Shown here: positions 1 through 64,000 of the stretch, one piece after another
Numbering within the stretch: the stretch's first letter is position 1
Layout: the number at the start of each line of letters is the position of its first letter
DNA from: Leisingera sp. NJS204
Lineage (GTDB): Bacteria > Pseudomonadota > Alphaproteobacteria > Rhodobacterales > Rhodobacteraceae
Reading direction: 5' to 3'
DNA length: 64,000 bases
NCBI RefSeq assembly: GCF_004123675.1
Contig: NZ_CP035421.1
Coordinates: forward strand, 1 to 64,000
Position numbers and translations under genes: made by a program
Notes under the pieces: generated by a model
Seen by the model: the letters and a program-made list of their open reading frames with translations, nothing else
Told to the model about the DNA's origin: nothing
The model's database searches: none

Positions 1-1
1 G

Positions 2-361
2 ATGGCCTGGTTCGGCGCCGCCTTCAACGTGCGCCTGCGCACCCATCTCAGCTTCAATGAATTCCGCACCATCATGCCCCGCTGGGCGCAGCTCGGCTGC
101 CTGACCCTGGACGCGGTGCTGTGGTTCGGCTTTGCCGTCATCGTCTTTGTCACCACCACCCGGATGACGGCGCTGTCGGCCTCGAATTTTCAGATCGTGC
201 TGGGCACCGACAGCGTGCTGCAATGGTGGTTCCTGATCACCGCGCCGCTGGCCTTTATCCTGATGATCGGCCGGGTGTTTGAAAACCTTGCCGATGACAT
301 CCGCAATTTCCGCAGCGGCGCGCCGCTGATCAAACAGGCCGTGATCGGAGGAGACGTGTAA
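2..361 (+). CDS. TRAP transporter small permease (DctQ), 5'-truncated by window edge
   Basis: This is the C-terminal part of a DctQ-type small membrane subunit of a tripartite ATP-independent periplasmic transporter. About 119 residues are visible against roughly 160-200 for a full subunit, and only the last two membrane segments are present (about residues 32-52 and 74-94). The first visible methionine lies where the loop after TM2 is expected in this family, so the true start is left of the window. The stop codon shares one base with the ATG of the large permease, which shows translational coupling. The substrate cannot be inferred because the binding protein (DctP) is outside the window. 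Confidence 0.85.
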   Translation: MAWFGAAFNVRLRTHLSFNEFRTIMPRWAQLGCLTLDAVLWFGFAVIVFVTTTRMTALSASNFQIVLGTDSVLQWWFLITAPLAFILMIGRVFENLADDIRNFRSGAPLIKQAVIGGDV

Positions 362-1719
362 TGGACACCGGAACCTGGGTCACGCTGATCTCGCTTGGGG
401 TCACCTTCCTGTTCATGCTCGGCGTGCCGGTGCTGCTGGTGATCGGCTATTGGGTCATCGGCTGCTCCTTTGTGCTGGGTCTGACCCTCGACAATATGGG
501 CGCCGAGCTCTTGAATGTGTTCAACAAGGGCTTTGCCCTTCTGGCGATGCCGCTGTTCATCCTCACCGGCGACCTGATCAACCAGTCCGGCATCGCCCGC
601 CGCCTGTCCGATTTTGCCTATGCCTGCCTCGGCTGGATGCGCGGCGGGCTGGCGATGGCCTCGCTTGGCGCCTGCGGGTTGTTTGCCGCCATATCAGGCT
701 CTAACTCGGCCACAACGGCCACAATCGGCTCGATGCTGCACCCGGAAATGGTCAAAGGCGGCTATGACGAGCGCTTCTCGGCCGCCACCGCCGCCGCAGG
801 CGGCACGGTGGGTATCATCATCCCGCCGTCGATCATTTTCATCGTCTACGGCTTCCTGATGAACCTGCCGATCTCGGACCTGTTTGTGGCCGGCATCCTG
901 CCCGGCGCGATGATGGTCGTCGGCATGCAATTCGCCTGCTGGATCATCTGCCGCCGCAATGGCTGGGGCTTCCTGATCCCGCTGCAGCTGACCCGCGTCC
1001 TGAAAACCGCCTTCGGCGCCTGGCTCGGCTTCTTTGCCATCGGACTGGTGCTCTGGGGTATCTACACCGGCAAGTTCTCCCCCACCGAGGCCGCAGGCGT
1101 CACCGTCGGCTTCTGTGTCATCGCAGGCGTGCTGTCCTGGGTGGCGACCAAACTCACCGGCGCCGGCAGCGGCAAATCATGGGAGGAGAAAACCTATGCC
1201 GAGATGCTGGTGGTCGAAGGCTTCACCATCCCGCAGATCCCCTCAATCGTCGTGCGCTCGGCGCAGATCACCGGCATCCTGGCGCCGCTGATCGCAATCT
1301 CCGTGGTGATGCAGCAGATCCTGTCGCTCTTGGGCGCCCAGCAGACCATCGGCGATTTTGTCACCTCGATGGGCGGCTATCACGCGGTGCTGTTCACCTC
1401 GATGGTGATTGTGTTCTTCTCGGGCATGGTGCTGGAAAGCCTGCCGGTCACCATCATCCTGGCCCCGATCCTCGCCCCCATCGCGGCCTCTGTCGGGGTC
1501 GATCCGATCCACTTTTCGGTGATCTTCCTGGTCGGCGCCTCCATCGGTTTCATCACCCCGCCCTACGGTCTCAACCTCTATGTCGCATCCGGCGTCACCG
1601 GTGTTCCGTATTTCCGCCTGCTTCGCTATACAGTCCCTTACCTTGCAGCCCTGATCGGGGTCTGGGTGCTGGTCTCGCTGGTTCCCGATTTCGCGCTGGT
1701 GCTGCTGCCGGGCAAATAG
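361..1719 (+). CDS. TRAP transporter large permease (DctM)
   Basis: A 452-residue, very hydrophobic protein with the layout of the DctM transport subunit, which moves an organic acid or similar solute across the inner membrane using an ion gradient. The family motif AAISGSNSATTATIGS near residues 109-124 and the segment GFITPPYGLNLYVASGV near the C-terminus are typical of DctM. The length matches the family with a slight insert near residues 265-300. It starts inside the stop codon of the upstream dctQ and is followed 13 bases later by an IclR regulator, so the three genes probably form one regulated uptake unit. Confidence 0.93.
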   Translation: MDTGTWVTLISLGVTFLFMLGVPVLLVIGYWVIGCSFVLGLTLDNMGAELLNVFNKGFALLAMPLFILTGDLINQSGIARRLSDFAYACLGWMRGGLAMASLGACGLFAAISGSNSATTATIGSMLHPEMVKGGYDERFSAATAAAGGTVGIIIPPSIIFIVYGFLMNLPISDLFVAGILPGAMMVVGMQFACWIICRRNGWGFLIPLQLTRVLKTAFGAWLGFFAIGLVLWGIYTGKFSPTEAAGVTVGFCVIAGVLSWVATKLTGAGSGKSWEEKTYAEMLVVEGFTIPQIPSIVVRSAQITGILAPLIAISVVMQQILSLLGAQQTIGDFVTSMGGYHAVLFTSMVIVFFSGMVLESLPVTIILAPILAPIAASVGVDPIHFSVIFLVGASIGFITPPYGLNLYVASGVTGVPYFRLLRYTVPYLAALIGVWVLVSLVPDFALVLLPGK

Positions 1720-1732
1720 GGATTAGGCGGTG

Positions 1733-2506
1733 ATGGCAGACGACGCGTCCGATAAGAAAGAGGGGCAGATCCCCACCAACCTGCGCCTGCTGGTGCTGCT
1801 GGAGGAGATCGCCCGCCGCGGCACCGCCGTCAAACCGGCCGAGATGATCGAGGCGATGGGCCTGCCCAAGCCCACCGTGCACCGGCTGATGCAAACCGCC
1901 GAGGCCGAAGGGTTTTTGCAGCGCGACCTTGACGGGCGCGCCTATGGTCCCGGCCCCCGCCTGCGCCGGATGGCGCTGGATACCATGTCATCCGAACATC
2001 TGCGCACCGCCCGGCTCAGCATCCTGAAAGGCGTGGCCGAGGAACTGGGCGAGACCTGCAATCTCGCCACCCCCGACCGCGAAGGCATGATCTACCTCGA
2101 CCGGGTGGAAACCAAATGGCCGCTGCGCATCCAGCTGCCGATCGGCACCCAGGTGCCGTTCCATTGCACCGCCAGCGGCAAGATGTATCTGTCATCGCTG
2201 AAGCCCAGCACGCTGCAGGCGGTGCTGCACGCCCGCCCGCTGGAAGCGGTGACCGGGCAAAGCTGCACCGACCCGGATGCCCTCGGCACTGAGTTGGCCG
2301 CCATCCGCAGCCGCGGCTATTCCACCGACGCCGAGGAGTTCATTTCCGGCATGGTTGCCGTCGCCGTGCCGGTGCGGGACGCGCACAGCCGGCTCCTGGC
2401 CACGCTGTCCGTGCACGCCCCGGTGCAGCGCCGCAGCCTGCAGGATCTGACAGATTTCCTGCCCGCTCTGCAAAAAGCTGCAGCCGGCCTGTCTGATCTG
2501 GCCTAG
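1733..2506 (+). CDS. IclR-family transcriptional regulator
   Basis: A 257-residue regulator with an N-terminal winged helix-turn-helix (about residues 15-75, including GLPKPTVHRLMQTAEAEGF) and a C-terminal IclR effector domain (about 85-250) with motifs such as PFHCTASGKMYL and GYSTDAEEFISGMVAVAVPV. IclR proteins usually control catabolic or uptake genes through a small effector. The gene follows dctM closely in the same direction, so it most likely controls that TRAP system. A GTG lies just before the chosen ATG in the same frame and could also serve as the start. Confidence 0.9.
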   Translation: MADDASDKKEGQIPTNLRLLVLLEEIARRGTAVKPAEMIEAMGLPKPTVHRLMQTAEAEGFLQRDLDGRAYGPGPRLRRMALDTMSSEHLRTARLSILKGVAEELGETCNLATPDREGMIYLDRVETKWPLRIQLPIGTQVPFHCTASGKMYLSSLKPSTLQAVLHARPLEAVTGQSCTDPDALGTELAAIRSRGYSTDAEEFISGMVAVAVPVRDAHSRLLATLSVHAPVQRRSLQDLTDFLPALQKAAAGLSDLA

Positions 2507-2570
2507 GCGCCCTGCCTGTCCCCTCAGCGCAGCCGTTTCCCCGTTTCCTGCGGCTCCGGCTGGTTTGAAC

Positions 2571-2601
2571 GGCGGGCGGCGCAACACCCGTGCCGCCCGC
2601 C
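2571..2601 (+). terminator. GC-rich hairpin downstream of the iclR gene
   Basis: Arms 2571-2582 and 2590-2601 form a 12-bp stem with one G-U pair and a 7-base loop. No T-tract follows, so it is either a weak terminator or an mRNA-stabilising structure. The rest of the 291-base gap up to 2798 holds an AT-rich stretch (about 2705-2780) that probably carries the promoter of the next gene; I see no coding sequence there. Confidence 0.45.
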
Positions 2602-2797
2602 CTGCCCTCGTTTCCGCCCCCGTCCCGGTCCTTGCCCCGGCCTGTCCGCGCGCCGCCGCCGCAGCCGCTTGGATTTAGCCCCCCTCCAGGCAGCAGCCGC
2701 AGACAAGTTAAAAATCGACCTTTTACCTTTTTGTACGCAATTTGTGCGGTAAAGAAGCACTCATCAGTCGCGCTGTTTTTCAAGAATGAGGCCAGCC

Positions 2798-3694
2798 ATG
2801 CATTTCAAAAGACCGGTGTTTCTGCTTTGCCTGTGCCTTGGCCTGTTGACCGGCCAGACCGCCGCTGCCCGGATGCTGGTGATCGGCACCATCAGCGACG
2901 AACCGGTCAAGGAAACCCGCACCTTCCTTCCCTTTGCCCGCCACCTCGCAGCGCAGCTGCAGGATCAGGGCATCACCGGCGCCAGTGTGACAATCGCACG
3001 GGACATCAGCGAAATGTCCGACCTCCTGCGCACAGGTGCCGTCGACATTTACATAGACAGCCCGCTTGTATCACTAGCGGTCCGCGCCGAATGCGGCAGC
3101 CGCCTGCTGGCCCGCCGCTGGAAAAAGGGAATTGCCCAATATCAATCCGTGATCTTTGCCCGCCAGGACAGCGGCATTCAAGCGCTCGCAGACCTCAAGG
3201 GCAAGGTTGTCGCCTTTGAGGAACCGTTTTCCTCCAGCGGATACATCCTGCCGCGGCTGGCCATCGGGGACCAGATCGTGCCGTTGGCCGCCCTTCCGAA
3301 CCTCCGGGCTGAACGTCCGGACAGCGGCACAGCCTATGTCTTTTCCGGCGACGACGGAAACACCCTCGAATGGGTGCTGCGCGGTCTGGTGGATGCCGGC
3401 GCCATGTCGCTGCGCGGCCTCAAGATGCACGCCGGCGGCGATTTTGAAGATCTGTCAATCCTACTGGAAACCAATGCCATTCCGCGCCATGTCGTCAGCG
3501 TCTCGCCTGATGCCTCCGCCGCATTTTCCCAGACGCTGCTGGCCGTGCTGACCGGCATGGATCAATCCGGCCCCGGCCGCAACGTATTGCAGGACTTTGA
3601 AGGCACCACCAAGTTTGATGCCATCCCGGCCTCAACCCAGGAGCTGCTGGACCAATTCCAAGCCCCGGTTGCAATTCTCATCAGCGGAGACTGA
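2798..3694 (+). CDS. PhnD-like periplasmic substrate-binding protein
   Basis: A secreted protein of 298 residues with a signal peptide (hydrophobic core LLCLCLGLLTG, cleavage after about residue 26). It has the fold pattern of phosphate/phosphonate-type (PhnD/SsuA/transferrin-like) binding proteins: an early segment on disruption of the reporter ligand, then SVIFARQDSGIQALADLKGK, VAFEEPFSSSGYILPRLAI and an ATSTQELLDQF-like C-terminal part. I chose the ATG at 2798 because GAGG sits 6 bases upstream; an in-frame ATG at 2786 is possible. No ABC transporter genes accompany it. It is followed one base later by a sensor kinase, so it more likely acts as a periplasmic ligand receptor for that kinase than in transport. 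Confidence 0.75.
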   Translation: MHFKRPVFLLCLCLGLLTGQTAAARMLVIGTISDEPVKETRTFLPFARHLAAQLQDQGITGASVTIARDISEMSDLLRTGAVDIYIDSPLVSLAVRAECGSRLLARRWKKGIAQYQSVIFARQDSGIQALADLKGKVVAFEEPFSSSGYILPRLAIGDQIVPLAALPNLRAERPDSGTAYVFSGDDGNTLEWVLRGLVDAGAMSLRGLKMHAGGDFEDLSILLETNAIPRHVVSVSPDASAAFSQTLLAVLTGMDQSGPGRNVLQDFEGTTKFDAIPASTQELLDQFQAPVAILISGD

Positions 3695-3695
3695 T

Positions 3696-5204
3696 TTGTT
3701 TGTGTCCAGCCTCAGAACCAAACTGGTTGTCTACACTGTATTGATTGTTCTGGCGGTGGCCGCAGCCATTTCGGGCATTTCTCTGACCCTTGCCTACAAA
3801 AACTCCGCTGATGCCTACGAACGGCATGTGACCGATCTCGCCAAAACCTTGGGCGAAGCCATACTTGAACCGCTTTATGAATTTGATATCAAACAGTTAA
3901 GGCAACAGGCGGGGTCTGCGCTGGCCAGCGAGGGCGCAATACGCGCGCTGATCCTGGACGCCGGCACCCGGGTGCTGACAGATGGCACCGAGGCCAATCC
4001 TCTGCGCGGCCGGCGGTTCGCCGATCCGCTCCTGCGCCCTGCCATTGACCACAAGCAGTGGTCGGTCTCAACCGGCGACGGCCGGATCACAGCCGCAGGC
4101 CCGGTTCTGGCAACGGCGGACACCCGGCTTGGCTATGTGGTGCTGGAGTTTTCAACGGCCCGTCTGGACCAGGAATGGATGGCCCATGTCAGCCGGATCC
4201 TGCTGCTGTCGGGTCTCTGCGCGCTGCTGGCCTCTCTTGCTGCCATCATCATGGCCAACAGGATCACCAGACCGGTCAAACGGCTGACGGACTTCGCGGA
4301 CAGCATCCGCCAGGGCAGCCGCCCTCAGAGCGTCCCCGATTGCGGCCGGGACGAAATCGGCCGTTTGGCACTGGCTTTCGCCGAGGTGCTGACCCATCTC
4401 GACCGCAGCAATGCAGATTTGACGGAACTTACGGCCTCGCTTGAGGAAAAGGTAAAAGAACGAACCCGCGCGGCCGAGGCCGGGAACAAGGCCAAGTCCG
4501 AGTTTCTCGCCACCATGAGTCACGAGATCAGAACCCCGATGAACGGTGTATTGGGAATGGCGTCATTGCTGGAGGAAACGGACTTGGACGAGGACCAGGA
4601 GCTTTATGCCCGGACCATTTCGGAGTCTGGTGAAGCCTTGCTGGAAATCATCAACGAGATACTTGATTTCTCTAAGATCGAGTCCGGTAAGCTGGAGCTT
4701 AGAAGTCAGCCGCTTGATATTCGCGACCTGCTTTCGGGTGTTGTCCGTATGCTGGAAGCCAATGCGGCGGAAAGCCGGGTGGCCTTGCGGCTGGATTATG
4801 AATCGGGTTTGCCTTCTGCCATTCTGGGCGACGAGGGCCGGATCCGGCAGATCATCGTCAACCTGGTCGGCAACGCGGTGAAATTCACTGAGAACGGGGC
4901 CGTGACAGTCAAAGTCACCGGAACCGGAATGGCCTCTCAGACCCGGTTTAACATCGCTGTCGAAGACACCGGCATCGGTATACCCGAAGACAAGCTGGCC
5001 AGCGTCTTCAATGCGTTTTCCCAGGTCAACAGTTCCGCAACCCGGGATTTCGGCGGAACCGGCCTGGGGCTGGGTATTGCCTCCCGTCTGGCGCATCTGA
5101 TGGGCGGCGAAATTGATGTGCGTTCCAAACCCGGAAAAGGCTCCACGTTTACATTCAGCTGTACATTCTCCACCGCCAGGGATTTTGTTTCCGGGTCGAG
5201 TTGA
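3696..5204 (+). CDS. Membrane sensor histidine kinase (HAMP, HisKA, HATPase)
   Basis: A 502-residue kinase starting at a TTG preceded by AGCGGAGA; the longer upstream frame overlaps the preceding gene and is not needed. Order of parts: TM1 (about 9-32), a periplasmic sensor of about 140 residues, TM2 (about 168-190), HAMP, a short coiled linker, HisKA with the phosphoacceptor His276 in FLATMSHEIRTPMNG, and HATPase_c with N box (IVNLVGNAVKFT), G1 (EDTGIGIPEDK) and G2 (GGTGLGLGIAS). The protein ends after the ATPase domain, with no receiver domain. No response regulator gene lies nearby. With the adjacent PhnD-like protein it probably forms a ligand-sensing pair. Confidence 0.88.
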   Translation: MFVSSLRTKLVVYTVLIVLAVAAAISGISLTLAYKNSADAYERHVTDLAKTLGEAILEPLYEFDIKQLRQQAGSALASEGAIRALILDAGTRVLTDGTEANPLRGRRFADPLLRPAIDHKQWSVSTGDGRITAAGPVLATADTRLGYVVLEFSTARLDQEWMAHVSRILLLSGLCALLASLAAIIMANRITRPVKRLTDFADSIRQGSRPQSVPDCGRDEIGRLALAFAEVLTHLDRSNADLTELTASLEEKVKERTRAAEAGNKAKSEFLATMSHEIRTPMNGVLGMASLLEETDLDEDQELYARTISESGEALLEIINEILDFSKIESGKLELRSQPLDIRDLLSGVVRMLEANAAESRVALRLDYESGLPSAILGDEGRIRQIIVNLVGNAVKFTENGAVTVKVTGTGMASQTRFNIAVEDTGIGIPEDKLASVFNAFSQVNSSATRDFGGTGLGLGIASRLAHLMGGEIDVRSKPGKGSTFTFSCTFSTARDFVSGSS

Positions 5205-5242
5205 AACCCGTTTCCGGAGTTCTTCAGAGCAGAAAATTGAGG

Positions 5243-5260
5243 AGTTCACAGCTGTGAACT
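5243..5260. promoter_or_regulatory. 18-bp perfect palindrome, candidate parS partition site
   Basis: The sequence AGTTCACAGCTGTGAACT is a perfect 18-bp inverted repeat with no spacer, directly touching the stop codon of repC. Palindromic anchor (parS-type) sites bound by RepB are a known part of repABC modules and are often placed next to repA, repB or repC. I did not see a second copy of this palindrome near the module. The assignment rests on symmetry and position. Confidence 0.7.
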
Positions 5261-6511
5261 TTAGGCGGTTTCGCGGCGGGTCAGTGCCATGATCATCGGG
5301 CTGCTGGTAAAATGACCAGAAGCTGCCTTGGCGCTGAGGTGCCGCAGATATCCGCCGGGAGAACGGATATCGCCGAAACGCTCCAGCATTGCTGCAATCA
5401 CCACGGAGGCTTCGGCGGCTCCCATGGCGGTTTTGGCTTCTTCCCAGACAGCGCTGGAAACCCCCATCATCGGGCGCACGGTGTCAGCGGCGCGCAGCAG
5501 GTCGGCCCAGTGACGGATGGCGCCATCGGCATAGCCTTGGATTTCGCCGCAGGCGGCGAGGATCAGACGAAGCGGCAGGCTTGGGCCGCTGGGGGCAGGG
5601 GCCTCAGCCGGTTGGGGAGGTGATTCACGGTGGGACGGCCTTTCTGCTGAAGCTTTCTCAGCATAGGCGGGACCGTCTTTCGATTCCGTATTTGCTGCGT
5701 GCGCTGGTTTAACGGCCTGTTCAGATTCAAATGAGTCTTTCTTTGAATTCTGATAGTGGTGCTCAATTTGGGCGTCACTGGTGCTCAGTTTCTGTGCAAA
5801 TACAGGCTCTAAATGTGTTTGCAGGTTACTGAGAGCTGTGCCGAGCTGGTCCTGAATCTGCTCCAATTCGCCCAGATCAAGTTTACGCCGCAGGCTGCGG
5901 GCGGTGAGCTGGGCGAGGTCCTGATACTGGTCCCAGATGCTGAGATCTGACCTTTCGGCGGCGCCGCAGAGGGCGAGGTTCAACAGGTCGCGGCGCATCA
6001 GGCTGACGGTCTCGCGCAGTTGCTTGATACGGGCCTGTTGCACGCGCTCTGCCTCGGCAGCCTGAGAGAATTCAGCATAGCGCAGGGCGAGGGGGGAGAG
6101 GTCGAAGCCATAGGCAACACGGTCGCCCTGGTAGCGGCGCACGTAGCGTTTGCCGTTGGGGCTGTCGCGGCGGATCAGGATGCCGGCCTGCACCAGCTTG
6201 GCCATGTGGCGGCGCATGGTGGAGTTGGGCATGCCGTTCAGACGCTCGCAGATCACCCGGTTGGACGGATGCACCACCGGGGTGCCGGGCTGCGGTTCGA
6301 TCATCTTGCCGGGCAGGAAGCTGAGAAGCGCCTGCAGTACCGACACATCACGGTCGCTGAGCCCGTAGAGTTTGCGGGCGGCGGCCAGTTCGCGCAGCGC
6401 GTCCCATTTGCTGACAGCGCTGGTCAAACCAGCCTGTTCGGCGGCAGCCTGCTGTTTCACCAGCACAGCATCCACCGTTCGCCCAAAAGGCGTGAGGGGC
6501 ATGTATCCCAT
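5261..6511 (-). CDS. repC: RepC replication initiator
   Basis: A 416-residue initiator of repABC replicons. The N-terminal part (about 1-170) has the conserved RepC winged-helix region, including KWDALRELAAARKLYGLSDR, ALLSFLPG and VHPSNRVICERLNGMPNSTM. The middle (about 250-310) is a variable, charged linker. The C-terminal region (about 315-405) carries the second conserved domain. RepC is the rate-limiting initiator that acts at an origin usually lying in its own coding sequence. It is the last gene of the repA-repB-repC order on the minus strand and is separated from repB by a 172-base region that holds a counter-transcribed RNA signal. Confidence 0.97.
   Translation of the reverse strand: MGYMPLTPFGRTVDAVLVKQQAAAEQAGLTSAVSKWDALRELAAARKLYGLSDRDVSVLQALLSFLPGKMIEPQPGTPVVHPSNRVICERLNGMPNSTMRRHMAKLVQAGILIRRDSPNGKRYVRRYQGDRVAYGFDLSPLALRYAEFSQAAEAERVQQARIKQLRETVSLMRRDLLNLALCGAAERSDLSIWDQYQDLAQLTARSLRRKLDLGELEQIQDQLGTALSNLQTHLEPVFAQKLSTSDAQIEHHYQNSKKDSFESEQAVKPAHAANTESKDGPAYAEKASAERPSHRESPPQPAEAPAPSGPSLPLRLILAACGEIQGYADGAIRHWADLLRAADTVRPMMGVSSAVWEEAKTAMGAAEASVVIAAMLERFGDIRSPGGYLRHLSAKAASGHFTSSPMIMALTRRETA
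5680..5835. other. AT-rich stretch inside repC, candidate replication origin
   Basis: Within the otherwise GC-rich repC gene this stretch has clearly lower GC and encodes the variable linker of the protein. In well-studied repABC plasmids the origin lies in an AT-rich part of repC, so this is the best candidate. I see no clear iteron array, so the limits are approximate. Confidence 0.45.
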
Positions 6512-6584
6512 GTGTTCATCACGAAAGACAAAAAAAGAGCGGCCCGCGAATCACATTGGACTTGCGGAAAACGGCTCCTGCCAC

Positions 6585-6648
6585 TAACTTGAAGGTGCTA
6601 GAAACAAGTAGGTCTCGTGGAGCTTCGTCTTTGCGGGGCCTTCTTTTT
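6585..6648 (+). ncRNA. Counter-transcribed RNA (incA-type) between repB and repC
   Basis: On the plus strand, opposite to repABC, arms 6611-6622 and 6629-6640 form a 12-bp stem (five G-U pairs) with a 6-base loop, followed by the T-rich tract 6641-6648. The G-U pairs become A-C mismatches on the other strand, so the hairpin is a terminator only for a plus-strand transcript. This is the expected position and direction of the small antisense RNA that limits RepC expression in repABC modules. The 5' end is uncertain: a TTGGAC at 6556-6561 is a possible -35 element but no convincing -10 follows. Confidence 0.65.
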
Positions 6649-6683
6649 AGTCTGCTCTGTGCCTCCTAAGTTATTGTTATTTA

Positions 6684-7700
6684 TTAACCTTCCGACCGAT
6701 TTTGCCAACGGTCGTGAAGTTCTTGGATCAGGGTTTGGGCCTCGGACTCGAACCAGTCGGCAAAATCGCCGCCAGCCAGTTCCAGGTTCACGCCCTTGGC
6801 GGAACGGCGCAGGGTTGCGCTGCGTTTGCCGCCGATTGTCAGTTTCTGCGCGGCCGGCGCGGCTTTGGCCGGTGGTTTGGCAGGCTGCGGGGCAGGGGCG
6901 GGGACCGCGGCCTTGAACACCGCCTCAAATGCCATCACCGAAGGGTCGGCAGCGGCGCTGTTTGTGCCATCGTCAGTCACCGCGGATATGGCAAAGTCGG
7001 TGTAGACCCGCTCGGCGGTTTGGGCCAGCGCGGTGCGGTCCGCACCGGTTTCGTCAATCGCCCTGGCCAGTGCGTCCCAGCGGGGGCGGCCGATGCCCTG
7101 GGCCGGGCCGATGGCGCGGGCAAGACCGGGGGTGATGGTCTCGGCAATGGCGATGGCCATAGAGACGGAGGATTTGGTGACGGTCAGAACCTCGGCCACC
7201 TGCGATTGGTTGCCAAAACCGTTTTCGACCAGTTCCAGCGCAAACAGTGCCTTTTCAATGAATGTGAGGTCGCGGCGGGCCATGTTTTCGGAGATCTGCG
7301 CCCGGACGGCGGCGTCATCGTCCAGATTGGCCACCAGTGCGCGCACTTTGGCAACCTTGTCCGACGAGCGGATCGCCTCCAGCCGGCGGCGGCCGTAGAC
7401 CAGCAGATAGCGGTCGGGTTCCGTCGGGTGGCGGCGCACCAGGACGGGCACGGTCTGGCCGTTGGTCTCAATCGCGTCGCGCAGGTCGACAATGTCTTCG
7501 GGATCAAGCCGGTCGGCGATCCGCGTGTCTTCGATCTGATGCGGTTCCAGATCCCAGACCCGGTGCGAATCCACCGCGTCGCGGGCCGAGCGCAGGGCGC
7601 GGTTGCTGGTCATCATAGACGACGCCGGGGCAGGGGAGGGCGCTCCGGCTGCGGCGAGGCTGTCGAGCATCGACAGGCGGGATTTCTTGCTGCTGGTCAT
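6684..7700 (-). CDS. repB: RepB partition protein (ParB family)
   Basis: A 338-residue ParB-type protein that binds the partition site and works with RepA in plasmid segregation. The ParB/Srx-like N-terminal domain contains LRDAIETNGQTVPVLVRRHP, YLLVYGRRRLEA and the box ISENMARRDLTFIEKALFAL. A KorB-type helix-turn-helix follows (SQVAEVLTVTKSSVSMAIAI). The ATG at 7700 overlaps the repA stop as ATGA and is preceded by GGGGG, so I prefer it over the in-frame ATG at 7712. The C-terminal part is alanine/proline-rich and ends with a basic segment. Confidence 0.95.
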   Translation of the reverse strand: MTSSKKSRLSMLDSLAAAGAPSPAPASSMMTSNRALRSARDAVDSHRVWDLEPHQIEDTRIADRLDPEDIVDLRDAIETNGQTVPVLVRRHPTEPDRYLLVYGRRRLEAIRSSDKVAKVRALVANLDDDAAVRAQISENMARRDLTFIEKALFALELVENGFGNQSQVAEVLTVTKSSVSMAIAIAETITPGLARAIGPAQGIGRPRWDALARAIDETGADRTALAQTAERVYTDFAISAVTDDGTNSAAADPSVMAFEAVFKAAVPAPAPQPAKPPAKAAPAAQKLTIGGKRSATLRRSAKGVNLELAGGDFADWFESEAQTLIQELHDRWQNRSEG

Positions 7701-8908
7701 TTGCGCCCCCATGTTTCCTGAATGAGCTGGCTGATTTCGTCGTTGACGGCGTTGAGGCTTTCGACGGCGCGGTCATAGGTCGAGCGGGTGAAAGCACTGC
7801 GTTCGACTTCGTACAGGGTCTGTTTGGTGAGGCCCGCGTCGGAAACCGCGGTGGATTTCAGCATCTGTGCGTTCAGCACCTTTTCGCCGTACATGGTGCG
7901 CAGGAAGGCGACGATGCGGTTCTGCGGCGCGTCCGAGGGTTCATAGCGGGTGAGCAGGTAGCGCATCCAGTCGTGCGACATATCGGCGCCGGACTGGGCG
8001 ATGACATCCATCAGGTCGGCAGTCATGCGCAGGAATTGCGACATCGACATCACGTCGAGCATTTCCGGGTGGATCGTGACCAGCACGCCGGTGGCGGCAG
8101 AGAGCGCCGACATGGTGAGGAACCCCAGCTGCGGCGGGCAGTCGATGACCACCACGTCATAGTCGGAATCGACCTGCGTCAGCGCCTCTTTGACCCGGAA
8201 AAAGAACAATCCGGCATTGCCCTGCGCCAGGGCGCGGGGGGTGTCGTGCTCAAACTCCATCAGTTCGAGATTGCCGGGGATCAGGTCGAGGTTCGGGATA
8301 TAGGTCTTGCGGATCACCGAGCTGATGGGCGCGGGGTCGTCATAGCGGATGGCATCAAACAGGGTGCCGCCGTCCTTGAGGTCGAATTCCGGCTGCACAC
8401 CGTGCAGCGCGGTCAGCGAGGCCTGCGGATCGAGGTCGATCGCCAGCACCCGGTAGCCTTTGAGCGCCAGGCGCTGCGCCAGATGGGCGGAAGTGGTGGT
8501 TTTGCCGGAGCCGCCCTTGAAATTCATCACGCCGATGATCTGCATGTGGTCGGCGTAGCCTGCACCCTCTTCCGGCTGGAGGCGGCGGCCGGGCAGGTAA
8601 TCGCCGGGCTTGCGGGCGGTTTTCTCCAGCAGCACCCGCAGTTCCTGGATGTCCTCGGCGGTGTATTGGCGGCGGTTGCCGGCGGTCAGTTCGGGCGAGG
8701 GGCCCTTGCCGTCGAGATGCAGCTTGCGCAGGTAGGAATCATTGACCCCCAGCAGGGCCGCGGCCTCACCGGAGGTGAATTTGCGCATCGATTTGGTGGC
8801 ATTCGGGGGGAACAGGCTCTCGCGCTGCGCATGCAGCTGGGCGGCGATCCATTCGGAATGCTGGCGGATGACCGCGTTGAGATCCTCGGGGGTGTATGTA
8901 TGATCCAT
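7697..8908 (-). CDS. repA: RepA partition ATPase (ParA family)
   Basis: A 403-residue ParA-type ATPase of the repABC type. The first 110 residues carry a MerR-like helix-turn-helix (FTSGEAAALLGVNDSYLRKL) that is used to autorepress the operon. The ATPase domain has the deviant Walker A motif KGGSGKTTTS at residues 131-140, a Walker A' region RVLAIDLDPQASLT and Walker B DVVVIDCPPQLGFL. It is the first gene of repA-repB-repC. The upstream region 8909-9142 should hold the operon promoter and operator. Confidence 0.97.
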   Translation of the reverse strand: MDHTYTPEDLNAVIRQHSEWIAAQLHAQRESLFPPNATKSMRKFTSGEAAALLGVNDSYLRKLHLDGKGPSPELTAGNRRQYTAEDIQELRVLLEKTARKPGDYLPGRRLQPEEGAGYADHMQIIGVMNFKGGSGKTTTSAHLAQRLALKGYRVLAIDLDPQASLTALHGVQPEFDLKDGGTLFDAIRYDDPAPISSVIRKTYIPNLDLIPGNLELMEFEHDTPRALAQGNAGLFFFRVKEALTQVDSDYDVVVIDCPPQLGFLTMSALSAATGVLVTIHPEMLDVMSMSQFLRMTADLMDVIAQSGADMSHDWMRYLLTRYEPSDAPQNRIVAFLRTMYGEKVLNAQMLKSTAVSDAGLTKQTLYEVERSAFTRSTYDRAVESLNAVNDEISQLIQETWGRK

Positions 8909-8990
8909 CTGCCCTATATGCCTGCTGTGCGCTGCCGCTCTGCCGTTTTGATCCGCGCCTGCCCCCCGTGTTTTCAGGTGGGGCCGTGTT

Positions 8991-9024
8991 CACGGAATTT
9001 GGCGTTTGCCGCCGCTTTTCCGTG
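8991..9024. promoter_or_regulatory. Inverted repeat upstream of repA, possible RepA operator
   Basis: CACGGAA at 8991-8997 and TTCCGTG at 9018-9024 form a 7-bp inverted repeat about 85 bases upstream of the repA start. A shorter palindrome CCGTGTTCACGG overlaps its left arm. RepA autoregulates from upstream operators, but I cannot show that this is one. Confidence 0.3.
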
Positions 9025-9142
9025 ACTATTGGCCAAAGCACGGGATTCGCGCAAGTGTTTTCTATATCTGGCGGGGCAGGGGGCATGAACCGCAAGGCAT
9101 TGCGGGCAGGCGCAGATTCCCTTGTGCGGGGGAAGCGCGGGG

Positions 9143-10531
9143 TCAGCGGCGGTGCGGGGTTTCCAGCAGCGAGATTGCGCAGCCGGCACCCAGCAGGGCG
9201 GCGCAGTAATAGGCGATGCCGGGGATTTGCAGCGGGAAATCCACCAGCGAATGGGCTGAGACAAAGGCCAGCGCGCCCAGCGTCAGCACCGGTATGGCGC
9301 GCAGACTGCGACGCCGCCGCAGGCCGGTGAGGCAGGTTTTCAGCAGCAGCCGGACGCTGAGGCCCAGCAGCAGCAGGGCGGCAGGCAGGCCGAATCCCAG
9401 CACCAGCTCAAGATAGGCGTTATGGGCCCGGTGCCAGCTGCCTTCGGTGCCAAGGCAGACCGGATCCCGGTAGCCGGGGAAAACATCCGCGAAGGTGCCA
9501 AAGCCGGTGCCGGTCCACAGGTTGTCCCGGATCGCAGCCAATGTGGCGGCCCAGGCGCACCAGCGCGGATCGCCGGCCGCGCCGCCAAGCCGCGAGAACA
9601 CCGGCTCGCCTAACAGGACCAGCAGCAGGCCGCCGCCGCCCAGCACCAGCAGCACCCGGGCGGTGCGTCCGTTGCGGTGCGCTTGGGCAGAGACAATGGC
9701 CAGGCACAGAACCAGCAGCGGCAGGCTGAGCAGGGCGCCGGCCCGAGACCGGGTTGCGATTATGGCAATCAGCGCCGCAAACAGCAGCAGCCAAAGCGCC
9801 GGCTGCACCAGGCTGACACGGGCAGGGGAGGGGGCCGGGCCGGCATGATGCCCGGTTCGCTGCAGCCGGGGCGCAGGTTTCAGGATCTGGAGACTGCCGG
9901 CCAGGGCAAATGCGGTGAGACCAAAAAATGAGGCGGCAACGTTGCGGTTCACAAACACGCCGGAGAAGCTGCCGTAGCTGACCGGGTAGCTGGTAAAGAC
10001 CCGTGCCTGGGGAAAAAACACCTCAAGCACTATGGACAAGAGCACAATAGCAGCCCCGGTCAGCGACAGGGCAACCCAGACGCGTTTGGCGGAGCGGGGG
10101 GATTGGCACAGGACCAGGGTGCAAAGAAACACCAGCCCCGGCAGGATCAGCGCCGGCAGCGCCGCCAGGGTGCGCAGCGGGCGGACGGAGAGATAGCCTG
10201 TGCTAAGATCCAGCGCGGCACCGGCCTGCTGCCAGACCGGGTGGGTCAGAGGGCCGATGGGCAGAGGAATGATCTGCAGCCCGCCCCAAATCGCCGCCAG
10301 AACCAGGATCAGCGCGGTGGATCGCACCAGGCGGCGAAGGCCCGCGGAGGTGGTTCTGACCGGCAGGCAGAACAAGGCGAGCAGGGCCGCCAGGCCTCCG
10401 GTCAGTTGTGTGTAGGGCGGCGAAACGGAGCCGTTGAACAGCACCGCCAGAAACAGGAAAGCTGCCAGACCGGCGCGGCAAAGATCCCGGTAACGGTGTG
10501 AAGCAAACGCAAGGGGTGGTCTATGCAGCAC
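9143..10531 (-). CDS. O-antigen ligase / polysaccharide polymerase-like membrane protein
   Basis: A 462-residue inner-membrane protein with about 10-12 membrane segments and a large periplasmic loop. The motif region GTGFGTFADVFPGYRD followed by WHRAHNAYLELVLGFGLPAA is the Wzy_C/O-antigen-ligase signature, with the conserved His and Asn-Tyr-Glu pattern. Such proteins either polymerise lipid-linked repeat units or transfer glycan chains. The gene starts at GTG and is divergent from the Wza-like exporter across a 370-base regulatory gap. A second, unrelated polymerase (EpsG type) lies at 25896, so this one may serve a different polymer or a different step. Confidence 0.85.
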   Translation of the reverse strand: MLHRPPLAFASHRYRDLCRAGLAAFLFLAVLFNGSVSPPYTQLTGGLAALLALFCLPVRTTSAGLRRLVRSTALILVLAAIWGGLQIIPLPIGPLTHPVWQQAGAALDLSTGYLSVRPLRTLAALPALILPGLVFLCTLVLCQSPRSAKRVWVALSLTGAAIVLLSIVLEVFFPQARVFTSYPVSYGSFSGVFVNRNVAASFFGLTAFALAGSLQILKPAPRLQRTGHHAGPAPSPARVSLVQPALWLLLFAALIAIIATRSRAGALLSLPLLVLCLAIVSAQAHRNGRTARVLLVLGGGGLLLVLLGEPVFSRLGGAAGDPRWCAWAATLAAIRDNLWTGTGFGTFADVFPGYRDPVCLGTEGSWHRAHNAYLELVLGFGLPAALLLLGLSVRLLLKTCLTGLRRRRSLRAIPVLTLGALAFVSAHSLVDFPLQIPGIAYYCAALLGAGCAISLLETPHRR

Positions 10532-10901
10532 GTTTGTTTCGCCCAGAGTTTGGCCAAGTGTTTCGTCCAGTGTTTCCCCCGGTCAGCCGGCAGTTGGATC
10601 AGCCTGTAGTCCCGGACCGGCAGGAGGGTTGCCGCCGGGCGGCTGCCTGTCAGGGCGGCTTTGACGGAGAATGCGGGTTCCGGCAGATCGCATGGAGAAC
10701 GCTTTGAAGAATACAGTGGTTTTTGATTTCAATTCATTACCGGATCAAATGCCCGTATTCGGATTATACAACCTGATCCGCAAAGGGATCATAAAATTTT
10801 ATTAGAACTCTTTTTTTCCGGTAATTTCTGCTAGAAAGGCCATTGATGCGGTATGTTTCAGCCTGCGTAAAACGCTTTGAACGAGTGGAATTGAAAACCC
10901 G
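10532..10901. promoter_or_regulatory. 370-base divergent regulatory region of the exopolysaccharide locus
   Basis: No gene is seen here. The right half (about 10710-10850) is strongly AT-rich compared with its surroundings and contains the inverted repeat CGGATCA (10741-10747) / TGATCCG (10774-10780), which could be a regulator site. The region separates the ligase-like gene (minus) from the Wza-like gene (plus), so it probably carries both promoters. Confidence 0.45.
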
Positions 10902-12077
10902 ATGATTTGCAAACGGCCCCTTGGTCTTCTGTTTGTGCTGCTTCTTGCGGGTGCGTGCGGTTTTTTACCCCGCAACGGCCCGGATGAGACCGCGATCCTG
11001 GAAAAATCCGCCAGCCATCTGCAGGCTGATGAGGCGACGCTGGGTTATGAATATGTGGTTGTTGATGTGAACCGCGAGGTGATCCCGTTTGTGACCAAGG
11101 ATGACAGCAGTTCGTTTTCGACCTTTGGCGCCAGCAGCGCCGAGGTACCGAGCATCCGGCTGGGCGCGGGCGACGTTATTCAGATCACCATTTTCGAGGA
11201 CCAGTCCGGCGGGCTGTTCATCCCCAAGGAGGCCGGGGTGCGGCCGGGCAATTTTGTCACCCTGCCAGCCCAGGAGATCGGCCGCGACGGCATGATCTCG
11301 GTGCCTTATGCGGGCAAGATCCGGGCGGCGGGCAACAGCCCTTCGGCGGTGGAGGATATTATCGAGCGCCAGCTGGAGGAAAAAGCGATCAACCCGGCGG
11401 TCACGATCGAGGTGGTCGAGGCGAACTATCCGCGCGCCTCGGTGATTGGCGAGGTAAAGGAGGCCGGCGTGTTCACCCTGCGCAACAGCGGCGACCGGGT
11501 GCTGGATCTGGTGGCCCAGGCGGGCGGCATCACCGGCGAGGATCACGAGACCTTTGTCACCCTGTCGCGGGGGCGGCAAAGCGCCAAGATCGCCTATGAG
11601 GCGCTGACAGCCAACCCGCGCGAAAACGTTTTTGTGGCGCCGGGGGACAACATCAATATCTCCAGCGAGAGCAAGAAATTCTACGCCTTCGGCGCCACCG
11701 GCACGGTGGGGGAGTTCACGTTCGGCGCGGCGGCGGTGGATCTGAACGGCGCGGTTGCCCAGGCGGTTGGGCTGGATGACAACCAGGCGGACCCGGCGCA
11801 TGTGTTCATCTACCGCACCGAGCACCGCCATGCGCTGAAGGAGATGGGTGTCGATGTCTCGGGCTTTGAACAGCACGATATTCCAACAGTTTACCGGGCC
11901 AATTTCCGCAAGCCTGACAGTTTCTTCATGGCCCGGAATTTCGACGTGCGGGACGGGGATGTGGTTTATGTCTCCAATGCGGATTCCGTGGCGGTCAGCA
12001 AATTCTTCGGGCTGGCGACCACCATTTCAGGCGACACCGTGCAGATCGACGGCGATCTGTCGAACCTGTCGAACTAA
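10902..12077 (+). CDS. Polysaccharide export outer-membrane lipoprotein (Wza/ExoF-like)
   Basis: A 391-residue protein with a lipoprotein signal peptide (hydrophobic stretch ending LAGAC, Cys19 as the acylated residue). It contains the Poly_export domain (about 85-170, RLGAGDVIQITIFEDQSGG and GRDGMISVPYAGKIRAAG) followed by two SLBB-type beta-grasp repeats (about 185-260 and 265-340). Proteins of this type form the outer-membrane channel for capsule or exopolysaccharide. It is the first gene of a plus-strand set with the phosphatase, the BY-kinase and the sugar transferase, which fits Wzx/Wzy-dependent export. Confidence 0.92.
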   Translation: MICKRPLGLLFVLLLAGACGFLPRNGPDETAILEKSASHLQADEATLGYEYVVVDVNREVIPFVTKDDSSSFSTFGASSAEVPSIRLGAGDVIQITIFEDQSGGLFIPKEAGVRPGNFVTLPAQEIGRDGMISVPYAGKIRAAGNSPSAVEDIIERQLEEKAINPAVTIEVVEANYPRASVIGEVKEAGVFTLRNSGDRVLDLVAQAGGITGEDHETFVTLSRGRQSAKIAYEALTANPRENVFVAPGDNINISSESKKFYAFGATGTVGEFTFGAAAVDLNGAVAQAVGLDDNQADPAHVFIYRTEHRHALKEMGVDVSGFEQHDIPTVYRANFRKPDSFFMARNFDVRDGDVVYVSNADSVAVSKFFGLATTISGDTVQIDGDLSNLSN

Positions 12078-12089
12078 GGGGGGGCACGC

Positions 12090-12854
12090 ATGATGCAGGG
12101 GTTTTTCAGCCGGTTCCGCACCACGGCAAACAGGCGCAAGGCCGCAGAGTTGGCCGCCCTGGCCCCGGCAGAGGATTTTGTGGCGGTGGGGGACATTCAC
12201 GGCTGTTATGATCTGATGGGCCGGCTGCTGGACCGGATTGCGCTGCGGCCCGAATGCGGGCGGCTGGTGTTTCTGGGCGATTACATCGACCGGGGCGAAA
12301 ACAGCGCCCAGGTGCTGCAGGCGCTGCACGGGCTGCAGGTCAGCAACCCTGAGGCGGTCTGCCTGCGCGGCAACCACGAGGACATGCTGCTGGGGTTTCT
12401 GGACGATCCGCTGGGCGAAGGGCCGGGCTGGCTGCGGCATGGCGGCCGCCAGACATTGGCAAGTTTTGGCATCGCTGCGGTGCATGCGGGGATGCCGGAC
12501 CTGAACTGGATCGCAGCGCGCGACAGTCTGCAAAACAGGATGGGCGCCGGGCTGATCAGCTGGATCCGCACCCTGCCGGCCTATTGGCAGACCGGCAATG
12601 TGGCGGCGGTGCATGCGGGGGCTGACCCCGCCCGTCCGCTGGAGGCGCAGGAGGATTACCATCTGGCCTGGGGCCACGGCAGTTTCGGACGGGTTCCGCG
12701 CCAGGACGGGGTGTGGATTGTCCATGGTCACACAATTGCCGAGGAGGTGCGCGCCGAAGGCGGCCGGATCTGCGTGGATACCGGCGCTTTTGCAACCGGA
12801 AAGCTGAGTGCGGTAGCGGTGCGCAATGACGGCTTTGAGGTATTGACCGCCTGA
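12090..12854 (+). CDS. PPP-family metallophosphoesterase (Ser/Thr phosphatase-like)
   Basis: A 254-residue calcineurin-like phosphoesterase with all core metal-binding motifs: GDIHGCYD, GDYIDRGENS, LRGNHEDM, then HAG and HGHT. It begins 12 bases after the Wza-like gene with a strong purine-rich ribosome site. In classical capsule loci a low-molecular-weight tyrosine phosphatase (Wzb) occupies this place and resets the BY-kinase. None is seen here, so this enzyme may do that job; that is inference from position. Other small-molecule substrates are possible. Confidence 0.88.
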   Translation: MMQGFFSRFRTTANRRKAAELAALAPAEDFVAVGDIHGCYDLMGRLLDRIALRPECGRLVFLGDYIDRGENSAQVLQALHGLQVSNPEAVCLRGNHEDMLLGFLDDPLGEGPGWLRHGGRQTLASFGIAAVHAGMPDLNWIAARDSLQNRMGAGLISWIRTLPAYWQTGNVAAVHAGADPARPLEAQEDYHLAWGHGSFGRVPRQDGVWIVHGHTIAEEVRAEGGRICVDTGAFATGKLSAVAVRNDGFEVLTA

Positions 12855-13049
12855 CCGTTCGGGACAGGCCGGGAAATGGGTTGGGAAGAGCGTTGGGAAA
12901 GGAGCGGGAGCGCAGTTTTTCGGGGATTTAATTCAAAGCGCGTCGATCCAGCAGGCTAGGATAGGCATTTATGCACGCAGAGGGTGCATAATCCGGATAT
13001 AGGCGCGCGGACCTGCCCGCGCCGTGAGTTGGGTATTTGAGGTCATGAC

Positions 13050-13775
13050 ATGAGTTTTGCGATTTCTTCAAGAACCCGTCAGGTGCTGGCGGCTGGTTTT
13101 GTTGCAGCCTTTGCAATGTCCCCGCCGCCCGCATCCGCGCAGACGGCGGAAGGCGCGGCGGGGACAGACGGGGCAGGTGGCGCGGCCCGGGCAGAGGCAA
13201 GCCCGGCGGCGCTGGCGCTGTTCCTTGCCGATCCGGCAGCGTTTCTGACCCAAGAGGGCGATCTGGCGATGCTGATTGCCTCGGTCGTCCTGACGGATCC
13301 CGGCGCCGCCGCCCGGATTGCCGCCCTGGCCTCAGCGGAGGGAGTCAGCGCAGAGCAGGCCGCGGCCATTGGCGCAGGCCTGGCGCAGGCCGCAAGCCGG
13401 ATGACGGCGGAAGGGAATTTTCAACAGGGCACGGCCATCCTTTTGGCGGTTGCGCAATCGCCCTCTGCCGGGCTGGCGGCGGGGTTCACCGCCGCCTCGG
13501 GGGATGTGCAGACGGCGGCCACAGATCCCGCCGCGCAGGGGGTATCCGGCGCCGGGCTTGAGGCTCCGGATGCGGCGGCGGGCGGCGGTGCTGCGGACAT
13601 CGGCGGCGGTGCTGCGGCTGCAGGCGGCACGCCTGCCACCGGCGGCGGCGTACCGGGCGGCAACAACGCGGGCGGTGTGACCGGCAGCACCCCGGGCAGC
13701 ACCCAGGGCGGCGGCAGCTCCGGCGGCGGCAGTGCAGGCGGGGTGCCGGACGGCGCTGTCAGCCCGGCCGGCTAG
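13050..13775 (+). CDS. Secreted Ala/Gly-rich protein of unknown function
   Basis: A 241-residue protein that I do not recognise. It has a signal peptide (basic start SSRTRQVLAAGFVAAFAM, cleavage near ASAQ), an alanine-rich helical middle (about 40-160) and a C-terminal low-complexity tail rich in Gly, Ala and Ser (about 170-241). The DNA of the tail contains a 16-base direct repeat (13581-13596 and 13602-13617). A GAGG ribosome site lies 7 bases before the ATG. It sits between the phosphatase and BY-kinase genes, so a link to polymer export or the cell surface is likely but unproven. Confidence 0.75.
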   Translation: MSFAISSRTRQVLAAGFVAAFAMSPPPASAQTAEGAAGTDGAGGAARAEASPAALALFLADPAAFLTQEGDLAMLIASVVLTDPGAAARIAALASAEGVSAEQAAAIGAGLAQAASRMTAEGNFQQGTAILLAVAQSPSAGLAAGFTAASGDVQTAATDPAAQGVSGAGLEAPDAAAGGGAADIGGGAAAAGGTPATGGGVPGGNNAGGVTGSTPGSTQGGGSSGGGSAGGVPDGAVSPAG

Positions 13776-13846
13776 GTGATGTCCCGGCAACACCTGCGAT
13801 TGCGGACAGCTGCTGCGGCCGCCGTTTGCCAGTATTCAGGTGCCAA

Positions 13847-16162
13847 ATGCAGAAGATGACCCATGAACCGATGCGGGTTCCGCAGGTGCCGGACGGCGGC
13901 GGGGCGCAGGACGACGGTCTTGACCTGATGCGGATCTTTGCGGTGGGGCGGCGGCGCTGGCCGGTGCTGTTGCTGGGGCTGCTGGCCGGGCTGCTGCTGG
14001 GGATTGCTTATGCAGCGACCGCAACGCCGGTCTACACCGCCTCGGCCCATATCAGCGTCGGCTCAGCGGATGCTGAAAACGCCCGCGAACTGTCCGGGGT
14101 GTCGGGCGTCCGGCTGGACGAGGATCAGATCACCACTGAAATCCAGGTGCTGCGGTCCGAGCAGATTGCGGCGCGGGTGGTTACGGCGCTGGATCTGGTG
14201 CAGGATCCTGCGTTTCTGAGCGAACCCAGGACCGGGCCGGGGCGGGCGGCTGAAGGGGTGAAAGCCCTGCTGCGGCTGGCGGCAGCAGCGGCTGTATCCT
14301 GGGTGCAGGACGAACCGCCCGCCATTCCGCTGACGCCGCAGGAACTGGCGGAAGCCGCCCGGCAGGATGCTGTCAGCCTGCTGCGGGACAATGTGTCGGT
14401 GCGCCAGGTGCAGCGCAGCCGGGTTTTGCAAATCACTTATACCTCGGTCTCCCCGGCCTTGTCGGCGCGGATCGCCAATGCGGTTGCCAATGCCTATATC
14501 GAGGATCAGCTGGCCTCGAAATATGAGGCGACCCAGCGCGCCACCAACTGGCTGAAGGAGCGGTCGGACCAGCTGCGGCTGCAGTCCGGACTGCTGGACA
14601 AAGCGGTCGACAGCTTCCGGCGCGAGAACAATCTGGCAGGGGCAGGCGGCGATCTGTCGTCGGATATCGAGCTGGAGCTGCTGAACAAGCAGGTGGCGGA
14701 TCTGCGGGCGGAGCTGCTGGCGCTGCAGGCCCGCAGCAACCGGCTGCATGAGATTGTCGCGCAGAATGACACCTCGGCTTTTGTCAGCTCCACCGCCAGC
14801 CAGTCGATCACCGCAAACCTGCGCAGCCAGTATCTGGAGACCTTGCGGGACTTCAACTATCTGCGCAGCAGCCTGGGGGCGGATCACGCGCAGACCCGGC
14901 GGCGCCAGCGCGAGCTGATCCAGCTGGAAGGGCTGATGTTCGAAGAGATCAAACGCTCGGAGGTGGTGGCCCGCAACGATGTGCATGAAGCCCGTGAACG
15001 GCTGGCCAGCCTGGAGGCCGCGCAGACGGCTGCCGCCGCGCAGCTGGGGGCGGACAACACAACGCTGGTTGAACTGCGTGAGATGGAGCGCAATGCCGGG
15101 ACCGTGCGCAGCTTGTATACCAGTTTCCTGCAGCGCTATCAGCAATCGCTGCAAGAGCAGAGCTTTCCGGTGTCGGACGCGCGGATTCTGAACCCGGCGC
15201 GGGTGCCTCAATACCCGAGTTCGCCGCAGCTGGCCAAGATCACGGCCCTGGCCGGCATTCTGGGGGTGCTGCTGGCGGCGGGCTGGAGCGCCGTGCGGGA
15301 GGCGGTGGACACCAGGCTGCGCACAGAAGATCAGATCAGAGATATCCTTGGGCTGGAATTTCTGGGCGGGCTGGAGAAGATTTCAGCGCCGCAGCCCCCG
15401 CCGGAGGCGGCGGATCTGCAGCTTGGCAGGCGGGAAGTGCTGTTTCCCGCCATCATGCGCTATGGCGCGGACAAGCCGCTGTCGGGCTTTGCCGAGACGC
15501 TGCGCACCGGCAGGATGAGCCTGACGCTGAAGGCGCCGCAGCGCGGTGCCAGCCAGATCATCGGTGTTGTGTCCTGTTTCCCCGGCGAAGGCAAAACAAC
15601 CACCGCAGCCAATTTTGCAGCGCTGCTGGCGGCGCAGGGCGCCTCGGTCATGCTGATCGACGGCGATTTGCGCAATCCGGGCCTGACCCGGTCGCTGGCG
15701 GGCGGTATTGAGCAGGGCCTGGCGGATGTGCTGCTGGACGGGGCGGATTGGCAGGATGTGCTGTGTATTGAGCAGGCGACCGGCGCCCATATCCTGCCGA
15801 ACCGGCCGGGCCGGGCGGTGCATACCGGCGAACTGCTGGGCGGCCCGGCGATGGAACATCTTCTGAGCGCCTGTGCGGCGGTCTATGACTGCGTGATCCT
15901 TGATCTGCCGCCGCTGGGTCCGGTGGTCGATGGGCGCGCGGTTCTGCACAATCTGGACGGGCTGTTTTTTGTGGCCAAATGGGGCGCTGCCGATGTGAAC
16001 CACGCCGCCGCCATCCTGGGCAGCGACCCGCGGCTGCGCGGCAAGTGCTATGGTGCCTTTTTGAATATGTTCGACGCGAAAAAGGCCGCTGCCTATGGCA
16101 GTTGCGAGGGGTCGTCTTATGGCTGCGGGAGGGCCTACGGCCGCTATTACAATGACAGCTAA
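13847..16162 (+). CDS. Wzc-like polysaccharide co-polymerase with BY-kinase domain
   Basis: A protein of about 771 residues combining a Wzz chain-length domain and a cytoplasmic bacterial tyrosine kinase. TM1 lies near residues 38-58 and TM2 near 468-485, with a coiled-coil periplasmic region in between. The kinase part has Walker A FPGEGKTTTAANF (about 578-590), Walker A' VMLIDGDLRNPGLTR and Walker B VILDLPPLGPVVDG. The C-terminus carries a tyrosine cluster (YGSCEGSSYGCGRAYGRYY) as expected for autophosphorylation. I use the ATG at 13847; a TTG at 13826 and an ATG at 13856 are alternatives. It controls polymer length and export with the Wza-like protein. Confidence 0.92.
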   Translation: MQKMTHEPMRVPQVPDGGGAQDDGLDLMRIFAVGRRRWPVLLLGLLAGLLLGIAYAATATPVYTASAHISVGSADAENARELSGVSGVRLDEDQITTEIQVLRSEQIAARVVTALDLVQDPAFLSEPRTGPGRAAEGVKALLRLAAAAAVSWVQDEPPAIPLTPQELAEAARQDAVSLLRDNVSVRQVQRSRVLQITYTSVSPALSARIANAVANAYIEDQLASKYEATQRATNWLKERSDQLRLQSGLLDKAVDSFRRENNLAGAGGDLSSDIELELLNKQVADLRAELLALQARSNRLHEIVAQNDTSAFVSSTASQSITANLRSQYLETLRDFNYLRSSLGADHAQTRRRQRELIQLEGLMFEEIKRSEVVARNDVHEARERLASLEAAQTAAAAQLGADNTTLVELREMERNAGTVRSLYTSFLQRYQQSLQEQSFPVSDARILNPARVPQYPSSPQLAKITALAGILGVLLAAGWSAVREAVDTRLRTEDQIRDILGLEFLGGLEKISAPQPPPEAADLQLGRREVLFPAIMRYGADKPLSGFAETLRTGRMSLTLKAPQRGASQIIGVVSCFPGEGKTTTAANFAALLAAQGASVMLIDGDLRNPGLTRSLAGGIEQGLADVLLDGADWQDVLCIEQATGAHILPNRPGRAVHTGELLGGPAMEHLLSACAAVYDCVILDLPPLGPVVDGRAVLHNLDGLFFVAKWGAADVNHAAAILGSDPRLRGKCYGAFLNMFDAKKAAAYGSCEGSSYGCGRAYGRYYNDS

Positions 16163-16673
16163 AGCCCTGCTTCTGGCGCTGGCGGCCTTGTGCGCAGGGC
16201 TGCAATGGCAGGGTTTGCGCAGCCATCTGACCCACCAGGCGCATCACCGCCTGGCGGCAGAGGCCGGGGCCGGGCGGCTGGAGACGGCGGACAGCGGGTT
16301 GGTGGCGGCGCTGCTGGCCGCGCCAGCCGGTGCGGCAGCGCTGTTTGATCCGCATCTGCACCGCAGCAGGGCGGTTTTGCATCAATACGCGGCGGATCTG
16401 ATAGCAGCGGCAAACGGGCTGGACCCGCTGCGGCCTGCGCCGGACCCGGAGGCAGCTGCGGCCCGCAAAGCCGCCCTGCGCCAGCTTGTGGCGGCGGCGG
16501 CCCGGCAGCCGCTCGACGGGGATCTTTGGCTGCGCCTGGCTGTGACGGGGCGGACACTCGGCCTGCCGGAACGGCAGCTGGAACGCTATTTGGAACGCTC
16601 GCGGCTTTCAGCCCCTTATGAGGGCTGGATTCTGAGGCGGCGGGAAGCGTTTCATTTGTTAAACAACTTATGA
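16152..16673 (+). CDS. Small membrane-anchored protein of unknown function in EPS locus
   Basis: A 173-residue protein that I cannot assign. The N-terminus has a hydrophobic segment (LLLALAALCAGL) that is a signal anchor or signal peptide, followed by an alanine-rich helical region and a C-terminal basic segment with repeated ERYLERSRL-like helices. The ATG at 16152 overlaps the end of the BY-kinase gene by 11 bases, so the two are translationally coupled. The same frame is open further upstream, but that part overlaps the kinase. Confidence 0.7.
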   Translation: MTAKALLLALAALCAGLQWQGLRSHLTHQAHHRLAAEAGAGRLETADSGLVAALLAAPAGAAALFDPHLHRSRAVLHQYAADLIAAANGLDPLRPAPDPEAAAARKAALRQLVAAAARQPLDGDLWLRLAVTGRTLGLPERQLERYLERSRLSAPYEGWILRRREAFHLLNNL

Positions 16674-16703
16674 ATGTTTAACTGTTCTCACTTTGAGAAT
16701 CAA

Positions 16704-16731
16704 TTGACACAATTTTGACATAATAGATAAT
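16704..16731 (+). promoter_or_regulatory. Sigma-70-like promoter for the sugar transferase gene
   Basis: TTGACA at 16704-16709, a 16-base spacer and GATAAT at 16726-16731 match the housekeeping consensus well. The promoter lies about 70 bases before the sugar transferase ATG in an AT-rich island. A small inverted repeat (TTCTC/GAGAA around 16685-16699) just upstream could end the preceding transcript. Confidence 0.6.
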
Positions 16732-16802
16732 TGCCTGATGTTTACCCGCCTGATTGCGGCGGATGGTTAAAACTTCCATTAAACCTTGGGTGTTAAAGTT
16801 AA

Positions 16803-17468
16803 ATGTTCGACTTTGAAGTCCCGGAACGGGATCTGCCTTATAATTCAGTTGGTCCGCCGCCCCGCAGCACCCTGTCCGGATTTGTGTTTGCCGGGGTAAA
16901 GCGCACGTTTGATCTGGTTGTCAGTTGCGCGATCCTGCTGCCGCTGGCACTGATGTGCGCCGCGGGTCTGCTTCTTCTCAATCCGTTTTGGAACCGGGGG
17001 CCGCTGCTCTATTCGCAGCGGCGCATGGGGCGGGACTGCCGCCCGTTCACCGCCTATAAATTCCGGACAATGCGCCCCGCGCCGGAAATCCGCCGCACCG
17101 CTGATTGCCCGCTGGAAGAAGAGCGGATCACCCCGCTCGGGCGGTTTCTGCGCCGCGCCCGTTTGGATGAGCTGCCGCAGATAATCAATGTTCTTAAGGG
17201 GGAAATGAGCCTGATCGGGCCGCGTCCGGACTATATCGGCCATGCACGCCGGTTTCTGTCTGACGTGCCGGGATATCAGGAGCGGCACGCGGTGCGCCCC
17301 GGCATCAGCGGCTGGGCCCAGGTGGAGCTGGGGTATATCGAAGGCGTTGATGCCACCCGGAACAAGGTGCGTGCCGATCTGCATTATATCGCCAATGCGG
17401 GCTTTGCCATGGAAGCCCGCATTGTGTGGCGCACCCTCAGCGTGATTGCGCGGCGCGGCGGCGCCTGA
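16803..17468 (+). CDS. Undecaprenyl-phosphate sugar transferase (ExoY/WbaP family)
   Basis: A 221-residue polyprenyl-phosphate hexose-1-phosphate transferase, the enzyme that starts repeat-unit synthesis on the lipid carrier. One N-terminal membrane segment (about 30-60) precedes the catalytic domain with YSQRRMGRDCRPFTAYKFRTM-type start (YKFRTM), RARLDELPQIINVLKGEMS, LIGPRPDYIGHA and RPGISGWAQVELGY. All are signature blocks of the bacterial sugar transferase family. It has its own predicted promoter and closes the plus-strand part of the exopolysaccharide locus. Confidence 0.95.
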   Translation: MFDFEVPERDLPYNSVGPPPRSTLSGFVFAGVKRTFDLVVSCAILLPLALMCAAGLLLLNPFWNRGPLLYSQRRMGRDCRPFTAYKFRTMRPAPEIRRTADCPLEEERITPLGRFLRRARLDELPQIINVLKGEMSLIGPRPDYIGHARRFLSDVPGYQERHAVRPGISGWAQVELGYIEGVDATRNKVRADLHYIANAGFAMEARIVWRTLSVIARRGGA

Positions 17469-17496
17469 TGCGGATGCAGTCTTGCGGCAACGGGGC

Positions 17497-18180
17497 TCAG
17501 GACAACCCGCCCCCGGTTTGCGGCGCGGCAACTGAATACCAGGCTTTTGGATCTGTTTCCGATTGGATTTTCAAAAACCGGTATCCGGTTTCCCGCCAGG
17601 GCCGGATTTCATTTGTGAGATTATCCAAGGTAAAGTCGCCACCGCGAAAACGTATAATCAATACGGCGTGGCCGGTGCCAGCCGGTGTCAGCACCGTTGC
17701 CAGCCGCAGCGATGCGGACGGCCAGCCCAAATCCATTAACTTTTTACGCTTTAAAAGTGCATAATCTTCGCAATCACCGCGCACCGCATTCAGCCGCCAT
17801 TCATCCGCAATCCCCTGCACGGTGCCGTCCGCTTGCGGGGTGATGTCCCGGTTGACCGCCAGATTAACCGCCACCACCCCGGCCAATTGTGCCTGAGCGG
17901 AGCCGGCAGGCTGCGGGCTGCCGCCGCGCACGGCGCATTGACCGGGGTGGCGCAGACAGAAACGGGCATGGGCCAGGGGCGGCAGCACTTGCCGGGACAC
18001 CGGCACCAGGACAGGGGGGACCTCTGCAGAAGGCAGCGGCTGGGCGGCGGCGGCGGACACGGCTGTCACCACTGTCATCAGGCCGGCGGCCAGCACTGCA
18101 TGGATACCGGGCAGCAGCCGCTGCCGCATGCGGCGGCCAAAGCTCTGCCCAGTGCGGGTTTCCGTTTGCTGCTGTGCCAT
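17497..18180 (-). CDS. Transglutaminase-like cysteine proteinase (BTLCP/LapG-like)
   Basis: A 227-residue protein with an N-terminal membrane or signal segment (about 25-45) and a C-terminal transglutaminase-like domain. The catalytic Cys lies in RGDCEDYALLKRKKL, the His in AGTGHAVLIIRF and the Asp in FTLDNLTN, the three expected catalytic residues. LapG-type members cleave large adhesins and so release cells from biofilms. No LapD-like partner or adhesin is seen in the window, but a type I secretion ABC gene lies at its right end. GAGGAG precedes the ATG. Confidence 0.85.
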   Translation of the reverse strand: MAQQQTETRTGQSFGRRMRQRLLPGIHAVLAAGLMTVVTAVSAAAAQPLPSAEVPPVLVPVSRQVLPPLAHARFCLRHPGQCAVRGGSPQPAGSAQAQLAGVVAVNLAVNRDITPQADGTVQGIADEWRLNAVRGDCEDYALLKRKKLMDLGWPSASLRLATVLTPAGTGHAVLIIRFRGGDFTLDNLTNEIRPWRETGYRFLKIQSETDPKAWYSVAAPQTGGGLS

Positions 18181-18410
18181 TGCGTGCTCCTCGCAGAATG
18201 AATCCGGTCGAGGGCAGGTCTATTGGCGCAATCGAGAATGGTTGCGGGACTGCTGTGGCTAGAAAGTGGCTCTTGTTTTCAATTTGTTAGGAATTGCTAT
18301 CAAACCGTTACCCATACATCCGCAAGCCGCGCCCCCGCGCCGCGCAGCGGCGCCGGGCCCAACCAGAAGAGGCTATCTGTGATAGCGGATGACGGGCGGG
18401 AGCCTGCCGC
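18181..18410. other. Gap between the BTLCP gene and rmlA
   Basis: A 230-base gap. It should hold the promoter of the BTLCP gene on the minus strand and the end of the rml operon transcript. A small perfect hairpin GCTATC-TGT-GATAGC lies at 18372-18386, close to the rmlA stop. No gene is seen. Confidence 0.35.
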
Positions 18411-19301
18411 CTACTTCAGGAGCCCTTCGAGATAGGCACCATAGGCGTTTTTGGCGAATTTCGCGGCCCGTGCCTTCAACTGGGCCGCATCAATCCAGCC
18501 CTGGCTATAGGCGATCTCCTCCAGGCAGCCGGTCTGCAGCCCCTGGCGTTCCTGCAGGGTGCGCACGAAATTACCCGCATCCAGCAGCGAGCCATGGGTG
18601 CCGGTATCCAGCCAGGCATAGCCGCGGCCCATGGTTTCAACCCGCAACGACCCTTCCTCCAGATACATCTGCAAAAGGTCGGTGATCTCCAGCTCGCCGC
18701 GCGGCGACGGCGCAACCTGCCGGGCCCGTTCCGGCGCCGTGCCATCCAGGAAATAAAGGCCCGTCACCGCATAGTTCGAGGGCGGCACCGCAGGTTTTTC
18801 GATGATCTCGCGGGCGCGGCCCTCATCGTCGAAGCCGACCACGCCATAGCGTTCCGGATCTGCCACGTGATAGCCGAACACCGTGCCGCCTGCGGATTGC
18901 GCATCGGCGGCGGCCAGCAGGTCCGGCAAACCATGGCCAAAGAAGATATTGTCGCCCAGAACCAGCGCCGAAGGGGCGCCGGCCAGGAAATCCTCGGCCA
19001 GGATAAACGCCTGCGCCAGCCCGTCGGGCGAGGGCTGCACCACATAGGTGAGCGACACCCCCCACTGGCTGCCGTCGCCAAGGAGGCGGGTGAACTGCTC
19101 CTGATCCTGCGGCGTGGTGATCACACAGATCTCGCGGATGCCCGCCAGCATCAGCACGCTGAGCGGGTAATAGATCATCGGCTTGTCATACAAGGGCAGC
19201 AGCTGTTTCGAGACCGCCATGGTGATCGGATAAAGCCGGGTGCCGGAGCCGCCCGCCAGAATGATGCCTTTGCGACCCGCGCCGGGCTTGCCGTCAGTCA
19301 T
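18411..19301 (-). CDS. rmlA: Glucose-1-phosphate thymidylyltransferase (RmlA)
   Basis: A 296-residue nucleotidyltransferase that makes dTDP-glucose from glucose 1-phosphate and dTTP, the first step to dTDP-L-rhamnose. It has the sugar-nucleotide signature [16 protein letters not shown] at the N-terminus, [18 protein letters not shown], and the later motifs [27 protein letters not shown] and [15 protein letters not shown]. The length equals that of classical RmlA. Its ATG overlaps the rmlD stop by four bases, and it is the last gene of the long minus-strand operon. Confidence 0.97.
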
Positions 19302-20146
19302 GCCAATTCTCCCAAATCTTTCAGAATCTCAGTCAGCCCCATCGGCCAATCCGGCTGCGGGATGCCGAAAACCGTCTCCAGCGATGTGCAGTCGAGACGT
19401 GAATTCAAGGGGCGTGCCGCAGGCGTGGGATATGCGGAAGCGGGAATATCCTCCACCTCGCAGGCAATCCCGGCCCGGGCAAAAATCGCGCGCGCGAAAT
19501 CCGCCCAGCTGGTCCAGGGCGCGCCTGCCAGATGATAAATGCCTGATTTGCCCGGATCCTCAGCCAGTTGCCGCGCCATGGCAAGGCAGGCCGCCGCAAT
19601 GTCCCGCGCCGGGGTCGGCGCGCCAATCTGGTCGGCAACGATCATGAGGCGCTCGCGCTCCTTGCCCAAACGCAGCATGGTTTTCACGAAGTTGCTGCCA
19701 TGCGCCGAGACCACCCAGGAGGTGCGCAGGATGGCATATGTACCGCCCGCCGCGCGCACCATCTCCTCGCCTGCCAGCTTGGAGCGGCCATAGGCGTTGA
19801 GGGGGCTTACCGCATCGGCAGGTTTCCAAGGAGCATCGCCGCTGCCGTCAAAGACATAATCGGTGGAGACGGTGACAAAGGGAATGTTCAGCGCGGCGCA
19901 GGCCCGTGCCATGGCGCCGGGAGCATCGCCGTTTATGACAGCGGCCAGTGCCTCTTCGTCTTCTGCCTTGTCGACGGCGGTATAGGCCGCGGCATTGATT
20001 ACGGCGGCAGGGGCATGGGCGCGAATGGCCGCCGCGCAGGCTTCGGGGTCGCTCAGGTCTGCCTCATCGCGGCCCAGGCAGGTTATACCCTGATGTGCCG
20101 CCAGTTCGCGGGCCAGCTGGCCGGTCTTGCCGAAAACTAAGATCAT
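19298..20146 (-). CDS. rmlD: dTDP-4-dehydrorhamnose reductase (RmlD)
   Basis: A 282-residue short-chain reductase that performs the last step to dTDP-L-rhamnose. It has the nucleotide-binding start [16 protein letters not shown], the conserved [18 protein letters not shown] block, the catalytic YGRSKLAGE and the segment [14 protein letters not shown]. The longer frame upstream of 20146 overlaps the YdjM-like gene and lacks family similarity, so the start is set at 20146, where it overlaps that gene's stop as ATGA. Confidence 0.96.
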
Positions 20147-20616
20147 GCGCGCCTCCCTTTGCGCCACAGATACAAGGCCCACCCCCAGATGCCCAGCTCC
20201 AGCAGGAAGGTCCAATGCAGCAGGAAGGACAGCACCCAATGGGGCTGGCTGGCGGGCACTTCCACCAGCGCAAAAAGATGACCGCTGAAAGGCGCGCCCC
20301 ACAGGATGCCGCCGCCAATGCTGTCCAGCACCATGTGCAGGAAGAGAGCCGCAAAAAACACCAGCCCCGGGGCCAGCAGGGCGCGGGCCCACAGAGCCAG
20401 AACAGGCAATACAAGAGCCGCGACCACGGCCCAGAAGACTGGCACATGCACCCAGTAACGGTGATGATGAATGCTGCCCTGGTCAATGAGATAAAACCAC
20501 AGCATGTCGAAATCCGGCAGCACCGCGCCAATCAGGGCGGCCGGCAGCAAGAACCGGTGCCCCTCAGGCGCCAGCCGCGCCAGCACATAGCCAGACGGCA
20601 GATGCGCAGTCAGCAT
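20143..20616 (-). CDS. YdjM-like inner-membrane protein (metal-dependent hydrolase family)
   Basis: A 157-residue membrane protein resembling the LexA-regulated YdjM family of membrane-bound putative hydrolases. Visible features are AALIGAVLPDFDMLWFYL, the histidine run SIHHHRYWVH and HMVLDSIGGGI, which hold the His/Asp residues typical of the family, and about four membrane segments. The start at 20616 is 19 bases after the rmlB stop. Its position between rmlB and rmlD, with tight overlap to rmlD, is unusual for a rhamnose operon. Its role there is unknown. Confidence 0.75.
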   Translation of the reverse strand: MLTAHLPSGYVLARLAPEGHRFLLPAALIGAVLPDFDMLWFYLIDQGSIHHHRYWVHVPVFWAVVAALVLPVLALWARALLAPGLVFFAALFLHMVLDSIGGGILWGAPFSGHLFALVEVPASQPHWVLSFLLHWTFLLELGIWGWALYLWRKGRRA

Positions 20617-20635
20617 GGCAGCCGGCCCGGCCGGC

Positions 20636-21688
20636 TCACTTGCCGGTGCCCAGCCGCTGGCCGACGCCGTCGCGGTCCTGCAGGGCGCGCCACCAGGCCT
20701 CATTGTCCAGATACCATTGCACGGTGCGCTCCAGGCCTTCCTCGACCGTCACCGAAGGGCGCCAGCCGAGTTCGTCGCGGATGCGGCTGGGATCGATGGC
20801 ATAGCGCGCGTCATGGCCGGGACGGTCGGTGACAAAGGTGATCTGATCTTTGTAAGATCCGCCATCGGCACGGGGCCGCTTTTGATCCAGAATCGAACAC
20901 AGCGTCTGTACCAGCTCCAGGTTCGAACGCTCATTCTCGCCGCCGATATTGTAGCTGCGCCCCAGCGCGCCCTTTTGCACCACCAGCAGCAGGGCGTCGG
21001 CGTGATCCTCGACATAAAGCCAGTCGCGCACGTTGGAGCCGTCGCCGTAGATCGGCAGCGGCTTGCCCGCCAGCGCATTCAGGATCACTACCGGGATCAG
21101 CTTTTCCGGAAAGTGATAGGGGCCGTAATTGTTGGAGCAATTGGTCAGCACCACCGGCAGACCGTAGGTTTCGGCCCAGGCGCGCACCAGATGGTCGCTG
21201 GCGGCCTTGGAGGCGGAATAGGGCGAGCGCGGATCATAGGCGGTGTCTTCGGTGAACATCACCGCGGGATCCGCGGGCAGGCTGCCGTAGACCTCATCGG
21301 TCGAGATGTGATGGAAGCGGAAAGCCTCCGGCTTGCCGGCCGCGGTCCAGTATTTCCGGGCGGCTTCCAGCATCTGATAGGTGCCGGTGATATTGGTCTC
21401 GACAAAATCGCCCGGCCCGTCGATCGAGCGGTCGACGTGGGATTCCGCCGCCAGATGCATCACCGCATCGGGTTTATGGGTGTCAAACACGCGGTCCAGT
21501 GCGGCGCGGTCGCGGATGTCGGCCTGCTCAAACGCATAAAGCGGGCTTTGTGCAGCCTCGGCCACATTGGCCAGGCAGGCGGCATAGGTCAGCGCATCCA
21601 GGTTCACCACCTGATGGCCGCGCGCCACCGCCAGCCGCACCACTGCCGAGCCGATAAAACCGGCCCCGCCGGTTACCAGAATTTTCAT
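20636..21688 (-). CDS. rmlB: dTDP-glucose 4,6-dehydratase (RmlB)
   Basis: A 350-residue extended short-chain dehydrogenase that converts dTDP-glucose to dTDP-4-keto-6-deoxyglucose. The NAD-binding motif [14 protein letters not shown] is at residues 5-18, followed by [27 protein letters not shown] (Thr-Asp-Glu active site) and [15 protein letters not shown] (Tyr-xxx-Lys). The C-terminal part has [21 protein letters not shown] and the [11 protein letters not shown] substrate block. Length and motifs are normal for RmlB. Confidence 0.97.
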
Positions 21689-21720
21689 GCCGCGCCTCCG
21701 GCTGCGAGTATCTTCATCAC

Positions 21721-22275
21721 TTATCCTTCCCAGGCAAAGGGGCTGTCGAAATCCGCCAGCGCCGGTGCGCTTTTGTCTTTGTCCGACAGGACGGGCGCGC
21801 CGTCAAATGCCCAATCGATGCCGCAGCTGTCCCAGGCCACCGCGCCGTCGCACTCGGGCGCGTAGTAATCGGTGCATTTATAAATCACCTCGGTGTCCGG
21901 CGCACGGGTCAGGAAGCCGTGCAGGAACCCTTTGGGCACCAACAGCTGCCTGCCGTTCTCAGCGCTCAGTTCAATACCGAACCATTTGCCGTAAGCGGGC
22001 GAGCCTTTGCGGATGTCCACCGCCACGTCGAACAGGACGCCCTGGCCGCAGCGCACCAGCTTGTCCTGGGCATGGGGCGGGGATTGGAAATGCAGGCCCC
22101 GCAGGGTGCCGGTTTGGGCCGAAACAGAATGGTTGTCCTGCACAAAGTCCAGATCGATGCCCTGGGCGGCCAGCCGCTGCCGGTTCCAGCTTTCGCTGAA
22201 AAAGCCGCGCGCGTCGCCGAACCGTGCCGGTGTCAGCACCTTCAGCCCAGGCAGCCCTGTTTCGTCTATCTGCAT
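21721..22275 (-). CDS. rmlC: dTDP-4-dehydrorhamnose 3,5-epimerase (RmlC)
   Basis: A 184-residue cupin epimerase of dTDP-rhamnose synthesis. Conserved segments are [51 protein letters not shown] and [20 protein letters not shown], with the catalytic His (RGLHFQ) and Tyr ([12 protein letters not shown]) in place. The start at 22275 gives the usual N-terminus of the family. It overlaps the end of the upstream glycosyltransferase fusion by 10 bases, so translation is coupled. Confidence 0.97.
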
Positions 22276-24569
22276 CGCCTCTGACCTCTTGTCTTCTGTG
22301 TTTCCGCCTGCATCAGGCCGAAGTACTGCTGCCCGATCCGGTCCCATCTGTAGCGCCGCCGGGCAACGTCGCACAGGGCTGCTGCTGCGGCGGTATCGTC
22401 AAATCCGCTGGATATCAACTCTGCCAGCGCCGCGGAGGAGGTGAAAAAGGCGGCCTGCTGTTCGGTGGTGAAGCGGTTGAAGCTGCAATCATAGGCCAGA
22501 ATCGGCAGGTTGAAATGCATCATCTCGACCAAGGCGGGATTGGTGCCGCCGGCCGAGTGGCCATGCACATAAAGCGATGCGTTCGAGCGCAAACGGCAAA
22601 GCGCGCCGGGATCGTAAACCGGGTCCAGCAGATGCAATGCGGGATGGCCGCCGAACTGCGCCCGCAGCCTGCGCCCGAAGGCGCTGTTGTTCCAATTGCC
22701 GGCAAAGACCAGCGGCTGCGCGGCCTGCGCAAAAGCTGTCAGGATCATTTCGGGATTGTTCTCAGGCTCAATCCGGCACAGCGCCAAAGCGTAGCGGGCG
22801 GGCAGCGCGGTATCATCGGCAGGGGAGACGCCAGAACCGGCAAGCGCGTGATCGCCGCCATAGGCGATGACTTCGGCGGTGACGCCGTAGGTTTCACGCA
22901 AGTAATCGGCAATGCCCTGGTTGTCGGCAATGACCTGATGCGACCAGCGCACCGCAAGCCCTTCGGACCAGCGCAGGAAACGGCGGGCGGGTCCTTGCCA
23001 TTTTGCCCGCTGCCATTCGATCCCGTCGACATTGGTGATGATCCGCGCGCGGGACACCAAGCGGATCAGCGGCAGCACACAGGCGCCCGAAACCCCCAGC
23101 AGCAGCAGCACGTTGTGGCCGCGCCGCACCGCATCCAGCGCTGTCATGGCATCATAAAGGATGCTTTGAATGCCGTTGGCATTCAGCCGCGAATAGCGCA
23201 GCCGGGCGTTCAGGAACCGGGCCGGGCGGCCGGGGTAGGCGCGGGCGCTGCAATAGACGGTCAGATCCGCCTCCTTGCGGTGTTGCGCCATGGAATAGCG
23301 CACCAGGTTTTCCGCCAGCGTTTCAAACCCGCCATAGCGTCCCGGCACCCCGACGGTGCCGAGAATGGCGGCTTTCATCTGCGGGGCAGGGCGTGTCTGC
23401 TGCGGCGCGAGGCCTGCCAGAAACCGTGCCTTGAAACCCTGCAGGGTAAAGCGGGCCTCGTATTGCGCCCGGTTCTGGCGGGCGCCGTCCGGATCTGCCC
23501 CGGCCACTTTGGCCGCCAGCGCCTGTGCCAGCGCTTTGGCATTGCCCGGTGCCACCAGCGTGCTGGCGGTACCCTGCAGTGCCTCGGGCAGACCGCCGGT
23601 ATCGGTGGCCGCGACCAGGCAACCCGCGCGCAGCGCCTCCAGCGCGGTGGTCGGGAAGGGGTCGGCAAACAGCGACGGGATGCAGGCCACTTTGCTTTGC
23701 GCAAAGAAAGCCGCGGCGTCGGGGCGTTCGCCCAGATAATCCAGCTGCAGATGGGTAAAGCCTGCAAATGTGCCGGGCGGCAGGGTCTCGCCGGGCAGGC
23801 AGCCGCCCAGGATCAGGATTTTGGCGCCCCGGTGCCGCGGCGTGTCCAGCAGGCGCAGGGCATCGAGGAAGACGTGAAACCCCTTCTGTGCCGTCAGCCG
23901 CCCGGCAAAGGCGATGTCCCAGGGGCGGCTGTCGCCGGTGGCGGCGTAGCTTTTGTCCAGATCGGGGATGCCATTGTGAATGACCTGCACCTGCGCGGCG
24001 GTTTCCAGCCCCCAGGAATCTTTGATGGCTTGTGAGACGGCTATGACCTGCAGGCCGGACAGCTGTATGGCCGCCTTCAGCACCGCCGCCGCCGCCGGGC
24101 CGGGGGCGGTTTCATGCAGATGCAGAATGCAGCGGCGGCGCATAAGGCGGGCAATCAGGGCTGCGGGCAAAGTGGCGAATGTGTTGCAATAGAGGGTCCG
24201 GTGGCGGGGAAAACCTCTGCGCAGCAGGGCGGCAAAACGGGCGGAGTTGCGGATCACCTTGGCCAGGCTTTTGAACGGCGCCTGCCGGAAGTCCCGCATC
24301 ACCAGGACCGGCAGATCCGCCCGTGCGGCATAGCGGGCGGCGGGGTCGTTGCGTTCCACCGCGACCAGCGCATCCACCCTATATCCGGCGTCTTCCAGAA
24401 AGGAGATGATAAAGCGCGCGATGCGGGACGATCCGTACATGTCGGAGACCGAGTCCAGAAACAGGACCGGCGTGGTGTTATCTGCCTGAGGGGCCGCGCC
24501 GGGTGTGGTTTCTTGCGTGGTTGCCGCCGTTCTCCGCGCAAGCCGCCAGGAGGGTTTCAATGATCTCAT
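22266..24569 (-). CDS. Two-domain glycosyltransferase fusion (GT4 + DUF1972-type GT)
   Basis: A single open frame of about 767 residues containing two complete glycosyltransferases. Domain 1 (about 35-385) is GT4-like, with FAGRLTAQKGFHVFLDAL and PSLFADPFPTTALEALRAGC. Domain 2 starts at Met398 with ILGTVGVPGRYGGFETLAE, the hallmark of the DUF1972/Cps2T-type rhamnosyltransferases, and continues with the ACVLPLIRLVSRA and HSAGGTNPALVEMM blocks. No stop or ribosome site separates them. Since the gene lies directly before rmlC, domain 2 is a good candidate for rhamnosyl transfer. The exact start is uncertain: the chosen ATG overlaps the upstream gene by 92 bases, and a TTG at 24560 is another option. 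Confidence 0.82.
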   Translation of the reverse strand: MRSLKPSWRLARRTAATTQETTPGAAPQADNTTPVLFLDSVSDMYGSSRIARFIISFLEDAGYRVDALVAVERNDPAARYAARADLPVLVMRDFRQAPFKSLAKVIRNSARFAALLRRGFPRHRTLYCNTFATLPAALIARLMRRRCILHLHETAPGPAAAAVLKAAIQLSGLQVIAVSQAIKDSWGLETAAQVQVIHNGIPDLDKSYAATGDSRPWDIAFAGRLTAQKGFHVFLDALRLLDTPRHRGAKILILGGCLPGETLPPGTFAGFTHLQLDYLGERPDAAAFFAQSKVACIPSLFADPFPTTALEALRAGCLVAATDTGGLPEALQGTASTLVAPGNAKALAQALAAKVAGADPDGARQNRAQYEARFTLQGFKARFLAGLAPQQTRPAPQMKAAILGTVGVPGRYGGFETLAENLVRYSMAQHRKEADLTVYCSARAYPGRPARFLNARLRYSRLNANGIQSILYDAMTALDAVRRGHNVLLLLGVSGACVLPLIRLVSRARIITNVDGIEWQRAKWQGPARRFLRWSEGLAVRWSHQVIADNQGIADYLRETYGVTAEVIAYGGDHALAGSGVSPADDTALPARYALALCRIEPENNPEMILTAFAQAAQPLVFAGNWNNSAFGRRLRAQFGGHPALHLLDPVYDPGALCRLRSNASLYVHGHSAGGTNPALVEMMHFNLPILAYDCSFNRFTTEQQAAFFTSSAALAELISSGFDDTAAAAALCDVARRRYRWDRIGQQYFGLMQAETQKTRGQRRCR

Positions 24570-25851
24570 CAACAATGTGTTCAATATCCCTATCAACTTG
24601 GACCGCCGCAAAATGGCGGTTTTCGCGGGCCATCTGCTGCAGCAGATCCACCTGTCTGGCGGTTTCCTGAAGCTCGAGTTCCGGTTTTCTGCCGTGCAGC
24701 ACCTCTGGCGGGCCATGCAGCGCAAAGATGATGTCCGGTCTGGGTGCCAGACGCTCGATCAGCCGCAGCAGCCGCGCCGGAACAGTCATGCGGTAGCGCA
24801 GCTGGTCAAGGCGGATGTCGTTGAGGAAGCGGTCGAAAACCACCAGATCCTTGCGGATCATCCGGGGCAGGACCACCAGGAAATGCCCCAGGATGTAATC
24901 GCAGGAAAAATACAGCAGCCGCGCCAGCGACACCGCCCGCCCGTGCGGCACCACATCGTGGGGGTTGGGGTTTTTCTGTTTCTCAGGCGCCGGGTTCCAG
25001 AATTTGAGCCGCCCCGGCGTTGGCAGCAGCCGGGGCCGCCAGTAGAGAAGAGTGACGCCGTGAAAAACCGGTGACAGCCTTTTGTGCAGTGCGGCGATCA
25101 GGGTGGATTTGCCGGAACCGTCCGGCCCCAGAAATGCGACGCTGCAGCCCACCGGGTGGCGGATCCGCTGCAGGTGCCGGCGGGTTTCCTGCACCGCGGC
25201 AATCAGGCGGCGGCGGCGGCCCATGCGCGCCTTGCCATAGCGGGCCAGCCGCCGCCGCAGCGCTGCGCCCTGTTCCGGCAGCCGGCGGGCTGCTGCGGCC
25301 TCGGCAGCGTCCAGAATGACGGGGGCAAAGGCGGATTTGAAGGCGTGCATGTTCACGGTGGCACGCAGGTCCCCGATCCGGGCGGCGCGATAGGCCCGGT
25401 TGTCGTTTTTCAGCACATGCCGGACCGCCAGATAGGCCAGCTCGGATTGCGGCGACAGGGTCCAGAACATGCCGTTATAGACTCTGTTGCGGGCAAGTTC
25501 CGCGTGGCGCAGCACCTCGCCGGTGCGGAAGGAGCCGTAACCCGCCATGATGTCCAGCTTCAGCATCACCCGCCCGGCACTGCCGCGTTGGACCAGCGTA
25601 TAGGCACGGCTGCAGGTGCCGGACCAGATATCAAACAGCAGCAGCAGCCCGTTTTCCTGCGCGAACTGCCGCACCAGCCTGGCAATCAGTGCCCGGTCGC
25701 CGGGGGCGGCTGAGATATCCACGTCCAGATCATATTCCGGGTTCTCGGCCGCGAGGCCGGACAGCACGCAATAAGAGACACCGTGCTCATCAAGGCAAGC
25801 AAAGAACCGGAGCAGAAGCTGGTCGCGCTGCGGCAGGCTGAGGCCGTTCAT
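24478..25851 (-). CDS. Thymidylate-kinase-like P-loop protein with nucleotidyltransferase-like N-terminal domain
   Basis: A 457-residue protein. The N-terminal part (about 15-200) resembles a nucleotidyltransferase-fold domain (VSYCVLSGLAAENPEYDLDV). The C-terminal part (about 235-445) is a P-loop kinase similar to thymidylate kinases, with FLGPDGSGKSTLIAAL as Walker A and LVVFDRFLNDIRLD as the DR-type motif. Proteins of this type occur in exopolysaccharide clusters, but their substrate is not established. The start at 25851 follows the EpsG-like stop by 44 bases; the longer upstream frame overlaps that gene and is not credible. Confidence 0.75.
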   Translation of the reverse strand: MNGLSLPQRDQLLLRFFACLDEHGVSYCVLSGLAAENPEYDLDVDISAAPGDRALIARLVRQFAQENGLLLLFDIWSGTCSRAYTLVQRGSAGRVMLKLDIMAGYGSFRTGEVLRHAELARNRVYNGMFWTLSPQSELAYLAVRHVLKNDNRAYRAARIGDLRATVNMHAFKSAFAPVILDAAEAAAARRLPEQGAALRRRLARYGKARMGRRRRLIAAVQETRRHLQRIRHPVGCSVAFLGPDGSGKSTLIAALHKRLSPVFHGVTLLYWRPRLLPTPGRLKFWNPAPEKQKNPNPHDVVPHGRAVSLARLLYFSCDYILGHFLVVLPRMIRKDLVVFDRFLNDIRLDQLRYRMTVPARLLRLIERLAPRPDIIFALHGPPEVLHGRKPELELQETARQVDLLQQMARENRHFAAVQVDRDIEHIVDEIIETLLAACAENGGNHARNHTRRGPSGR

Positions 25852-25895
25852 GTCAGCTCCTGTTTGTTGGTTTGCGGCGGCAGTCAGGCGCCGGT

Positions 25896-26963
25896 TCAGT
25901 AGACTTGCAGCACATTGCGCGGCCCCCAGATCAGGATTGTCCCGGCTGCCAGCATCAGGAAAAAGGCAAAGCCGCCGACAGCAAACAGCACGTCCTCGCG
26001 CAGCACCCGGCGCAGGAACAGCGCCAGGAACAGCGGCTCCATCATCTGGGCGGGCAGGTAGATCCGGTCGCGGAACAGCACATTGCCCCAGAACAGCGCC
26101 GCCAGGATCAGCAGCGCCAGATAGTAGCGCAGCAGCAGTTTTTCGCTGTCTTGCAGCCGCCGCCATTGCAGCAGCGCGCCGAGCAGCACCAGAAGCGGGA
26201 TTGCATGCTGCGGCTTCAGCGATGCGTTTTCATAGGCGAACTGTCCGGAGGCGGCGTAATGCTGGTAATCCTCGAACCGTTCGATCCAGGGGGCGGCACT
26301 GGCGGACACATAGGGGAAGACCAGCAGCAGCGCCGCGGCAGCGCAGATCAGGACACCTGCGGACAGGGCCGTGCGCCGTGCGGTGGACAGATCGGCGGCG
26401 GACAGGAATAGCGCATGGCCCAGTGCGGAATAGTGAAAGCCGCCGCCCGCCAGCGCCAGGGCGAAAAAGCTGCGGCTGCGCCCCGCAGTAACCAGGATCA
26501 GCGTGGCATGCAGGATCAGCGCCGCCGCCAGGCCGTTGCGCAGGATCAGCATGTTCACGGTCCAGAACACCGGCGAGGCGCAATACAGCGCAAAGGCAAA
26601 TCCGGCCAGCCGGGGGTTGAAGCGCGCAAAGCCCAGGTAGACAATCAGGTTGGCGGCAAGGGCGCTGGCGAACAAGTAGAACGTGCCATCGGTGCTGAAG
26701 TGGCGCAGCAGGCGGAGCGCGGCGATATAGGCGGTCTCGACAAAGCGCTCGAACCGTTCGGGGTGGCTGTACATTTCCAGATAGATCCGGGTGTCGGCGC
26801 CAAGCTGGACATCGCGCCAGCTGACCGCCAGCGAAACCAGGGCAACAACCGGCAGGCCGGCCAGCAGCTGCCCCGGCCGGCCTTTGACTTGCAGCGCCGC
26901 CAGGGATGCGAGGCCCGCGGCCAGGACAATGGCAAAATAGATCAGATGCACCGGCGCGATCAT
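25896..26963 (-). CDS. EpsG/Wzy-like polysaccharide polymerase
   Basis: A 355-residue membrane protein with about 9-10 membrane segments of the EpsG family, which polymerises repeat units in Wzx/Wzy pathways. Typical traits are the early RDVQLGADTRIYLEMY segment, ASPVFWTVNMLILRNGLAAAL with the conserved Arg-Asn-Gly, and GGFHYSALGHALF with a His-Tyr/Ser pair. The ATG overlaps the upstream phosphotransferase gene stop by four bases. Confidence 0.85.
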   Translation of the reverse strand: MIAPVHLIYFAIVLAAGLASLAALQVKGRPGQLLAGLPVVALVSLAVSWRDVQLGADTRIYLEMYSHPERFERFVETAYIAALRLLRHFSTDGTFYLFASALAANLIVYLGFARFNPRLAGFAFALYCASPVFWTVNMLILRNGLAAALILHATLILVTAGRSRSFFALALAGGGFHYSALGHALFLSAADLSTARRTALSAGVLICAAAALLLVFPYVSASAAPWIERFEDYQHYAASGQFAYENASLKPQHAIPLLVLLGALLQWRRLQDSEKLLLRYYLALLILAALFWGNVLFRDRIYLPAQMMEPLFLALFLRRVLREDVLFAVGGFAFFLMLAAGTILIWGPRNVLQVY

Positions 26964-28096
26964 GCGGCGTCCTGCGCGGGTGCTGCCAGCAGGCGCTGCA
27001 GCATTACCGGGCCGGCAGGGCAGGCATTGCCCCGGAAAATCCGGTCCAGGAGATAGGCGATCAGCAGGAAGCGGGCACCATCGGGCGATCCGCGGTGCCA
27101 GCGGGCCTGCATCAGGCGCAGCAGTGGCGCCGGATCGCCCGAGGGCAGCGCAGCACCGGTGCTGAGCAGGAAATGCAAATGGTCCCAGCCCAGCGGGCGG
27201 CGGGCCGACAGCTCCCAGTCGAAGACATAAAGGCGGGCGCCGGTTGCGGTGCAGTTCCAGGGGGTGAAGTCGCCATGCGCCAGGGCGGCAGGCACCGTGC
27301 TGCGGGCAAGGATACGGCGCAGGGTTTCCAGCCCGCGGGCGGCCAGATCGGTTGACGCCGGCAGCAGGGATTTTGCTGCCGCGGCGTGCTGCTGCTGCAG
27401 ACCGTAAAGGAATTGCCCGCTGAGAGGGGCTGCCGTTTTCGCCGCCATCTCGTCCAGAAAGCCGGAATGGCCTTGGCCCAGGGTGCGGGCGGGTTTGAAA
27501 TCCGGGCGGGTCTCGTCGCTGCAGATATACGCCCGGCGGGGGCCGAACCGGGTATATCCAAGTACGGACGGCAGCAGCGCCGAGGACAGGTCCAGCTTGC
27601 GCACGGATCGCAGCGCCCGCACCTCATTTGCGATCAGCGTGTTGGCATGCGGCGAGCAGGCCAGTTTCAGATAGGCGTTTTCACGGCTGTGCGCGCCGCG
27701 CAGCTGCACCGTTATCTTGCGCTCAGGCCCCGGTGTGCCCGAGAAGAAAGCCGCCGATGGCCAGCTGTGCAGGCAGGAAGCGTGGGCGCGCGCCTTCAGA
27801 TAGATGCGGTTGCGGGTCCAGACCGGGCGCAGCCCCGCGCCGTTGAGGGCCAGCACAGCGGATTTCGCCAGCCGCGCGCGGCGTGACATCGGGGTCAGCA
27901 TCCGCAAGGCATCGGCCACAGCCGCGCGCCCCAGAAGCGGCACCAGCAGCCAGCGCTGGACGCTGGCGGCCCTCAGCACGGCAAAGGCGGTGGCGCCGGG
28001 GTCCGCGGCGGTGCCGCGTTCGATGCCCAGCAGCTCCAGTTCCTCGATGAAGCCGGCAAAGCCGGGCTGCGTGACGGGAAACATGCTGCTGTTCAT
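26960..28096 (-). CDS. Aminoglycoside-phosphotransferase-like kinase in EPS operon
   Basis: A 378-residue protein with a protein-kinase-like (APH) fold. The catalytic loop is ALAHGDFTPWNCTA (HGDxxxxN) and the metal site is YVFDWELSARR (DWE). The first 150 residues are a family-variable region. APH-like proteins in polysaccharide clusters may phosphorylate a sugar or another small molecule; the substrate cannot be read from the sequence. It overlaps the EpsG-like gene and the flippase gene by four bases on either side, so it is a true operon member. Confidence 0.75.
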   Translation of the reverse strand: MNSSMFPVTQPGFAGFIEELELLGIERGTAADPGATAFAVLRAASVQRWLLVPLLGRAAVADALRMLTPMSRRARLAKSAVLALNGAGLRPVWTRNRIYLKARAHASCLHSWPSAAFFSGTPGPERKITVQLRGAHSRENAYLKLACSPHANTLIANEVRALRSVRKLDLSSALLPSVLGYTRFGPRRAYICSDETRPDFKPARTLGQGHSGFLDEMAAKTAAPLSGQFLYGLQQQHAAAAKSLLPASTDLAARGLETLRRILARSTVPAALAHGDFTPWNCTATGARLYVFDWELSARRPLGWDHLHFLLSTGAALPSGDPAPLLRLMQARWHRGSPDGARFLLIAYLLDRIFRGNACPAGPVMLQRLLAAPAQDAA

Positions 28097-29424
28097 AGGA
28101 ACGGCAGCCTCAGGCCAAGGGTCCGGTAGCCGCCGGCCGCCAGCGGCAGATAGGCCGCCATAACACCGGCCGTGGCAGCCATGCCTGCGCCCTGCAACCC
28201 GTAGTGCGGCACCAGCAGCCAGGTGGCGGTGGCAAGAACCGCCGCGCCGGTCAGCTGGCTGGCCACGCAATAGGCCTGTTGGCCGGTCATCAGCAGCATC
28301 ACCGTCACCGGCCCGAAGGCTGCGCGCACCAGCTGCGCAGCAAGCAGCAGCAGCATCACCGGGTAGATGCCGCCGGCATATGTTTGGCCCAGCAGCAGGC
28401 GGATGATCTCTTCGCCAAAGACATACAGCGGCGCGGCAATCAGCAGGGCCGCTGCAAACCCGGCCAGCGTCAGGGTCAGGTACAGCTTCCGGAGGCCGTC
28501 AAAATTGCCCTGCGAGTACAGGCTGACAACCCGGGTGGCCATCAGCAGCTCCAGGATACCGACCGGCAGCGCGGCAAACTGCGCCGCCTTATCCGCCAGA
28601 TTGTAATAGGAGACGTGCTCCTCCTGCAGCAGGACGCTAACCAGAAGCAGGTTCAGCTGCAGGCCCAGGATCATCAGCACCGCATAGGCGATGTAGGTTT
28701 TGCTTTGCGCGGCGACCGGGCGGACCAGGGCGGGGGCGCGGGCGGTCTCGGCGGTGCCGCGAAACCCTGCGGTCAGCCGTCTGAGCCGCCATTGCGACAG
28801 CACCGCGCCCAGCCCATAGCCGGCGGCCATTGCGGCCAGCGCAGACCAGGCGGTCCGGCTGCCGGTGAGGGAAATCATCAGCAGCAGGGCAGCGGCCGAG
28901 GCTGCCGGGGCCAGGATCAGGAGGCAGAGCTGCCCTTCGGCGGCCCGCTCAAGCCCGCGCAGCGCGGCACTGCCGATGTTGATCACCCCGATAAAGGCGG
29001 CAACCAGAAAGATCAGCGCAACGGTGCTGCCGGTGAGCGGCAGCGGCAGGGCGCGGGCGCTCCAGCCGACGGCGAGCAGCAGCAGGAACACCAGCGCCGC
29101 AAGGCTGACCAGCAGCATCGCGGCGGCAATGTGCGGCCGGATTTCAGGCTGCCGGCCGCTCTTGTGCAGCTCTGCCACCCGACGGGTCAGAAATTGCGAC
29201 ACCCCGCCGGAGGCCGCCGCGGCGCCGATCGCGGCCAGCGACCAGGCGATGGCATAGACGCCGTATTCCTGCGGCCCCAGCCAGCGCGCCAGCAGCACCG
29301 AGATCGACAGCACCAGCGGCACCGACGCCAGTTTGATGATCCCGACCACAGCGCCGTTGCGCAGATAAAAGGAAAGAGTGCCTGCCGGGCGGGGCTTGGG
29401 CCGGAGGCGGGCTGTGGAAATCAT
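28093..29424 (-). CDS. Wzx-type oligosaccharide flippase (MOP superfamily)
   Basis: A 443-residue integral membrane protein with about 12-14 membrane segments, in line with polysaccharide flippases. The start FYLRNGAVVGIIKLASVPLV and LLARWLGPQEYGVYAIAWSL are typical of the family, as is LVSVLLQEEHVSYYNLADKAA in the middle. It would move the lipid-linked repeat unit across the inner membrane before EpsG-like polymerisation. It lies 9 bases after the GT4 gene. Confidence 0.9.
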   Translation of the reverse strand: MISTARLRPKPRPAGTLSFYLRNGAVVGIIKLASVPLVLSISVLLARWLGPQEYGVYAIAWSLAAIGAAAASGGVSQFLTRRVAELHKSGRQPEIRPHIAAAMLLVSLAALVFLLLLAVGWSARALPLPLTGSTVALIFLVAAFIGVINIGSAALRGLERAAEGQLCLLILAPAASAAALLLMISLTGSRTAWSALAAMAAGYGLGAVLSQWRLRRLTAGFRGTAETARAPALVRPVAAQSKTYIAYAVLMILGLQLNLLLVSVLLQEEHVSYYNLADKAAQFAALPVGILELLMATRVVSLYSQGNFDGLRKLYLTLTLAGFAAALLIAAPLYVFGEEIIRLLLGQTYAGGIYPVMLLLLAAQLVRAAFGPVTVMLLMTGQQAYCVASQLTGAAVLATATWLLVPHYGLQGAGMAATAGVMAAYLPLAAGGYRTLGLRLPFL

Positions 29425-29433
29425 TCCGGTTGC

Positions 29434-30669
29434 TCAGACAGATCCGGCTGCCGTGCCGGACTGCGCCAAAAGGGAGCAGTAAACGTCTGAGTGCCGTGCC
29501 GTGATTGCATCATAATTATACCTGTTCAAAGCCAGATCCATTGCAACCTTGGCTTTTAATTGCCGCAGATCTTCATCCCCGGCCAGCGTCAATAATGCCT
29601 GCGCCAGCACTCTGGCAGCATCGCCGGAGTGCGGCGGCGGCAGAGTTATGCCGGCCTCCTGACCCACCGCCCGGCCAATGGCGTCCCCCTCCAGGCAGAC
29701 GGTGGGCAGGCCGGTCAGCATGGCCTGCAGCAGAATGGTCGCCAGCCCGTGGTGGTAGCTGGGGTAAAGAAAGACATCAGCGCGGTTCAGCTCGCCCAGC
29801 AGCGTCTCCATCGGCAGTTTCCCGGTCAGGGTTACCGCGGCATCCAGACCGTTGCGGGTGATCACCTTGCGGATCGCAGTCTCCTGGTTGCCGGCGCCAA
29901 CCATCGTGAGCCGGGATTGCGGATAGGCGGCATGAAATGCGGCAAAGGCGCGGACTGCCAAAAGCGCGCCTTTCCAATCAACAAATTCACCTGCATAGAT
30001 AATCCGGATCACCCTGCCGCGCTGCGGCTTGGATTTCGGCAGCGCCATCCGCGGCGCAGGTTCAATCCCGGTCTGCACAAAAGGCACCACTTTGTTCTGC
30101 AGTCCGGCGGGGAAATTGCCCGGCGTGTGCGACAGGATCACATCCGCCCTGGCGCGGGTACGGCGGACGGCGGGGTCCAGATTGCGCAGGCAAAAGCGCA
30201 GCGCAGAGCGGGCGGTATCCTTGAGCCGGGCGCGCCAGGGCATCTGCCTGCGGATCAGCGGATGGGTGTTTTCACTGCCCACCGGTCCCCAGACAAACGG
30301 CTTTTTCTGAAAGGCGGCGCCGGAGGGCATCCAGTCCATGCCGCCGGTCAGATGGTGGATGACATCAAAGCCGTATTGCCGGTCAAACCGGCGGATTGCG
30401 GCGGCAGAGCCAAGCTGCCAGAGGTAGTAATACAGCAAAAAGTTCTTTTTTCCGCGGCCCTTCAGGGCGGTGAACAGGCGCGGCAGGTCGTAATAGAGGA
30501 GCTTCAAATCCGGGTTCCGGTTTGCCGCGGCCAGGGCAGGCTGGTTGTTGCTGCGGGTCAGCACCCAGACCTGATGCGCGCCTGCCAGCCGGTTTGCCAG
30601 CGCCCAGCCGATTTCGCCTTCACCGCCTTTGCCCGGCTCGCAGGCATATGCCAGAATGAGTACTCTCAA
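29434..30669 (-). CDS. GT4-family glycosyltransferase
   Basis: A glycosyltransferase of about 411 residues. The chosen start is a TTG at 30669, because it gives the family-typical N-terminus RVLILAYACEPGKGGEGEIG and is preceded by GAGGGA; ATG 30729 in the same frame would add 20 non-conserved residues. The donor-binding half has YAGEFVDWKGALLAVRAF, MVGAGNQETAIRK, and YPSYHHGLATILLQAMLTGL with the second Glu of the usual EX7E motif not evident. It is the first gene of the long rml/EPS operon. Confidence 0.85.
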   Translation of the reverse strand: MRVLILAYACEPGKGGEGEIGWALANRLAGAHQVWVLTRSNNQPALAAANRNPDLKLLYYDLPRLFTALKGRGKKNFLLYYYLWQLGSAAAIRRFDRQYGFDVIHHLTGGMDWMPSGAAFQKKPFVWGPVGSENTHPLIRRQMPWRARLKDTARSALRFCLRNLDPAVRRTRARADVILSHTPGNFPAGLQNKVVPFVQTGIEPAPRMALPKSKPQRGRVIRIIYAGEFVDWKGALLAVRAFAAFHAAYPQSRLTMVGAGNQETAIRKVITRNGLDAAVTLTGKLPMETLLGELNRADVFLYPSYHHGLATILLQAMLTGLPTVCLEGDAIGRAVGQEAGITLPPPHSGDAARVLAQALLTLAGDEDLRQLKAKVAMDLALNRYNYDAITARHSDVYCSLLAQSGTAAGSV

Positions 30670-31058
30670 AATTCCCTCAGCAAAATGGCGGGTGGCGGCA
30701 CCCACCCCTGTTTCAGAGGCGGAGTGCATCCCTTCCGGTCGGTTGCGGGTCAGGGCGGGCCGCCGGGGCGGCGGCATAAAATTGCGTTTATTGATACTGC
30801 AATGCCGCTCAATCTGCTATGCAAGCATGGCGAGAGTAATCATTTATTATGGATTTTTAATAAATTAATCAAAATGGATACTGCCTGAGGGCCTCCAGCC
30901 GGAAAAGCGCCTTCCTCAGCTCTGGGTAAAGGACCTGGAGCAGGCTCAGGACCCGTTCCTGTTTGATAACCGGAACATGACGGTTGCAGCGAAAGCGGTG
31001 GCAGCCAAGAACACCTTTGGGCAGTGGCCGGATCAGGTTGCAACCCGGCGCACCGCTG
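30670..31058. other. 389-base gap with promoter region and a coding-like remnant
   Basis: The left part (about 30770-30880) is AT-rich and probably carries the promoter of the long minus-strand operon. From 30869 a plus-strand frame stays open to about 31148 with natural-looking codon use (for example QLWVKDLEQAQDPFLFDNRN), but it has an in-frame stop just upstream and no good start. It looks like a gene fragment. I do not recognise the family. Confidence 0.35.
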
Positions 31059-31778
31059 TCAGCATGGAAGGATCAAGCCCTGCTGCACCGCCCGGACCAC
31101 TGCAAAGGTCCGGGTGTTCACGCCCAGGGCAGCCATCGCATTTCTGATGTGAAAGTCGACTGTGTGGCGGCTGATGTTGAGGATGATCTCGATTTCCGCT
31201 GAAGATTTCCCCAAGGCTGCAAGCTGCAGGCATTCCAGTGCCCGCGGAGAAATGCCGCCGGCTGACTGGGTTTCGCCTTCAGAGGGAACGGTGTCGCTTA
31301 CCGCCTGGCCGATCAACTGCCCGTAATAGGTCGCACGGGACAAGTCCTTGTCTGAATATGCTTTTTTCCGCGAGCTGGAGAAGGACACGATCTGAATGCT
31401 GCCATCGAACTGCCGCGAGGACAGCAGCACCCCGGAATGAATGCCGAAATCGCCGGCCGCCTTGTAAACCTGATCATGTTTTTTCTGAAACGAGGCGCAA
31501 TTCCGCACGGTTTGCCAGCAAATGGCCCGGCTGGTGCGGGGGGCGAACTGAATGACCGGGTCAGAGCCGATCAGGCCGGTGCTGCGGTAATGCGCCGTCC
31601 ACTCCTTGGGGAAGTTTGTTTTCATGCTCTGCTGCGCTGCAGTGATGCCGCGGGTGGTTTCCGCGGTTATGTGGCAGGCGGCGAAATACTCAAAATCCGT
31701 GTTTTCCTGAAGTTCGCTGAACAGGCTGTCCACAATGGAGCCGCGCGCGTTGCATCCGCTAGTAACAGCATTCTGCAT
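31059..31778 (-). CDS. LuxR-family acyl-homoserine-lactone-responsive regulator
   Basis: A 239-residue regulator with an N-terminal autoinducer-binding domain and a C-terminal LuxR helix-turn-helix (about 175-235, ISPRALECLQLAALGKSSAE and LNISRHTVDFHIRNAMAALG). The residues that contact AHL in the family are present in order: Trp60, Tyr64, Asp73, Pro74 and Trp88. I set the start at ATG 31778 with AGGA 7 bases upstream; the TTG at 31784 is less likely. An 18-bp palindrome lies about 20-35 bases before the start and may mediate autoregulation. It is divergent from the hydrolase and luxI genes. Confidence 0.92.
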   Translation of the reverse strand: MQNAVTSGCNARGSIVDSLFSELQENTDFEYFAACHITAETTRGITAAQQSMKTNFPKEWTAHYRSTGLIGSDPVIQFAPRTSRAICWQTVRNCASFQKKHDQVYKAAGDFGIHSGVLLSSRQFDGSIQIVSFSSSRKKAYSDKDLSRATYYGQLIGQAVSDTVPSEGETQSAGGISPRALECLQLAALGKSSAEIEIILNISRHTVDFHIRNAMAALGVNTRTFAVVRAVQQGLILPC

Positions 31779-31796
31779 CACCAAATCCTAAAAAAT

Positions 31797-31814
31797 TAAC
31801 CTTACGTAAGGTTA
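31797..31814. promoter_or_regulatory. 18-bp perfect palindrome, lux-box candidate
   Basis: TAACCTTACGTAAGGTTA is a perfect inverted repeat in the 210-base divergent gap between luxR and the alpha/beta hydrolase. Size and symmetry match binding sites of LuxR-type regulators. It is so close to the luxR start that binding would probably affect luxR itself. No second perfect copy was seen in front of luxI or in the 41126-41284 divergent region. Confidence 0.6.
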
Positions 31815-31988
31815 TTTCAGGTCCGCCCTGGGCGCAACTTATAATTGTGGCTCTGCCCTGCGCGGATCTGCTATGCGGGATATCGGAAAGAACACGCCGA
31901 TACAGGCTCTTCTCCTCACTCAGGGTTGCATTTTCAGACCATAACCACACTTGTGGGTGAAGCATCCCTAGCAGAGACCCGACTTCAG

Positions 31989-32927
31989 ATGGCCAAGAAA
32001 TTTATCACTTTCGCAATCGCCCTTTTACTGGCCGGTCTGGCCGTCACAGCCGCCTTGCGGGTCTGGCCCGCGCAGAGCGCCCGGGCGATGATCTCTGCCT
32101 TTGTCTATGTCTCCGGATTGGCAGCGAAACAGGCTGAAACCAAGGTTGGCACTGTGCATTATCTTGAGGGCGGCGAGGGAGAAACGGTTGTCCTGCTGCA
32201 CGGTATATTTGCGCGCAAGGAACATTGGATCGACATGTCCCGGCAGCTGAGCGGCGGCTACCGCGTTATCGCGCTGGATCTGCCTGGGTTCGGGGACAAT
32301 TCCGTGCTGCCGGAAGGGGAGTATGATTATGCCGGGCAGGCGCAGAACCTCATGGCGGTGCTTGATACGCTTGGGGTGGAGCGCTTTCATCTGGCGGCAA
32401 ATTCGATGGGCGGGCAGATTGCCGGCCTGGTGGCCACGCAGTTTCCTGACCGGGTCGCCAGTGTTGCCTTTATCGGCAGCCCCGTCGGCGTGAATTCGCC
32501 GCAGGAAAGCAAGTTTGAGGCGGCAATGCGGACAGAGCAGAAAACCCTGGTGGTCGACAGCCGGGAGTCCTTTGAGAAGCGCAACGCCTTGTTGTTCCCG
32601 GAAAAACCATATGTGCCTGCAGTGATTGAAAACCTGTGGGCGGGTCAGGAAATTGCCAATGCGCAGGCAAACCGGCGGATTTGGAAAGAGGTCAACGGCT
32701 CGGATACGGTTCCCCTGCAGAGGCTTGCCACCCGTATCACCCAGCCGAGCCTGATTGTCTGGTGCCGGGAGGACCGGATTTTCGATCCCAGCGGCGCGGC
32801 GGTACTGGCCGAGGCCCTGCCGGATTCCGAACTGGTCTGGCTGGATCAATGCGGCCATGTGCCGATGCTGGACCAGCCGGCCGGGTCGGGCCGGGCGCTG
32901 CGCGCCTTTCTGGATGCGCAGCACTAG
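31989..32927 (+). CDS. Membrane-anchored alpha/beta hydrolase
   Basis: A 312-residue alpha/beta-fold hydrolase with an N-terminal hydrophobic segment (FAIALLLAGLAVTAALRV) that would anchor it or act as a signal. The oxyanion motif is LLHGIFARKEHW, the nucleophile Ser lies in LAANSMGGQIAGL (nucleophile elbow with Ala at the first Gly position), the acid is in WCREDRIFD and the His is in QCGHVPML. It sits between luxR and luxI. It could act on an ester product of the cluster or on an AHL; the sequence does not decide this. Confidence 0.82.
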   Translation: MAKKFITFAIALLLAGLAVTAALRVWPAQSARAMISAFVYVSGLAAKQAETKVGTVHYLEGGEGETVVLLHGIFARKEHWIDMSRQLSGGYRVIALDLPGFGDNSVLPEGEYDYAGQAQNLMAVLDTLGVERFHLAANSMGGQIAGLVATQFPDRVASVAFIGSPVGVNSPQESKFEAAMRTEQKTLVVDSRESFEKRNALLFPEKPYVPAVIENLWAGQEIANAQANRRIWKEVNGSDTVPLQRLATRITQPSLIVWCREDRIFDPSGAAVLAEALPDSELVWLDQCGHVPMLDQPAGSGRALRAFLDAQH

Positions 32928-33072
32928 GGCCGGACGAATCCCGGCACTCCCGGCCGGGGCAGCGGGACCAGAGCCGGCCTGAGAGCACGCAACTATCAGG
33001 TTACAGTGTTTACCGCTGCCGGGATCATCCTGACACTGCCACTCAAATTCAGCGAAGCGGGGCTTGGGTGAC

Positions 33073-33645
33073 ATGCGGACTATCATCGTGAACAATCAGA
33101 ATATCGGGAAATACGCGCATTACTGGCGCGCGCATTTCAAGCTGCGGCACCAGATATTCGTTGAACGTCTGGGCTGGGACCTGAACAGCTACGACGGCAT
33201 GGAGTTCGATGAATTCGACACGCCGGCAACCGAATATGTCCTGTGCATCAACAACGCCGACCAGGTGGTCGGCGTCTCGCGGCTGCTGCCGACATCCTGC
33301 ACCTATATGATCGAAAAGAGTTTTTCGCAGGAATATGACGGGCCGCTGCCCAAAAGCGACCGCGTCTGGGAAGCAACACGGTTCGGTGTTTGCCGGTCGC
33401 TGAACGGCGCCGAGCGGTCTGAGGCAATCGACGCCATCACCAGCCGGATCTACAATTTCGGCCAGCAGCAGGGCCTGTCAGAGTTTCTGCTGCTGATGCC
33501 GTTGTTCATCTATTCACGGATCCTGATCCCGCGCGGATACGATCTGAAGGTTCTGGGTAAGCCCTGGCGCTGCGGCAATATGACCATCGCCGTTGCCCGC
33601 GTCCGGGTTGAGCAGGCCGAAAGCACAATCCGCCTGACAGCCTGA
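33073..33645 (+). CDS. Acyl-homoserine-lactone synthase (LuxI family)
   Basis: A 190-residue autoinducer synthase that makes an AHL signal from S-adenosylmethionine and an acyl-ACP. All invariant residues of the family are present at near-canonical positions: Arg25, Phe29, Trp35, Asp46, Asp49, Arg70, Glu100 and Arg103, in LRHQIFVERLGWDL, EFDEFDTPATEYV, VGVSRLLPT and WEATRFGVC. The ATG at 33073 is preferred over the TTG at 33064. Together with the luxR gene 1.3 kb away it forms a quorum-sensing pair next to the biosynthetic cluster. The acyl chain cannot be predicted. Confidence 0.95.
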   Translation: MRTIIVNNQNIGKYAHYWRAHFKLRHQIFVERLGWDLNSYDGMEFDEFDTPATEYVLCINNADQVVGVSRLLPTSCTYMIEKSFSQEYDGPLPKSDRVWEATRFGVCRSLNGAERSEAIDAITSRIYNFGQQQGLSEFLLLMPLFIYSRILIPRGYDLKVLGKPWRCGNMTIAVARVRVEQAESTIRLTA

Positions 33646-33695
33646 CGGCCCGTCCGGTGTGCGGACAGCGTTTATCACAAAAAGGAAGTTCGATT

Positions 33696-34754
33696 ATGCC
33701 TGAGGATACCCTCGAGGAGTTTTCAATCGCATCCGGAGACCGCATTTGCGTCACCGGCGGCGGCGGCTATCTGGGCCGCCATGTGGCCGCGGCCCTGCTG
33801 GCCCGGGGATTGCGGGTGGTGATTACCCTGCGCGACATTCAAAAGGCCGGCCCGGTCCGCGCCTCGCTGCAGGACTACCTGGGCAAGGACAGCCTGCCGC
33901 TGGAATTCATCGAGGCCGATCTGACCTCTGACAACGGCTGGGATCTGGCGGCGCAATCAAGCCGGGCGATCATCCACACGGCCTCGCCCTTTCCTGACCG
34001 CCCGCCGAAGAACCCGCAGCATCTGGTGAAACTGGCGGCAGAAGGCACCGAACGGGTGCTGCGCGCCGCCGCCGCCCATGGCACCCGCCGCGTTGTGGTG
34101 ACGTCTTCCATCGCCGCGGTCACGATGAAACCGCTGGAGCCGGGCCGCCTGTCTTACGACGAAAGCGACTGGAGCGACCCGGAGGATCCCCGCACCGATG
34201 CTTATGCGTTGTCGAAACTGAACGCCGAGCGCCGGGCCTGGGAACTGGCGGAGGAACTGGGGCTGGAGATGACTGTCATCAACCCCGGCCTTGCCTTCGG
34301 GCCGCCCATCGGCAGCAGCGGCGCAACGTCCATCGGCGTCATCCAGCGGTTCCTGAAGGGCCGCGATCCGGCGCTTCCCAATGCGGGTTTCCCCTGTGTC
34401 GATGTCCGCGATGCGGCCGAAGCCCATGTGCAGGCACTGCTGCGCAACGGCGCCTGCGGGCAGCGGATCATTGCCGCCAGTGAAACCCGGACGATGGTTG
34501 AAATTGCCAGGGTGATTGCCAAGCAGTTCCCGAGCCGGGCCATCAAGACCGGTGCCGCCCCGGATTCGATGGTGCGGGCCGCGGCGAAATTCGACCCGGT
34601 TCTGCAGAATGTCCTGCCGCATCTGGGCGTGGCGCCGGAAGTATCCTGCGACCGCGCGCAGAGTCTGCTGGGTCTCAGCTTCCGCCCGATTGATGACAGC
34701 ATCGCGGAAACCAGCCGGGTGCTGATGCAGCAGGAACTGGCCGCCGCGGATTAA
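33696..34754 (+). CDS. NAD(P)-dependent reductase/epimerase (dihydroflavonol-4-reductase-like)
   Basis: A 352-residue extended short-chain dehydrogenase. It has ICVTGGGGYLGRHVAAALL as the Rossmann motif (about 16-34), VVVTSSIAAVTM, and the active-site pattern TDAYALSKLNAER (Tyr-xxx-Lys). The family reduces carbonyl groups on varied substrates, including natural-product intermediates. AAGGAAG lies 7 bases before the ATG. It follows luxI by 50 bases in the same direction and converges with the class IV aminotransferase gene (4-base overlap), so it may be co-transcribed with luxI. Confidence 0.85.
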   Translation: MPEDTLEEFSIASGDRICVTGGGGYLGRHVAAALLARGLRVVITLRDIQKAGPVRASLQDYLGKDSLPLEFIEADLTSDNGWDLAAQSSRAIIHTASPFPDRPPKNPQHLVKLAAEGTERVLRAAAAHGTRRVVVTSSIAAVTMKPLEPGRLSYDESDWSDPEDPRTDAYALSKLNAERRAWELAEELGLEMTVINPGLAFGPPIGSSGATSIGVIQRFLKGRDPALPNAGFPCVDVRDAAEAHVQALLRNGACGQRIIAASETRTMVEIARVIAKQFPSRAIKTGAAPDSMVRAAAKFDPVLQNVLPHLGVAPEVSCDRAQSLLGLSFRPIDDSIAETSRVLMQQELAAAD

Positions 34755-35626
34755 TCCGCGGCCCAGTCCGGCGGGGCCGGCATAATACCGGTTTCCTGGG
34801 CGATCCTGTCCCGCAGCAAGCGGGCCAGGGCGCTCCGGAACCGCAGCGAGGTCCCGCCCATATTGGTCACCGGCATGATCAGCCGCAGGCTGTTGCAGGC
34901 AAAAACCTCATCCGCGGACTGCAGCTCAGTAGCGGTGAGCGAGGCTTCTTCGGCGGTCAGCCCGGCGTCTGCCGCCAGACACAACAGAAGCCCCCGCGTC
35001 ACCCCCGGCAAGACCCCGTCGTGCACCGGCGGGGTGATCAGCCTGCGGTCTTTGATGGCAAAGATGTTTGCCATCGTGGTGCAGGCGGCAAACCCGCGGG
35101 TGTTCAGGAACAGCGCATCACCAAGCCCTTTCTGGCGGGCGGTGCCGGTGGCCAGGATCGCATCGAGATAAGATGCGGCGGTTTTCCACTGGCTGAGAGG
35201 CGAGGTCTCGTTTCTGGCGGCTTCGGCAATATCCAGCGCAACCGGCTGGAATTGCAGCGACGGCGGCAACGGCGACAGCGTGGCGGTCACCCGGCTGTAG
35301 TGCGACAGGTCGGTTGCCAGCCCGCGTGCCCCTGCACCGCGGCTGATGGACACCCGCAGGATCGCAGCTGCGTCCGTTTCGGCGCAGATGCCGTAAGCGG
35401 CTGAAATCAGGCGGCAGTCCGCACGATGGGCAAAGAAATCCGCCGTATGTTCCAGCCGCCGCTGGTGGGCCTGCCGCAGCACTGCCTTGCCGCCGAGGCA
35501 GAGCACCGTGTCAAACACCGCATCGCCAAGCGTGGCGCCGCGTTCGGATGCCGCATAGACCGGGCTGCCGGGCGGATGGAATTCGCCGTCCGACCACAGC
35601 AGCGGCAGCGCCTTGCCGCCAGTCAT
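34751..35626 (-). CDS. Class IV aminotransferase, ADC-lyase-like (PabC-like)
   Basis: A 291-residue PLP enzyme of the fold that includes branched-chain aminotransferases, D-amino acid aminotransferases and aminodeoxychorismate lyase. The PLP lysine is Lys148 in SQWKTAASYLDAI, and ERGATLGDAVFDTVL near the N-terminus and LPGVTRGLLLCLA are family blocks. With a PabA-PabB fusion in the same cluster, a lyase role that forms p-aminobenzoate from aminodeoxychorismate is the most natural reading. A transaminase role cannot be excluded. Its ATG overlaps the stop of the acyltransferase-like gene by four bases. Confidence 0.78.
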   Translation of the reverse strand: MTGGKALPLLWSDGEFHPPGSPVYAASERGATLGDAVFDTVLCLGGKAVLRQAHQRRLEHTADFFAHRADCRLISAAYGICAETDAAAILRVSISRGAGARGLATDLSHYSRVTATLSPLPPSLQFQPVALDIAEAARNETSPLSQWKTAASYLDAILATGTARQKGLGDALFLNTRGFAACTTMANIFAIKDRRLITPPVHDGVLPGVTRGLLLCLAADAGLTAEEASLTATELQSADEVFACNSLRLIMPVTNMGGTSLRFRSALARLLRDRIAQETGIMPAPPDWAAD

Positions 35627-37005
35627 TCCGCAGCCTGCGGTTGGCTGCCCGCAGCCCCAAGCCCGATGGAGCGCGCCAGCGCGTCCTTGAAGGCAGGGAT
35701 CATTTCATTTTCCATTTCGGCACAGGACACCGCGTCTTCGTCCCACAGGAAGACGGCGCGCAGGCTGTCCGGAGTTGTGGTGATCAGAAGCATGATCTTG
35801 CCCGGCGGAAACAGCTGCGGAAAGCTGAAGTACCTGCGGGTCTGCAATGCCGAGGCGTTCAGTATCTGCGGCGGTACAGGGCCGATGTTGGACAGGATAA
35901 ACGGCGATTTCACCACCAGCATCAGCACCAGTTTGGTCGCCAGCACCTTGGGCAGAAAGGCAATCACCTTGTGGTAAAAGGCGTAGCGGGTAAGGTCGTC
36001 CAGCACCTTGCCCGCGCGCAGGGTCTCAACCGTTTCAAAAATCCGCTCGCGCTGGGTCCGGGTTGACGGGCCGGAGGGAACCTCGATCGCGTAGGGCACG
36101 GCGCAGATGTCATAGTAGCCGTCCAGATCCTGGTCCGAAAACGGCCTGAGCGAGAAATTGTCGATCAGCTTGACCTTGCCCTTGGGCTTTTGCCCCCTGG
36201 CGGCATTGAAAGCGGTGATCGTTTCAACCCAGGCCGCCAGATAAAACGGGTGCCGGCTGATCTGTTCGGAGCGGGCGAACTGGCGCAGGTGCTGCCAGAC
36301 ATCGGGGCCAAGATCTTCGAAACGCACCCGGGTCCGTCCGCGCTGCAGCTTGCTGCTGGTGTTGCCCGCCAGCGCCACCGGGGCGGTCACCGTTTCGCGC
36401 AGCATGTCCAGCATCGTCGCCGCGAATGATCGCAGATGGCGCCAGGCGGACCATTTGGGCATGAACAGTTTGGCATTTGCCCTGTCCGGAACCCCGGCCG
36501 GGCTTTCAACGGGGACCTCGCCGCGCATCAGCGCCTCATAGGCGCTGACCAGCTGAACCGAGATCAGGTTGGCGGATTTTCCGCAGGTGTAGATATGGCT
36601 GGTGACGCTTTGCAGGATGGTCAGGTCGTCATATTCGGTGACAAAGATCCGCCATGGCGGGCCATTGGCGTGGTCCAGCGGCTCACCCCAGACATTTTGC
36701 GGCACCAGCTGGTCGGCGGCCTGTTCCGGGCAGCGTCCCCGCGTGCGCACATAGCGGATGTCGGGCTGCGCCTGCGGGTTGCGGGTCCAGCCCCACCCGG
36801 TCAGCCCGGCAAAAGAGCCGGCCGCCTGCAGGGCCGCATGGCGCCGGGCCACCGAGGCCGCGGCCTGGCGCAGGATATCCAGATCCGGTGCGTTTTCCAG
36901 TTCGAACCAGTCGCAGGAATTGCCGTTCAGCCCCTGACGGGCAAGCATCTTTTCGTAATAGATGTAGATGCGGTTCAGCGTCGTCATCGGGTGGCGTTCA
37001 GGCAT
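35623..37005 (-). CDS. Condensation/alcohol-acyltransferase-like enzyme with altered HHxxxDG motif
   Basis: A 460-residue protein with the two-lobed layout of CoA-dependent acyltransferases, wax-ester synthases and NRPS condensation domains. The position of the HHxxxDG motif reads SHIYTCG (136-142): the second, catalytic His is kept, while the first His and the Asp are changed. KVKLIDNFSLRP and PFILSNIGPVPPQILNA are typical C-lobe blocks of alcohol acyltransferase relatives. It could join an activated acyl group to an amine or alcohol. It overlaps the ligase gene by 8 bases and the PabC-like gene by 4. Confidence 0.7.
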   Translation of the reverse strand: MPERHPMTTLNRIYIYYEKMLARQGLNGNSCDWFELENAPDLDILRQAAASVARRHAALQAAGSFAGLTGWGWTRNPQAQPDIRYVRTRGRCPEQAADQLVPQNVWGEPLDHANGPPWRIFVTEYDDLTILQSVTSHIYTCGKSANLISVQLVSAYEALMRGEVPVESPAGVPDRANAKLFMPKWSAWRHLRSFAATMLDMLRETVTAPVALAGNTSSKLQRGRTRVRFEDLGPDVWQHLRQFARSEQISRHPFYLAAWVETITAFNAARGQKPKGKVKLIDNFSLRPFSDQDLDGYYDICAVPYAIEVPSGPSTRTQRERIFETVETLRAGKVLDDLTRYAFYHKVIAFLPKVLATKLVLMLVVKSPFILSNIGPVPPQILNASALQTRRYFSFPQLFPPGKIMLLITTTPDSLRAVFLWDEDAVSCAEMENEMIPAFKDALARSIGLGAAGSQPQAAE

Positions 37006-38704
37006 TGGCCAGTTCCTTGGCCGCTGCGGGCTTGCCTTCCGGTGTTTGCGGCTGTGCGGCGTCCGCTGCGGGCTGCTGCCGCAACTGTTCGCGGATTTCG
37101 CGTTTCAGCACTTTGCCAGTCAGCCCGCGCGGCGGTTTGGCGCCCTCCGGCAGGATGATCACCTCCGACAGGTGCTGCGCCCAGCTGCAGTTTGCTTTCA
37201 CTGCTGCTAGCAGATCTGCAGGGCTGCCCGCATGTCCCGGCGCCATCTGCAGCAGCAGCACTGCCTCGTCCGCACCGGAAGCCGGGCGGGCCGCGAGAGC
37301 GGCTTCTTGCACGAATGGCAATTTCAGCGCTTCTTCTTCAACCGGCAGGCCGTAGACCGGGCCCTGGGCTGTGTTCACCGTGTCGACATCGCGGTCGATC
37401 TGGTAAAACCGCCCGAAATTGTCCCGGAAGCCGACATCCCCGGTCCACCACCAGCCGTCGCGGACCACATCATGGGTGCGGTCGTGCTGGTTCCAGTAGC
37501 CTTTGAACAGTGTCGGCCCCTTGACCATCATCCGCCCGACCTTGTGGGCCGGCAGCCGGCGGCCTTCGGAATCGGCAATTTTCACCGCCGGGCTGGCCGG
37601 TGTCGGCCGCCCCACCATCCGGCCGAAATTCCGGGTCCGCCGTTCACTGATCTTCACCAGCGCCGCAAAGCCGATTTCGGAGGTCCCGAAGAACTCCATG
37701 AACAGGGAGCTGACCAGCGGTTTGCCGAACAGCCGCAAAAAGGCGCCCTTGGCCGTCAGCTGCCGGATGTAATGTTCGTGCATGGCGTCGCCGCTGGACA
37801 TCCACATGCGGACCGACGACAGGTTGTAACCGTCCAGGCCGGTCTGGCACATGTTCTGGTAGATGTCGGGAAAGGCAAAGAACAGGCGCGGCTGCCAGTC
37901 GCTGATGGACTGCAGGATGTGCCTGGCGCTTAGGTCCGTCACCACATGGGTCCGCACCCCGGCCGCAAGCGAGGTGATGCAGCCGGCCTGGCTGATGTGA
38001 TGGTTCATCCAGCCTGCGAACATCACCGGGTTGCGGCGGGTAATGAACTGGATCCGCATCTGGCCCTGGGCCGCCAGAATAAAACTGTCCGACCCGTGCA
38101 GAACCCCCTTGGGGAAACCGGTGGTGCCGGATGTGTGGCAGATCATGACATGCTGATCGCGGTCCATATGCGGCGGGGTGTATTCCACCGCTGCCCGGGC
38201 AAAGGCGTCCGGTACCGGGATCACCTCGACACCCGGGGCGGCCAGGCTGCCATTGGTCAAAAAGACCCGCTCAATCCCGTCCAGCGGCAGGCCGCTGTCC
38301 AGCAGGCTCTGCAGTCCGGCGCAATCGGTTACAACTGTCCTGGCACCGCTGTGGCGGATGAAGTTCAGGAAATTCTGCACTGGCATCCGGCCATTGACCG
38401 GAACCGAGATGGCGCCCCGGCGCATCGCCGCATAGCTCCACAGAAAATAGTCCAGCGAGTTGCCTTTCCAGATCGCCACCCGGTCGAACCGGCGGACGCC
38501 TTGGCTGTGCAGCATGTGGCACAGCCGGTTGACGGTACGCCGCAGCCCGCCCCCGGTCAGCCCGTCATCCGGGATGCCGTACTGCGGCAGCTGCTCATCG
38601 GTGGTGAAAAAGATCTCATGCTCGCGCCCGGCGATTGCGGTGTCCATCAGGGTTGCGATATTGACAGTGCGGTCGAGAATGAATTGCAGACGTTTCGGAA
38701 ACAC
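36998..38704 (-). CDS. Acyl-CoA-ligase-like adenylate-forming enzyme
   Basis: A 568-residue AMP-binding enzyme that starts at a GTG with AAAGGAAAGGG 7 bases upstream. Core motifs are CHTSGTTGFPKGVLH (P-loop), MEFFGTSEIGFAALV (A5-type), DGWWWTGDVGFRDNFGRFY (A7/A8) and the catalytic Lys in PRGLTGKVLKREI. It would activate a carboxylic acid as an acyl-AMP and pass it to CoA or another thiol. It lies in one operon with the acyltransferase-like gene that could use its product. Confidence 0.88.
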   Translation of the reverse strand: MFPKRLQFILDRTVNIATLMDTAIAGREHEIFFTTDEQLPQYGIPDDGLTGGGLRRTVNRLCHMLHSQGVRRFDRVAIWKGNSLDYFLWSYAAMRRGAISVPVNGRMPVQNFLNFIRHSGARTVVTDCAGLQSLLDSGLPLDGIERVFLTNGSLAAPGVEVIPVPDAFARAAVEYTPPHMDRDQHVMICHTSGTTGFPKGVLHGSDSFILAAQGQMRIQFITRRNPVMFAGWMNHHISQAGCITSLAAGVRTHVVTDLSARHILQSISDWQPRLFFAFPDIYQNMCQTGLDGYNLSSVRMWMSSGDAMHEHYIRQLTAKGAFLRLFGKPLVSSLFMEFFGTSEIGFAALVKISERRTRNFGRMVGRPTPASPAVKIADSEGRRLPAHKVGRMMVKGPTLFKGYWNQHDRTHDVVRDGWWWTGDVGFRDNFGRFYQIDRDVDTVNTAQGPVYGLPVEEEALKLPFVQEAALAARPASGADEAVLLLQMAPGHAGSPADLLAAVKANCSWAQHLSEVIILPEGAKPPRGLTGKVLKREIREQLRQQPAADAAQPQTPEGKPAAAKELANA

Positions 38705-38720
38705 GGTTAAGCCCTTTCCT

Positions 38721-39956
38721 TTAAAAGAATATCCGGTATTCGATGCCGATGTTGGAGCTGTCCTCCAAGGTGCCGTAGGGCGACCCCGCGGGGCCATCCA
38801 GCCAATCGGCATAGAGGTAAATCACGCTTTGGGAGCCGAGCCGGTACTTGCCCCGCAGCCGCACATAAAGGTCGTCTTCAAACCAGCTGGAAACAGTGGC
38901 TTCGGCGGACCGGCGGGTATCGTCGCTTTCCCAGGTGTAGGACAGGCTGGACCCCGTTTGCCGGTCTTCATACTGCCCGTAGACGGTCCTGACGCCGGCC
39001 GCCAAGGGTGCCAGCGGACCGGCACCGGTGCTGCGGCTGGTCTGCAGGTCGCGCCAGAACAGCTGAACGGCCAGTCTGCTGGTGCCGACCAGCTCGCGCT
39101 CGGCACCCAGGACGGCCTGAACCTCATCTTCGGGCAGCAGCGCTGCGGGAATGGCGAAACTGCCGGACTTATACTCATGCAGCGCGGCCTCGCCGTAGAA
39201 CCGCCAGGCGCCGCGGACCAGGTCGAAATCCGCGCCCGCCATGAACAGATGCGGCACCACCGGCTGCACGCCGGTTCCACCCGCCGACAGATAGGGCAGA
39301 TTGGCCGGGCCTGAATAGACGCTGATCCCAAGATCGCCGAACCCTGCGGCCCAGGCGATCCGCCCGCCATAGGCCTGATCGTCGCTTTCGACCGGTTCGT
39401 CCGGCAGCGACAAAGCACCGGGGTAAATCCCCTGCGGCAGAACGCTGCTGCGGGTGTTGGTATAGGCATAGGCGGACGCCGTGACGTCGGATCCGAGAAA
39501 CACCGTGCCCCAGATCCCGTCGGACCCGAACCGGTTTCCCTGTTCCTCATAGACGGCAAAGCGGAAGTTGCGCGGCGAGACGACGTCGGTCGGGATGAAC
39601 CCGTCTGCAACCCCCTGCACATGCACGTGCCGCCCGGCGCCAAGGGTAAAGCTGCCTGCCTGGTATTCTGCGTATGCTTGGCGCAGAGCCTGGGTTTCAT
39701 TGATGGCCCGGTCCTCCCGGCCGCTGCCCTGCACTGTCCCGCCGGCAAACAGATCCAGCGTGCCGCCGGCCGCGTCCCTGCTGTGCGAAAAACGATAGTT
39801 CAGCCGTCCGAAAACACCGGTGCCGCTGTCGGTGAAATTGGGGTTGCCGCCTTGCACCCCGGTGGCGAAATACCCGTTGAATTCAGCCCGCGCCGGTGCC
39901 GCGGCGGCCAAGGCCGCGGACAGGATCAGACCCGGTTTCAAAAGCCTTTGCAGCAT
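38721..39956 (-). CDS. Outer-membrane beta-barrel protein (porin-like)
   Basis: A 411-residue protein with a signal peptide (LILSAALAAAAPARA, cleavage before EFNGYFATG) and a strongly alternating, aromatic-rich beta pattern that ends in IEYRIFF, with the C-terminal Phe expected of outer-membrane barrels. I cannot assign a specific family. It lies between the aromatic hydroxylase and the ligase in the minus operon and opposite an RND exporter and a LolA-like protein in the plus operon, so it may be the outer-membrane part of product export. Confidence 0.75.
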   Translation of the reverse strand: MLQRLLKPGLILSAALAAAAPARAEFNGYFATGVQGGNPNFTDSGTGVFGRLNYRFSHSRDAAGGTLDLFAGGTVQGSGREDRAINETQALRQAYAEYQAGSFTLGAGRHVHVQGVADGFIPTDVVSPRNFRFAVYEEQGNRFGSDGIWGTVFLGSDVTASAYAYTNTRSSVLPQGIYPGALSLPDEPVESDDQAYGGRIAWAAGFGDLGISVYSGPANLPYLSAGGTGVQPVVPHLFMAGADFDLVRGAWRFYGEAALHEYKSGSFAIPAALLPEDEVQAVLGAERELVGTSRLAVQLFWRDLQTSRSTGAGPLAPLAAGVRTVYGQYEDRQTGSSLSYTWESDDTRRSAEATVSSWFEDDLYVRLRGKYRLGSQSVIYLYADWLDGPAGSPYGTLEDSSNIGIEYRIFF

Positions 39957-39958
39957 GG

Positions 39959-41125
39959 TCAGGCAGCCTCGGCGCCGGTGTAGTCCCGGCAGAACAGGCT
40001 CAGCTGCCCGGGCGAGGCCAGAAGGGTGTCCAGCCGGGTCAGTTTCAGATTGCTCTCAAACGGATCACCCGACGGCGGCGCATGCAGAAGATCGGTCATC
40101 TGCCACGAGAAGGCCTGCCCGGCCCAGGCCCGCTTCAGCGCCTTTTGCGCATACTCTGCCAAGGCCTCCTGCCGGCCCTCGAACAGCAGCCTGCGGAAGC
40201 TTTCGCTCAGCTCGCGGATGTCGGCGATGGCCAGGTTCAGGCCCTTGGCCGCCGAGGGCGGCACAGTATGGCCCGCATCGCCGGCCAGAACCACATTTCC
40301 AAGCTGCATCCGGTCCGCCACATAGCCCTGCATCCGGACCATCAGCCGTTCTGTCACCTTGCCGGGGCTGAAGGTCACATCCGGCCCCAGGCGGCGCTGC
40401 ATCTCGCTCCAGAAGCGGTCATCGGACCAATCTTCGGCCTGGTCGTCCGCGCCGCATTGCAGGTAGGTGCGGCTGACCGTGTCCGAACGCATCGACCACA
40501 GCGCAAACCCGCGCGGGTGATAGGCATAGGTCAGCTCGGGCGAGACCGGAGGGGTTTCGCTCAGCACGCCGACCCAGGAAAACGGCAGCCGCTTGCTGCT
40601 GCCGCCCCCGGCGCCGTTCACCAGCCGGCGCGCCGGGCCATGCGCACCGTCGCAGCCGGCGACAAAGCGGCATTCCAGCCGGTGTTCAGCGCCGTCCTTG
40701 CGATAGGTGATGACATGCGGCTCCGCTTCCGGATCCGACAGCCGGATATCTTCGGCGCCGTAAACCGGGCTGCGGCCGCTTGCGGCCAGCGCATTGGTCA
40801 GATCGCAGGTCAGCGCCGACTGGCCGTAAACCATGCAGGAATGCCCCCCGCTCAAGGCTTCAAGGTCGATACGCCGCGTCTGACCGCGCCAGCGCAGGTT
40901 CATGCCCCGCTGCGGCAGGCCCAGCCGGTCCAGACGCCCGGCCAGCCCGGCCTGGCGCAGGAAGGCAACGCTGGCGTGATCCAGCTGCCCGGCCCGCACC
41001 CGGCGCTGCACATGCGCGCGGCTGCGGTGTTCCAGCACCTGATTGTCGATTCCCAGACGGTCCAGAAGAATCGAAAGAAGCAGCCCGGACGGGCCGCCGC
41101 CAATAATACCAACCGTCGTACGCAT
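39959..41125 (-). CDS. FAD-dependent aromatic hydroxylase (PobA-like)
   Basis: A 388-residue group A flavin monooxygenase similar in length and layout to 4-hydroxybenzoate 3-hydroxylase. Motifs are GIIGGGPSGLLLSILLDRLG (FAD ADP), VAGCDGAHGPARR (DG motif) and VLAGDAGHTVPPSAAKGLNLA (FAD ribityl). The family hydroxylates ring positions next to a hydroxyl or amino group. In this cluster the likely substrate is p-aminobenzoate or 4-hydroxybenzoate. It is the first gene of the minus operon and faces pabAB across a 159-base gap. Confidence 0.85.
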   Translation of the reverse strand: MRTTVGIIGGGPSGLLLSILLDRLGIDNQVLEHRSRAHVQRRVRAGQLDHASVAFLRQAGLAGRLDRLGLPQRGMNLRWRGQTRRIDLEALSGGHSCMVYGQSALTCDLTNALAASGRSPVYGAEDIRLSDPEAEPHVITYRKDGAEHRLECRFVAGCDGAHGPARRLVNGAGGGSSKRLPFSWVGVLSETPPVSPELTYAYHPRGFALWSMRSDTVSRTYLQCGADDQAEDWSDDRFWSEMQRRLGPDVTFSPGKVTERLMVRMQGYVADRMQLGNVVLAGDAGHTVPPSAAKGLNLAIADIRELSESFRRLLFEGRQEALAEYAQKALKRAWAGQAFSWQMTDLLHAPPSGDPFESNLKLTRLDTLLASPGQLSLFCRDYTGAEAA

Positions 41126-41284
41126 GGGGATTTCCGCTCCGCTTTGCTGTTTCGCGCCGACGCTAGATAGCCGCGGCGGATACCGGAACTCTCAAAGTCG
41201 ATAGGTGACAGGCGGGCCGCAATTCCCGCCTTATCCGGGCAATTCATTTCAGCCTGACGGCGTTTCCAGCCGGTTGATGAGCCT
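41126..41284. promoter_or_regulatory. Divergent promoter region of the two biosynthetic operons
   Basis: The 159-base gap between the hydroxylase (minus) and pabAB (plus) must drive both operons. It contains a 7-bp inverted repeat AGGCGGG (41210-41216) / CCCGCCT (41225-41231). I saw no copy of the lux-box palindrome found at 31797, so direct LuxR control is not shown here. Confidence 0.4.
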
Positions 41285-43432
41285 ATGGCAGTAAAGGGAT
41301 ACAGAGCCTTGAAACTTCTCCTCGTCGACAATTTTGACAGCTTTACCAATAATATAGCCGACTTCTTGCGCGGTCAGCGTGACGGTCTTTGCATCGATGT
41401 CATCCGCAATGACTGCTACGGCTTTCTGCAGAGTCCGGAATTTCTGAGCTATGATGGAATCATCATCTCGCCGGGGCCGGGCAACACCGGCGTCGCCAAG
41501 GATCTTGGCATTTCCCTGGAAATTCTGCGCCGCGACAGCCGCCCTGTGCTGGGGGTCTGCCTGGGCCATCAGGCGATGATCGTCGAGGGCGGCGGCGTCG
41601 TTGAACTGGCGCCGCAGCCAATGCACGGGCGGGTCAGTCAGATCACCTGCAGCGGCGAGGGGCTGTTTGCCGGCCTGCCCAAGACACAGAAAGTGATGCG
41701 TTATCATTCCTGGACCGTGAACCCGGAGCTGCCGCAGGGCTTTGTCTGCGATGCCTGGACCGAGGATGGCATTGTGATGGGCATCCGCAGCACCGAATCC
41801 CCGCGCTGGGGCGTGCAGTTCCATCCGGAATCGATTGCCACCGAATACGGCCGGGCGATTCTCGGCAACTTTCTGAATCTGGTCGAGACGCATCAGGGCC
41901 GGACCGCAGCCAAGGCCCGCAGCAATGCCGCAGGCGCGGCGCCCGCCCGCAGCCTGTACTGGCACAAGCTGGGCGCCGCCATCGACCCGGCGGCGCTGGT
42001 CGAAGCGCAGGGGCTGGTCAACGGCCGCCGCCCCCAGCTGCTGGAAAGCAGCCTCGCGCAGGAGGGGCTGTCGCGCTATTCCATTGTTGAGGCGCCCGCG
42101 GACCCGGACCGCAGCATGACCTATTGCGTGCAAACGCAGACCGTTCGCGAATACGAGGGAACCGCGCTTGCCGCCGAGCGGCAGATGCCGGTGCTGGACT
42201 ATCTCAGCAGTTGCCTGGGGGTTGTATCCTGTCCCGGCGGGCATCCGCCGTTCCCGTTCCTCGGCGGCCTTATCGGCTGGCTGGGCTATGAGCTGAAATC
42301 GGAATTCCTGGGTGTTTCCTCGCCGCCCTCGAAAACCGAAGACGCCGCCTTTCGCCATGTGCCGCAGTTCTTTGTGATCGACCATCTTGAAGATGCGGCC
42401 TATGCGGCGGTCTGCTTGCCGCAGGACGCCGAGGAAGCCCAATTCGACAACGCCCTGTCAGCGCTGCAGACAACGTTCGCCAAGGCGGCCAGGATGCAGG
42501 TCGCCCTGGCGCCCGCCAAACCCCGCCCGCCGCTTGAATTCACCATGCGGCACGCCCCCCAGGCCTATCTGGACCGGATTATCAAATGCCAGGAGCAGAT
42601 CCGCGCCGGCGAAAGCTATGAGCTGTGCCTGACCAACCAGATCACTGCCGAGCTGGAAGAGCTGGATGCCTGGGAGTTTTACAAGGTTCTCCGCCAGCGC
42701 AACCCGGCGACCTACAGCGGCTTTCTGAATATCGGCGGCACCGAGGTTGTGTCTTCCTCGCCGGAACGTTTCCTGCGCGCGGATCAGTCCGGCCTGCTGG
42801 AAAGCAAACCGATCAAGGGCACCGTCAAACGGGGGGCCACGCCGCAAGAGGATGCAGAGCTGGCCCGCCGTCTGCAGAGCACCGAGAAAGAACGCGCCGA
42901 AAACCTGATGATCGTCGATCTGGTGCGGCATGATTTTGCCGCAACTGCGATCCCCGGTTCCGTCGATGTGCCCAAGCTGTGCGCGATTGAGACCTATAAG
43001 ACCGTGCATCAGATGGTCTCGACCATCCGCGGGCGGCTGAAACCGGGCCTGACCAGCGTTGATGCCATCCGCACCTGTTTCCCCGGCGGCTCTATGACGG
43101 GTGCGCCCAAAATCCGCTCGGTGGAAATTCTCGATCAGCTCGAGGAAGGCCCGCGCGGGGTCTATTCCGGGGCGATCGGCTGGATCGGCTACAACGGGCA
43201 ATCGGATCTTTCGATTGTCATCCGCACGGTGGTGAAGCAGGGCGCGTCCGTCTCCATCGGCTGCGGCGGTGCCATCACCTATCTGTCGGACCCCAAGGCC
43301 GAACTGGATGAGATCATGCTGAAAAGCCAGGCCCTGGTGCGGGCACTGGCGGAACATCTTACCGGCCATTCAGAACACTACCGGATTTCCAACGGCCTGC
43401 AGGCGGCGCCGGCAGGCACCTTTGCAAAGTGA
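41285..43432 (+). CDS. Aminodeoxychorismate synthase, PabA-PabB fusion
   Basis: A 715-residue fusion of a class I glutamine amidotransferase (about 10-205) and a chorismate-using PabB/TrpE domain (about 220-695). The amidotransferase has the nucleophile Cys92 in LGVCLGHQAM and the His-Glu pair in WGVQFHPES. In the synthase domain, residues 509-513 read PIKGT, with Lys511; this Lys marks aminodeoxychorismate synthase, whereas anthranilate synthases have Ala (PIAGT). CFPGGSMTGAPKIRSVEIL and GAIGWIGYNGQSDLSI complete the active site. It should make ADC for p-aminobenzoate. A TTG at 41309 with AAAGGGA upstream is an alternative start. Confidence 0.9.
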   Translation: MAVKGYRALKLLLVDNFDSFTNNIADFLRGQRDGLCIDVIRNDCYGFLQSPEFLSYDGIIISPGPGNTGVAKDLGISLEILRRDSRPVLGVCLGHQAMIVEGGGVVELAPQPMHGRVSQITCSGEGLFAGLPKTQKVMRYHSWTVNPELPQGFVCDAWTEDGIVMGIRSTESPRWGVQFHPESIATEYGRAILGNFLNLVETHQGRTAAKARSNAAGAAPARSLYWHKLGAAIDPAALVEAQGLVNGRRPQLLESSLAQEGLSRYSIVEAPADPDRSMTYCVQTQTVREYEGTALAAERQMPVLDYLSSCLGVVSCPGGHPPFPFLGGLIGWLGYELKSEFLGVSSPPSKTEDAAFRHVPQFFVIDHLEDAAYAAVCLPQDAEEAQFDNALSALQTTFAKAARMQVALAPAKPRPPLEFTMRHAPQAYLDRIIKCQEQIRAGESYELCLTNQITAELEELDAWEFYKVLRQRNPATYSGFLNIGGTEVVSSSPERFLRADQSGLLESKPIKGTVKRGATPQEDAELARRLQSTEKERAENLMIVDLVRHDFAATAIPGSVDVPKLCAIETYKTVHQMVSTIRGRLKPGLTSVDAIRTCFPGGSMTGAPKIRSVEILDQLEEGPRGVYSGAIGWIGYNGQSDLSIVIRTVVKQGASVSIGCGGAITYLSDPKAELDEIMLKSQALVRALAEHLTGHSEHYRISNGLQAAPAGTFAK

Positions 43433-43458
43433 AGCAGGACTTCGAAAAGGATACCCTC

Positions 43459-44259
43459 ATGCCCGATTCTATTTCACGGCTTCCCCGCCGCGGTTTTCTG
43501 GCCCTTGGCGGCGGCAGTCTGGCCACCGCCATGCTGGCGCCCGGCCTGGTGCTGGCGGCCCCGGATGCGCTGGAGGTTGCCACCGCGGTCAATAACATCG
43601 AGCTGACCGGATCAATGGCGGCAATGGCCAAGGTCGAGCTGCGCCGCACCGGAGCGCCGGTGCGCACCCGCGATCTGGAAGTCTCCACGGCCCGGCAGGG
43701 CGGCAAGGATCTTAGCGACCGCCGCTATGTCTTTCTGGCCCCTGCGGATGTGCGCGACACCAAACTGCTGGTGCACGAGCAAGGCCGAAAGGACAATGAT
43801 CTTTGGCTGATGCTGCCCAGCCTTGGCAAAGTGCGCCGCATTTCCGCCTCTAAGCAGGCCAATGCCTTTGCCGGAACGGATTTCAGCTATGCCAACCTGA
43901 TGGCGATGCGGCTGGAAAATTTCACCCATGCGATCACCGCCGGCAGTGGCAGCAGCATCACATTGGAAAGCACCGTGCGCAGCGCCGGCTACGGGCGCAG
44001 CATCGGCTATGCGCGCGCGGTGACCCAGGCCAGGGCCGGGTCGATGGTGCCGTTCCAGATCGATTACTTCGATCAGAAGGGGCGCCATCTGAAGACACAG
44101 AAAATGTCCAAGGCGGCCCAGGCGCCGGATGGCAAACACATCCTGCGCTCGCGCCACATGATTGTGCACGGCAAAGGCCGGGAAACCCTGATCAGCCTGA
44201 GCAAAATCGATTTCAGCCCAAACTTCGGCGGCGGTCATTTCAGATCCCAAAGCCTTTGA
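43459..44259 (+). CDS. LolA-like outer-membrane lipoprotein-sorting family protein
   Basis: A 266-residue exported protein. The N-terminus carries a twin-arginine signal (SRLPRRGFLALGGGS, Arg10-Arg11) and cleavage near LVLAAPDA. The mature part has the LolA-like half-barrel pattern of proteins annotated as outer-membrane lipoprotein-sorting, for example DLWLMLPSLGKVRRISASKQ, and FSYANLMAM. Members of this family are typically encoded beside RND/MMPL exporters, as here. An in-frame GTG at 43429 overlaps the pabAB stop, but the ATG at 43459 has the better ribosome site. Confidence 0.8.
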   Translation: MPDSISRLPRRGFLALGGGSLATAMLAPGLVLAAPDALEVATAVNNIELTGSMAAMAKVELRRTGAPVRTRDLEVSTARQGGKDLSDRRYVFLAPADVRDTKLLVHEQGRKDNDLWLMLPSLGKVRRISASKQANAFAGTDFSYANLMAMRLENFTHAITAGSGSSITLESTVRSAGYGRSIGYARAVTQARAGSMVPFQIDYFDQKGRHLKTQKMSKAAQAPDGKHILRSRHMIVHGKGRETLISLSKIDFSPNFGGGHFRSQSL

Positions 44260-44283
44260 CGCCCCATCAGGAGAACTAAGCCT

Positions 44284-47200
44284 ATGCCTCTGGAACATTT
44301 CGGACACCTCAATGAGCCGAACCCCATCAACCCGCTGCTGGACCGCAAGCTCAAGACCTGCGGCCTTTACACCCAGGTCGTCGGCGCCAACGGAAACCAG
44401 CTGCACTGCGGTGACAACAAGCTGGTGCTGGACTTTGTGCCCGGCCATGGCTGTCTGCCGCTGGGCCATGGCCCGAATCCGGTTGCGGAAACGGTTGCGG
44501 AAACCCTGAAACTGCCGCTTACCAATCTGGTCCAGCCCTATTTTTCAGAAGCAACCGAAGTGCTGGCCCGGCGTTTGATGTCGCTGTCGCCGATCATCAC
44601 CGAGCGTGTCAACTTTGCCACCACCGGCACCGAAGCGATTGAAATCGCTCTGAACTCTGCCCGTCTGGCGACCGGGCGGCTGCGCTTTATCGCGGCGGTC
44701 AATGGCACCCACGGCAAATCCATCGGCGGTCTTTCCGTCACTCATACCGACCCGGTCAATGAATTTGCCGAACTGGCGGGCACGGTTTTTGTGCCCTTTG
44801 GCGACATTGATGCGATGGACCGCGCCCTGGCGGCCGAGGGTGACTCGATGGCGGCGGTCATCCTGGAGCCGGTGCAATCCGAGGGCGGTGTCAAACTGGC
44901 CTCCAAGGCCTATTTCGAAGCTGTGCGTGCCCTGTGCGACAAACACGGTGTTCTGCTGATCCATGATGAGATCATGACCGGCACCGGCCGCACCGGGCAT
45001 TTCTTTGCAACCGAATGGACCGGCGGCAACCCGGATATCATCGTTCTGGGCAAGGCGCTTGGCGGCGGTGTGATGCCGATCTCGGCCTGTCTGCTTGGCC
45101 CCCGTGCGGTGACCAAGTCGCTGGATTTTCAGCAGATGTCCAGTTTTGCCGGCAGTGCCTATGCCGCAACCGCCGCCAACGCGATGCTTGACGTGTTGCT
45201 GGAAAACGACAGCGAGCTGCTGCGCAGCATCCGCGCCTGCGGCAATACCCTGGACGGCATTCACCAGCGGCTGCAGCGCGCCTATCCGGAGCTGATCGCA
45301 GACACCCGCGGCTGCGGGCTGCTGCATGGCATCGAATTCAGCCGTCAAACCAATGTGGTCGCAGGGTCCGAGGGCGCGTTCCTGGGCCTGGCAGGTTCCA
45401 GCCAGCAGTATCCGGCGCTGACGGCGGGGCATATGCTGTCAAACGGCGTCCGGGTCACTCCGGCGGCGAACTGCAAGGGCGTGCTGCGGATCATGCCCAG
45501 CTATCTGACCACCGACGAGGAATGCCAAACCTACGCAGCCGCGCTGGAGGAATGCCTGGATGCGCTGGCAGCACAGGACACGGTGCGCGCCACCAAGCAT
45601 ATCACCGGCACCGCCAAGGCGGGGGAGCGGGAATCCGCGGTTGAATTCCTGGGCGCGGATCCGGTCGGTGAAATCGGCCCGGACGAAGGCCGCTTCGGCT
45701 TTATCGTGCATCAGCTGGAAACCGACGATCTGCAGAACCTCGATCCGCTGCTGCGGCAAGTGACCCGCAGCCAGCGCGACGTACTGACCAATCTTCTGGG
45801 CGAGTTTGACGAGCCCATCCTGCTGAGCCGCGCCCGGATCAAGGGCAAGGACGGATCAAGCGCGGTTGGCGACTTTATCCTGCTTCCCCGCAGTGCCCGG
45901 CAGCTTTTGGCCATGCCGCAGGACGACGCCTGCGAGCTGGTGCAGAAATGTGTGAACCTGGCCGTCAAACGCGGTGCGCGGATTGTCGGTCTTGGCGGCT
46001 ATACCTCGATTGTGACACGGGGCGGCTCCCGGATTGATCCGCTGGGCCAGGCGGTGACCACCGGCAACGGCTTCACCATCGAAGCAGCCCTGATGGCCGC
46101 GGACCGCGCCACCACCACGCTGGGCCGCAGCCAAAGCGACGCCACCGCGGCGATTATCGGCGCGGCAGGATCAATCGGCAGCGGCATGGTGCAGATGATC
46201 TCGGCCCGGGCCCGCCGCCTGTATCTGTTTGTAAACCCGGCGACCCCGCTGGAAAAATCCTTTCTGCGGCTCAAGCGGTCGCTGGCTGCGGGGCTGAAAG
46301 CGTCCCGCGACGGCGAGCTTCCGGCCCGTGCCGGCTCTGTTCTGGACCGCGCGATGAAGCTGATGGACGGCCAAACCGACCCGGCGGCCCTGGCGGAACA
46401 GCTGCTGCGCGATCCCGAATATTTCGTGATTTCCGACAATTGCAGCCGCGATCTGCGCAATGCCGACATCATTTACTCGGCCACCAGCTCCACCGATAAG
46501 CTGATCACGCCTGAGGATCTGCGCCCGCAAAGCGTGGTCTGCGATCTGTCCCGGCCCGGCAACATCAGCTATCGCTGCCGCGAAGAACGCGATGATGTGC
46601 TGATCATGGACGGCGGTGTCATTGCCTATCCTGGCCGCCCGCAGCTGGCGCTTGGCATTCCGATGCCCAAAGGGGTCGCTTTTGCCTGTATCGCCGAAAC
46701 CGTCATGCTGGCGCTGCGCAAACACTATGAAAACACTTCAGTCGGGGCTGCGCCGTCGCACCGCGAAGTCAGCATGCTGCGCGAAATCGCCGCCGATACC
46801 GGGTTTGAACTGGCAGACCTGCGCGCCTTCGACAAGCCCATCGGCCGGGTCGATTGGGGCAGCCTGATCGGCGACGGCAGCCCGGAAGCCGCTGGAAGTG
46901 ACGACGCACTGTCCCAGGCCAGCGCTGCTGCGGACCCGCACTCGCTTACCAGTGATGAAAGCATTGACTATTATCACCGCATGATCGGCCAGCGTGCGGA
47001 AGGCATCAGTGCAAGCGATCCGGCGATCAAGGAGATGGACGGCGGGATTTTCACCTGGAAGGATCTCGATCATGCGGCGGGCGTATCGGCTGCCCGCTTC
47101 CTGACGCTGGGCATTGATCGCGGCGCGCGGGTGTTTGTAGCGGGGGCAGGCAATTTTGCCCATATCGCCGCGGTTGCAGGCCTGTGGCGCATCGGCGCCG

Positions 47201-48471
47201 TGCCGGTCACCCTGGACAGCTCGCTGCCGCAGGACCGCCTGCGCGCCATGATGCAAGTCGCCGCACCGGTGCATGCGCTGTGCAGCCCCGGCCTGGAGGC
47301 GGGCCTGGCGGATCTGCTGCCGGTGGCACTGCTTGAAAGCAACGCCCAGCTGCTGAGCCAGACCGCAGCCGGCCCGCAATCCGCAGCCGCAAGCGCCGGG
47401 GACGAAGCCGTTGTGATCTTCACTTCGGGGTCCACCGGATTGCCCAAGGCGGTGCCGCATTCCTTCCTCGACCTGGTCAACATGGCCGAGAACTATGGCC
47501 GTCACAACGTTGGGCTGTCGCCGAAGGACAACGTTATCGTCACCTCCAAGCTCAGCTATTCCTATGGCTTTTCGGTGTCGATGACCGCGCTGTATCACGG
47601 TGCCGCCCTGTTGCTGGGCAACGGCCGGTTCGATCCCGCCGCCATTCTGGACCAGATCGAACAGCAGAAGGCGACGGTGCTGTTCTCGGTGCCGACCGTC
47701 TACAGCATTCTGGTCAAGCAGCCGCCGCGCGATCTGTCGACACTGCGCCAGTGCATCGCCGCCGGCGAGGCCCGCTCGCCCTTTGTCGATGACGCCTGGG
47801 AACAGATCAGCGGCATCAGCATTCAGGATGGTCTTGGCGCCACTGAAATCATGTCCTTTGCCCTGGCCACCCCCAAGGGTGAACCTGGCGGCAGATGCAT
47901 CGGCACCATCGTTCCGGGTTTCAGCATCGAAATCCGCAATGCGCACGGGCAGGTGACCCGCACCGGTGAGGCCGGCGTGGCCTGGGTGCGCGGCAATTCG
48001 GTGGCGACGGGCTATCTTGGCAATCCGGAAGCAAGCGCCCAGGCGTTTCAGGATGGCTGGTACCGGACCGATGACATCATGCGGATGGATAAGGATGGCC
48101 GCTTCCACTACCTGGGCCGGGCAACCGACCTGACCAAGGTCGGCGGCGTCTGGGTGTCGCCTGCGGAAACCCAGAACTTCCTCAACGCGCATCCGCTGGT
48201 CGCCGAATGCGCAGTGGTCCTGCGCGAGCATCCCGAACCCCTGGTGCGGCCCTATGCCTTTGTGGTGCCCGCCGCTGGTGCCACCGCCGGCCCCGGGCTG
48301 GAGCAGACCCTGAAGGCTGCCATCAGCGGGATGTTTGCCAAGTCCCAGGTCCCGCACAAGATCTTCTTCCTCGACGCGCTGCCGCGCACCGGCAACGGCA
48401 AGGTGCAGCGCTTCGCCCTCTCGGACATGGTCCAGGACAAAATCAACCTTGAATCCATCAGGCTGCAGTAA
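44284..48471 (+). CDS. Three-domain enzyme: class III aminotransferase, AAR-like reductase, benzoate-CoA-ligase-like adenylation domain
   Basis: A 1395-residue protein with three enzymes in one chain. Residues about 1-435 are a class III PLP aminotransferase (Asp228 in LLIHDEIMTGTGRTGHF, PLP Lys257 in VLGKALGGGVMP). Residues about 465-840 resemble cyanobacterial long-chain acyl-ACP reductase (AAR): FGFIVHQLETDDL at the start, LGGYTSI (569-575), the cofactor motif IIGAAGSIGSG (624-634), IMDGGVIAYPG, and FACIAETVML, where Cys802 aligns with the catalytic Cys294 of that enzyme. Residues about 880-1395 form an adenylate-forming domain of the benzoate-CoA-ligase type (FTSGSTGLPKAVPH at 1046-1059, catalytic Lys1373). 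No carrier domain is visible. The order suggests activation, reduction to an aldehyde and transamination to an amine. Confidence 0.85.
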   Translation: MPLEHFGHLNEPNPINPLLDRKLKTCGLYTQVVGANGNQLHCGDNKLVLDFVPGHGCLPLGHGPNPVAETVAETLKLPLTNLVQPYFSEATEVLARRLMSLSPIITERVNFATTGTEAIEIALNSARLATGRLRFIAAVNGTHGKSIGGLSVTHTDPVNEFAELAGTVFVPFGDIDAMDRALAAEGDSMAAVILEPVQSEGGVKLASKAYFEAVRALCDKHGVLLIHDEIMTGTGRTGHFFATEWTGGNPDIIVLGKALGGGVMPISACLLGPRAVTKSLDFQQMSSFAGSAYAATAANAMLDVLLENDSELLRSIRACGNTLDGIHQRLQRAYPELIADTRGCGLLHGIEFSRQTNVVAGSEGAFLGLAGSSQQYPALTAGHMLSNGVRVTPAANCKGVLRIMPSYLTTDEECQTYAAALEECLDALAAQDTVRATKHITGTAKAGERESAVEFLGADPVGEIGPDEGRFGFIVHQLETDDLQNLDPLLRQVTRSQRDVLTNLLGEFDEPILLSRARIKGKDGSSAVGDFILLPRSARQLLAMPQDDACELVQKCVNLAVKRGARIVGLGGYTSIVTRGGSRIDPLGQAVTTGNGFTIEAALMAADRATTTLGRSQSDATAAIIGAAGSIGSGMVQMISARARRLYLFVNPATPLEKSFLRLKRSLAAGLKASRDGELPARAGSVLDRAMKLMDGQTDPAALAEQLLRDPEYFVISDNCSRDLRNADIIYSATSSTDKLITPEDLRPQSVVCDLSRPGNISYRCREERDDVLIMDGGVIAYPGRPQLALGIPMPKGVAFACIAETVMLALRKHYENTSVGAAPSHREVSMLREIAADTGFELADLRAFDKPIGRVDWGSLIGDGSPEAAGSDDALSQASAAADPHSLTSDESIDYYHRMIGQRAEGISASDPAIKEMDGGIFTWKDLDHAAGVSAARFLTLGIDRGARVFVAGAGNFAHIAAVAGLWRIGAVPVTLDSSLPQDRLRAMMQVAAPVHALCSPGLEAGLADLLPVALLESNAQLLSQTAAGPQSAAASAGDEAVVIFTSGSTGLPKAVPHSFLDLVNMAENYGRHNVGLSPKDNVIVTSKLSYSYGFSVSMTALYHGAALLLGNGRFDPAAILDQIEQQKATVLFSVPTVYSILVKQPPRDLSTLRQCIAAGEARSPFVDDAWEQISGISIQDGLGATEIMSFALATPKGEPGGRCIGTIVPGFSIEIRNAHGQVTRTGEAGVAWVRGNSVATGYLGNPEASAQAFQDGWYRTDDIMRMDKDGRFHYLGRATDLTKVGGVWVSPAETQNFLNAHPLVAECAVVLREHPEPLVRPYAFVVPAAGATAGPGLEQTLKAAISGMFAKSQVPHKIFFLDALPRTGNGKVQRFALSDMVQDKINLESIRLQ

Positions 48472-48476
48472 GATCC

Positions 48477-50867
48477 ATGACACATTCAAAACCCCTTCTC
48501 GCCAGGTTCATGCGGCGTTTCGCATCCTTTGTTCTGGCACAGCGCATATTGGCGGTCGTCTTTATGCTGGCGGTATCCGCCACCCTCATGAGCGGCCTTG
48601 CCCGCGTCGGCTTTGACACCTCTCCGGAAAGCTTTTTCCTGGAGGGGGCCGAAGTCATCGAAGACTGGTACGCCTTCAAGGAGAAATACCAGTCGGATGA
48701 GTTTTCCTTTATCGTGCTGACCCCGCCAGAGGCCAATGCGGCCTTTGTCAAAGAGCTGGAGGGATTTGCGACCCAGCTGGAAGACATCGACGGTGTCGAC
48801 CGGGTGACTGCGCTGCACAATGTCCGCTCCATCTCGGGCGAGGATGATGTCCTTGATGTCGGTGACTATCTGCATGCCGGCCTGACGCAGGCCGAAGTCA
48901 CCGAACGGCTGGAAAAGGCTGCCGCCCACCCCTATTACCGCGGGCTGTTCGTAAACGATCGCGGCAGCCAATTCGGTGTGCTGGTGGAAACCGTCAGCAC
49001 CTTCTCGAACGCTGACAAAGAGGGCTTCACCCAGGCGGTGCGCGCCATTCTTGCGCAGCCGGACTATGCGGAATGGAACGGCACAGCCATCGGCGCGCCG
49101 ATCCTTGATGCGGACGTGCAGCGGATTGTCGGCATGGAAAGCGGCATTTTCGGCAGCATCACCTTTACCCTGGTGATGGCGGGCTTCTTCATCGCCTTCC
49201 GCCACCGGCTGGCCTTGGCGCTGCCGCCGCTGGTTGCTTGTCTCTCCATCGGTTGCGCCCTTGGCGCAATGGGGCTTTGGGGCGCGGACGCAGGCCTGCT
49301 TACGCCGATTGTCCCTTCTTTCCTGATTTCGGTCGGACTGGGTACCGCGGCCTATCTGCTGTCGGATTTCACCACTGCCCGGCGCAAGGGCGAACCGGTG
49401 CAGGCGGCCATTCTGGACACTATGGAACAGGCCGGCGGCCCGGCGCTGCTGGCAAATATCACCACCGCCGGCGCGCTGTTTGCCTTCTCCGGCTCGCGCG
49501 TGCTGCCGGTGCGTGATGTGGGCCTGACTCTGGGCATCGGCCTGATGACAGCCTGCATCTTTACCCTGATCCTGTTCCCGCTGCTGGCCAATCTGTGGGG
49601 CCACCGTATCCGGCAGCAGCCGGGCCGCAGCACGCACAGCCCGGCGCTTGCCGCGATGGCAGATTTCGCCATCGGCGCGCCGCGGCTGATTGTGGCCGTG
49701 TTTGCAGTGCTGGTTGCCTTTGCCGTCGCCGGTGTCAGCAAGCTGGAAACGGATTACTACTATCTGGGCACCTTCAAGAAGGACTCGGATCTGTTTCAGG
49801 CGCATCAGGCCGCCAATGCGGCAATTCCGGTCTCCAACTCGATCGAGGTGCTGATCTCGCTTGGCAAGACCGACGCCTTGAAAGAGCCCGCCGCCCTGCG
49901 CGCTGTTGATGCCATCGCGCAACAGGCGCTGGCGGCGGTGGATCAGGACGTGGCAGTCAAATCCTACACTCTGGCTGATGTGGTCAAGGAACTGTCGGAA
50001 CAGACCCTGGGCAGCTACGCCATTCCTGACAACCGCAACGCCATTGCCCAGCTGATCCTGCTGTTCGAAAGCTCCGGCCATGACGAGATGGAGCGGGTCG
50101 CCAGTGCCGGCTTTGACGAAGCCCGGCTGACCTTCCTGGTGCCGTCGCGCGCCTACAGCGCCTATACGCCGCTGGTCGAAACCATCAAGGCCGAGGCCGC
50201 TGCCGTGATGGCCGAAGCGGGTTATCCGGATGCCGGGGTTGTGGTCACCGGCGTGGTTCCGATGTGGCTGGAGATCAGCACCTTCCTGACGGAAACGCAG
50301 ATTTCCTCCTTTCTGATGGCAACCGCGATTGTGGCGCTGGTGATGATGCTGATCGCCCGGTCGGTGGTGATCGGCCTGACAATGGCGGCAATCAACGTCT
50401 GCTGCGTGCTGCTGGTCCTGGGCTTCATGGGCCACATGGGGATTATCCTGGATCCCTTCACCATCCTGATCGGCGCGATTGCCTTGGGCATTCTGGATGA
50501 CGACACAATCCATTTCGCCCGCAACTTCCTGGACCGCCGCAAGCAGGGCGCGGATCTGGACACCGCCCTGCACCGCACCTTCCAAAGCGCGGGCAAGGCG
50601 ATGGGCATACAGACCCTGATCCTGGTGGTGGCCTTCATCGTCTACACAACCGGTTCCGTGCAAAGCCTTGCCACCTTCGGGTTTGTCACCACGGCAACGA
50701 TCTTTCTGGGGCTGCTGGTTGAATTCACCGTCACCCCGGCGCTGCTGATCCTGCTGTCGCGCGGCAGCGCGCACAGAACCGCCAAAGACCCGGTGCCGGA
50801 TGCCGATCCGGATGGCTACCGCCCGGTGCTGGAAATGCCTGATCCCATGCGCCCGTCGCAAAGCTGA
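48477..50867 (+). CDS. RND/MMPL-family exporter
   Basis: A 796-residue inner-membrane transporter with 12 predicted membrane segments in two halves, each with one large periplasmic loop between its first and second segments. Features include VPSFLISVGLGTAAYLLSDF and ILDDDTIHFARNFLDRR, the latter with the Asp residues of the proton relay in hydrophobe-exporting RND proteins. It starts 5 bases after the three-domain enzyme, with the LolA-like gene one position before that, a combination known for export of lipid-like products to the outer membrane. Confidence 0.92.
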   Translation: MTHSKPLLARFMRRFASFVLAQRILAVVFMLAVSATLMSGLARVGFDTSPESFFLEGAEVIEDWYAFKEKYQSDEFSFIVLTPPEANAAFVKELEGFATQLEDIDGVDRVTALHNVRSISGEDDVLDVGDYLHAGLTQAEVTERLEKAAAHPYYRGLFVNDRGSQFGVLVETVSTFSNADKEGFTQAVRAILAQPDYAEWNGTAIGAPILDADVQRIVGMESGIFGSITFTLVMAGFFIAFRHRLALALPPLVACLSIGCALGAMGLWGADAGLLTPIVPSFLISVGLGTAAYLLSDFTTARRKGEPVQAAILDTMEQAGGPALLANITTAGALFAFSGSRVLPVRDVGLTLGIGLMTACIFTLILFPLLANLWGHRIRQQPGRSTHSPALAAMADFAIGAPRLIVAVFAVLVAFAVAGVSKLETDYYYLGTFKKDSDLFQAHQAANAAIPVSNSIEVLISLGKTDALKEPAALRAVDAIAQQALAAVDQDVAVKSYTLADVVKELSEQTLGSYAIPDNRNAIAQLILLFESSGHDEMERVASAGFDEARLTFLVPSRAYSAYTPLVETIKAEAAAVMAEAGYPDAGVVVTGVVPMWLEISTFLTETQISSFLMATAIVALVMMLIARSVVIGLTMAAINVCCVLLVLGFMGHMGIILDPFTILIGAIALGILDDDTIHFARNFLDRRKQGADLDTALHRTFQSAGKAMGIQTLILVVAFIVYTTGSVQSLATFGFVTTATIFLGLLVEFTVTPALLILLSRGSAHRTAKDPVPDADPDGYRPVLEMPDPMRPSQS

Positions 50868-50877
50868 GGGATGCCGG

Positions 50878-51717
50878 ATGTCATATCTCAAACCGCATGA
50901 ACTTGCCGAGGCGATGGTCGAAGCCGGCGCCTCCAAGGTCGGCCTGTCCGCTAAGGACACGTTGATCCGGGCCTATATGGCGGGGGCGATCCTGGCCCTG
51001 GCCGCCGGGTTTGCAGTGACCGTCACCGTCAACACCGGCAACCCGCTGATCGGTGCGCTGCTGTTCCCGGTTGGTTTCTGCATGCTCAGCCTGCTGGGGT
51101 TCGATCTGCTGACCGGCGTCTTTACCCTGGTGCCCTTTGCAGTGCTGACCAACCGTCCGGGCTGCACCCCGCGCGCCATGCTGCGCACCTGGGCACTGGT
51201 CTTTGCCGGAAACTTCCTGGGTGCCATGACAACAGCCATCTTCATGGCGACGATCCTGACCATGGGTTTCACCCAGGAAGCCGGCGACGTCGGGCAGAAA
51301 CTGCGCACCATCGGTGAAGCCCGGACACTGGGCTATGCCGAGGCCGGGCTGGGCGGCATGACAACCCTGTTTATCCGGGCCGTGATGTGCAACTGGATGG
51401 TCTCGACCGGCGTGGTTGCCGCGATCATGTCGACCAGCGTCTCGGGCAAGGTGATCGCGATGTGGATGCCGATCCTGATATTCTTCTATCTCGGGTTCGA
51501 GCATTCGGTGGTGAACATGTTCCTGTTTCCCGCCGGGCTGCTGCTGGGGGCCGGTTTCACCTGGGCTGATTACCTGCTCTACAATGAGATCCCCACCGTG
51601 CTGGGAAATCTTGCCGGGGGCATCACCTTTGTCGGGGCAACGATCTATTCGACCTACTACCGCCACAACGGAACCAGCCCCGAAACGGCAGTGGATGCCC
51701 CGCTGGAGAATGTCTGA
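50878..51717 (+). CDS. Formate/nitrite transporter family channel
   Basis: A 279-residue FNT protein with six membrane segments. KDTLIRAYMAGAILALAAGF, ALLFPVGFCMLSLLGFDLLTG, VFAGNFLGA, IRAVMCNWMVSTGV and FEHSVVNMFLFPAGLL are the signature blocks of the family, with the conserved channel His in the last one. FNT members carry formate, nitrite, hydrosulfide or lactate. It begins 10 bases after the exporter and ends the plus operon, followed by a terminator. Why a small-anion channel belongs to this cluster is unclear. Confidence 0.9.
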   Translation: MSYLKPHELAEAMVEAGASKVGLSAKDTLIRAYMAGAILALAAGFAVTVTVNTGNPLIGALLFPVGFCMLSLLGFDLLTGVFTLVPFAVLTNRPGCTPRAMLRTWALVFAGNFLGAMTTAIFMATILTMGFTQEAGDVGQKLRTIGEARTLGYAEAGLGGMTTLFIRAVMCNWMVSTGVVAAIMSTSVSGKVIAMWMPILIFFYLGFEHSVVNMFLFPAGLLLGAGFTWADYLLYNEIPTVLGNLAGGITFVGATIYSTYYRHNGTSPETAVDAPLENV

Positions 51718-51788
51718 AAACACCGCCTGCGGACTGTCATGGCAGCGGTACTGAAAAACGGAAAACGGCTTTGGCTCCGTTACAATCC

Positions 51789-51818
51789 AGGCTCCGGCAT
51801 CACAGGATGCCGGAGCCT
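51789..51818 (+). terminator. Strong hairpin terminator after the biosynthetic operon
   Basis: Arms 51789-51800 and 51807-51818 form a perfect 12-bp stem with a 6-base loop, followed by two more T residues only. It lies between the FNT gene (plus) and ridA (minus), which converge, so it can end transcription from both sides. Confidence 0.8.
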
Positions 51819-51883
51819 TTGGTCTCCAAAGCTGATCTGAAATCACGCGGATCAGCAAATGCGCGGCACAGATCCGGATCCGG

Positions 51884-52222
51884 TCAGCAGGCGGCAGTCA
51901 CGATGATTTCCACCTTCAGATCCGGCCGCGCCAGCCGCGCCTCGCCGCAGGCCCGGGCCGGGGCGTGGCCTTGCGGCACCCAGGCGTCCCAGACCGCATT
52001 CATCCCGGCAAAGTCCTTCATGTCGGAGAGCCAGACAATCGCCTGCAGGATCTGCTGCGGCGAGGAGCCGGCCTTTGCCAGCAGCGCCTCGACCCGGGAC
52101 AGGCAGTCGCGGGTCTGTTCGGCCACGTCTGCGCCGTCCCCGACCTGACCGCAAAGATAGGCCACGCCGCTGTGCTTCACGATCTTGCTCATGCGGGGGC
52201 CGGTTTCAATCCGTTCGATCAC
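51884..52222 (-). CDS. RidA-family enamine/imine deaminase
   Basis: A 112-residue Rid protein that hydrolyses reactive enamine/imine intermediates released by PLP enzymes or amino-acid oxidases. It begins at GTG with AGGAGAG 4 bases upstream. Typical parts are [42 protein letters not shown] and [19 protein letters not shown], with the conserved Arg in [12 protein letters not shown] context. It follows the flavin dehydrogenase genes, whose imine products it would clear. Confidence 0.9.
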
Positions 52223-52231
52223 TTTTCTCTC

Positions 52232-53626
52232 CTATTCAGCGGCAGTGGCGGATGGGTCGTCCATCGCAGCCAATTCGCCCAGTGTTACGGGTTTGATCGG
52301 CGGGCGGATGCGGTAGTAACCCGTTTCATCCGGGGTCTGCCCGTTGGCCTCGGCCAGAAGCGCGGTCACGGCCGGCCCGCAATAGCGGCCCTGGCATGGC
52401 CCCATACCGGCGCGGCCAAAGGCCTTGGCCTGGTTTGGTCCAAGACAGCCAAGCTTGGCATAGCTGCGGATGTCACCTGCCGTGACTTCCTCGCAGCGGC
52501 AGACAATGGTGCTGTCCGCAGGCTGCAAAGCCGCACTGTAGGGCGGATAGGCCGCATCCAGAAACGGCCGCACCGCGGTCTCCCGGCTGCGCCGGCTGAG
52601 CAGCGGCGCGGCAAGCCTGTCGCGCTCCTGCGCGGTGATCCGGCCCAGTTCCTCTGCCGCTTTCAGGGCTGCGGTACGGCCCGCGAATTCAGCGGCCAGG
52701 GCGCCGCCGATGCCGGCGCCGTCGCCGGCGATCAGCACGCCTTGCTTGGCGGACTCGCCCCATGTCCCGACCTCGGGCACAAAACACTGCTGCGCTTGCG
52801 ACCAGACATGCGGCACATTGATCGAGCGGGCGGCCTGGGTGTTCGGCACCACCCCGTGATGCAGCAGGGCTGTGTCGCAGTCGATGCGGTGATCGCGCCC
52901 TTTACTGCGGAATGCCACCGCCTCGGCCTGGGTGCTGCCCTGAACCGTGATCCCGGTTGCGCCGGTATAGCGGGGCACGCCTGCACGCTTTATTTCTGCC
53001 AGCATTTTCAAGCCTTTGAGCAAATACCGCCAGCCGCGCAGCGCGCCGGGAAGGTGGCGGGCTGATGCCATCAGGCTGATGCCAGTCTGGGTTTCGACCA
53101 GCGCCAGCGGCGGCATGCCTGCGCGCACCATCTGCGCCGCGATCAGGTAGAGCAGCGGACCGCTGCCGGCGAGCACGGCGCGGCGCGGCAGAACGCCGGA
53201 TTGCTTCAGCAGGATCTGCGCGGCGCCTGCCGTCATCACACCGGGCAGGGTCCAGCCGGGCACCGGCATCGGACGCTCCAGCGCGCCGGTGGCCAGGATC
53301 ACACGGTCTGCTTGGATCTGATCGCCGCGCCCCTGGCGGGTGAAAGAAATGCGCAAGCCGTCCTCGATGGCCCAGACGATGGCGCCGGAGATATGGCTGA
53401 TCCCCGACTGGCCAAGGCCCGCCGTCAGGGTAGCCCCATGCAGATACTCCTGCCCCAGGATGGCGCCGCGCAACCCGGCAGCGCGGTCGACGTCGCGGTA
53501 GATCTGCCCGCCGGGGCGGTTCTGCTCGTCCAGCAGGATCACACTCAGGCCCTGCTGCGCGGCCTCGGCAGCTGCAGCCATACCGGCAGGGCCGGCGCCG
53601 ATGATTGCCAGGTCACAGTGTTGCAT
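52232..53626 (-). CDS. FAD/NAD(P)-dependent dehydrogenase subunit (HcnB/opine- or hydroxyproline-dehydrogenase-like)
   Basis: A 464-residue pyridine-nucleotide-disulphide-type flavoprotein. The FAD motif LAIIGAGPAGMAAAAEAA is at the N-terminus, a second Rossmann site surrounds RAVLAGSGPLLYLIA, and GVLIAGDGAGIGGALAA binds FAD. The C-terminus has a BFD-like cysteine set CRCEEV ... GMGPCQGRYCG, a probable 2Fe-2S site. Similar proteins form the large electron-transfer subunit of D-hydroxyproline and opine dehydrogenases and of cyanide synthase. Its ATG overlaps the small 2Fe-2S gene by 14 bases. Confidence 0.88.
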   Translation of the reverse strand: MQHCDLAIIGAGPAGMAAAAEAAQQGLSVILLDEQNRPGGQIYRDVDRAAGLRGAILGQEYLHGATLTAGLGQSGISHISGAIVWAIEDGLRISFTRQGRGDQIQADRVILATGALERPMPVPGWTLPGVMTAGAAQILLKQSGVLPRRAVLAGSGPLLYLIAAQMVRAGMPPLALVETQTGISLMASARHLPGALRGWRYLLKGLKMLAEIKRAGVPRYTGATGITVQGSTQAEAVAFRSKGRDHRIDCDTALLHHGVVPNTQAARSINVPHVWSQAQQCFVPEVGTWGESAKQGVLIAGDGAGIGGALAAEFAGRTAALKAAEELGRITAQERDRLAAPLLSRRSRETAVRPFLDAAYPPYSAALQPADSTIVCRCEEVTAGDIRSYAKLGCLGPNQAKAFGRAGMGPCQGRYCGPAVTALLAEANGQTPDETGYYRIRPPIKPVTLGELAAMDDPSATAAE

Positions 53627-53924
53627 CGCCAGCCTCCGCTTCATGCGGGCGGGAAATTTTCATTCCCTCTTCCACTTCCAGCATGCAGGCCTGGCGCACG
53701 CCGCCGCCGGTCTCCACCAGGCATTCGAAACAGGCGCCCATCATGCAGAACGGCGCCCGCGGCGCGCCCGAAACGGGTGTATGGCGGAACACCCGCACGC
53801 CGGCGGCCAGCAGCGCGGCGGCCAGATTGGCGCCTGCGGGCAGGTCCAGCGGCTGGCCGTCGAACCAGACCCGCACGCGGGGGGCGTTGTCCTGCAGCTC
53901 AAGAAACGCGGAATCGGTCTTCAC
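53613..53924 (-). CDS. Small 2Fe-2S subunit of flavin dehydrogenase complex
   Basis: A 103-residue ferredoxin-like protein of the Fer2_4 type found in sarcosine oxidase alpha and HcnA-like subunits. The cluster Cys residues are in PFCMMGACFECLVETGG and RQACMLEVEEG. The start is a GTG with GGAGG 6 bases upstream; the longer frame upstream overlaps the oxidase gene and is not real. It overlaps both neighbours (26 and 14 bases), which shows tight coupling of the three-subunit complex. Confidence 0.88.
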   Translation of the reverse strand: MKTDSAFLELQDNAPRVRVWFDGQPLDLPAGANLAAALLAAGVRVFRHTPVSGAPRAPFCMMGACFECLVETGGGVRQACMLEVEEGMKISRPHEAEAGDATL

Positions 53925-54999
53925 TGAACACCTCCAGATCAGGGGCGGCCGCGGTGCCTTCCAGCCAGTCCGGCAGGAACAGCGCATGGGCCGCGGCCAG
54001 GGTAATGCCGCTGTGGCAGGTAACCAGGTAGGCGCCCGGCAGCTCCGGGCTTTGCTGATAGATCGGCAGGCCGTCGGGCGACAGGATGCGCAGCGCGCCC
54101 CAGCTGCGCACCAGCTGCGCGCGGGCCAGCGCCGGATAGGCGGCAATTGCCTCGGCGGCGAGACCCGACAGACCGGGCTGCGTTACCCCGTCGTCCAGCC
54201 CGACCTCCTCGTTGGTGGCGCCGATCTGAATACCGCCCTCATCCACCTGGCGGGCAATCAGCGACGGGCGGTTGATCAGTTTCGGCAATTTCTCGGTGAT
54301 CAGAACTTGGCCGCGCTGCGGGCGAACGGGCGCCTTGAAGCCCAGCTTGGGACCCAGCTCCATCGCGCCGAGACCGGCAGAGAGCACAACCTTGCCCGCC
54401 GAAACCGTGGTGCCGTCGCTGCACTGAACCTGAAAGGCATCCGGTTTGGAGACCGCGGTGACGGTCTTGCCGTTCAGGACCGTGCCGCCCAGCCGCCGCA
54501 CGTCGTCGGCCAGCGAGACCAGCAGCCGCAGCGGATTTGCGTGCCCGTCCTGGTGATGCAGGATCGCGCCTGCCACCTTGGGGCCGATATGCGGCTCCTC
54601 GCGGCTGAGCGCGTTGCGGCCCAAAACCTCGTAAGGGTAGTTGCCGCCCAGCTTGTCCTTCAGCGCATCGTACTGCGCCACGGTGGCATAAAGCGTTTCC
54701 TCGGAGAAATGCAGATCGTAACCGCCGTTCTGCTGCAACCCGACGGAACGGCCGGTGCTGTCTTCCAGCTCGGCGGCAAATCCAGCCCAGGCGGCTGCGG
54801 ACTGCTGGCTCCAGCTGGCATAGCGCGGCTGCTTCATGCCCTTGGACTGCACCCAGACCAGGCCGAAGTTGCCGCGGCTGGCCCGGAACGATCCGTCATC
54901 GCCGTCCAGCACCGTGACGCGCTTGCCGCGCCTCAGCAGCCCCCAGGCCACCGACAGGCCGACAACGCCGCCGCCGATCACTGCATAATCTGCTTCCAT
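53899..54999 (-). CDS. D-amino-acid-oxidase-family FAD dehydrogenase
   Basis: A 366-residue DAO-type flavoprotein, the substrate-oxidising subunit of the complex. The FAD motif is YAVIGGGVVGLSVAWGLLRRG at the N-terminus, with RASRGNFGLVWVQSKG, and LRILSPDGLPIYQQSPELPG plus YLVTCHSGITLAAA near the C-terminus, typical of the family. The start at 54999 follows the DctP gene by 69 bases. The combination with a 2Fe-2S and an FAD/NAD(P) subunit matches heteromeric D-hydroxyproline or opine dehydrogenases; the exact substrate is not determined. Confidence 0.88.
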   Translation of the reverse strand: MEADYAVIGGGVVGLSVAWGLLRRGKRVTVLDGDDGSFRASRGNFGLVWVQSKGMKQPRYASWSQQSAAAWAGFAAELEDSTGRSVGLQQNGGYDLHFSEETLYATVAQYDALKDKLGGNYPYEVLGRNALSREEPHIGPKVAGAILHHQDGHANPLRLLVSLADDVRRLGGTVLNGKTVTAVSKPDAFQVQCSDGTTVSAGKVVLSAGLGAMELGPKLGFKAPVRPQRGQVLITEKLPKLINRPSLIARQVDEGGIQIGATNEEVGLDDGVTQPGLSGLAAEAIAAYPALARAQLVRSWGALRILSPDGLPIYQQSPELPGAYLVTCHSGITLAAAHALFLPDWLEGTAAAPDLEVFSEDRFRVS

Positions 55000-55068
55000 C
55001 CTGCCGTATCCCAAAGGTTTGCAGCACTTGCGGGGCGGCACGCGGCCGCCCCGGTCCTTCATGCGGAC

Positions 55069-56061
55069 TTACTTGCCGATCTGGTCAAGAATGCCCTGGC
55101 CCCAGTCGGCGCCGACATCTTCCAGAACCACCGGCCAGACGTCGCTGCGCACTTTTGCAGCCATCGCACCCAGCTCCTCATCGCTCAGGTCGACAATCTT
55201 GGCGCCAAGGTCATCTGCCAGCCGCTGTTCCCATTTGCCCTGATCCTCTTCGGCGACGGTCCAGCGCTGCGCCTCGAAACCGGCAGCGGCCGTTTTCAGC
55301 GCCTCCTGATCCTCAGCATCCAATTCAGCCAGCGAGCCGTTGGAGATGATCATGTACCAGACTTCAAAGTGGGTGTTGGCGGGCACATAGGCCTTGGTCA
55401 CATCGCGGAACGACGCATAGTAGCCTTCGGCGCCGGAACCGATGACGCCGTCAACCACGCCGGTCTGGATCGCGGTGAAGGCTTCGGAAAAGGGGATCGG
55501 TGACGGGATATAGCCCAAGGCCTCGCCGGTCAGCTGGAAGCTTTTGATGCCGGGCACCCGGACCTTGATGCCGTTGGACTGCGACGGGTCGCCCGGGCTG
55601 ACCGGATCGGTATTCAGCGCAACACCGCCGAAATACACCGGGTAGGCCGCCAGCATGGTGATGTCCTGCTTGGCGTAAAGCTCAGCCATCACATTGCGCA
55701 CCGGGCCGTCGGGGCCATAGATCGCACGCGCCTCAGCCCAGTTGCCGGCCAGGTAGGGAAAGGAGCTGATCTGCATCCGGCGGTCCACCGCGGCAGCCGC
55801 AGGCTGGGTGGCCATGTCGATGGCGCCGACGCTGATGCGTTCCTGCACGGTGGTGTAATCGCCCAGAGCAGAAGCCGGGAAGATGCTGACCGACACGTCG
55901 CCGCCGGTGGCCTCGTCCACTTGGTCTGCAAAGGCGCGCAGTTCCTTGTCGATGGTGGTGTCCTGCGGGCGCACGTGGCTCATCTTGAGGTCGGCGGCCT
56001 GGGCAAACCCCGCCAGCGACATCAGGGCAGCGGCGGCGGTGCCGGTCAGAAAGTGTTTCAT
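55069..56061 (-). CDS. TRAP transporter periplasmic substrate-binding protein (DctP)
   Basis: A 330-residue extracytoplasmic receptor with a signal peptide (AAAALMSLAGFAQAADLKM). Family blocks are FADQVDEATGGDVSVSIFPA, SALGDYTTVQERISVGAIDM and the C-terminal half with PIPFSEAFTAIQTGVVDGVIG. It would capture the amino acid or related carboxylate that the neighbouring dehydrogenase oxidises. It is transcribed after the two membrane subunits. Confidence 0.93.
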   Translation of the reverse strand: MKHFLTGTAAAALMSLAGFAQAADLKMSHVRPQDTTIDKELRAFADQVDEATGGDVSVSIFPASALGDYTTVQERISVGAIDMATQPAAAAVDRRMQISSFPYLAGNWAEARAIYGPDGPVRNVMAELYAKQDITMLAAYPVYFGGVALNTDPVSPGDPSQSNGIKVRVPGIKSFQLTGEALGYIPSPIPFSEAFTAIQTGVVDGVIGSGAEGYYASFRDVTKAYVPANTHFEVWYMIISNGSLAELDAEDQEALKTAAAGFEAQRWTVAEEDQGKWEQRLADDLGAKIVDLSDEELGAMAAKVRSDVWPVVLEDVGADWGQGILDQIGK

Positions 56062-56107
56062 GGGTAGTCTCCTCCGTAGGGTGTCAGATGTAATTCTCGG
56101 GGTAGGA

Positions 56108-57406
56108 TCAGTAGCCGAAGAAACGCGGCAGAAAGAGCGACAGATCGGGCCACAGCGAGGTCAGGAAGACCACCGGCACATAGCCTGTCAGGATCAGGAT
56201 CATTGCGGGCGGGATCACCTTGGTGACCTTCACATTGCCGATCCGCGCGCCAAGGTAGAGGATCGAGGCATAGGGCGGCGTCACCCCGCCCATCGCGGTG
56301 TTCACACCCATGATCGCGGCGAACTGCACCGGGGTGACCCCGATCGCCTGCATCAGCGGCAGCAAAAGCGGCGCGATCAGGATGATGGCGGTCACGTCAT
56401 TCACCACCATGCCGACCAGAAACAGCAGGATGTTGATGAAGATCAGCAGCAGCACCTTGTTCTCGGTGATCTCAAAGATCGCGCTGACCATCTGCTGCGG
56501 GATGCCTTCATAGACGAACATCTGGCTCAGGATCATCGAGAACAGGATCATCACCATGATCGCGCCGACGGCAGTTGCGGCCTCCTTGCCGGCATCCAGG
56601 AAGCTGTTCCATTTCAACCCCTTGTAGATGAAGAAACCGACCGGCAGCGCATAGATCACCGACAGTGCTGCGGCTTCGGTCGGGGTCATGATGCCGCCGT
56701 AGATGCCGCCCAGGATGATCACCGGCATCAGCAGCGCCGGGGTGGCGTTAAAGCCCTTTTTCGCAACATCGCCCGCCAGCGCCGAGAAACTGGGCGTGTC
56801 ATCCAGCACCAGGTCGAACTTGCGGCTCATCCACAGGTTCATGGCCGAGAAGTTGAACATGATCAGCAGGCCCGGCCCCAGGGTCGCCAGAAAGCAGGCA
56901 AGGATCGAGGTATCGGTCACCCAGCCATAGACGATCATGGTGACCGACGGCGGGATCAGCAGCCCCAGGATGGACGAGTTGGCGATCAGCGCAGTGGCGT
57001 ATTCCCGCGGATAGCCGCGCTTTTCCATCTCGGGGATCAGCAGCGGGCCGATGGCGGCGATGCCGGTCAGGCCTGAGCCGGAGATCGCGCCGATAATGGC
57101 GCAACTGACGGCAGCCACAACGCCCAGGCCGCCGCGGATATGGCCGATGAAGGCATTGACGAAGTTCAATAGAGAGGCCGCAATGCCGCTGGCCGACATG
57201 ATGGTGCCCGCCAGCACGAACAGCGGAATGGCCAGCAGCACCGGGTTGCCCAGCTGCTGGGAGCCCCACAGCATCATGCCTTTCATGGTCACATCACCAA
57301 GGAAATACATGATCATCAGGGACGCGCCAAAGCAGTAGGGCAGCGGCACGCCAAGGGTCAGCGTCAGCACCAGGACGGCAATAGCAAGAAGGGCGATTTC
57401 GATCAT
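56108..57406 (-). CDS. TRAP transporter large permease (DctM)
   Basis: A 432-residue DctM protein with about 12 membrane segments. The family motif CAIIGAISGSGLTGIAAIGP and NSSILGLLIPPSVTMIVYG in the first half and GVNTAMGGVTPPYASILYLG in the second are characteristic. It overlaps the dctQ gene by four bases and lies 46 bases before dctP. It differs clearly from the DctM at 361, so the window has two separate TRAP systems. Confidence 0.95.
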   Translation of the reverse strand: MIEIALLAIAVLVLTLTLGVPLPYCFGASLMIMYFLGDVTMKGMMLWGSQQLGNPVLLAIPLFVLAGTIMSASGIAASLLNFVNAFIGHIRGGLGVVAAVSCAIIGAISGSGLTGIAAIGPLLIPEMEKRGYPREYATALIANSSILGLLIPPSVTMIVYGWVTDTSILACFLATLGPGLLIMFNFSAMNLWMSRKFDLVLDDTPSFSALAGDVAKKGFNATPALLMPVIILGGIYGGIMTPTEAAALSVIYALPVGFFIYKGLKWNSFLDAGKEAATAVGAIMVMILFSMILSQMFVYEGIPQQMVSAIFEITENKVLLLIFINILLFLVGMVVNDVTAIILIAPLLLPLMQAIGVTPVQFAAIMGVNTAMGGVTPPYASILYLGARIGNVKVTKVIPPAMILILTGYVPVVFLTSLWPDLSLFLPRFFGY

Positions 57407-57873
57407 TGTGCAGCTCCGGCGCGCAGGTCATTGATATGGCGCAGCAAATGCACCGCGGTGTAGAGCATCATCAGGGCCAGTCCGGTCGCCAGCGCCACTT
57501 CGGAAAAGAATGTCGGCAGGTAAAGCGTCGGGCTCTCCTTCCAGACCCGCCAGGCGTATTGGGTGTACTCCCACGCCCAGCTCAGCAGCCACAGGCCGAC
57601 CGTCAGGCTGATAACCTCGCCGATGATCGCCAGCACGGTATGGCCGCGCTCTGTCTTGATGGCGATTTCCAGCACGTTGGCACGGATGTGGGTGTCCTCG
57701 CGCGAGGCATTCACAGCCCCAAGCAAATAGAGCCAGACGGTGGGGTAGAGCATGGTCTCCTCCAGCCCCATCACCGGGATCTGCAGCAGATAGCGGGTGA
57801 CCACCTGGACGAACTGGCCCAGGGCCACCAGGCAGATCAGCCCGGTCAGCAGATATTTTGAAAATGTGTCCAT
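57403..57873 (-). CDS. TRAP transporter small permease (DctQ)
   Basis: A 156-residue membrane protein with four predicted segments, the normal DctQ size. The GLEETMLYPTVWLYLLGAVNASREDTHIR-type middle (for example WLYLLGAVNASREDTHIR) is the conserved DctQ region. It is the first gene of the catabolic operon and is divergent from a LysR regulator. Confidence 0.92.
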   Translation of the reverse strand: MDTFSKYLLTGLICLVALGQFVQVVTRYLLQIPVMGLEETMLYPTVWLYLLGAVNASREDTHIRANVLEIAIKTERGHTVLAIIGEVISLTVGLWLLSWAWEYTQYAWRVWKESPTLYLPTFFSEVALATGLALMMLYTAVHLLRHINDLRAGAAQ

Positions 57874-57937
57874 CTGTCCTCCTTCCGGTGTCCCCTCACC
57901 GGGTTTGGCGGATTTGGCTGGACAAAGGGCATAAGAT

Positions 57938-57969
57938 CAATTTCAAAATATCTGTGACTCCATAAATTG
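57938..57969. promoter_or_regulatory. Inverted repeat in the lysR-dctQ divergent gap
   Basis: CAATTT (57938-57943) and AAATTG (57964-57969) form a spaced 6-bp inverted repeat in an AT-rich stretch just before the LysR gene. LysR regulators typically bind such spaced dyads between their own gene and the target operon. Confidence 0.3.
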
Positions 57970-57985
57970 CCTTGATACCTATGCC

Positions 57986-58912
57986 ATGAATTTCTCGATC
58001 CGCCAGATCTTCACCTTCCGCGAGGTCATGCGCAGCGGCTCCATCTCGCAGGCGGCGCGCACCGTCGGGCGCACCCAGCCCGCCGTCAGCACCATGATTT
58101 CGACGCTGGAGAGCGAGCTGGGCTTCAGCCTGTTTGTCCGCGAGCAGGGAAAACTGATCCCGACCCCGGAAGCCCGGTTCTTTCTGGAGGAATGCGAGAC
58201 CGTCCTTGAACGCATCGAGCGGATCGAGCGCACGGTGAGCAAGATCCGCAGCCAAGAGGCCGGCAAGCTGCGCGTCGCTTGCCATCCGGCGGCGGCCGGG
58301 CTGTTCATGCCGCGGATTCTAACGGATTTTCTGCAAGGCAAGGATGAGCTGGAGGTCTCGCTGATCATGCGCTCGTCGGACGTAATCGAGGATCTGATTG
58401 CGTCACAGCAATTCGACATCGGATTTGCCGAAACACCGGTGCCGCGGCCCTCTGTCCGGCAGATGGATTTCGATCTCGAATGCGTCTGCGTGCTTCCAGC
58501 CGATGATCCGCTTGCGGCCGCCGAAGAGATTACACCGCAGGATCTGGACGGGCAGCCGATGGCGGCGCTGTTCGACGAGCACCCGCTGACGGCCCGGACA
58601 GAGGCGGCGTTTCACAGGGGCGGCTGCCGGTTCCGCAAACGGCTGGAGCTGCGCACCTGGACGCCGGGCCTGCAATTCGTTGCAGCGGGTATGTGCTACA
58701 TGATTTGCGACATGATCACCGCCTACAGCTGCCTGCAGCAGCGCCAGACCACGGCCGACCTGGTGATTCGCCGGTTCCGCCCCCGGATCAGCACCGGTGT
58801 TTCGATCCTAACACCGGGCTACACGGCACAATCCCTGACCTCAAAGGCCTTCACAACCCGGCTTTGCCAGTCCATCGAAAGCATGCAGGCTCAAATGAAC
58901 AGCAGCCTCTAG
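57986..58912 (+). CDS. LysR-family transcriptional regulator
   Basis: A 308-residue LysR-type regulator. The N-terminal helix-turn-helix (about 3-62) reads FTFREVMRSGSISQAARTVG and TQPAVSTMISTLESELGFSL. The rest is a periplasmic-binding-like effector domain. It is divergent from the TRAP/dehydrogenase operon by 112 bases and most likely controls it in response to the imported substrate or its oxidation product. Confidence 0.93.
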   Translation: MNFSIRQIFTFREVMRSGSISQAARTVGRTQPAVSTMISTLESELGFSLFVREQGKLIPTPEARFFLEECETVLERIERIERTVSKIRSQEAGKLRVACHPAAAGLFMPRILTDFLQGKDELEVSLIMRSSDVIEDLIASQQFDIGFAETPVPRPSVRQMDFDLECVCVLPADDPLAAAEEITPQDLDGQPMAALFDEHPLTARTEAAFHRGGCRFRKRLELRTWTPGLQFVAAGMCYMICDMITAYSCLQQRQTTADLVIRRFRPRISTGVSILTPGYTAQSLTSKAFTTRLCQSIESMQAQMNSSL

Positions 58913-59230
58913 GAAGGCAGCCCTGAAACAATGGCTGCTTCCGGGAAGCTGCGGCGCGGCGAATGGCGGTAGCGTGCTCGATCACGAGATTGAACAGTAT
59001 CGGACCCCCTGAGATTGCCCGCAATTTCGCGCCGGGCGCGGATGGCCCGGATTTGCTTCGTCATCTGTGGCCGTTCCTTGGTCAGTCGCTACAGCTTAGC
59101 CACGGGTCCGAAATCCTGCGAGCATCCCTTATAGCAAAACCAAACCACTCGTCTTTGGCAAACATCGGGATCCAAGGAGCTTTCAGCAATGTCTGTACGT
59201 TCCAGTATATTTTACATAATCATGTTTACA
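58913..59230. other. 318-base gap between lysR and the insertion sequence
   Basis: No convincing gene is seen. A plus-strand frame from 58963 is open, but it runs into the insertion sequence and lacks a ribosome site or recognisable domain. Base composition turns AT-rich toward the insertion point. The stretch may hold scarred sequence from earlier insertions. Confidence 0.4.
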
Positions 59231-59323
59231 GGCTTTTTCATTGCAGCCGCAAAGCAGTAATGTCATCCATTGGCAAAGCAGAAGTGTCACTCTCCTCGCA
59301 TAAGGCAGCGAGGACGAGCGGAC

Positions 59324-60682
59324 ATGGGATGGGTGATGATGAGCGAGCGCGAGTTGAACCGCGTTGAGGTTCTGGCGCAGGTCGATGACGGCCGGTTGAC
59401 AGTTGATAACGCGGCGAACCTGCTGGATCTGACACGGCGGCAAATATTCCGGCTGTTGAAGCGGTGCCGCCAGGACGGCGCATCCGCGATCCGTCACAAG
59501 GCGCGCGGCAAGCCTCCGAACAACCGGTTTCACAAAGCGAAGCGTGACTATGCTCTGAGCCTGATCAAAGAAAATTATTCTGATTTCGGCCCGGCGCTGG
59601 CGGCTGAGATGCTGGGTGAGCATCACGGGATCAAGGTGTCCCGCGAGACCTTGCGCAAATGGATGATCAAAGACGGCCTTTGGCTGTCCCGCAAACAGCG
59701 GCGCCAGTTCCACCAGCCGCGCCTGCGCCGGGAATGTTATGGCGAGCTGATCCAGATCGACGGTTCCGATCATCGCTGGTTTGAGGATCGCGCGCTGCCC
59801 TGCACCCTGCTCGTCTTCATTGATGATGCCACCAGCACCTTGATGGAATTGCGTTTTGTGAAGTCGGAAAGCACCTTCAGCTATTTCGAGGCACTGGAAA
59901 GTTATCTGGTTCAGCATGGCCGTCCGGTGGCCTTTTACAGCGACAAGCACACCGTGTTCCGCGTGGCTAAAACCGATGCCAGGAACGGCGCAGGCATGAC
60001 CCGGTCCGGGCGCGCGCTGAATGAGCTGAACATCGAGATCCTCTGCGCAAACAGCTCTCAGGCCAAAGGCCGGGTTGAACGGGCGAACCGGACGCTTCAG
60101 GACCGGCTTGTCAAAGAGCTGAGGCTGGCGGGTATTTCCGACATGGAGGCCGGAAACGCCTTTCTTGAAGGCTTCAAGAACCGCTTCAACGCCAAATTTG
60201 CCAAGGCTCCGGCCAAACCGGATAACCTGCACCGGGCGTTGAATGTGGAGCCGGACCGGCTGGCAGAAGTTCTATGCTGGCGTGAGAACCGATATGCCGG
60301 CAAGCAGCTCACATTTTCCTATGACCGCAAGCGGATCATGCCGGAAGAGAACGAGTTGTCACGCGCCCTGGTTGGCAAATACGCGGATACCTATGCCTTT
60401 GCCGATGGCCGGTTTGAGGTGCGCTGGAAAGGCCAAGCCCTGCCCTACAGAGTCTTTGATATGGACCAGCGCGTCACCCATGCCGTGGTCACCGAGAATA
60501 AGCGGCTCAGCGCGGTTCTGGCTCATGTCAAAGAAATGCAGGAGAAAGCACCGCCCAAGCCCAAGGTGCGGACCAATTCCGAAAAGATGGGATATAAGCC
60601 GAATGGTCGGCCATCAGGGTCGTGCCTCAAGAATGCGAGTGTGACGGAGGGCCATGATGCCGTTCAAGTCGGACAGGATTGA
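59324..60682 (+). CDS. ISNCY-family DDE transposase
   Basis: A 452-residue transposase. A helix-turn-helix pair at the N-terminus (VDNAANLLDLTRRQIFRLLK) is followed by an rve-type catalytic core with the acidic residues in LIQIDGSDHRWF, VAFYSDKHTVF and SQAKGRVERANRTLQDRLVK. It looks intact. The frame is open from a TTG at 59270, but that part lies in the terminal repeat, so the ATG at 59324 is the better start. Confidence 0.9.
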   Translation: MGWVMMSERELNRVEVLAQVDDGRLTVDNAANLLDLTRRQIFRLLKRCRQDGASAIRHKARGKPPNNRFHKAKRDYALSLIKENYSDFGPALAAEMLGEHHGIKVSRETLRKWMIKDGLWLSRKQRRQFHQPRLRRECYGELIQIDGSDHRWFEDRALPCTLLVFIDDATSTLMELRFVKSESTFSYFEALESYLVQHGRPVAFYSDKHTVFRVAKTDARNGAGMTRSGRALNELNIEILCANSSQAKGRVERANRTLQDRLVKELRLAGISDMEAGNAFLEGFKNRFNAKFAKAPAKPDNLHRALNVEPDRLAEVLCWRENRYAGKQLTFSYDRKRIMPEENELSRALVGKYADTYAFADGRFEVRWKGQALPYRVFDMDQRVTHAVVTENKRLSAVLAHVKEMQEKAPPKPKVRTNSEKMGYKPNGRPSGSCLKNASVTEGHDAVQVGQD

Positions 60683-60894
60683 ATAATCCAAACCGCTAAC
60701 CCCAGCGGCAACAAGATGGTCAGAACATGCAGAATATTGATCGTTATCGTGCGGGCGAACTTCTTCATGCCAACAGTGGCAAGTAGAGCGTCCTTCAACC
60801 CATAATGGTTATGCCGGGCGACCACCAACGTGAGCAAAGCCGCCATAGGCCAAAAAACAAAATGAACCCAAACTAAATCATCACTACACGGCAA
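60664..60894 (-). CDS. Possible small membrane protein inside the insertion sequence
   Basis: A 76-residue frame opposite to the transposase, in the 380 bases between the transposase stop and the right end of the element. It has two hydrophobic stretches (FVFWPMAALLTLVVA and ILHVLTILLPLGLAVWII) separated by a basic loop. It starts at TTG and has no clear ribosome site, so it may be a gene fragment or a passenger carried by the element. I do not recognise it. Confidence 0.3.
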   Translation of the reverse strand: MPCSDDLVWVHFVFWPMAALLTLVVARHNHYGLKDALLATVGMKKFARTITINILHVLTILLPLGLAVWIIQSCPT

Positions 60895-61152
60895 GGCGAC
60901 ACCTCGATACCCAAATCATCACAGCAATTTTGGTGAACTCAGTTTATTCCGCAAGGCTTATCAGCCCTTCGAAATTTGAAGTCTACGGGCTGCCAAGCCT
61001 TGCTCCTGTTCCGCTGTGCGGTGACACTTCCGCTTTGCGCAGCCAGTGACATTTCTGAATGGTGTTTACAATCTATGCAGCCGGGGCGCGCGCTACCCCC
61101 AACTGCGACTCCTATTAGAAACCAGAGGGTTATCTAATGAGGAGAGACTGGC
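60683..61152. other. Right arm of the insertion sequence and junction with an IS30 remnant
   Basis: Apart from the possible small antisense frame, this stretch holds the right terminal repeats of the insertion sequence (61021-61057) and about 80 bases leading into the decayed IS30-type gene. It is AT-richer than the flanking genes. No other feature is seen. Confidence 0.45.
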
Positions 61153-61750
61153 ATGGGCGCCGCATACTCGCAACTGAGTATAGAAGAACGCCGTAGAACA
61201 GAACGCTGGAGACACGCCAAGGTTCCTGTTCGCGAGATGGCGCGCGTGCTGATTTGTCAGTAAATGATCTATCGCTACATCTACTTCAAAGAAGGCATGG
61301 TTGATGGGCTGTGGTGGTATCTGCCCGAACACAGAAAGTACCGCCGGCCGCGCTGTGCCAGAAAGCATCAGGCTCCAAAGTTCGACCGCGATGTCAGCAT
61401 CCTGTTCCGTCCCGACGATGTCGCGCACCGCCGCCAGTTCAGGCATTCGTTGCCCGGCAGGCGATAATTGTCTCGCCGAGAAGGGCAAAATTATGAAGAC
61501 CATCCGCGATCTGCCGCATCAGCAAGCCGGGACAGGAACGCAAGCCTGGTTCTGCAATCCGTCTTCGCCCTGGCAGAAAGGCACTGTCGGGAATACAAAC
61601 CGGCGGCTGCCTCGCAAGCTCAATTTGGCGGCAGTCTCAGATCATGAACTGAAGATGCTCTGCGACCGCCTCAACAACACACCCCGGAAATGCCTGGGGC
61701 GGAAGATCCCGGCAGAAGTCTTCAGGGAAAAGATGGTGGAAGAGATGGGT
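61153..61750 (+). pseudogene. Decayed IS30-family transposase
   Basis: Broken pieces of an IS30-type transposase lie in order. The N-terminal helix-turn-helix part (AYSQLSIEERRRTERWRHAK ... VREMARVL) ends at a stop near 61261. The next piece from 61264 has IYRYIYFKEG, WYLPEHRKYRRPRCARKH and SILFRPDDVAHRRQFRH. After a large loss and frame change, the C-terminal piece WFCNPSSPWQKGTVGNTNRR ... LNNTPRKCLGRKIPAEVF completes it. Most of the catalytic core is missing, so the gene is dead. Confidence 0.8.
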
Positions 61751-62011
61751 CGCCCCCCTACTCTCGACAGTAATAGAAGCCGCGGTTCAGGTATCGCTCA
61801 CACCAGATCCAGTCCGACCGTGACAATCTCCGGCATGATCGCCTCCCAAAATGGATTGTTGCGATCCCACCTCGGCACGTCGATGCCGCCGGGGGGCGGT
61901 TTCAGCATCAAAGCCTATCGCCCCTACAACATGAGGCCGGGACAGCGCTTGCTGTTAAACTGGGCTGCGGTCTGTAACAGCGTTACCCCGGCCCGGCTGC
62001 GGGCCGTTCTG
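61751..62011. other. Gap between the IS30 remnant and the ABC transporter gene
   Basis: About 260 bases after the last recognisable IS30 codons. The stretch begins with a C-rich run that may be near an old element end, and I see no gene, repeat or clear terminator. It converges on the stop codon of the ABC transporter. Confidence 0.35.
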
Positions 62012-64000
62012 CTAACCGTTCTGAAGCTGCCACAGATCCGCGTAGGCCCGCCCGTTTTCCAGCAGCTTGCCATGGGTGCCCTGTTCAATGATCTCGCCTT
62101 TGTCCATTACAAGAACGCGGTCGCACAGCGGCATGCAATTCAGCCGGTGCGCGATCATGATAACGGTGCGGCCATCGATAACTTCCGGCAGTCTCCGCAG
62201 AATCCCAGCCTCAGTCTCATAGTCCAGCGCCGAGGTGGCTTCGTCGAAAATCAGGATCCTGGGATCCGCCACCAGCGCGCGCGCAATGGCAATCCGCTGG
62301 CGCTGGCCGCCGGACAGGTTGCCGCCCCGCTCGCCGACTTGCGTGTCGAAACCATGGCGCAGCTGCTCGACGAACTCACTGGTGCCTGACAGCCGCGCGG
62401 CATGCAGGATCTCCTCTGGCTTCGCCGTCGGGTTGCCGAGGGCGATATTGTCCCAGACTGATCCGTTGAACAGGAAGTTCTCCTGCAGCACAACGCCCAT
62501 GTTGCGGCGCAGGTTGGCCGGATCGGCCATTGCAAGATCAACATTGTCCACCAGCACCTGGCCGCTTTGCGGCACGTAAAGCCGTTGAACCAGTTTGGTG
62601 ATGGTGCTTTTGCCCGATCCGGACAGGCCGGTCAGTCCTATCACCTCTCCGGCATTGACGGTCAGGTCAACGCGCCGCAGAACTTCGGCACCATCGGGTG
62701 AATAGCGGAAAGTCACCTTTCGCAGATCGATGCGACCCTTGATATCTCCCAGCGAGGAGCGGCCGGCGCTGGCTGCGGTCTCGGGTTCCTCCTGCAGAAT
62801 GTCGCCGATCCTGCGGATGGAAATCCCGGTGTGCTGGAAATCCTGCCAGATCTGCGCCAGCCGCAGGATCGGCATGGTGACATGGCCGGAAAGCATGTTG
62901 AAGGCCACCAGCTGACCCACGCTCAGCTCGCCTTGCAGCACCAGGCTGACACCAAACCACAAAAGCAAAGCCGCCGACACCTTCTGCACCAGACCGATAG
63001 CCCCGCCTGCCCAATGGCCCAGCATGCTGGCGCCGAAGGCCGCCTTGAGCGACGCGCCCAGCCTGTCTTCCCAGGCCCGGGCGAATTGCCCGCCCATGCC
63101 CAGGGACTTAATGGTTTCAATGCCGGTTACGGTTTCGGTCAGAAAGGCAGAGTTTTCCGCATTCCGTTCGTATTCCCGCTCCACCCGCTTGCGCAGAAAC
63201 GGCCCGATGATCAGCCAGGTCAGCCCGAACACCGCAAGTGTCGCCAGAACGACAAAGGCCAATTTGCTGGAATAGGCAAACATGACCGCCAGAAAAACGC
63301 TGATGAAACAGAGGTCCACCACCATCATCAGGGCAGAGCCGGTCAGGAAGTTGCGGATATGGTCCAATTCCTTGACCCGGGCCAGGATTTCACCCGCCTG
63401 GCGGTTGCGGAAGTAGTCCAGCGGCAAGTAGACCAGATGCCGGAACAGGCGCGCGGACAATTCGGAATTGGCACAGCTTGCCATGTGTGAAAACACCAGC
63501 GACCGCAAAAATGTCATCAATGGTTCAAAGAAGGCAATCCCGATAAGAGCAATTGCCAGCACGTCCAGGCTTTGCAGGCCCCGGCTGACCAGAACCTTGT
63601 CGATCACAACTTCGAACAGCTTGGGCGATACCAGGGCAAAGGCCTGAATGATCAGCGAGGCCAGCAGAATGCGCCGGAACCGCGCTTTGTGCTTCAGGAT
63701 CGAAGGCAGAAACCAGGAGAACCCGAAAGCCTTTTGCCCGGACATCCAAGACGGTTCCCGGCTGCACAGGATGACCTCGCTGTCAAAGTCGCCAGCAACA
63801 TCTTCGGGGGCATTGCGGGTGGTGCCGCCTGTCAGCGGATTTGTTACCTGCAGCTGCCCGCCAACCGCGCCGGTAACAGCGTACCATTGCCCGGTATCAG
63901 CCTTGCGGATCAGATACGGCACCGGGGCAGACAGCAGCCGCCGTTCCGGCAGGGGCGCCAGCCGCGCCTTGATCCCCATGCGTTTGGCGCAGCGGATGAT
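62012..64000 (-). CDS. Type I secretion ABC transporter (HlyB/PrtD-like), 5' end outside window
   Basis: A 662-residue visible part of an ABC exporter with fused membrane and ATPase domains. Order: C39-peptidase-like domain (about 1-100 of the visible part), six membrane segments (about 110-400) and an ATPase with GLSGSGKSTITKL (Walker A), NLSGGQRQRIAIARAL (signature), ILIFDEATSALD (Walker B) and MIAHRL (H-loop). The reading frame continues upstream of the first ATG (63979) to the window edge with residues fitting the C39-like fold, so the start lies beyond 64000. The site of the usual peptidase His reads QWYAV, so this is a non-cleaving, HlyB-like domain. It may export an RTX adhesin or enzyme. 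Confidence 0.92.
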   Translation of the reverse strand: MIRCAKRMGIKARLAPLPERRLLSAPVPYLIRKADTGQWYAVTGAVGGQLQVTNPLTGGTTRNAPEDVAGDFDSEVILCSREPSWMSGQKAFGFSWFLPSILKHKARFRRILLASLIIQAFALVSPKLFEVVIDKVLVSRGLQSLDVLAIALIGIAFFEPLMTFLRSLVFSHMASCANSELSARLFRHLVYLPLDYFRNRQAGEILARVKELDHIRNFLTGSALMMVVDLCFISVFLAVMFAYSSKLAFVVLATLAVFGLTWLIIGPFLRKRVEREYERNAENSAFLTETVTGIETIKSLGMGGQFARAWEDRLGASLKAAFGASMLGHWAGGAIGLVQKVSAALLLWFGVSLVLQGELSVGQLVAFNMLSGHVTMPILRLAQIWQDFQHTGISIRRIGDILQEEPETAASAGRSSLGDIKGRIDLRKVTFRYSPDGAEVLRRVDLTVNAGEVIGLTGLSGSGKSTITKLVQRLYVPQSGQVLVDNVDLAMADPANLRRNMGVVLQENFLFNGSVWDNIALGNPTAKPEEILHAARLSGTSEFVEQLRHGFDTQVGERGGNLSGGQRQRIAIARALVADPRILIFDEATSALDYETEAGILRRLPEVIDGRTVIMIAHRLNCMPLCDRVLVMDKGEIIEQGTHGKLLENGRAYADLWQLQNG

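What the first reader, a model, noticed from the sequence alone, without database searches (positions are those of the whole stretch)
31059..51717. Candidate undescribed quorum-sensing-linked cluster for a p-aminobenzoate-derived amide or ester
LuxR/LuxI, an ADC synthase, an ADC-lyase-like enzyme, an aromatic hydroxylase, two adenylating enzymes, a condensation-like acyltransferase, the fused amine-forming enzyme and a complete export set (RND exporter, LolA-like protein, outer-membrane barrel) lie together without primary-metabolism genes. No ketosynthase or NRPS carrier protein is seen, so it fits none of the common cluster classes. A product made of an amino/hydroxybenzoyl unit linked to an amine or alcohol, then exported to the outer membrane, is a consistent hypothesis.
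Basis: inference. Interest (0 to 1): 0.88.

Follow-up and report, generated by a model that had tools for sequence, protein, structure and literature searches.

The report
Probable diazo-metabolite gene cluster, Leisingera plasmids
A quorum-sensing-linked gene cluster on plasmids of some Leisingera bacteria looks built to turn p-aminobenzoate into an aminohydroxybenzoate whose amine is probably joined to a second nitrogen taken from nitrite; the product is not yet known.

Summary
A marker gene of the block occurs in 4 of 21 genus genomes; elsewhere in 295 family genomes there was one weak partial hit. The interpretation needs one large change. The 568-residue "adenylating enzyme" (36998-38704) is not an ordinary CoA ligase: with 23 sequences that include Tri17 (nitrite-dependent N-N former) and loci with nitrite-making CreE genes it forms a clade (100/100) against 30 other ANL enzymes, as its earliest, divergent branch. 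The hydroxylase has Ser at PHBH position 294, a change known to favour 4-aminobenzoate. The 1395-residue enzyme is a TamH-like transaminase-thioester reductase plus a benzoate-CoA-ligase-like domain. Best model: chorismate to 4-aminobenzoate to 4-amino-3-hydroxybenzoate, joined to nitrite nitrogen, an acid turned into an amine, product exported. Product, order of steps and nitrite source are inferred. New variant of a known kind.

The parts
31059..31784 (-). LuxR-type regulator
   Evidence: PF03472 + PF00196
31797..31814 (.). perfect 18-bp palindrome TAACCTTACGTAAGGTTA, candidate lux-type box
   Evidence: one mismatch in NJS201, degraded in L. thetidis
31989..32927 (+). alpha/beta hydrolase
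   Evidence: PF00561 (longer ORF); start read to match the 939-nt gene of NJS201
33064..33645 (+). LuxI-type acyl-homoserine-lactone synthase
   Evidence: PF00765 E 3e-27
33657..34754 (+). SDR reductase, cinnamoyl-CoA reductase / dihydroflavonol reductase type
   Evidence: best solved relative 5tqm cinnamoyl-CoA reductase; AvaA7 model only 32.8 bits against cut-off 400
34751..35626 (-). class-IV PLP enzyme, aminodeoxychorismate-lyase-like (PabC)
   Evidence: PF01063; ADC lyase models score best, 115 and 114 bits, below their cut-offs
35623..37005 (-). condensation-superfamily-like protein, possible acyltransferase; the HHxxxDG site (motif recalled) reads SHIYTCG
   Evidence: weak PF00668; no PDB sequence relative; sequence; AF model uninformative
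36998..38704 (-). predicted nitrite-dependent N-N-forming ANL ligase (diazotase-like)
   Evidence: closest solved chains 8ztz, 9xb8, Tri17; trees; 11 of 26 diagnostic residues
38721..39956 (-). predicted secreted outer-membrane barrel
   Evidence: signal-peptide-like start and C-terminal Phe seen; no family hit; AF model uninformative
39959..41125 (-). 4-hydroxybenzoate 3-monooxygenase family; Ser at PHBH position 294
   Evidence: NF006091 441 bits, over cut-off; alignment; Ser in 5 of 5 Leisingera copies
41285..43432 (+). fused aminodeoxychorismate synthase PabAB
   Evidence: PF00117 + PF00425; pabB model TIGR00553 over cut-off
43429..44259 (+). LolA-like periplasmic protein
   Evidence: PF17131
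44284..48471 (+). 1395-aa fusion: class-III transaminase (about 1-430), acyl-ACP-reductase-type thioester reductase (about 470-860), benzoate-CoA-ligase-like domain (about 905-1395)
48477..50867 (+). MMPL/HAE3-type RND exporter
   Evidence: PF03176, TIGR00921
50878..51717 (+). formate/nitrite-family channel, closest solved relative LCIA
   Evidence: PF01226; 9v2a LCIA 114 bits, FocA 3kly 56 bits, NirC 4fc4 37 bits

Best explanation
The block encodes a quorum-controlled pathway for an N-N-bonded (diazo-type) metabolite built on 4-aminobenzoate. PabAB and the PabC-like enzyme make 4-aminobenzoate from chorismate; the PobA-like enzyme hydroxylates it to 4-amino-3-hydroxybenzoate, an o-aminophenol. 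The ANL enzyme at 36998-38704 activates nitrite with ATP and joins it to the ring amine, giving an o-quinone diazide or a close N-N product; nitrite is taken up or balanced by the channel at 50878-51717 or comes from nitrate assimilation, because no CreE-type nitrite-making enzyme was found. The 1395-residue fusion activates a benzoate (or another acid), reduces the thioester and transaminates the aldehyde to an amine; the condensation-like protein may join building blocks. The RND exporter, LolA-like protein and predicted barrel move the product to or through the outer membrane. Shown: gene content, families, clade membership, conservation. Inferred: all substrates, order of steps, nitrite use by this enzyme, product, regulation and export.
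For: The four best solved relatives of the ANL enzyme score 157-168 bits (8ztz, 9xb8, 9bq0, 8tf7); the next, FadD13, 107. 9bq0/8tf7 are Tri17, a nitrite-dependent N-N-forming enzyme (passages of PMC11705231). In the careful 55-row tree rooted on 7 aryl ligases the two Leisingera copies plus 23 N-N-side sequences form a clade, 100/100, stem 1.04, with 30 other ANL enzymes outside. CreE homologues lie in the held neighbourhood of 20 of 61 N-N-side loci and 0 of 24 CoA-ligase-side loci (one of the 20 is the query's own locus, and several of the 24 are short contigs). The cluster supplies an arylamine route: PabAB is a third chorismate-binding enzyme of the genome, and the PobA-like enzyme has Ser for Thr294 in 5 of 5 Leisingera copies where the genome's chromosomal homologue has Thr; T294S raised 4-aminobenzoate conversion in a PHBH (passages of PMC10466732). 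The channel is inside the conserved block, and one 52-54% identical lies three genes from a ligase-diazotase fusion in Pseudovibrio sp. Ad37 and in G611.
Against: The enzyme is the earliest branch of the clade, at most about 34% identical to any other member found; it has 11 of 26 clade-diagnostic residues where other members have at least 18 and CoA ligases at most 3, and it lacks two residues invariant in the rest (Tyr for His312, though L. thetidis has His; Glu for Asp337). It is far below the AvaA6 diazotase model's cut-off, and a generic CoA-ligase model scores slightly higher (223 against 202 bits). Its substrate may not be the ring amine. The channel scores higher on FocA than on NirC models, LCIA is recalled as a bicarbonate/nitrite channel, and a channel occurs in only 1 of the 85 loci. 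No CreE was found in the genome, although 41 of 61 N-N-side loci also lack a CreE hit nearby. Changes at T294 also help other substrates. No product is known.
Confidence: 0.6

Rival explanations
1. One reading: both AMP-binding enzymes activate carboxylates and the product is an amide or ester of an amino/hydroxybenzoyl unit without any N-N bond.
For: The fusion's C-terminal domain is benzoate-CoA-ligase-like; a condensation-like protein is present (weak); the window ANL enzyme is the earliest branch of the N-N clade and lacks more than half of its diagnostic residues.
Against: The second ANL enzyme groups with N-N-forming ligases at 100/100; the formate/nitrite channel is unexplained.
Confidence: 0.22
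2. Cryptic diazotisation: the amine is diazotised and then removed as N2 by the SDR, as in the avenalumate and coumarate pathways, giving a 3-hydroxybenzoate-derived final product.
For: An extended SDR gene lies in the block; AvaA6/AvaA7 work this way (passages of PMC11705231 and PMC10777205).
Against: The SDR is nearest to cinnamoyl-CoA/dihydroflavonol reductases; it scores 32.8 bits on the AvaA7 model, cut-off 400, and 115 on HpnA.
Confidence: 0.12
3. 4-Amino-3-hydroxybenzoate made here is oxidatively dimerised to a phenoxazinone pigment; the ANL enzyme only helps coupling.
For: 4,3-AHBA dimerises with laccase to an aminophenoxazinone (passages of PMC10466732); deletion of the CreM homologue CrxM blocks two-unit crexazones, one of them a phenoxazinone (passages of PMC11429834).
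Against: No oxidase for the coupling was recognised among the block's genes; the amine-forming fusion is unexplained.
Confidence: 0.06

Closest known systems
Cremeomycin-type clusters and CreM/AvaA6/CmaA6/Tri17 ligases
   Same: ANL ligase of the same clade, in several loci beside genes for an aminohydroxybenzoate
   Different: Here the ring is predicted to come from 4-aminobenzoate plus a PobA-like hydroxylase rather than AHBA synthase; no CreE found; a formate/nitrite channel in the block; alphaproteobacterial plasmid, LuxI-linked
Tambjamine TamA/TamH and prodigiosin PigE
   Same: Transaminase fused to an acyl-ACP-reductase-type thioester reductase, in the TamH order (passages of PMC9594044)
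   Different: A benzoate-CoA-ligase-like domain is fused at the C-terminus and no carrier protein was found on the contig; TamH needed an ACP-bound substrate
Pseudovibrio sp. Ad37 (L040) and G611 (L141) cassette
   Same: N-N-clade ligase domain near a formate/nitrite channel, no CreE/CreD hit in the stretch held
   Different: Aryl ligase and diazotase-like domains are one protein; thioesterase, EamA exporter and carboxyl methyltransferase in place of PabAB, PobA-like, MMPL
8-Azaguanine cluster
   Same: An N-N cluster with a transporter proposed to handle nitrate/nitrite (passages of PMC7674941)
   Different: MFS NarK-like transporter with a nitric oxide synthase, purine chemistry

Membership tests
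ATP- and nitrite-dependent N-N-forming ANL ligases (CreM/Tri17 type) | Falls in the clade of characterised members rather than with CoA ligases | tested here: met
   100/100, 25 rows against 30 others; earliest branch
ATP- and nitrite-dependent N-N-forming ANL ligases (CreM/Tri17 type) | Residues conserved in the clade and absent from CoA ligases | tested here: inconclusive
   11 of 26, between CoA maximum 3 and clade minimum 18
AvaA6 diazotase (NCBIfam NF058622, an equivalog) | Score over the curated cut-off | tested here: not met
   202.5 bits against 975: not AvaA6 itself
ATP- and nitrite-dependent N-N-forming ANL ligases (CreM/Tri17 type) | Nitrite-dependent N-N bond formation in vitro | not testable with these tools
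   needs protein
ANS nitrite pathway (CreE + CreD) | CreE homologue in the genome | tested here: not met
   no hit with one Streptomyces CreE-type query (no positive-control genome in that call); by tblastn the same query hits 20 of 85 loci
TamH/PigE transaminase-thioester reductases | Both domains present | tested here: met
   PigE model 388 bits over the protein; AAR model 50 bits and PigE 134 bits on the middle domain; 4ppm and 6jzq among solved relatives
TamH/PigE transaminase-thioester reductases | Catalytic Cys of the reductase | tested here: inconclusive
   a Cys in ACIAE near residue 801, kept in 3 of 3 other copies; equating it with the AAR Cys is recalled, not aligned
TamH/PigE transaminase-thioester reductases | Carrier-protein partner in the cluster | tested here: not met
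   no PF00550 hit on C5
4-hydroxybenzoate 3-hydroxylases | Pocket residues Y201, S212, R214, Y222, P293, Y385 (PHBH numbers) | tested here: met
   all kept, T294 is Ser (read from the alignment)
Formate/nitrite transporters | PF01226 over cut-off | tested here: met
   204 bits, cut-off 34.6
Formate/nitrite transporters | Nitrite as the carried anion | not testable with these tools
   FocA model 108, NirC model 41 bits, both below cut-off
Aryl polyene clusters (export-set resemblance, recalled) | Ketosynthases and carrier protein | tested here: not met
   none among the block's genes

The most novel reading that the evidence does not exclude
A roseobacter plasmid pathway in which a dedicated formate/nitrite-family channel, in place of an enzymatic nitrite source, feeds a deep-branching nitrite ligase acting on 4-aminobenzoate-derived 4-amino-3-hydroxybenzoate, while a single carrier-free polypeptide turns a carboxylic acid into an amine; together they make a reactive o-quinone diazide (or a product of it) released at quorum through an RND/LolA/barrel route.
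Probability: 0.3. Interest if true: 0.8.

Novelty: new variant of a known kind. Interest (0 to 1): 0.62.

Why it matters
The nitrite-dependent diazo- or triazene-forming ligases named in the review passages that I saw are all from actinomycetes (PMC11705231). A marine alphaproteobacterial cluster with an early-branching member, a 4-aminobenzoate origin and a channel in the block would widen where and how such reactive metabolites are made, and could tie them to environmental nitrite and cell density. The three-domain fusion is a natural candidate for a one-protein acid-to-amine biocatalyst. Both ideas are testable with ordinary assays on purified enzymes.

Tried and rejected
Rejected: that the SDR is an AvaA7-type denitrification enzyme. 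Rejected: an aryl polyene cluster (no ketosynthase or carrier). Rejected: that the genes after the channel belong to the block: in NJS201 and M658 RidA and FAD-oxidoreductase genes follow, in L. thetidis betB and others. CreD-like hits in the genome (best 40% over part of the query) stand without a CreE hit and were not examined further. AF models of the condensation-like protein and of the barrel were useless (pLDDT 32 and 31), so no fold search was made. The lux-box consensus scan gave many hits inside genes; only the intergenic palindrome is kept. One search showed that a tree without wider outgroups cannot decide whether the window enzyme is inside or just outside the clade, since both splits exist there; hence with 7 aryl ligases as root.

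Rows dropped: one search used 64 of 93 rows (28 rows, most of them near-duplicates, and the long P0001 ligase row left out); of 28 alphaproteobacterial loci L113-L140, 7 listed with in-frame stops were left out and L113 is absent (not passed by the length filter), 20 kept; L119 and L138, minus-strand matches, were read on the wrong strand, showed as very long branches, and were dropped for together with 10 further rows (55 kept). The careful search did not finish; its tree is the quick one. In the trees the L040 protein was not cut to its diazotase half; it was from then on.

Full report
What is there. The window is the first 64 kb of a 124,119-bp contig (C5) of a 5.04-Mb genome. That it is Leisingera is inferred: the fusion gene is 99.4% identical to that of Leisingera sp. 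NJS201, and genomes labelled 'same genus' (G310, G313) carry contigs of the lengths of the M658 and L. thetidis plasmids. The fourteen predicted genes at 31059-51717 were checked by Pfam, NCBIfam and PDB-sequence searches. They are LuxR, an alpha/beta hydrolase, LuxI, an SDR, a PabC-like enzyme, a condensation-like protein, an ANL ligase, a predicted barrel, a PobA-like hydroxylase, PabAB, a LolA-like protein, the three-domain fusion, an MMPL exporter and a formate/nitrite-family channel. A perfect 18-bp palindrome lies between luxR and the hydrolase gene (31797-31814); NJS201 has it with one mismatch and L. thetidis only a degraded form, so its role is open.

Boundaries and distribution. The same gene order from luxR to the channel is annotated in Leisingera sp. 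NJS201 and L. thetidis. Upstream, L. thetidis has a sensor kinase and a response regulator where NJS201 and the window have glycosyltransferase genes; downstream it has betB where NJS201 and M658 have RidA and FAD-oxidoreductase genes (the window has the FAD oxidoreductase). M658 and G297 carry the parts that were in view. With the condensation-like protein as probe, 4 of 21 genus genomes match, 4 of 72,556 plasmid records, all Leisingera, and of 295 family genomes the window's own plus one weak partial hit (E 6e-4). The linkage is thus conserved but narrow, and looks like a block that moves between plasmid contexts.

The ANL enzyme is not an ordinary CoA ligase. Its four best solved relatives are 8ztz, 9xb8, 9bq0 and 8tf7 (157-168 bits); FadD13 follows at 107. 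A review names 9BQ0 and 8TF7 as Tri17, which makes an N-N bond from nitrite with ATP (PMC11705231, passages). That 8ztz is CmaA6 is my recollection and comes from no call; the identity of 9xb8 is unknown to me. Against this, the curated AvaA6 diazotase model (202 bits) is only the second best NCBIfam match after a generic CoA-ligase model (223 bits). CreE-type genes lie in 20 of 61 loci on the N-N side and in 0 of 24 on the CoA-ligase side; one of the 20 is the source of the query, one or two hits are partial, and several of the 24 are short contigs. In trees the window enzyme stands with the N-N side: 99 SH-aLRT with 91 rows, 100/100 with 64 rows, both rooted at the midpoint only. Because such a tree cannot exclude a position just outside, I added alphaproteobacterial CoA ligases and seven aryl ligases as root. 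The two Leisingera copies plus 23 N-N-side sequences then form a clade with 100/100 support and a stem of 1.04 changes per column; 30 other ANL enzymes are outside (quick 67-row version, two rows faulty). Within it Leisingera is the first branch. Of 26 positions that separate the N-N side from CoA ligases, the window enzyme has the N-N residue at 11; the best CoA ligase has 3 and the poorest other N-N member 18. So it is a robust but divergent relative, and its reaction is an inference.

Substrate supply. PabAB is a third chorismate-binding enzyme besides two on the chromosome, as expected for a dedicated 4-aminobenzoate supply. The hydroxylase keeps the PHBH residues that hold the carboxylate (S212, R214, Y222) and Y201 and Y385, but has Ser for Thr294 in 5 of 5 Leisingera copies, where the chromosomal homologue (44% identical) has Thr. 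In CvPHBH, T294S gave the highest share of 4-aminobenzoate converted among the single active-site mutants tested (98%; PMC10466732, passages). This supports 4-amino-3-hydroxybenzoate, an o-aminophenol like the substrate of CreM, as the intermediate. It does not prove it: Gly, Ala and Cys at 294 and changes elsewhere helped too, and T294A is known for another substrate.

Nitrite. No CreE-type enzyme was found in the genome with one query (that call had no positive control, but by tblastn the query hits 20 of 85 loci). The genome has an assimilatory nitrite reductase NirB, so intracellular nitrite is plausible. The block ends in a formate/nitrite-family channel whose closest solved relative is LCIA (114 bits, against 56 for FocA and 37 for NirC), although the curated FocA model scores above the NirC model, both below cut-off. 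These two cassettes are homologous, so this is one further independent case; in the 85 loci only L040 has a channel. A transporter proposed for nitrate/nitrite in another N-N cluster is the MFS protein 8-AzgB (PMC7674941, passages).

The fusion. The 1395-residue protein joins a PigE/TamH-like transaminase, an acyl-ACP-reductase-like thioester reductase and a benzoate-CoA-ligase-like domain. A transaminase Lys motif, a candidate reductase Cys and a ligase Lys motif are present (the meaning of these motifs is recalled). TamH works on ACP-bound acyl groups delivered by TamA and did not turn a CoA ester into amine (PMC9594044, passages). Here no carrier protein was found on the contig, so either the reductase takes CoA esters or adenylates handed over within the chain, or a carrier from elsewhere is used. 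Among plasmids the full-length architecture was seen only in Leisingera (4 records at 80% or more coverage); Rhodovulum and Haematobacter have relatives covering the first two domains in unrelated settings.

Product. Ring N-N chemistry, an amine from a carboxylate, a possible acyltransferase and an export trio are compatible with an exported diazo-benzamide or benzylamine, but the gene set does not fix the structure. A final product without N-N bond remains possible (rivals).

Literature. The listings of searches (several capped, for example 15 of 650) showed no paper on this block. The Leisingera sp. JC1 paper (passages) names siderophore, HSL, PKS/NRPS and indigoidine clusters among others and has no occurrence of 'aminobenz'. 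The library lacks most subscription papers, so absence there is weak evidence.

Noticed in passing
   Followed up: partly
L013:7510-13443: Klebsiella michiganensis plasmid (source Bactrocera dorsalis) with AHBA-synthase-like genes, an SDR, an MFS transporter and an N-N-clade ANL enzyme, without a CreE/CreD hit in the stretch held.
   Followed up: partly
L029:6403-18076: Pseudoalteromonas sp. S16_S37: aryl ligase, split PabB/TrpE-like and glutaminase-like pair, N-N-clade ligase, GST, two KASIII-like proteins and others in one run; sister of the Pseudovibrio type in the tree.
   Followed up: partly
L072:8393-11404: Alphaproteobacterial MAG with a LuxI homologue (30%), a GriI-like gene and an N-N-clade ligase side by side: a second possible quorum-sensing link.
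   Followed up: no
L148:17028-24187: In the NJS201 record pabAB and the three-domain gene are annotated in pieces (three and two), either assembly frameshifts or decay.
   Followed up: no
G000:C5:83043-83762 (outside the window): A second formate/nitrite-family channel on the same contig; these two are the only matches in the genome.
   Followed up: no
L005:1-3105: L. thetidis has quinohemoprotein amine dehydrogenase genes and a 'tryptophan 7-halogenase' about 4 kb upstream of the block.
   Followed up: no
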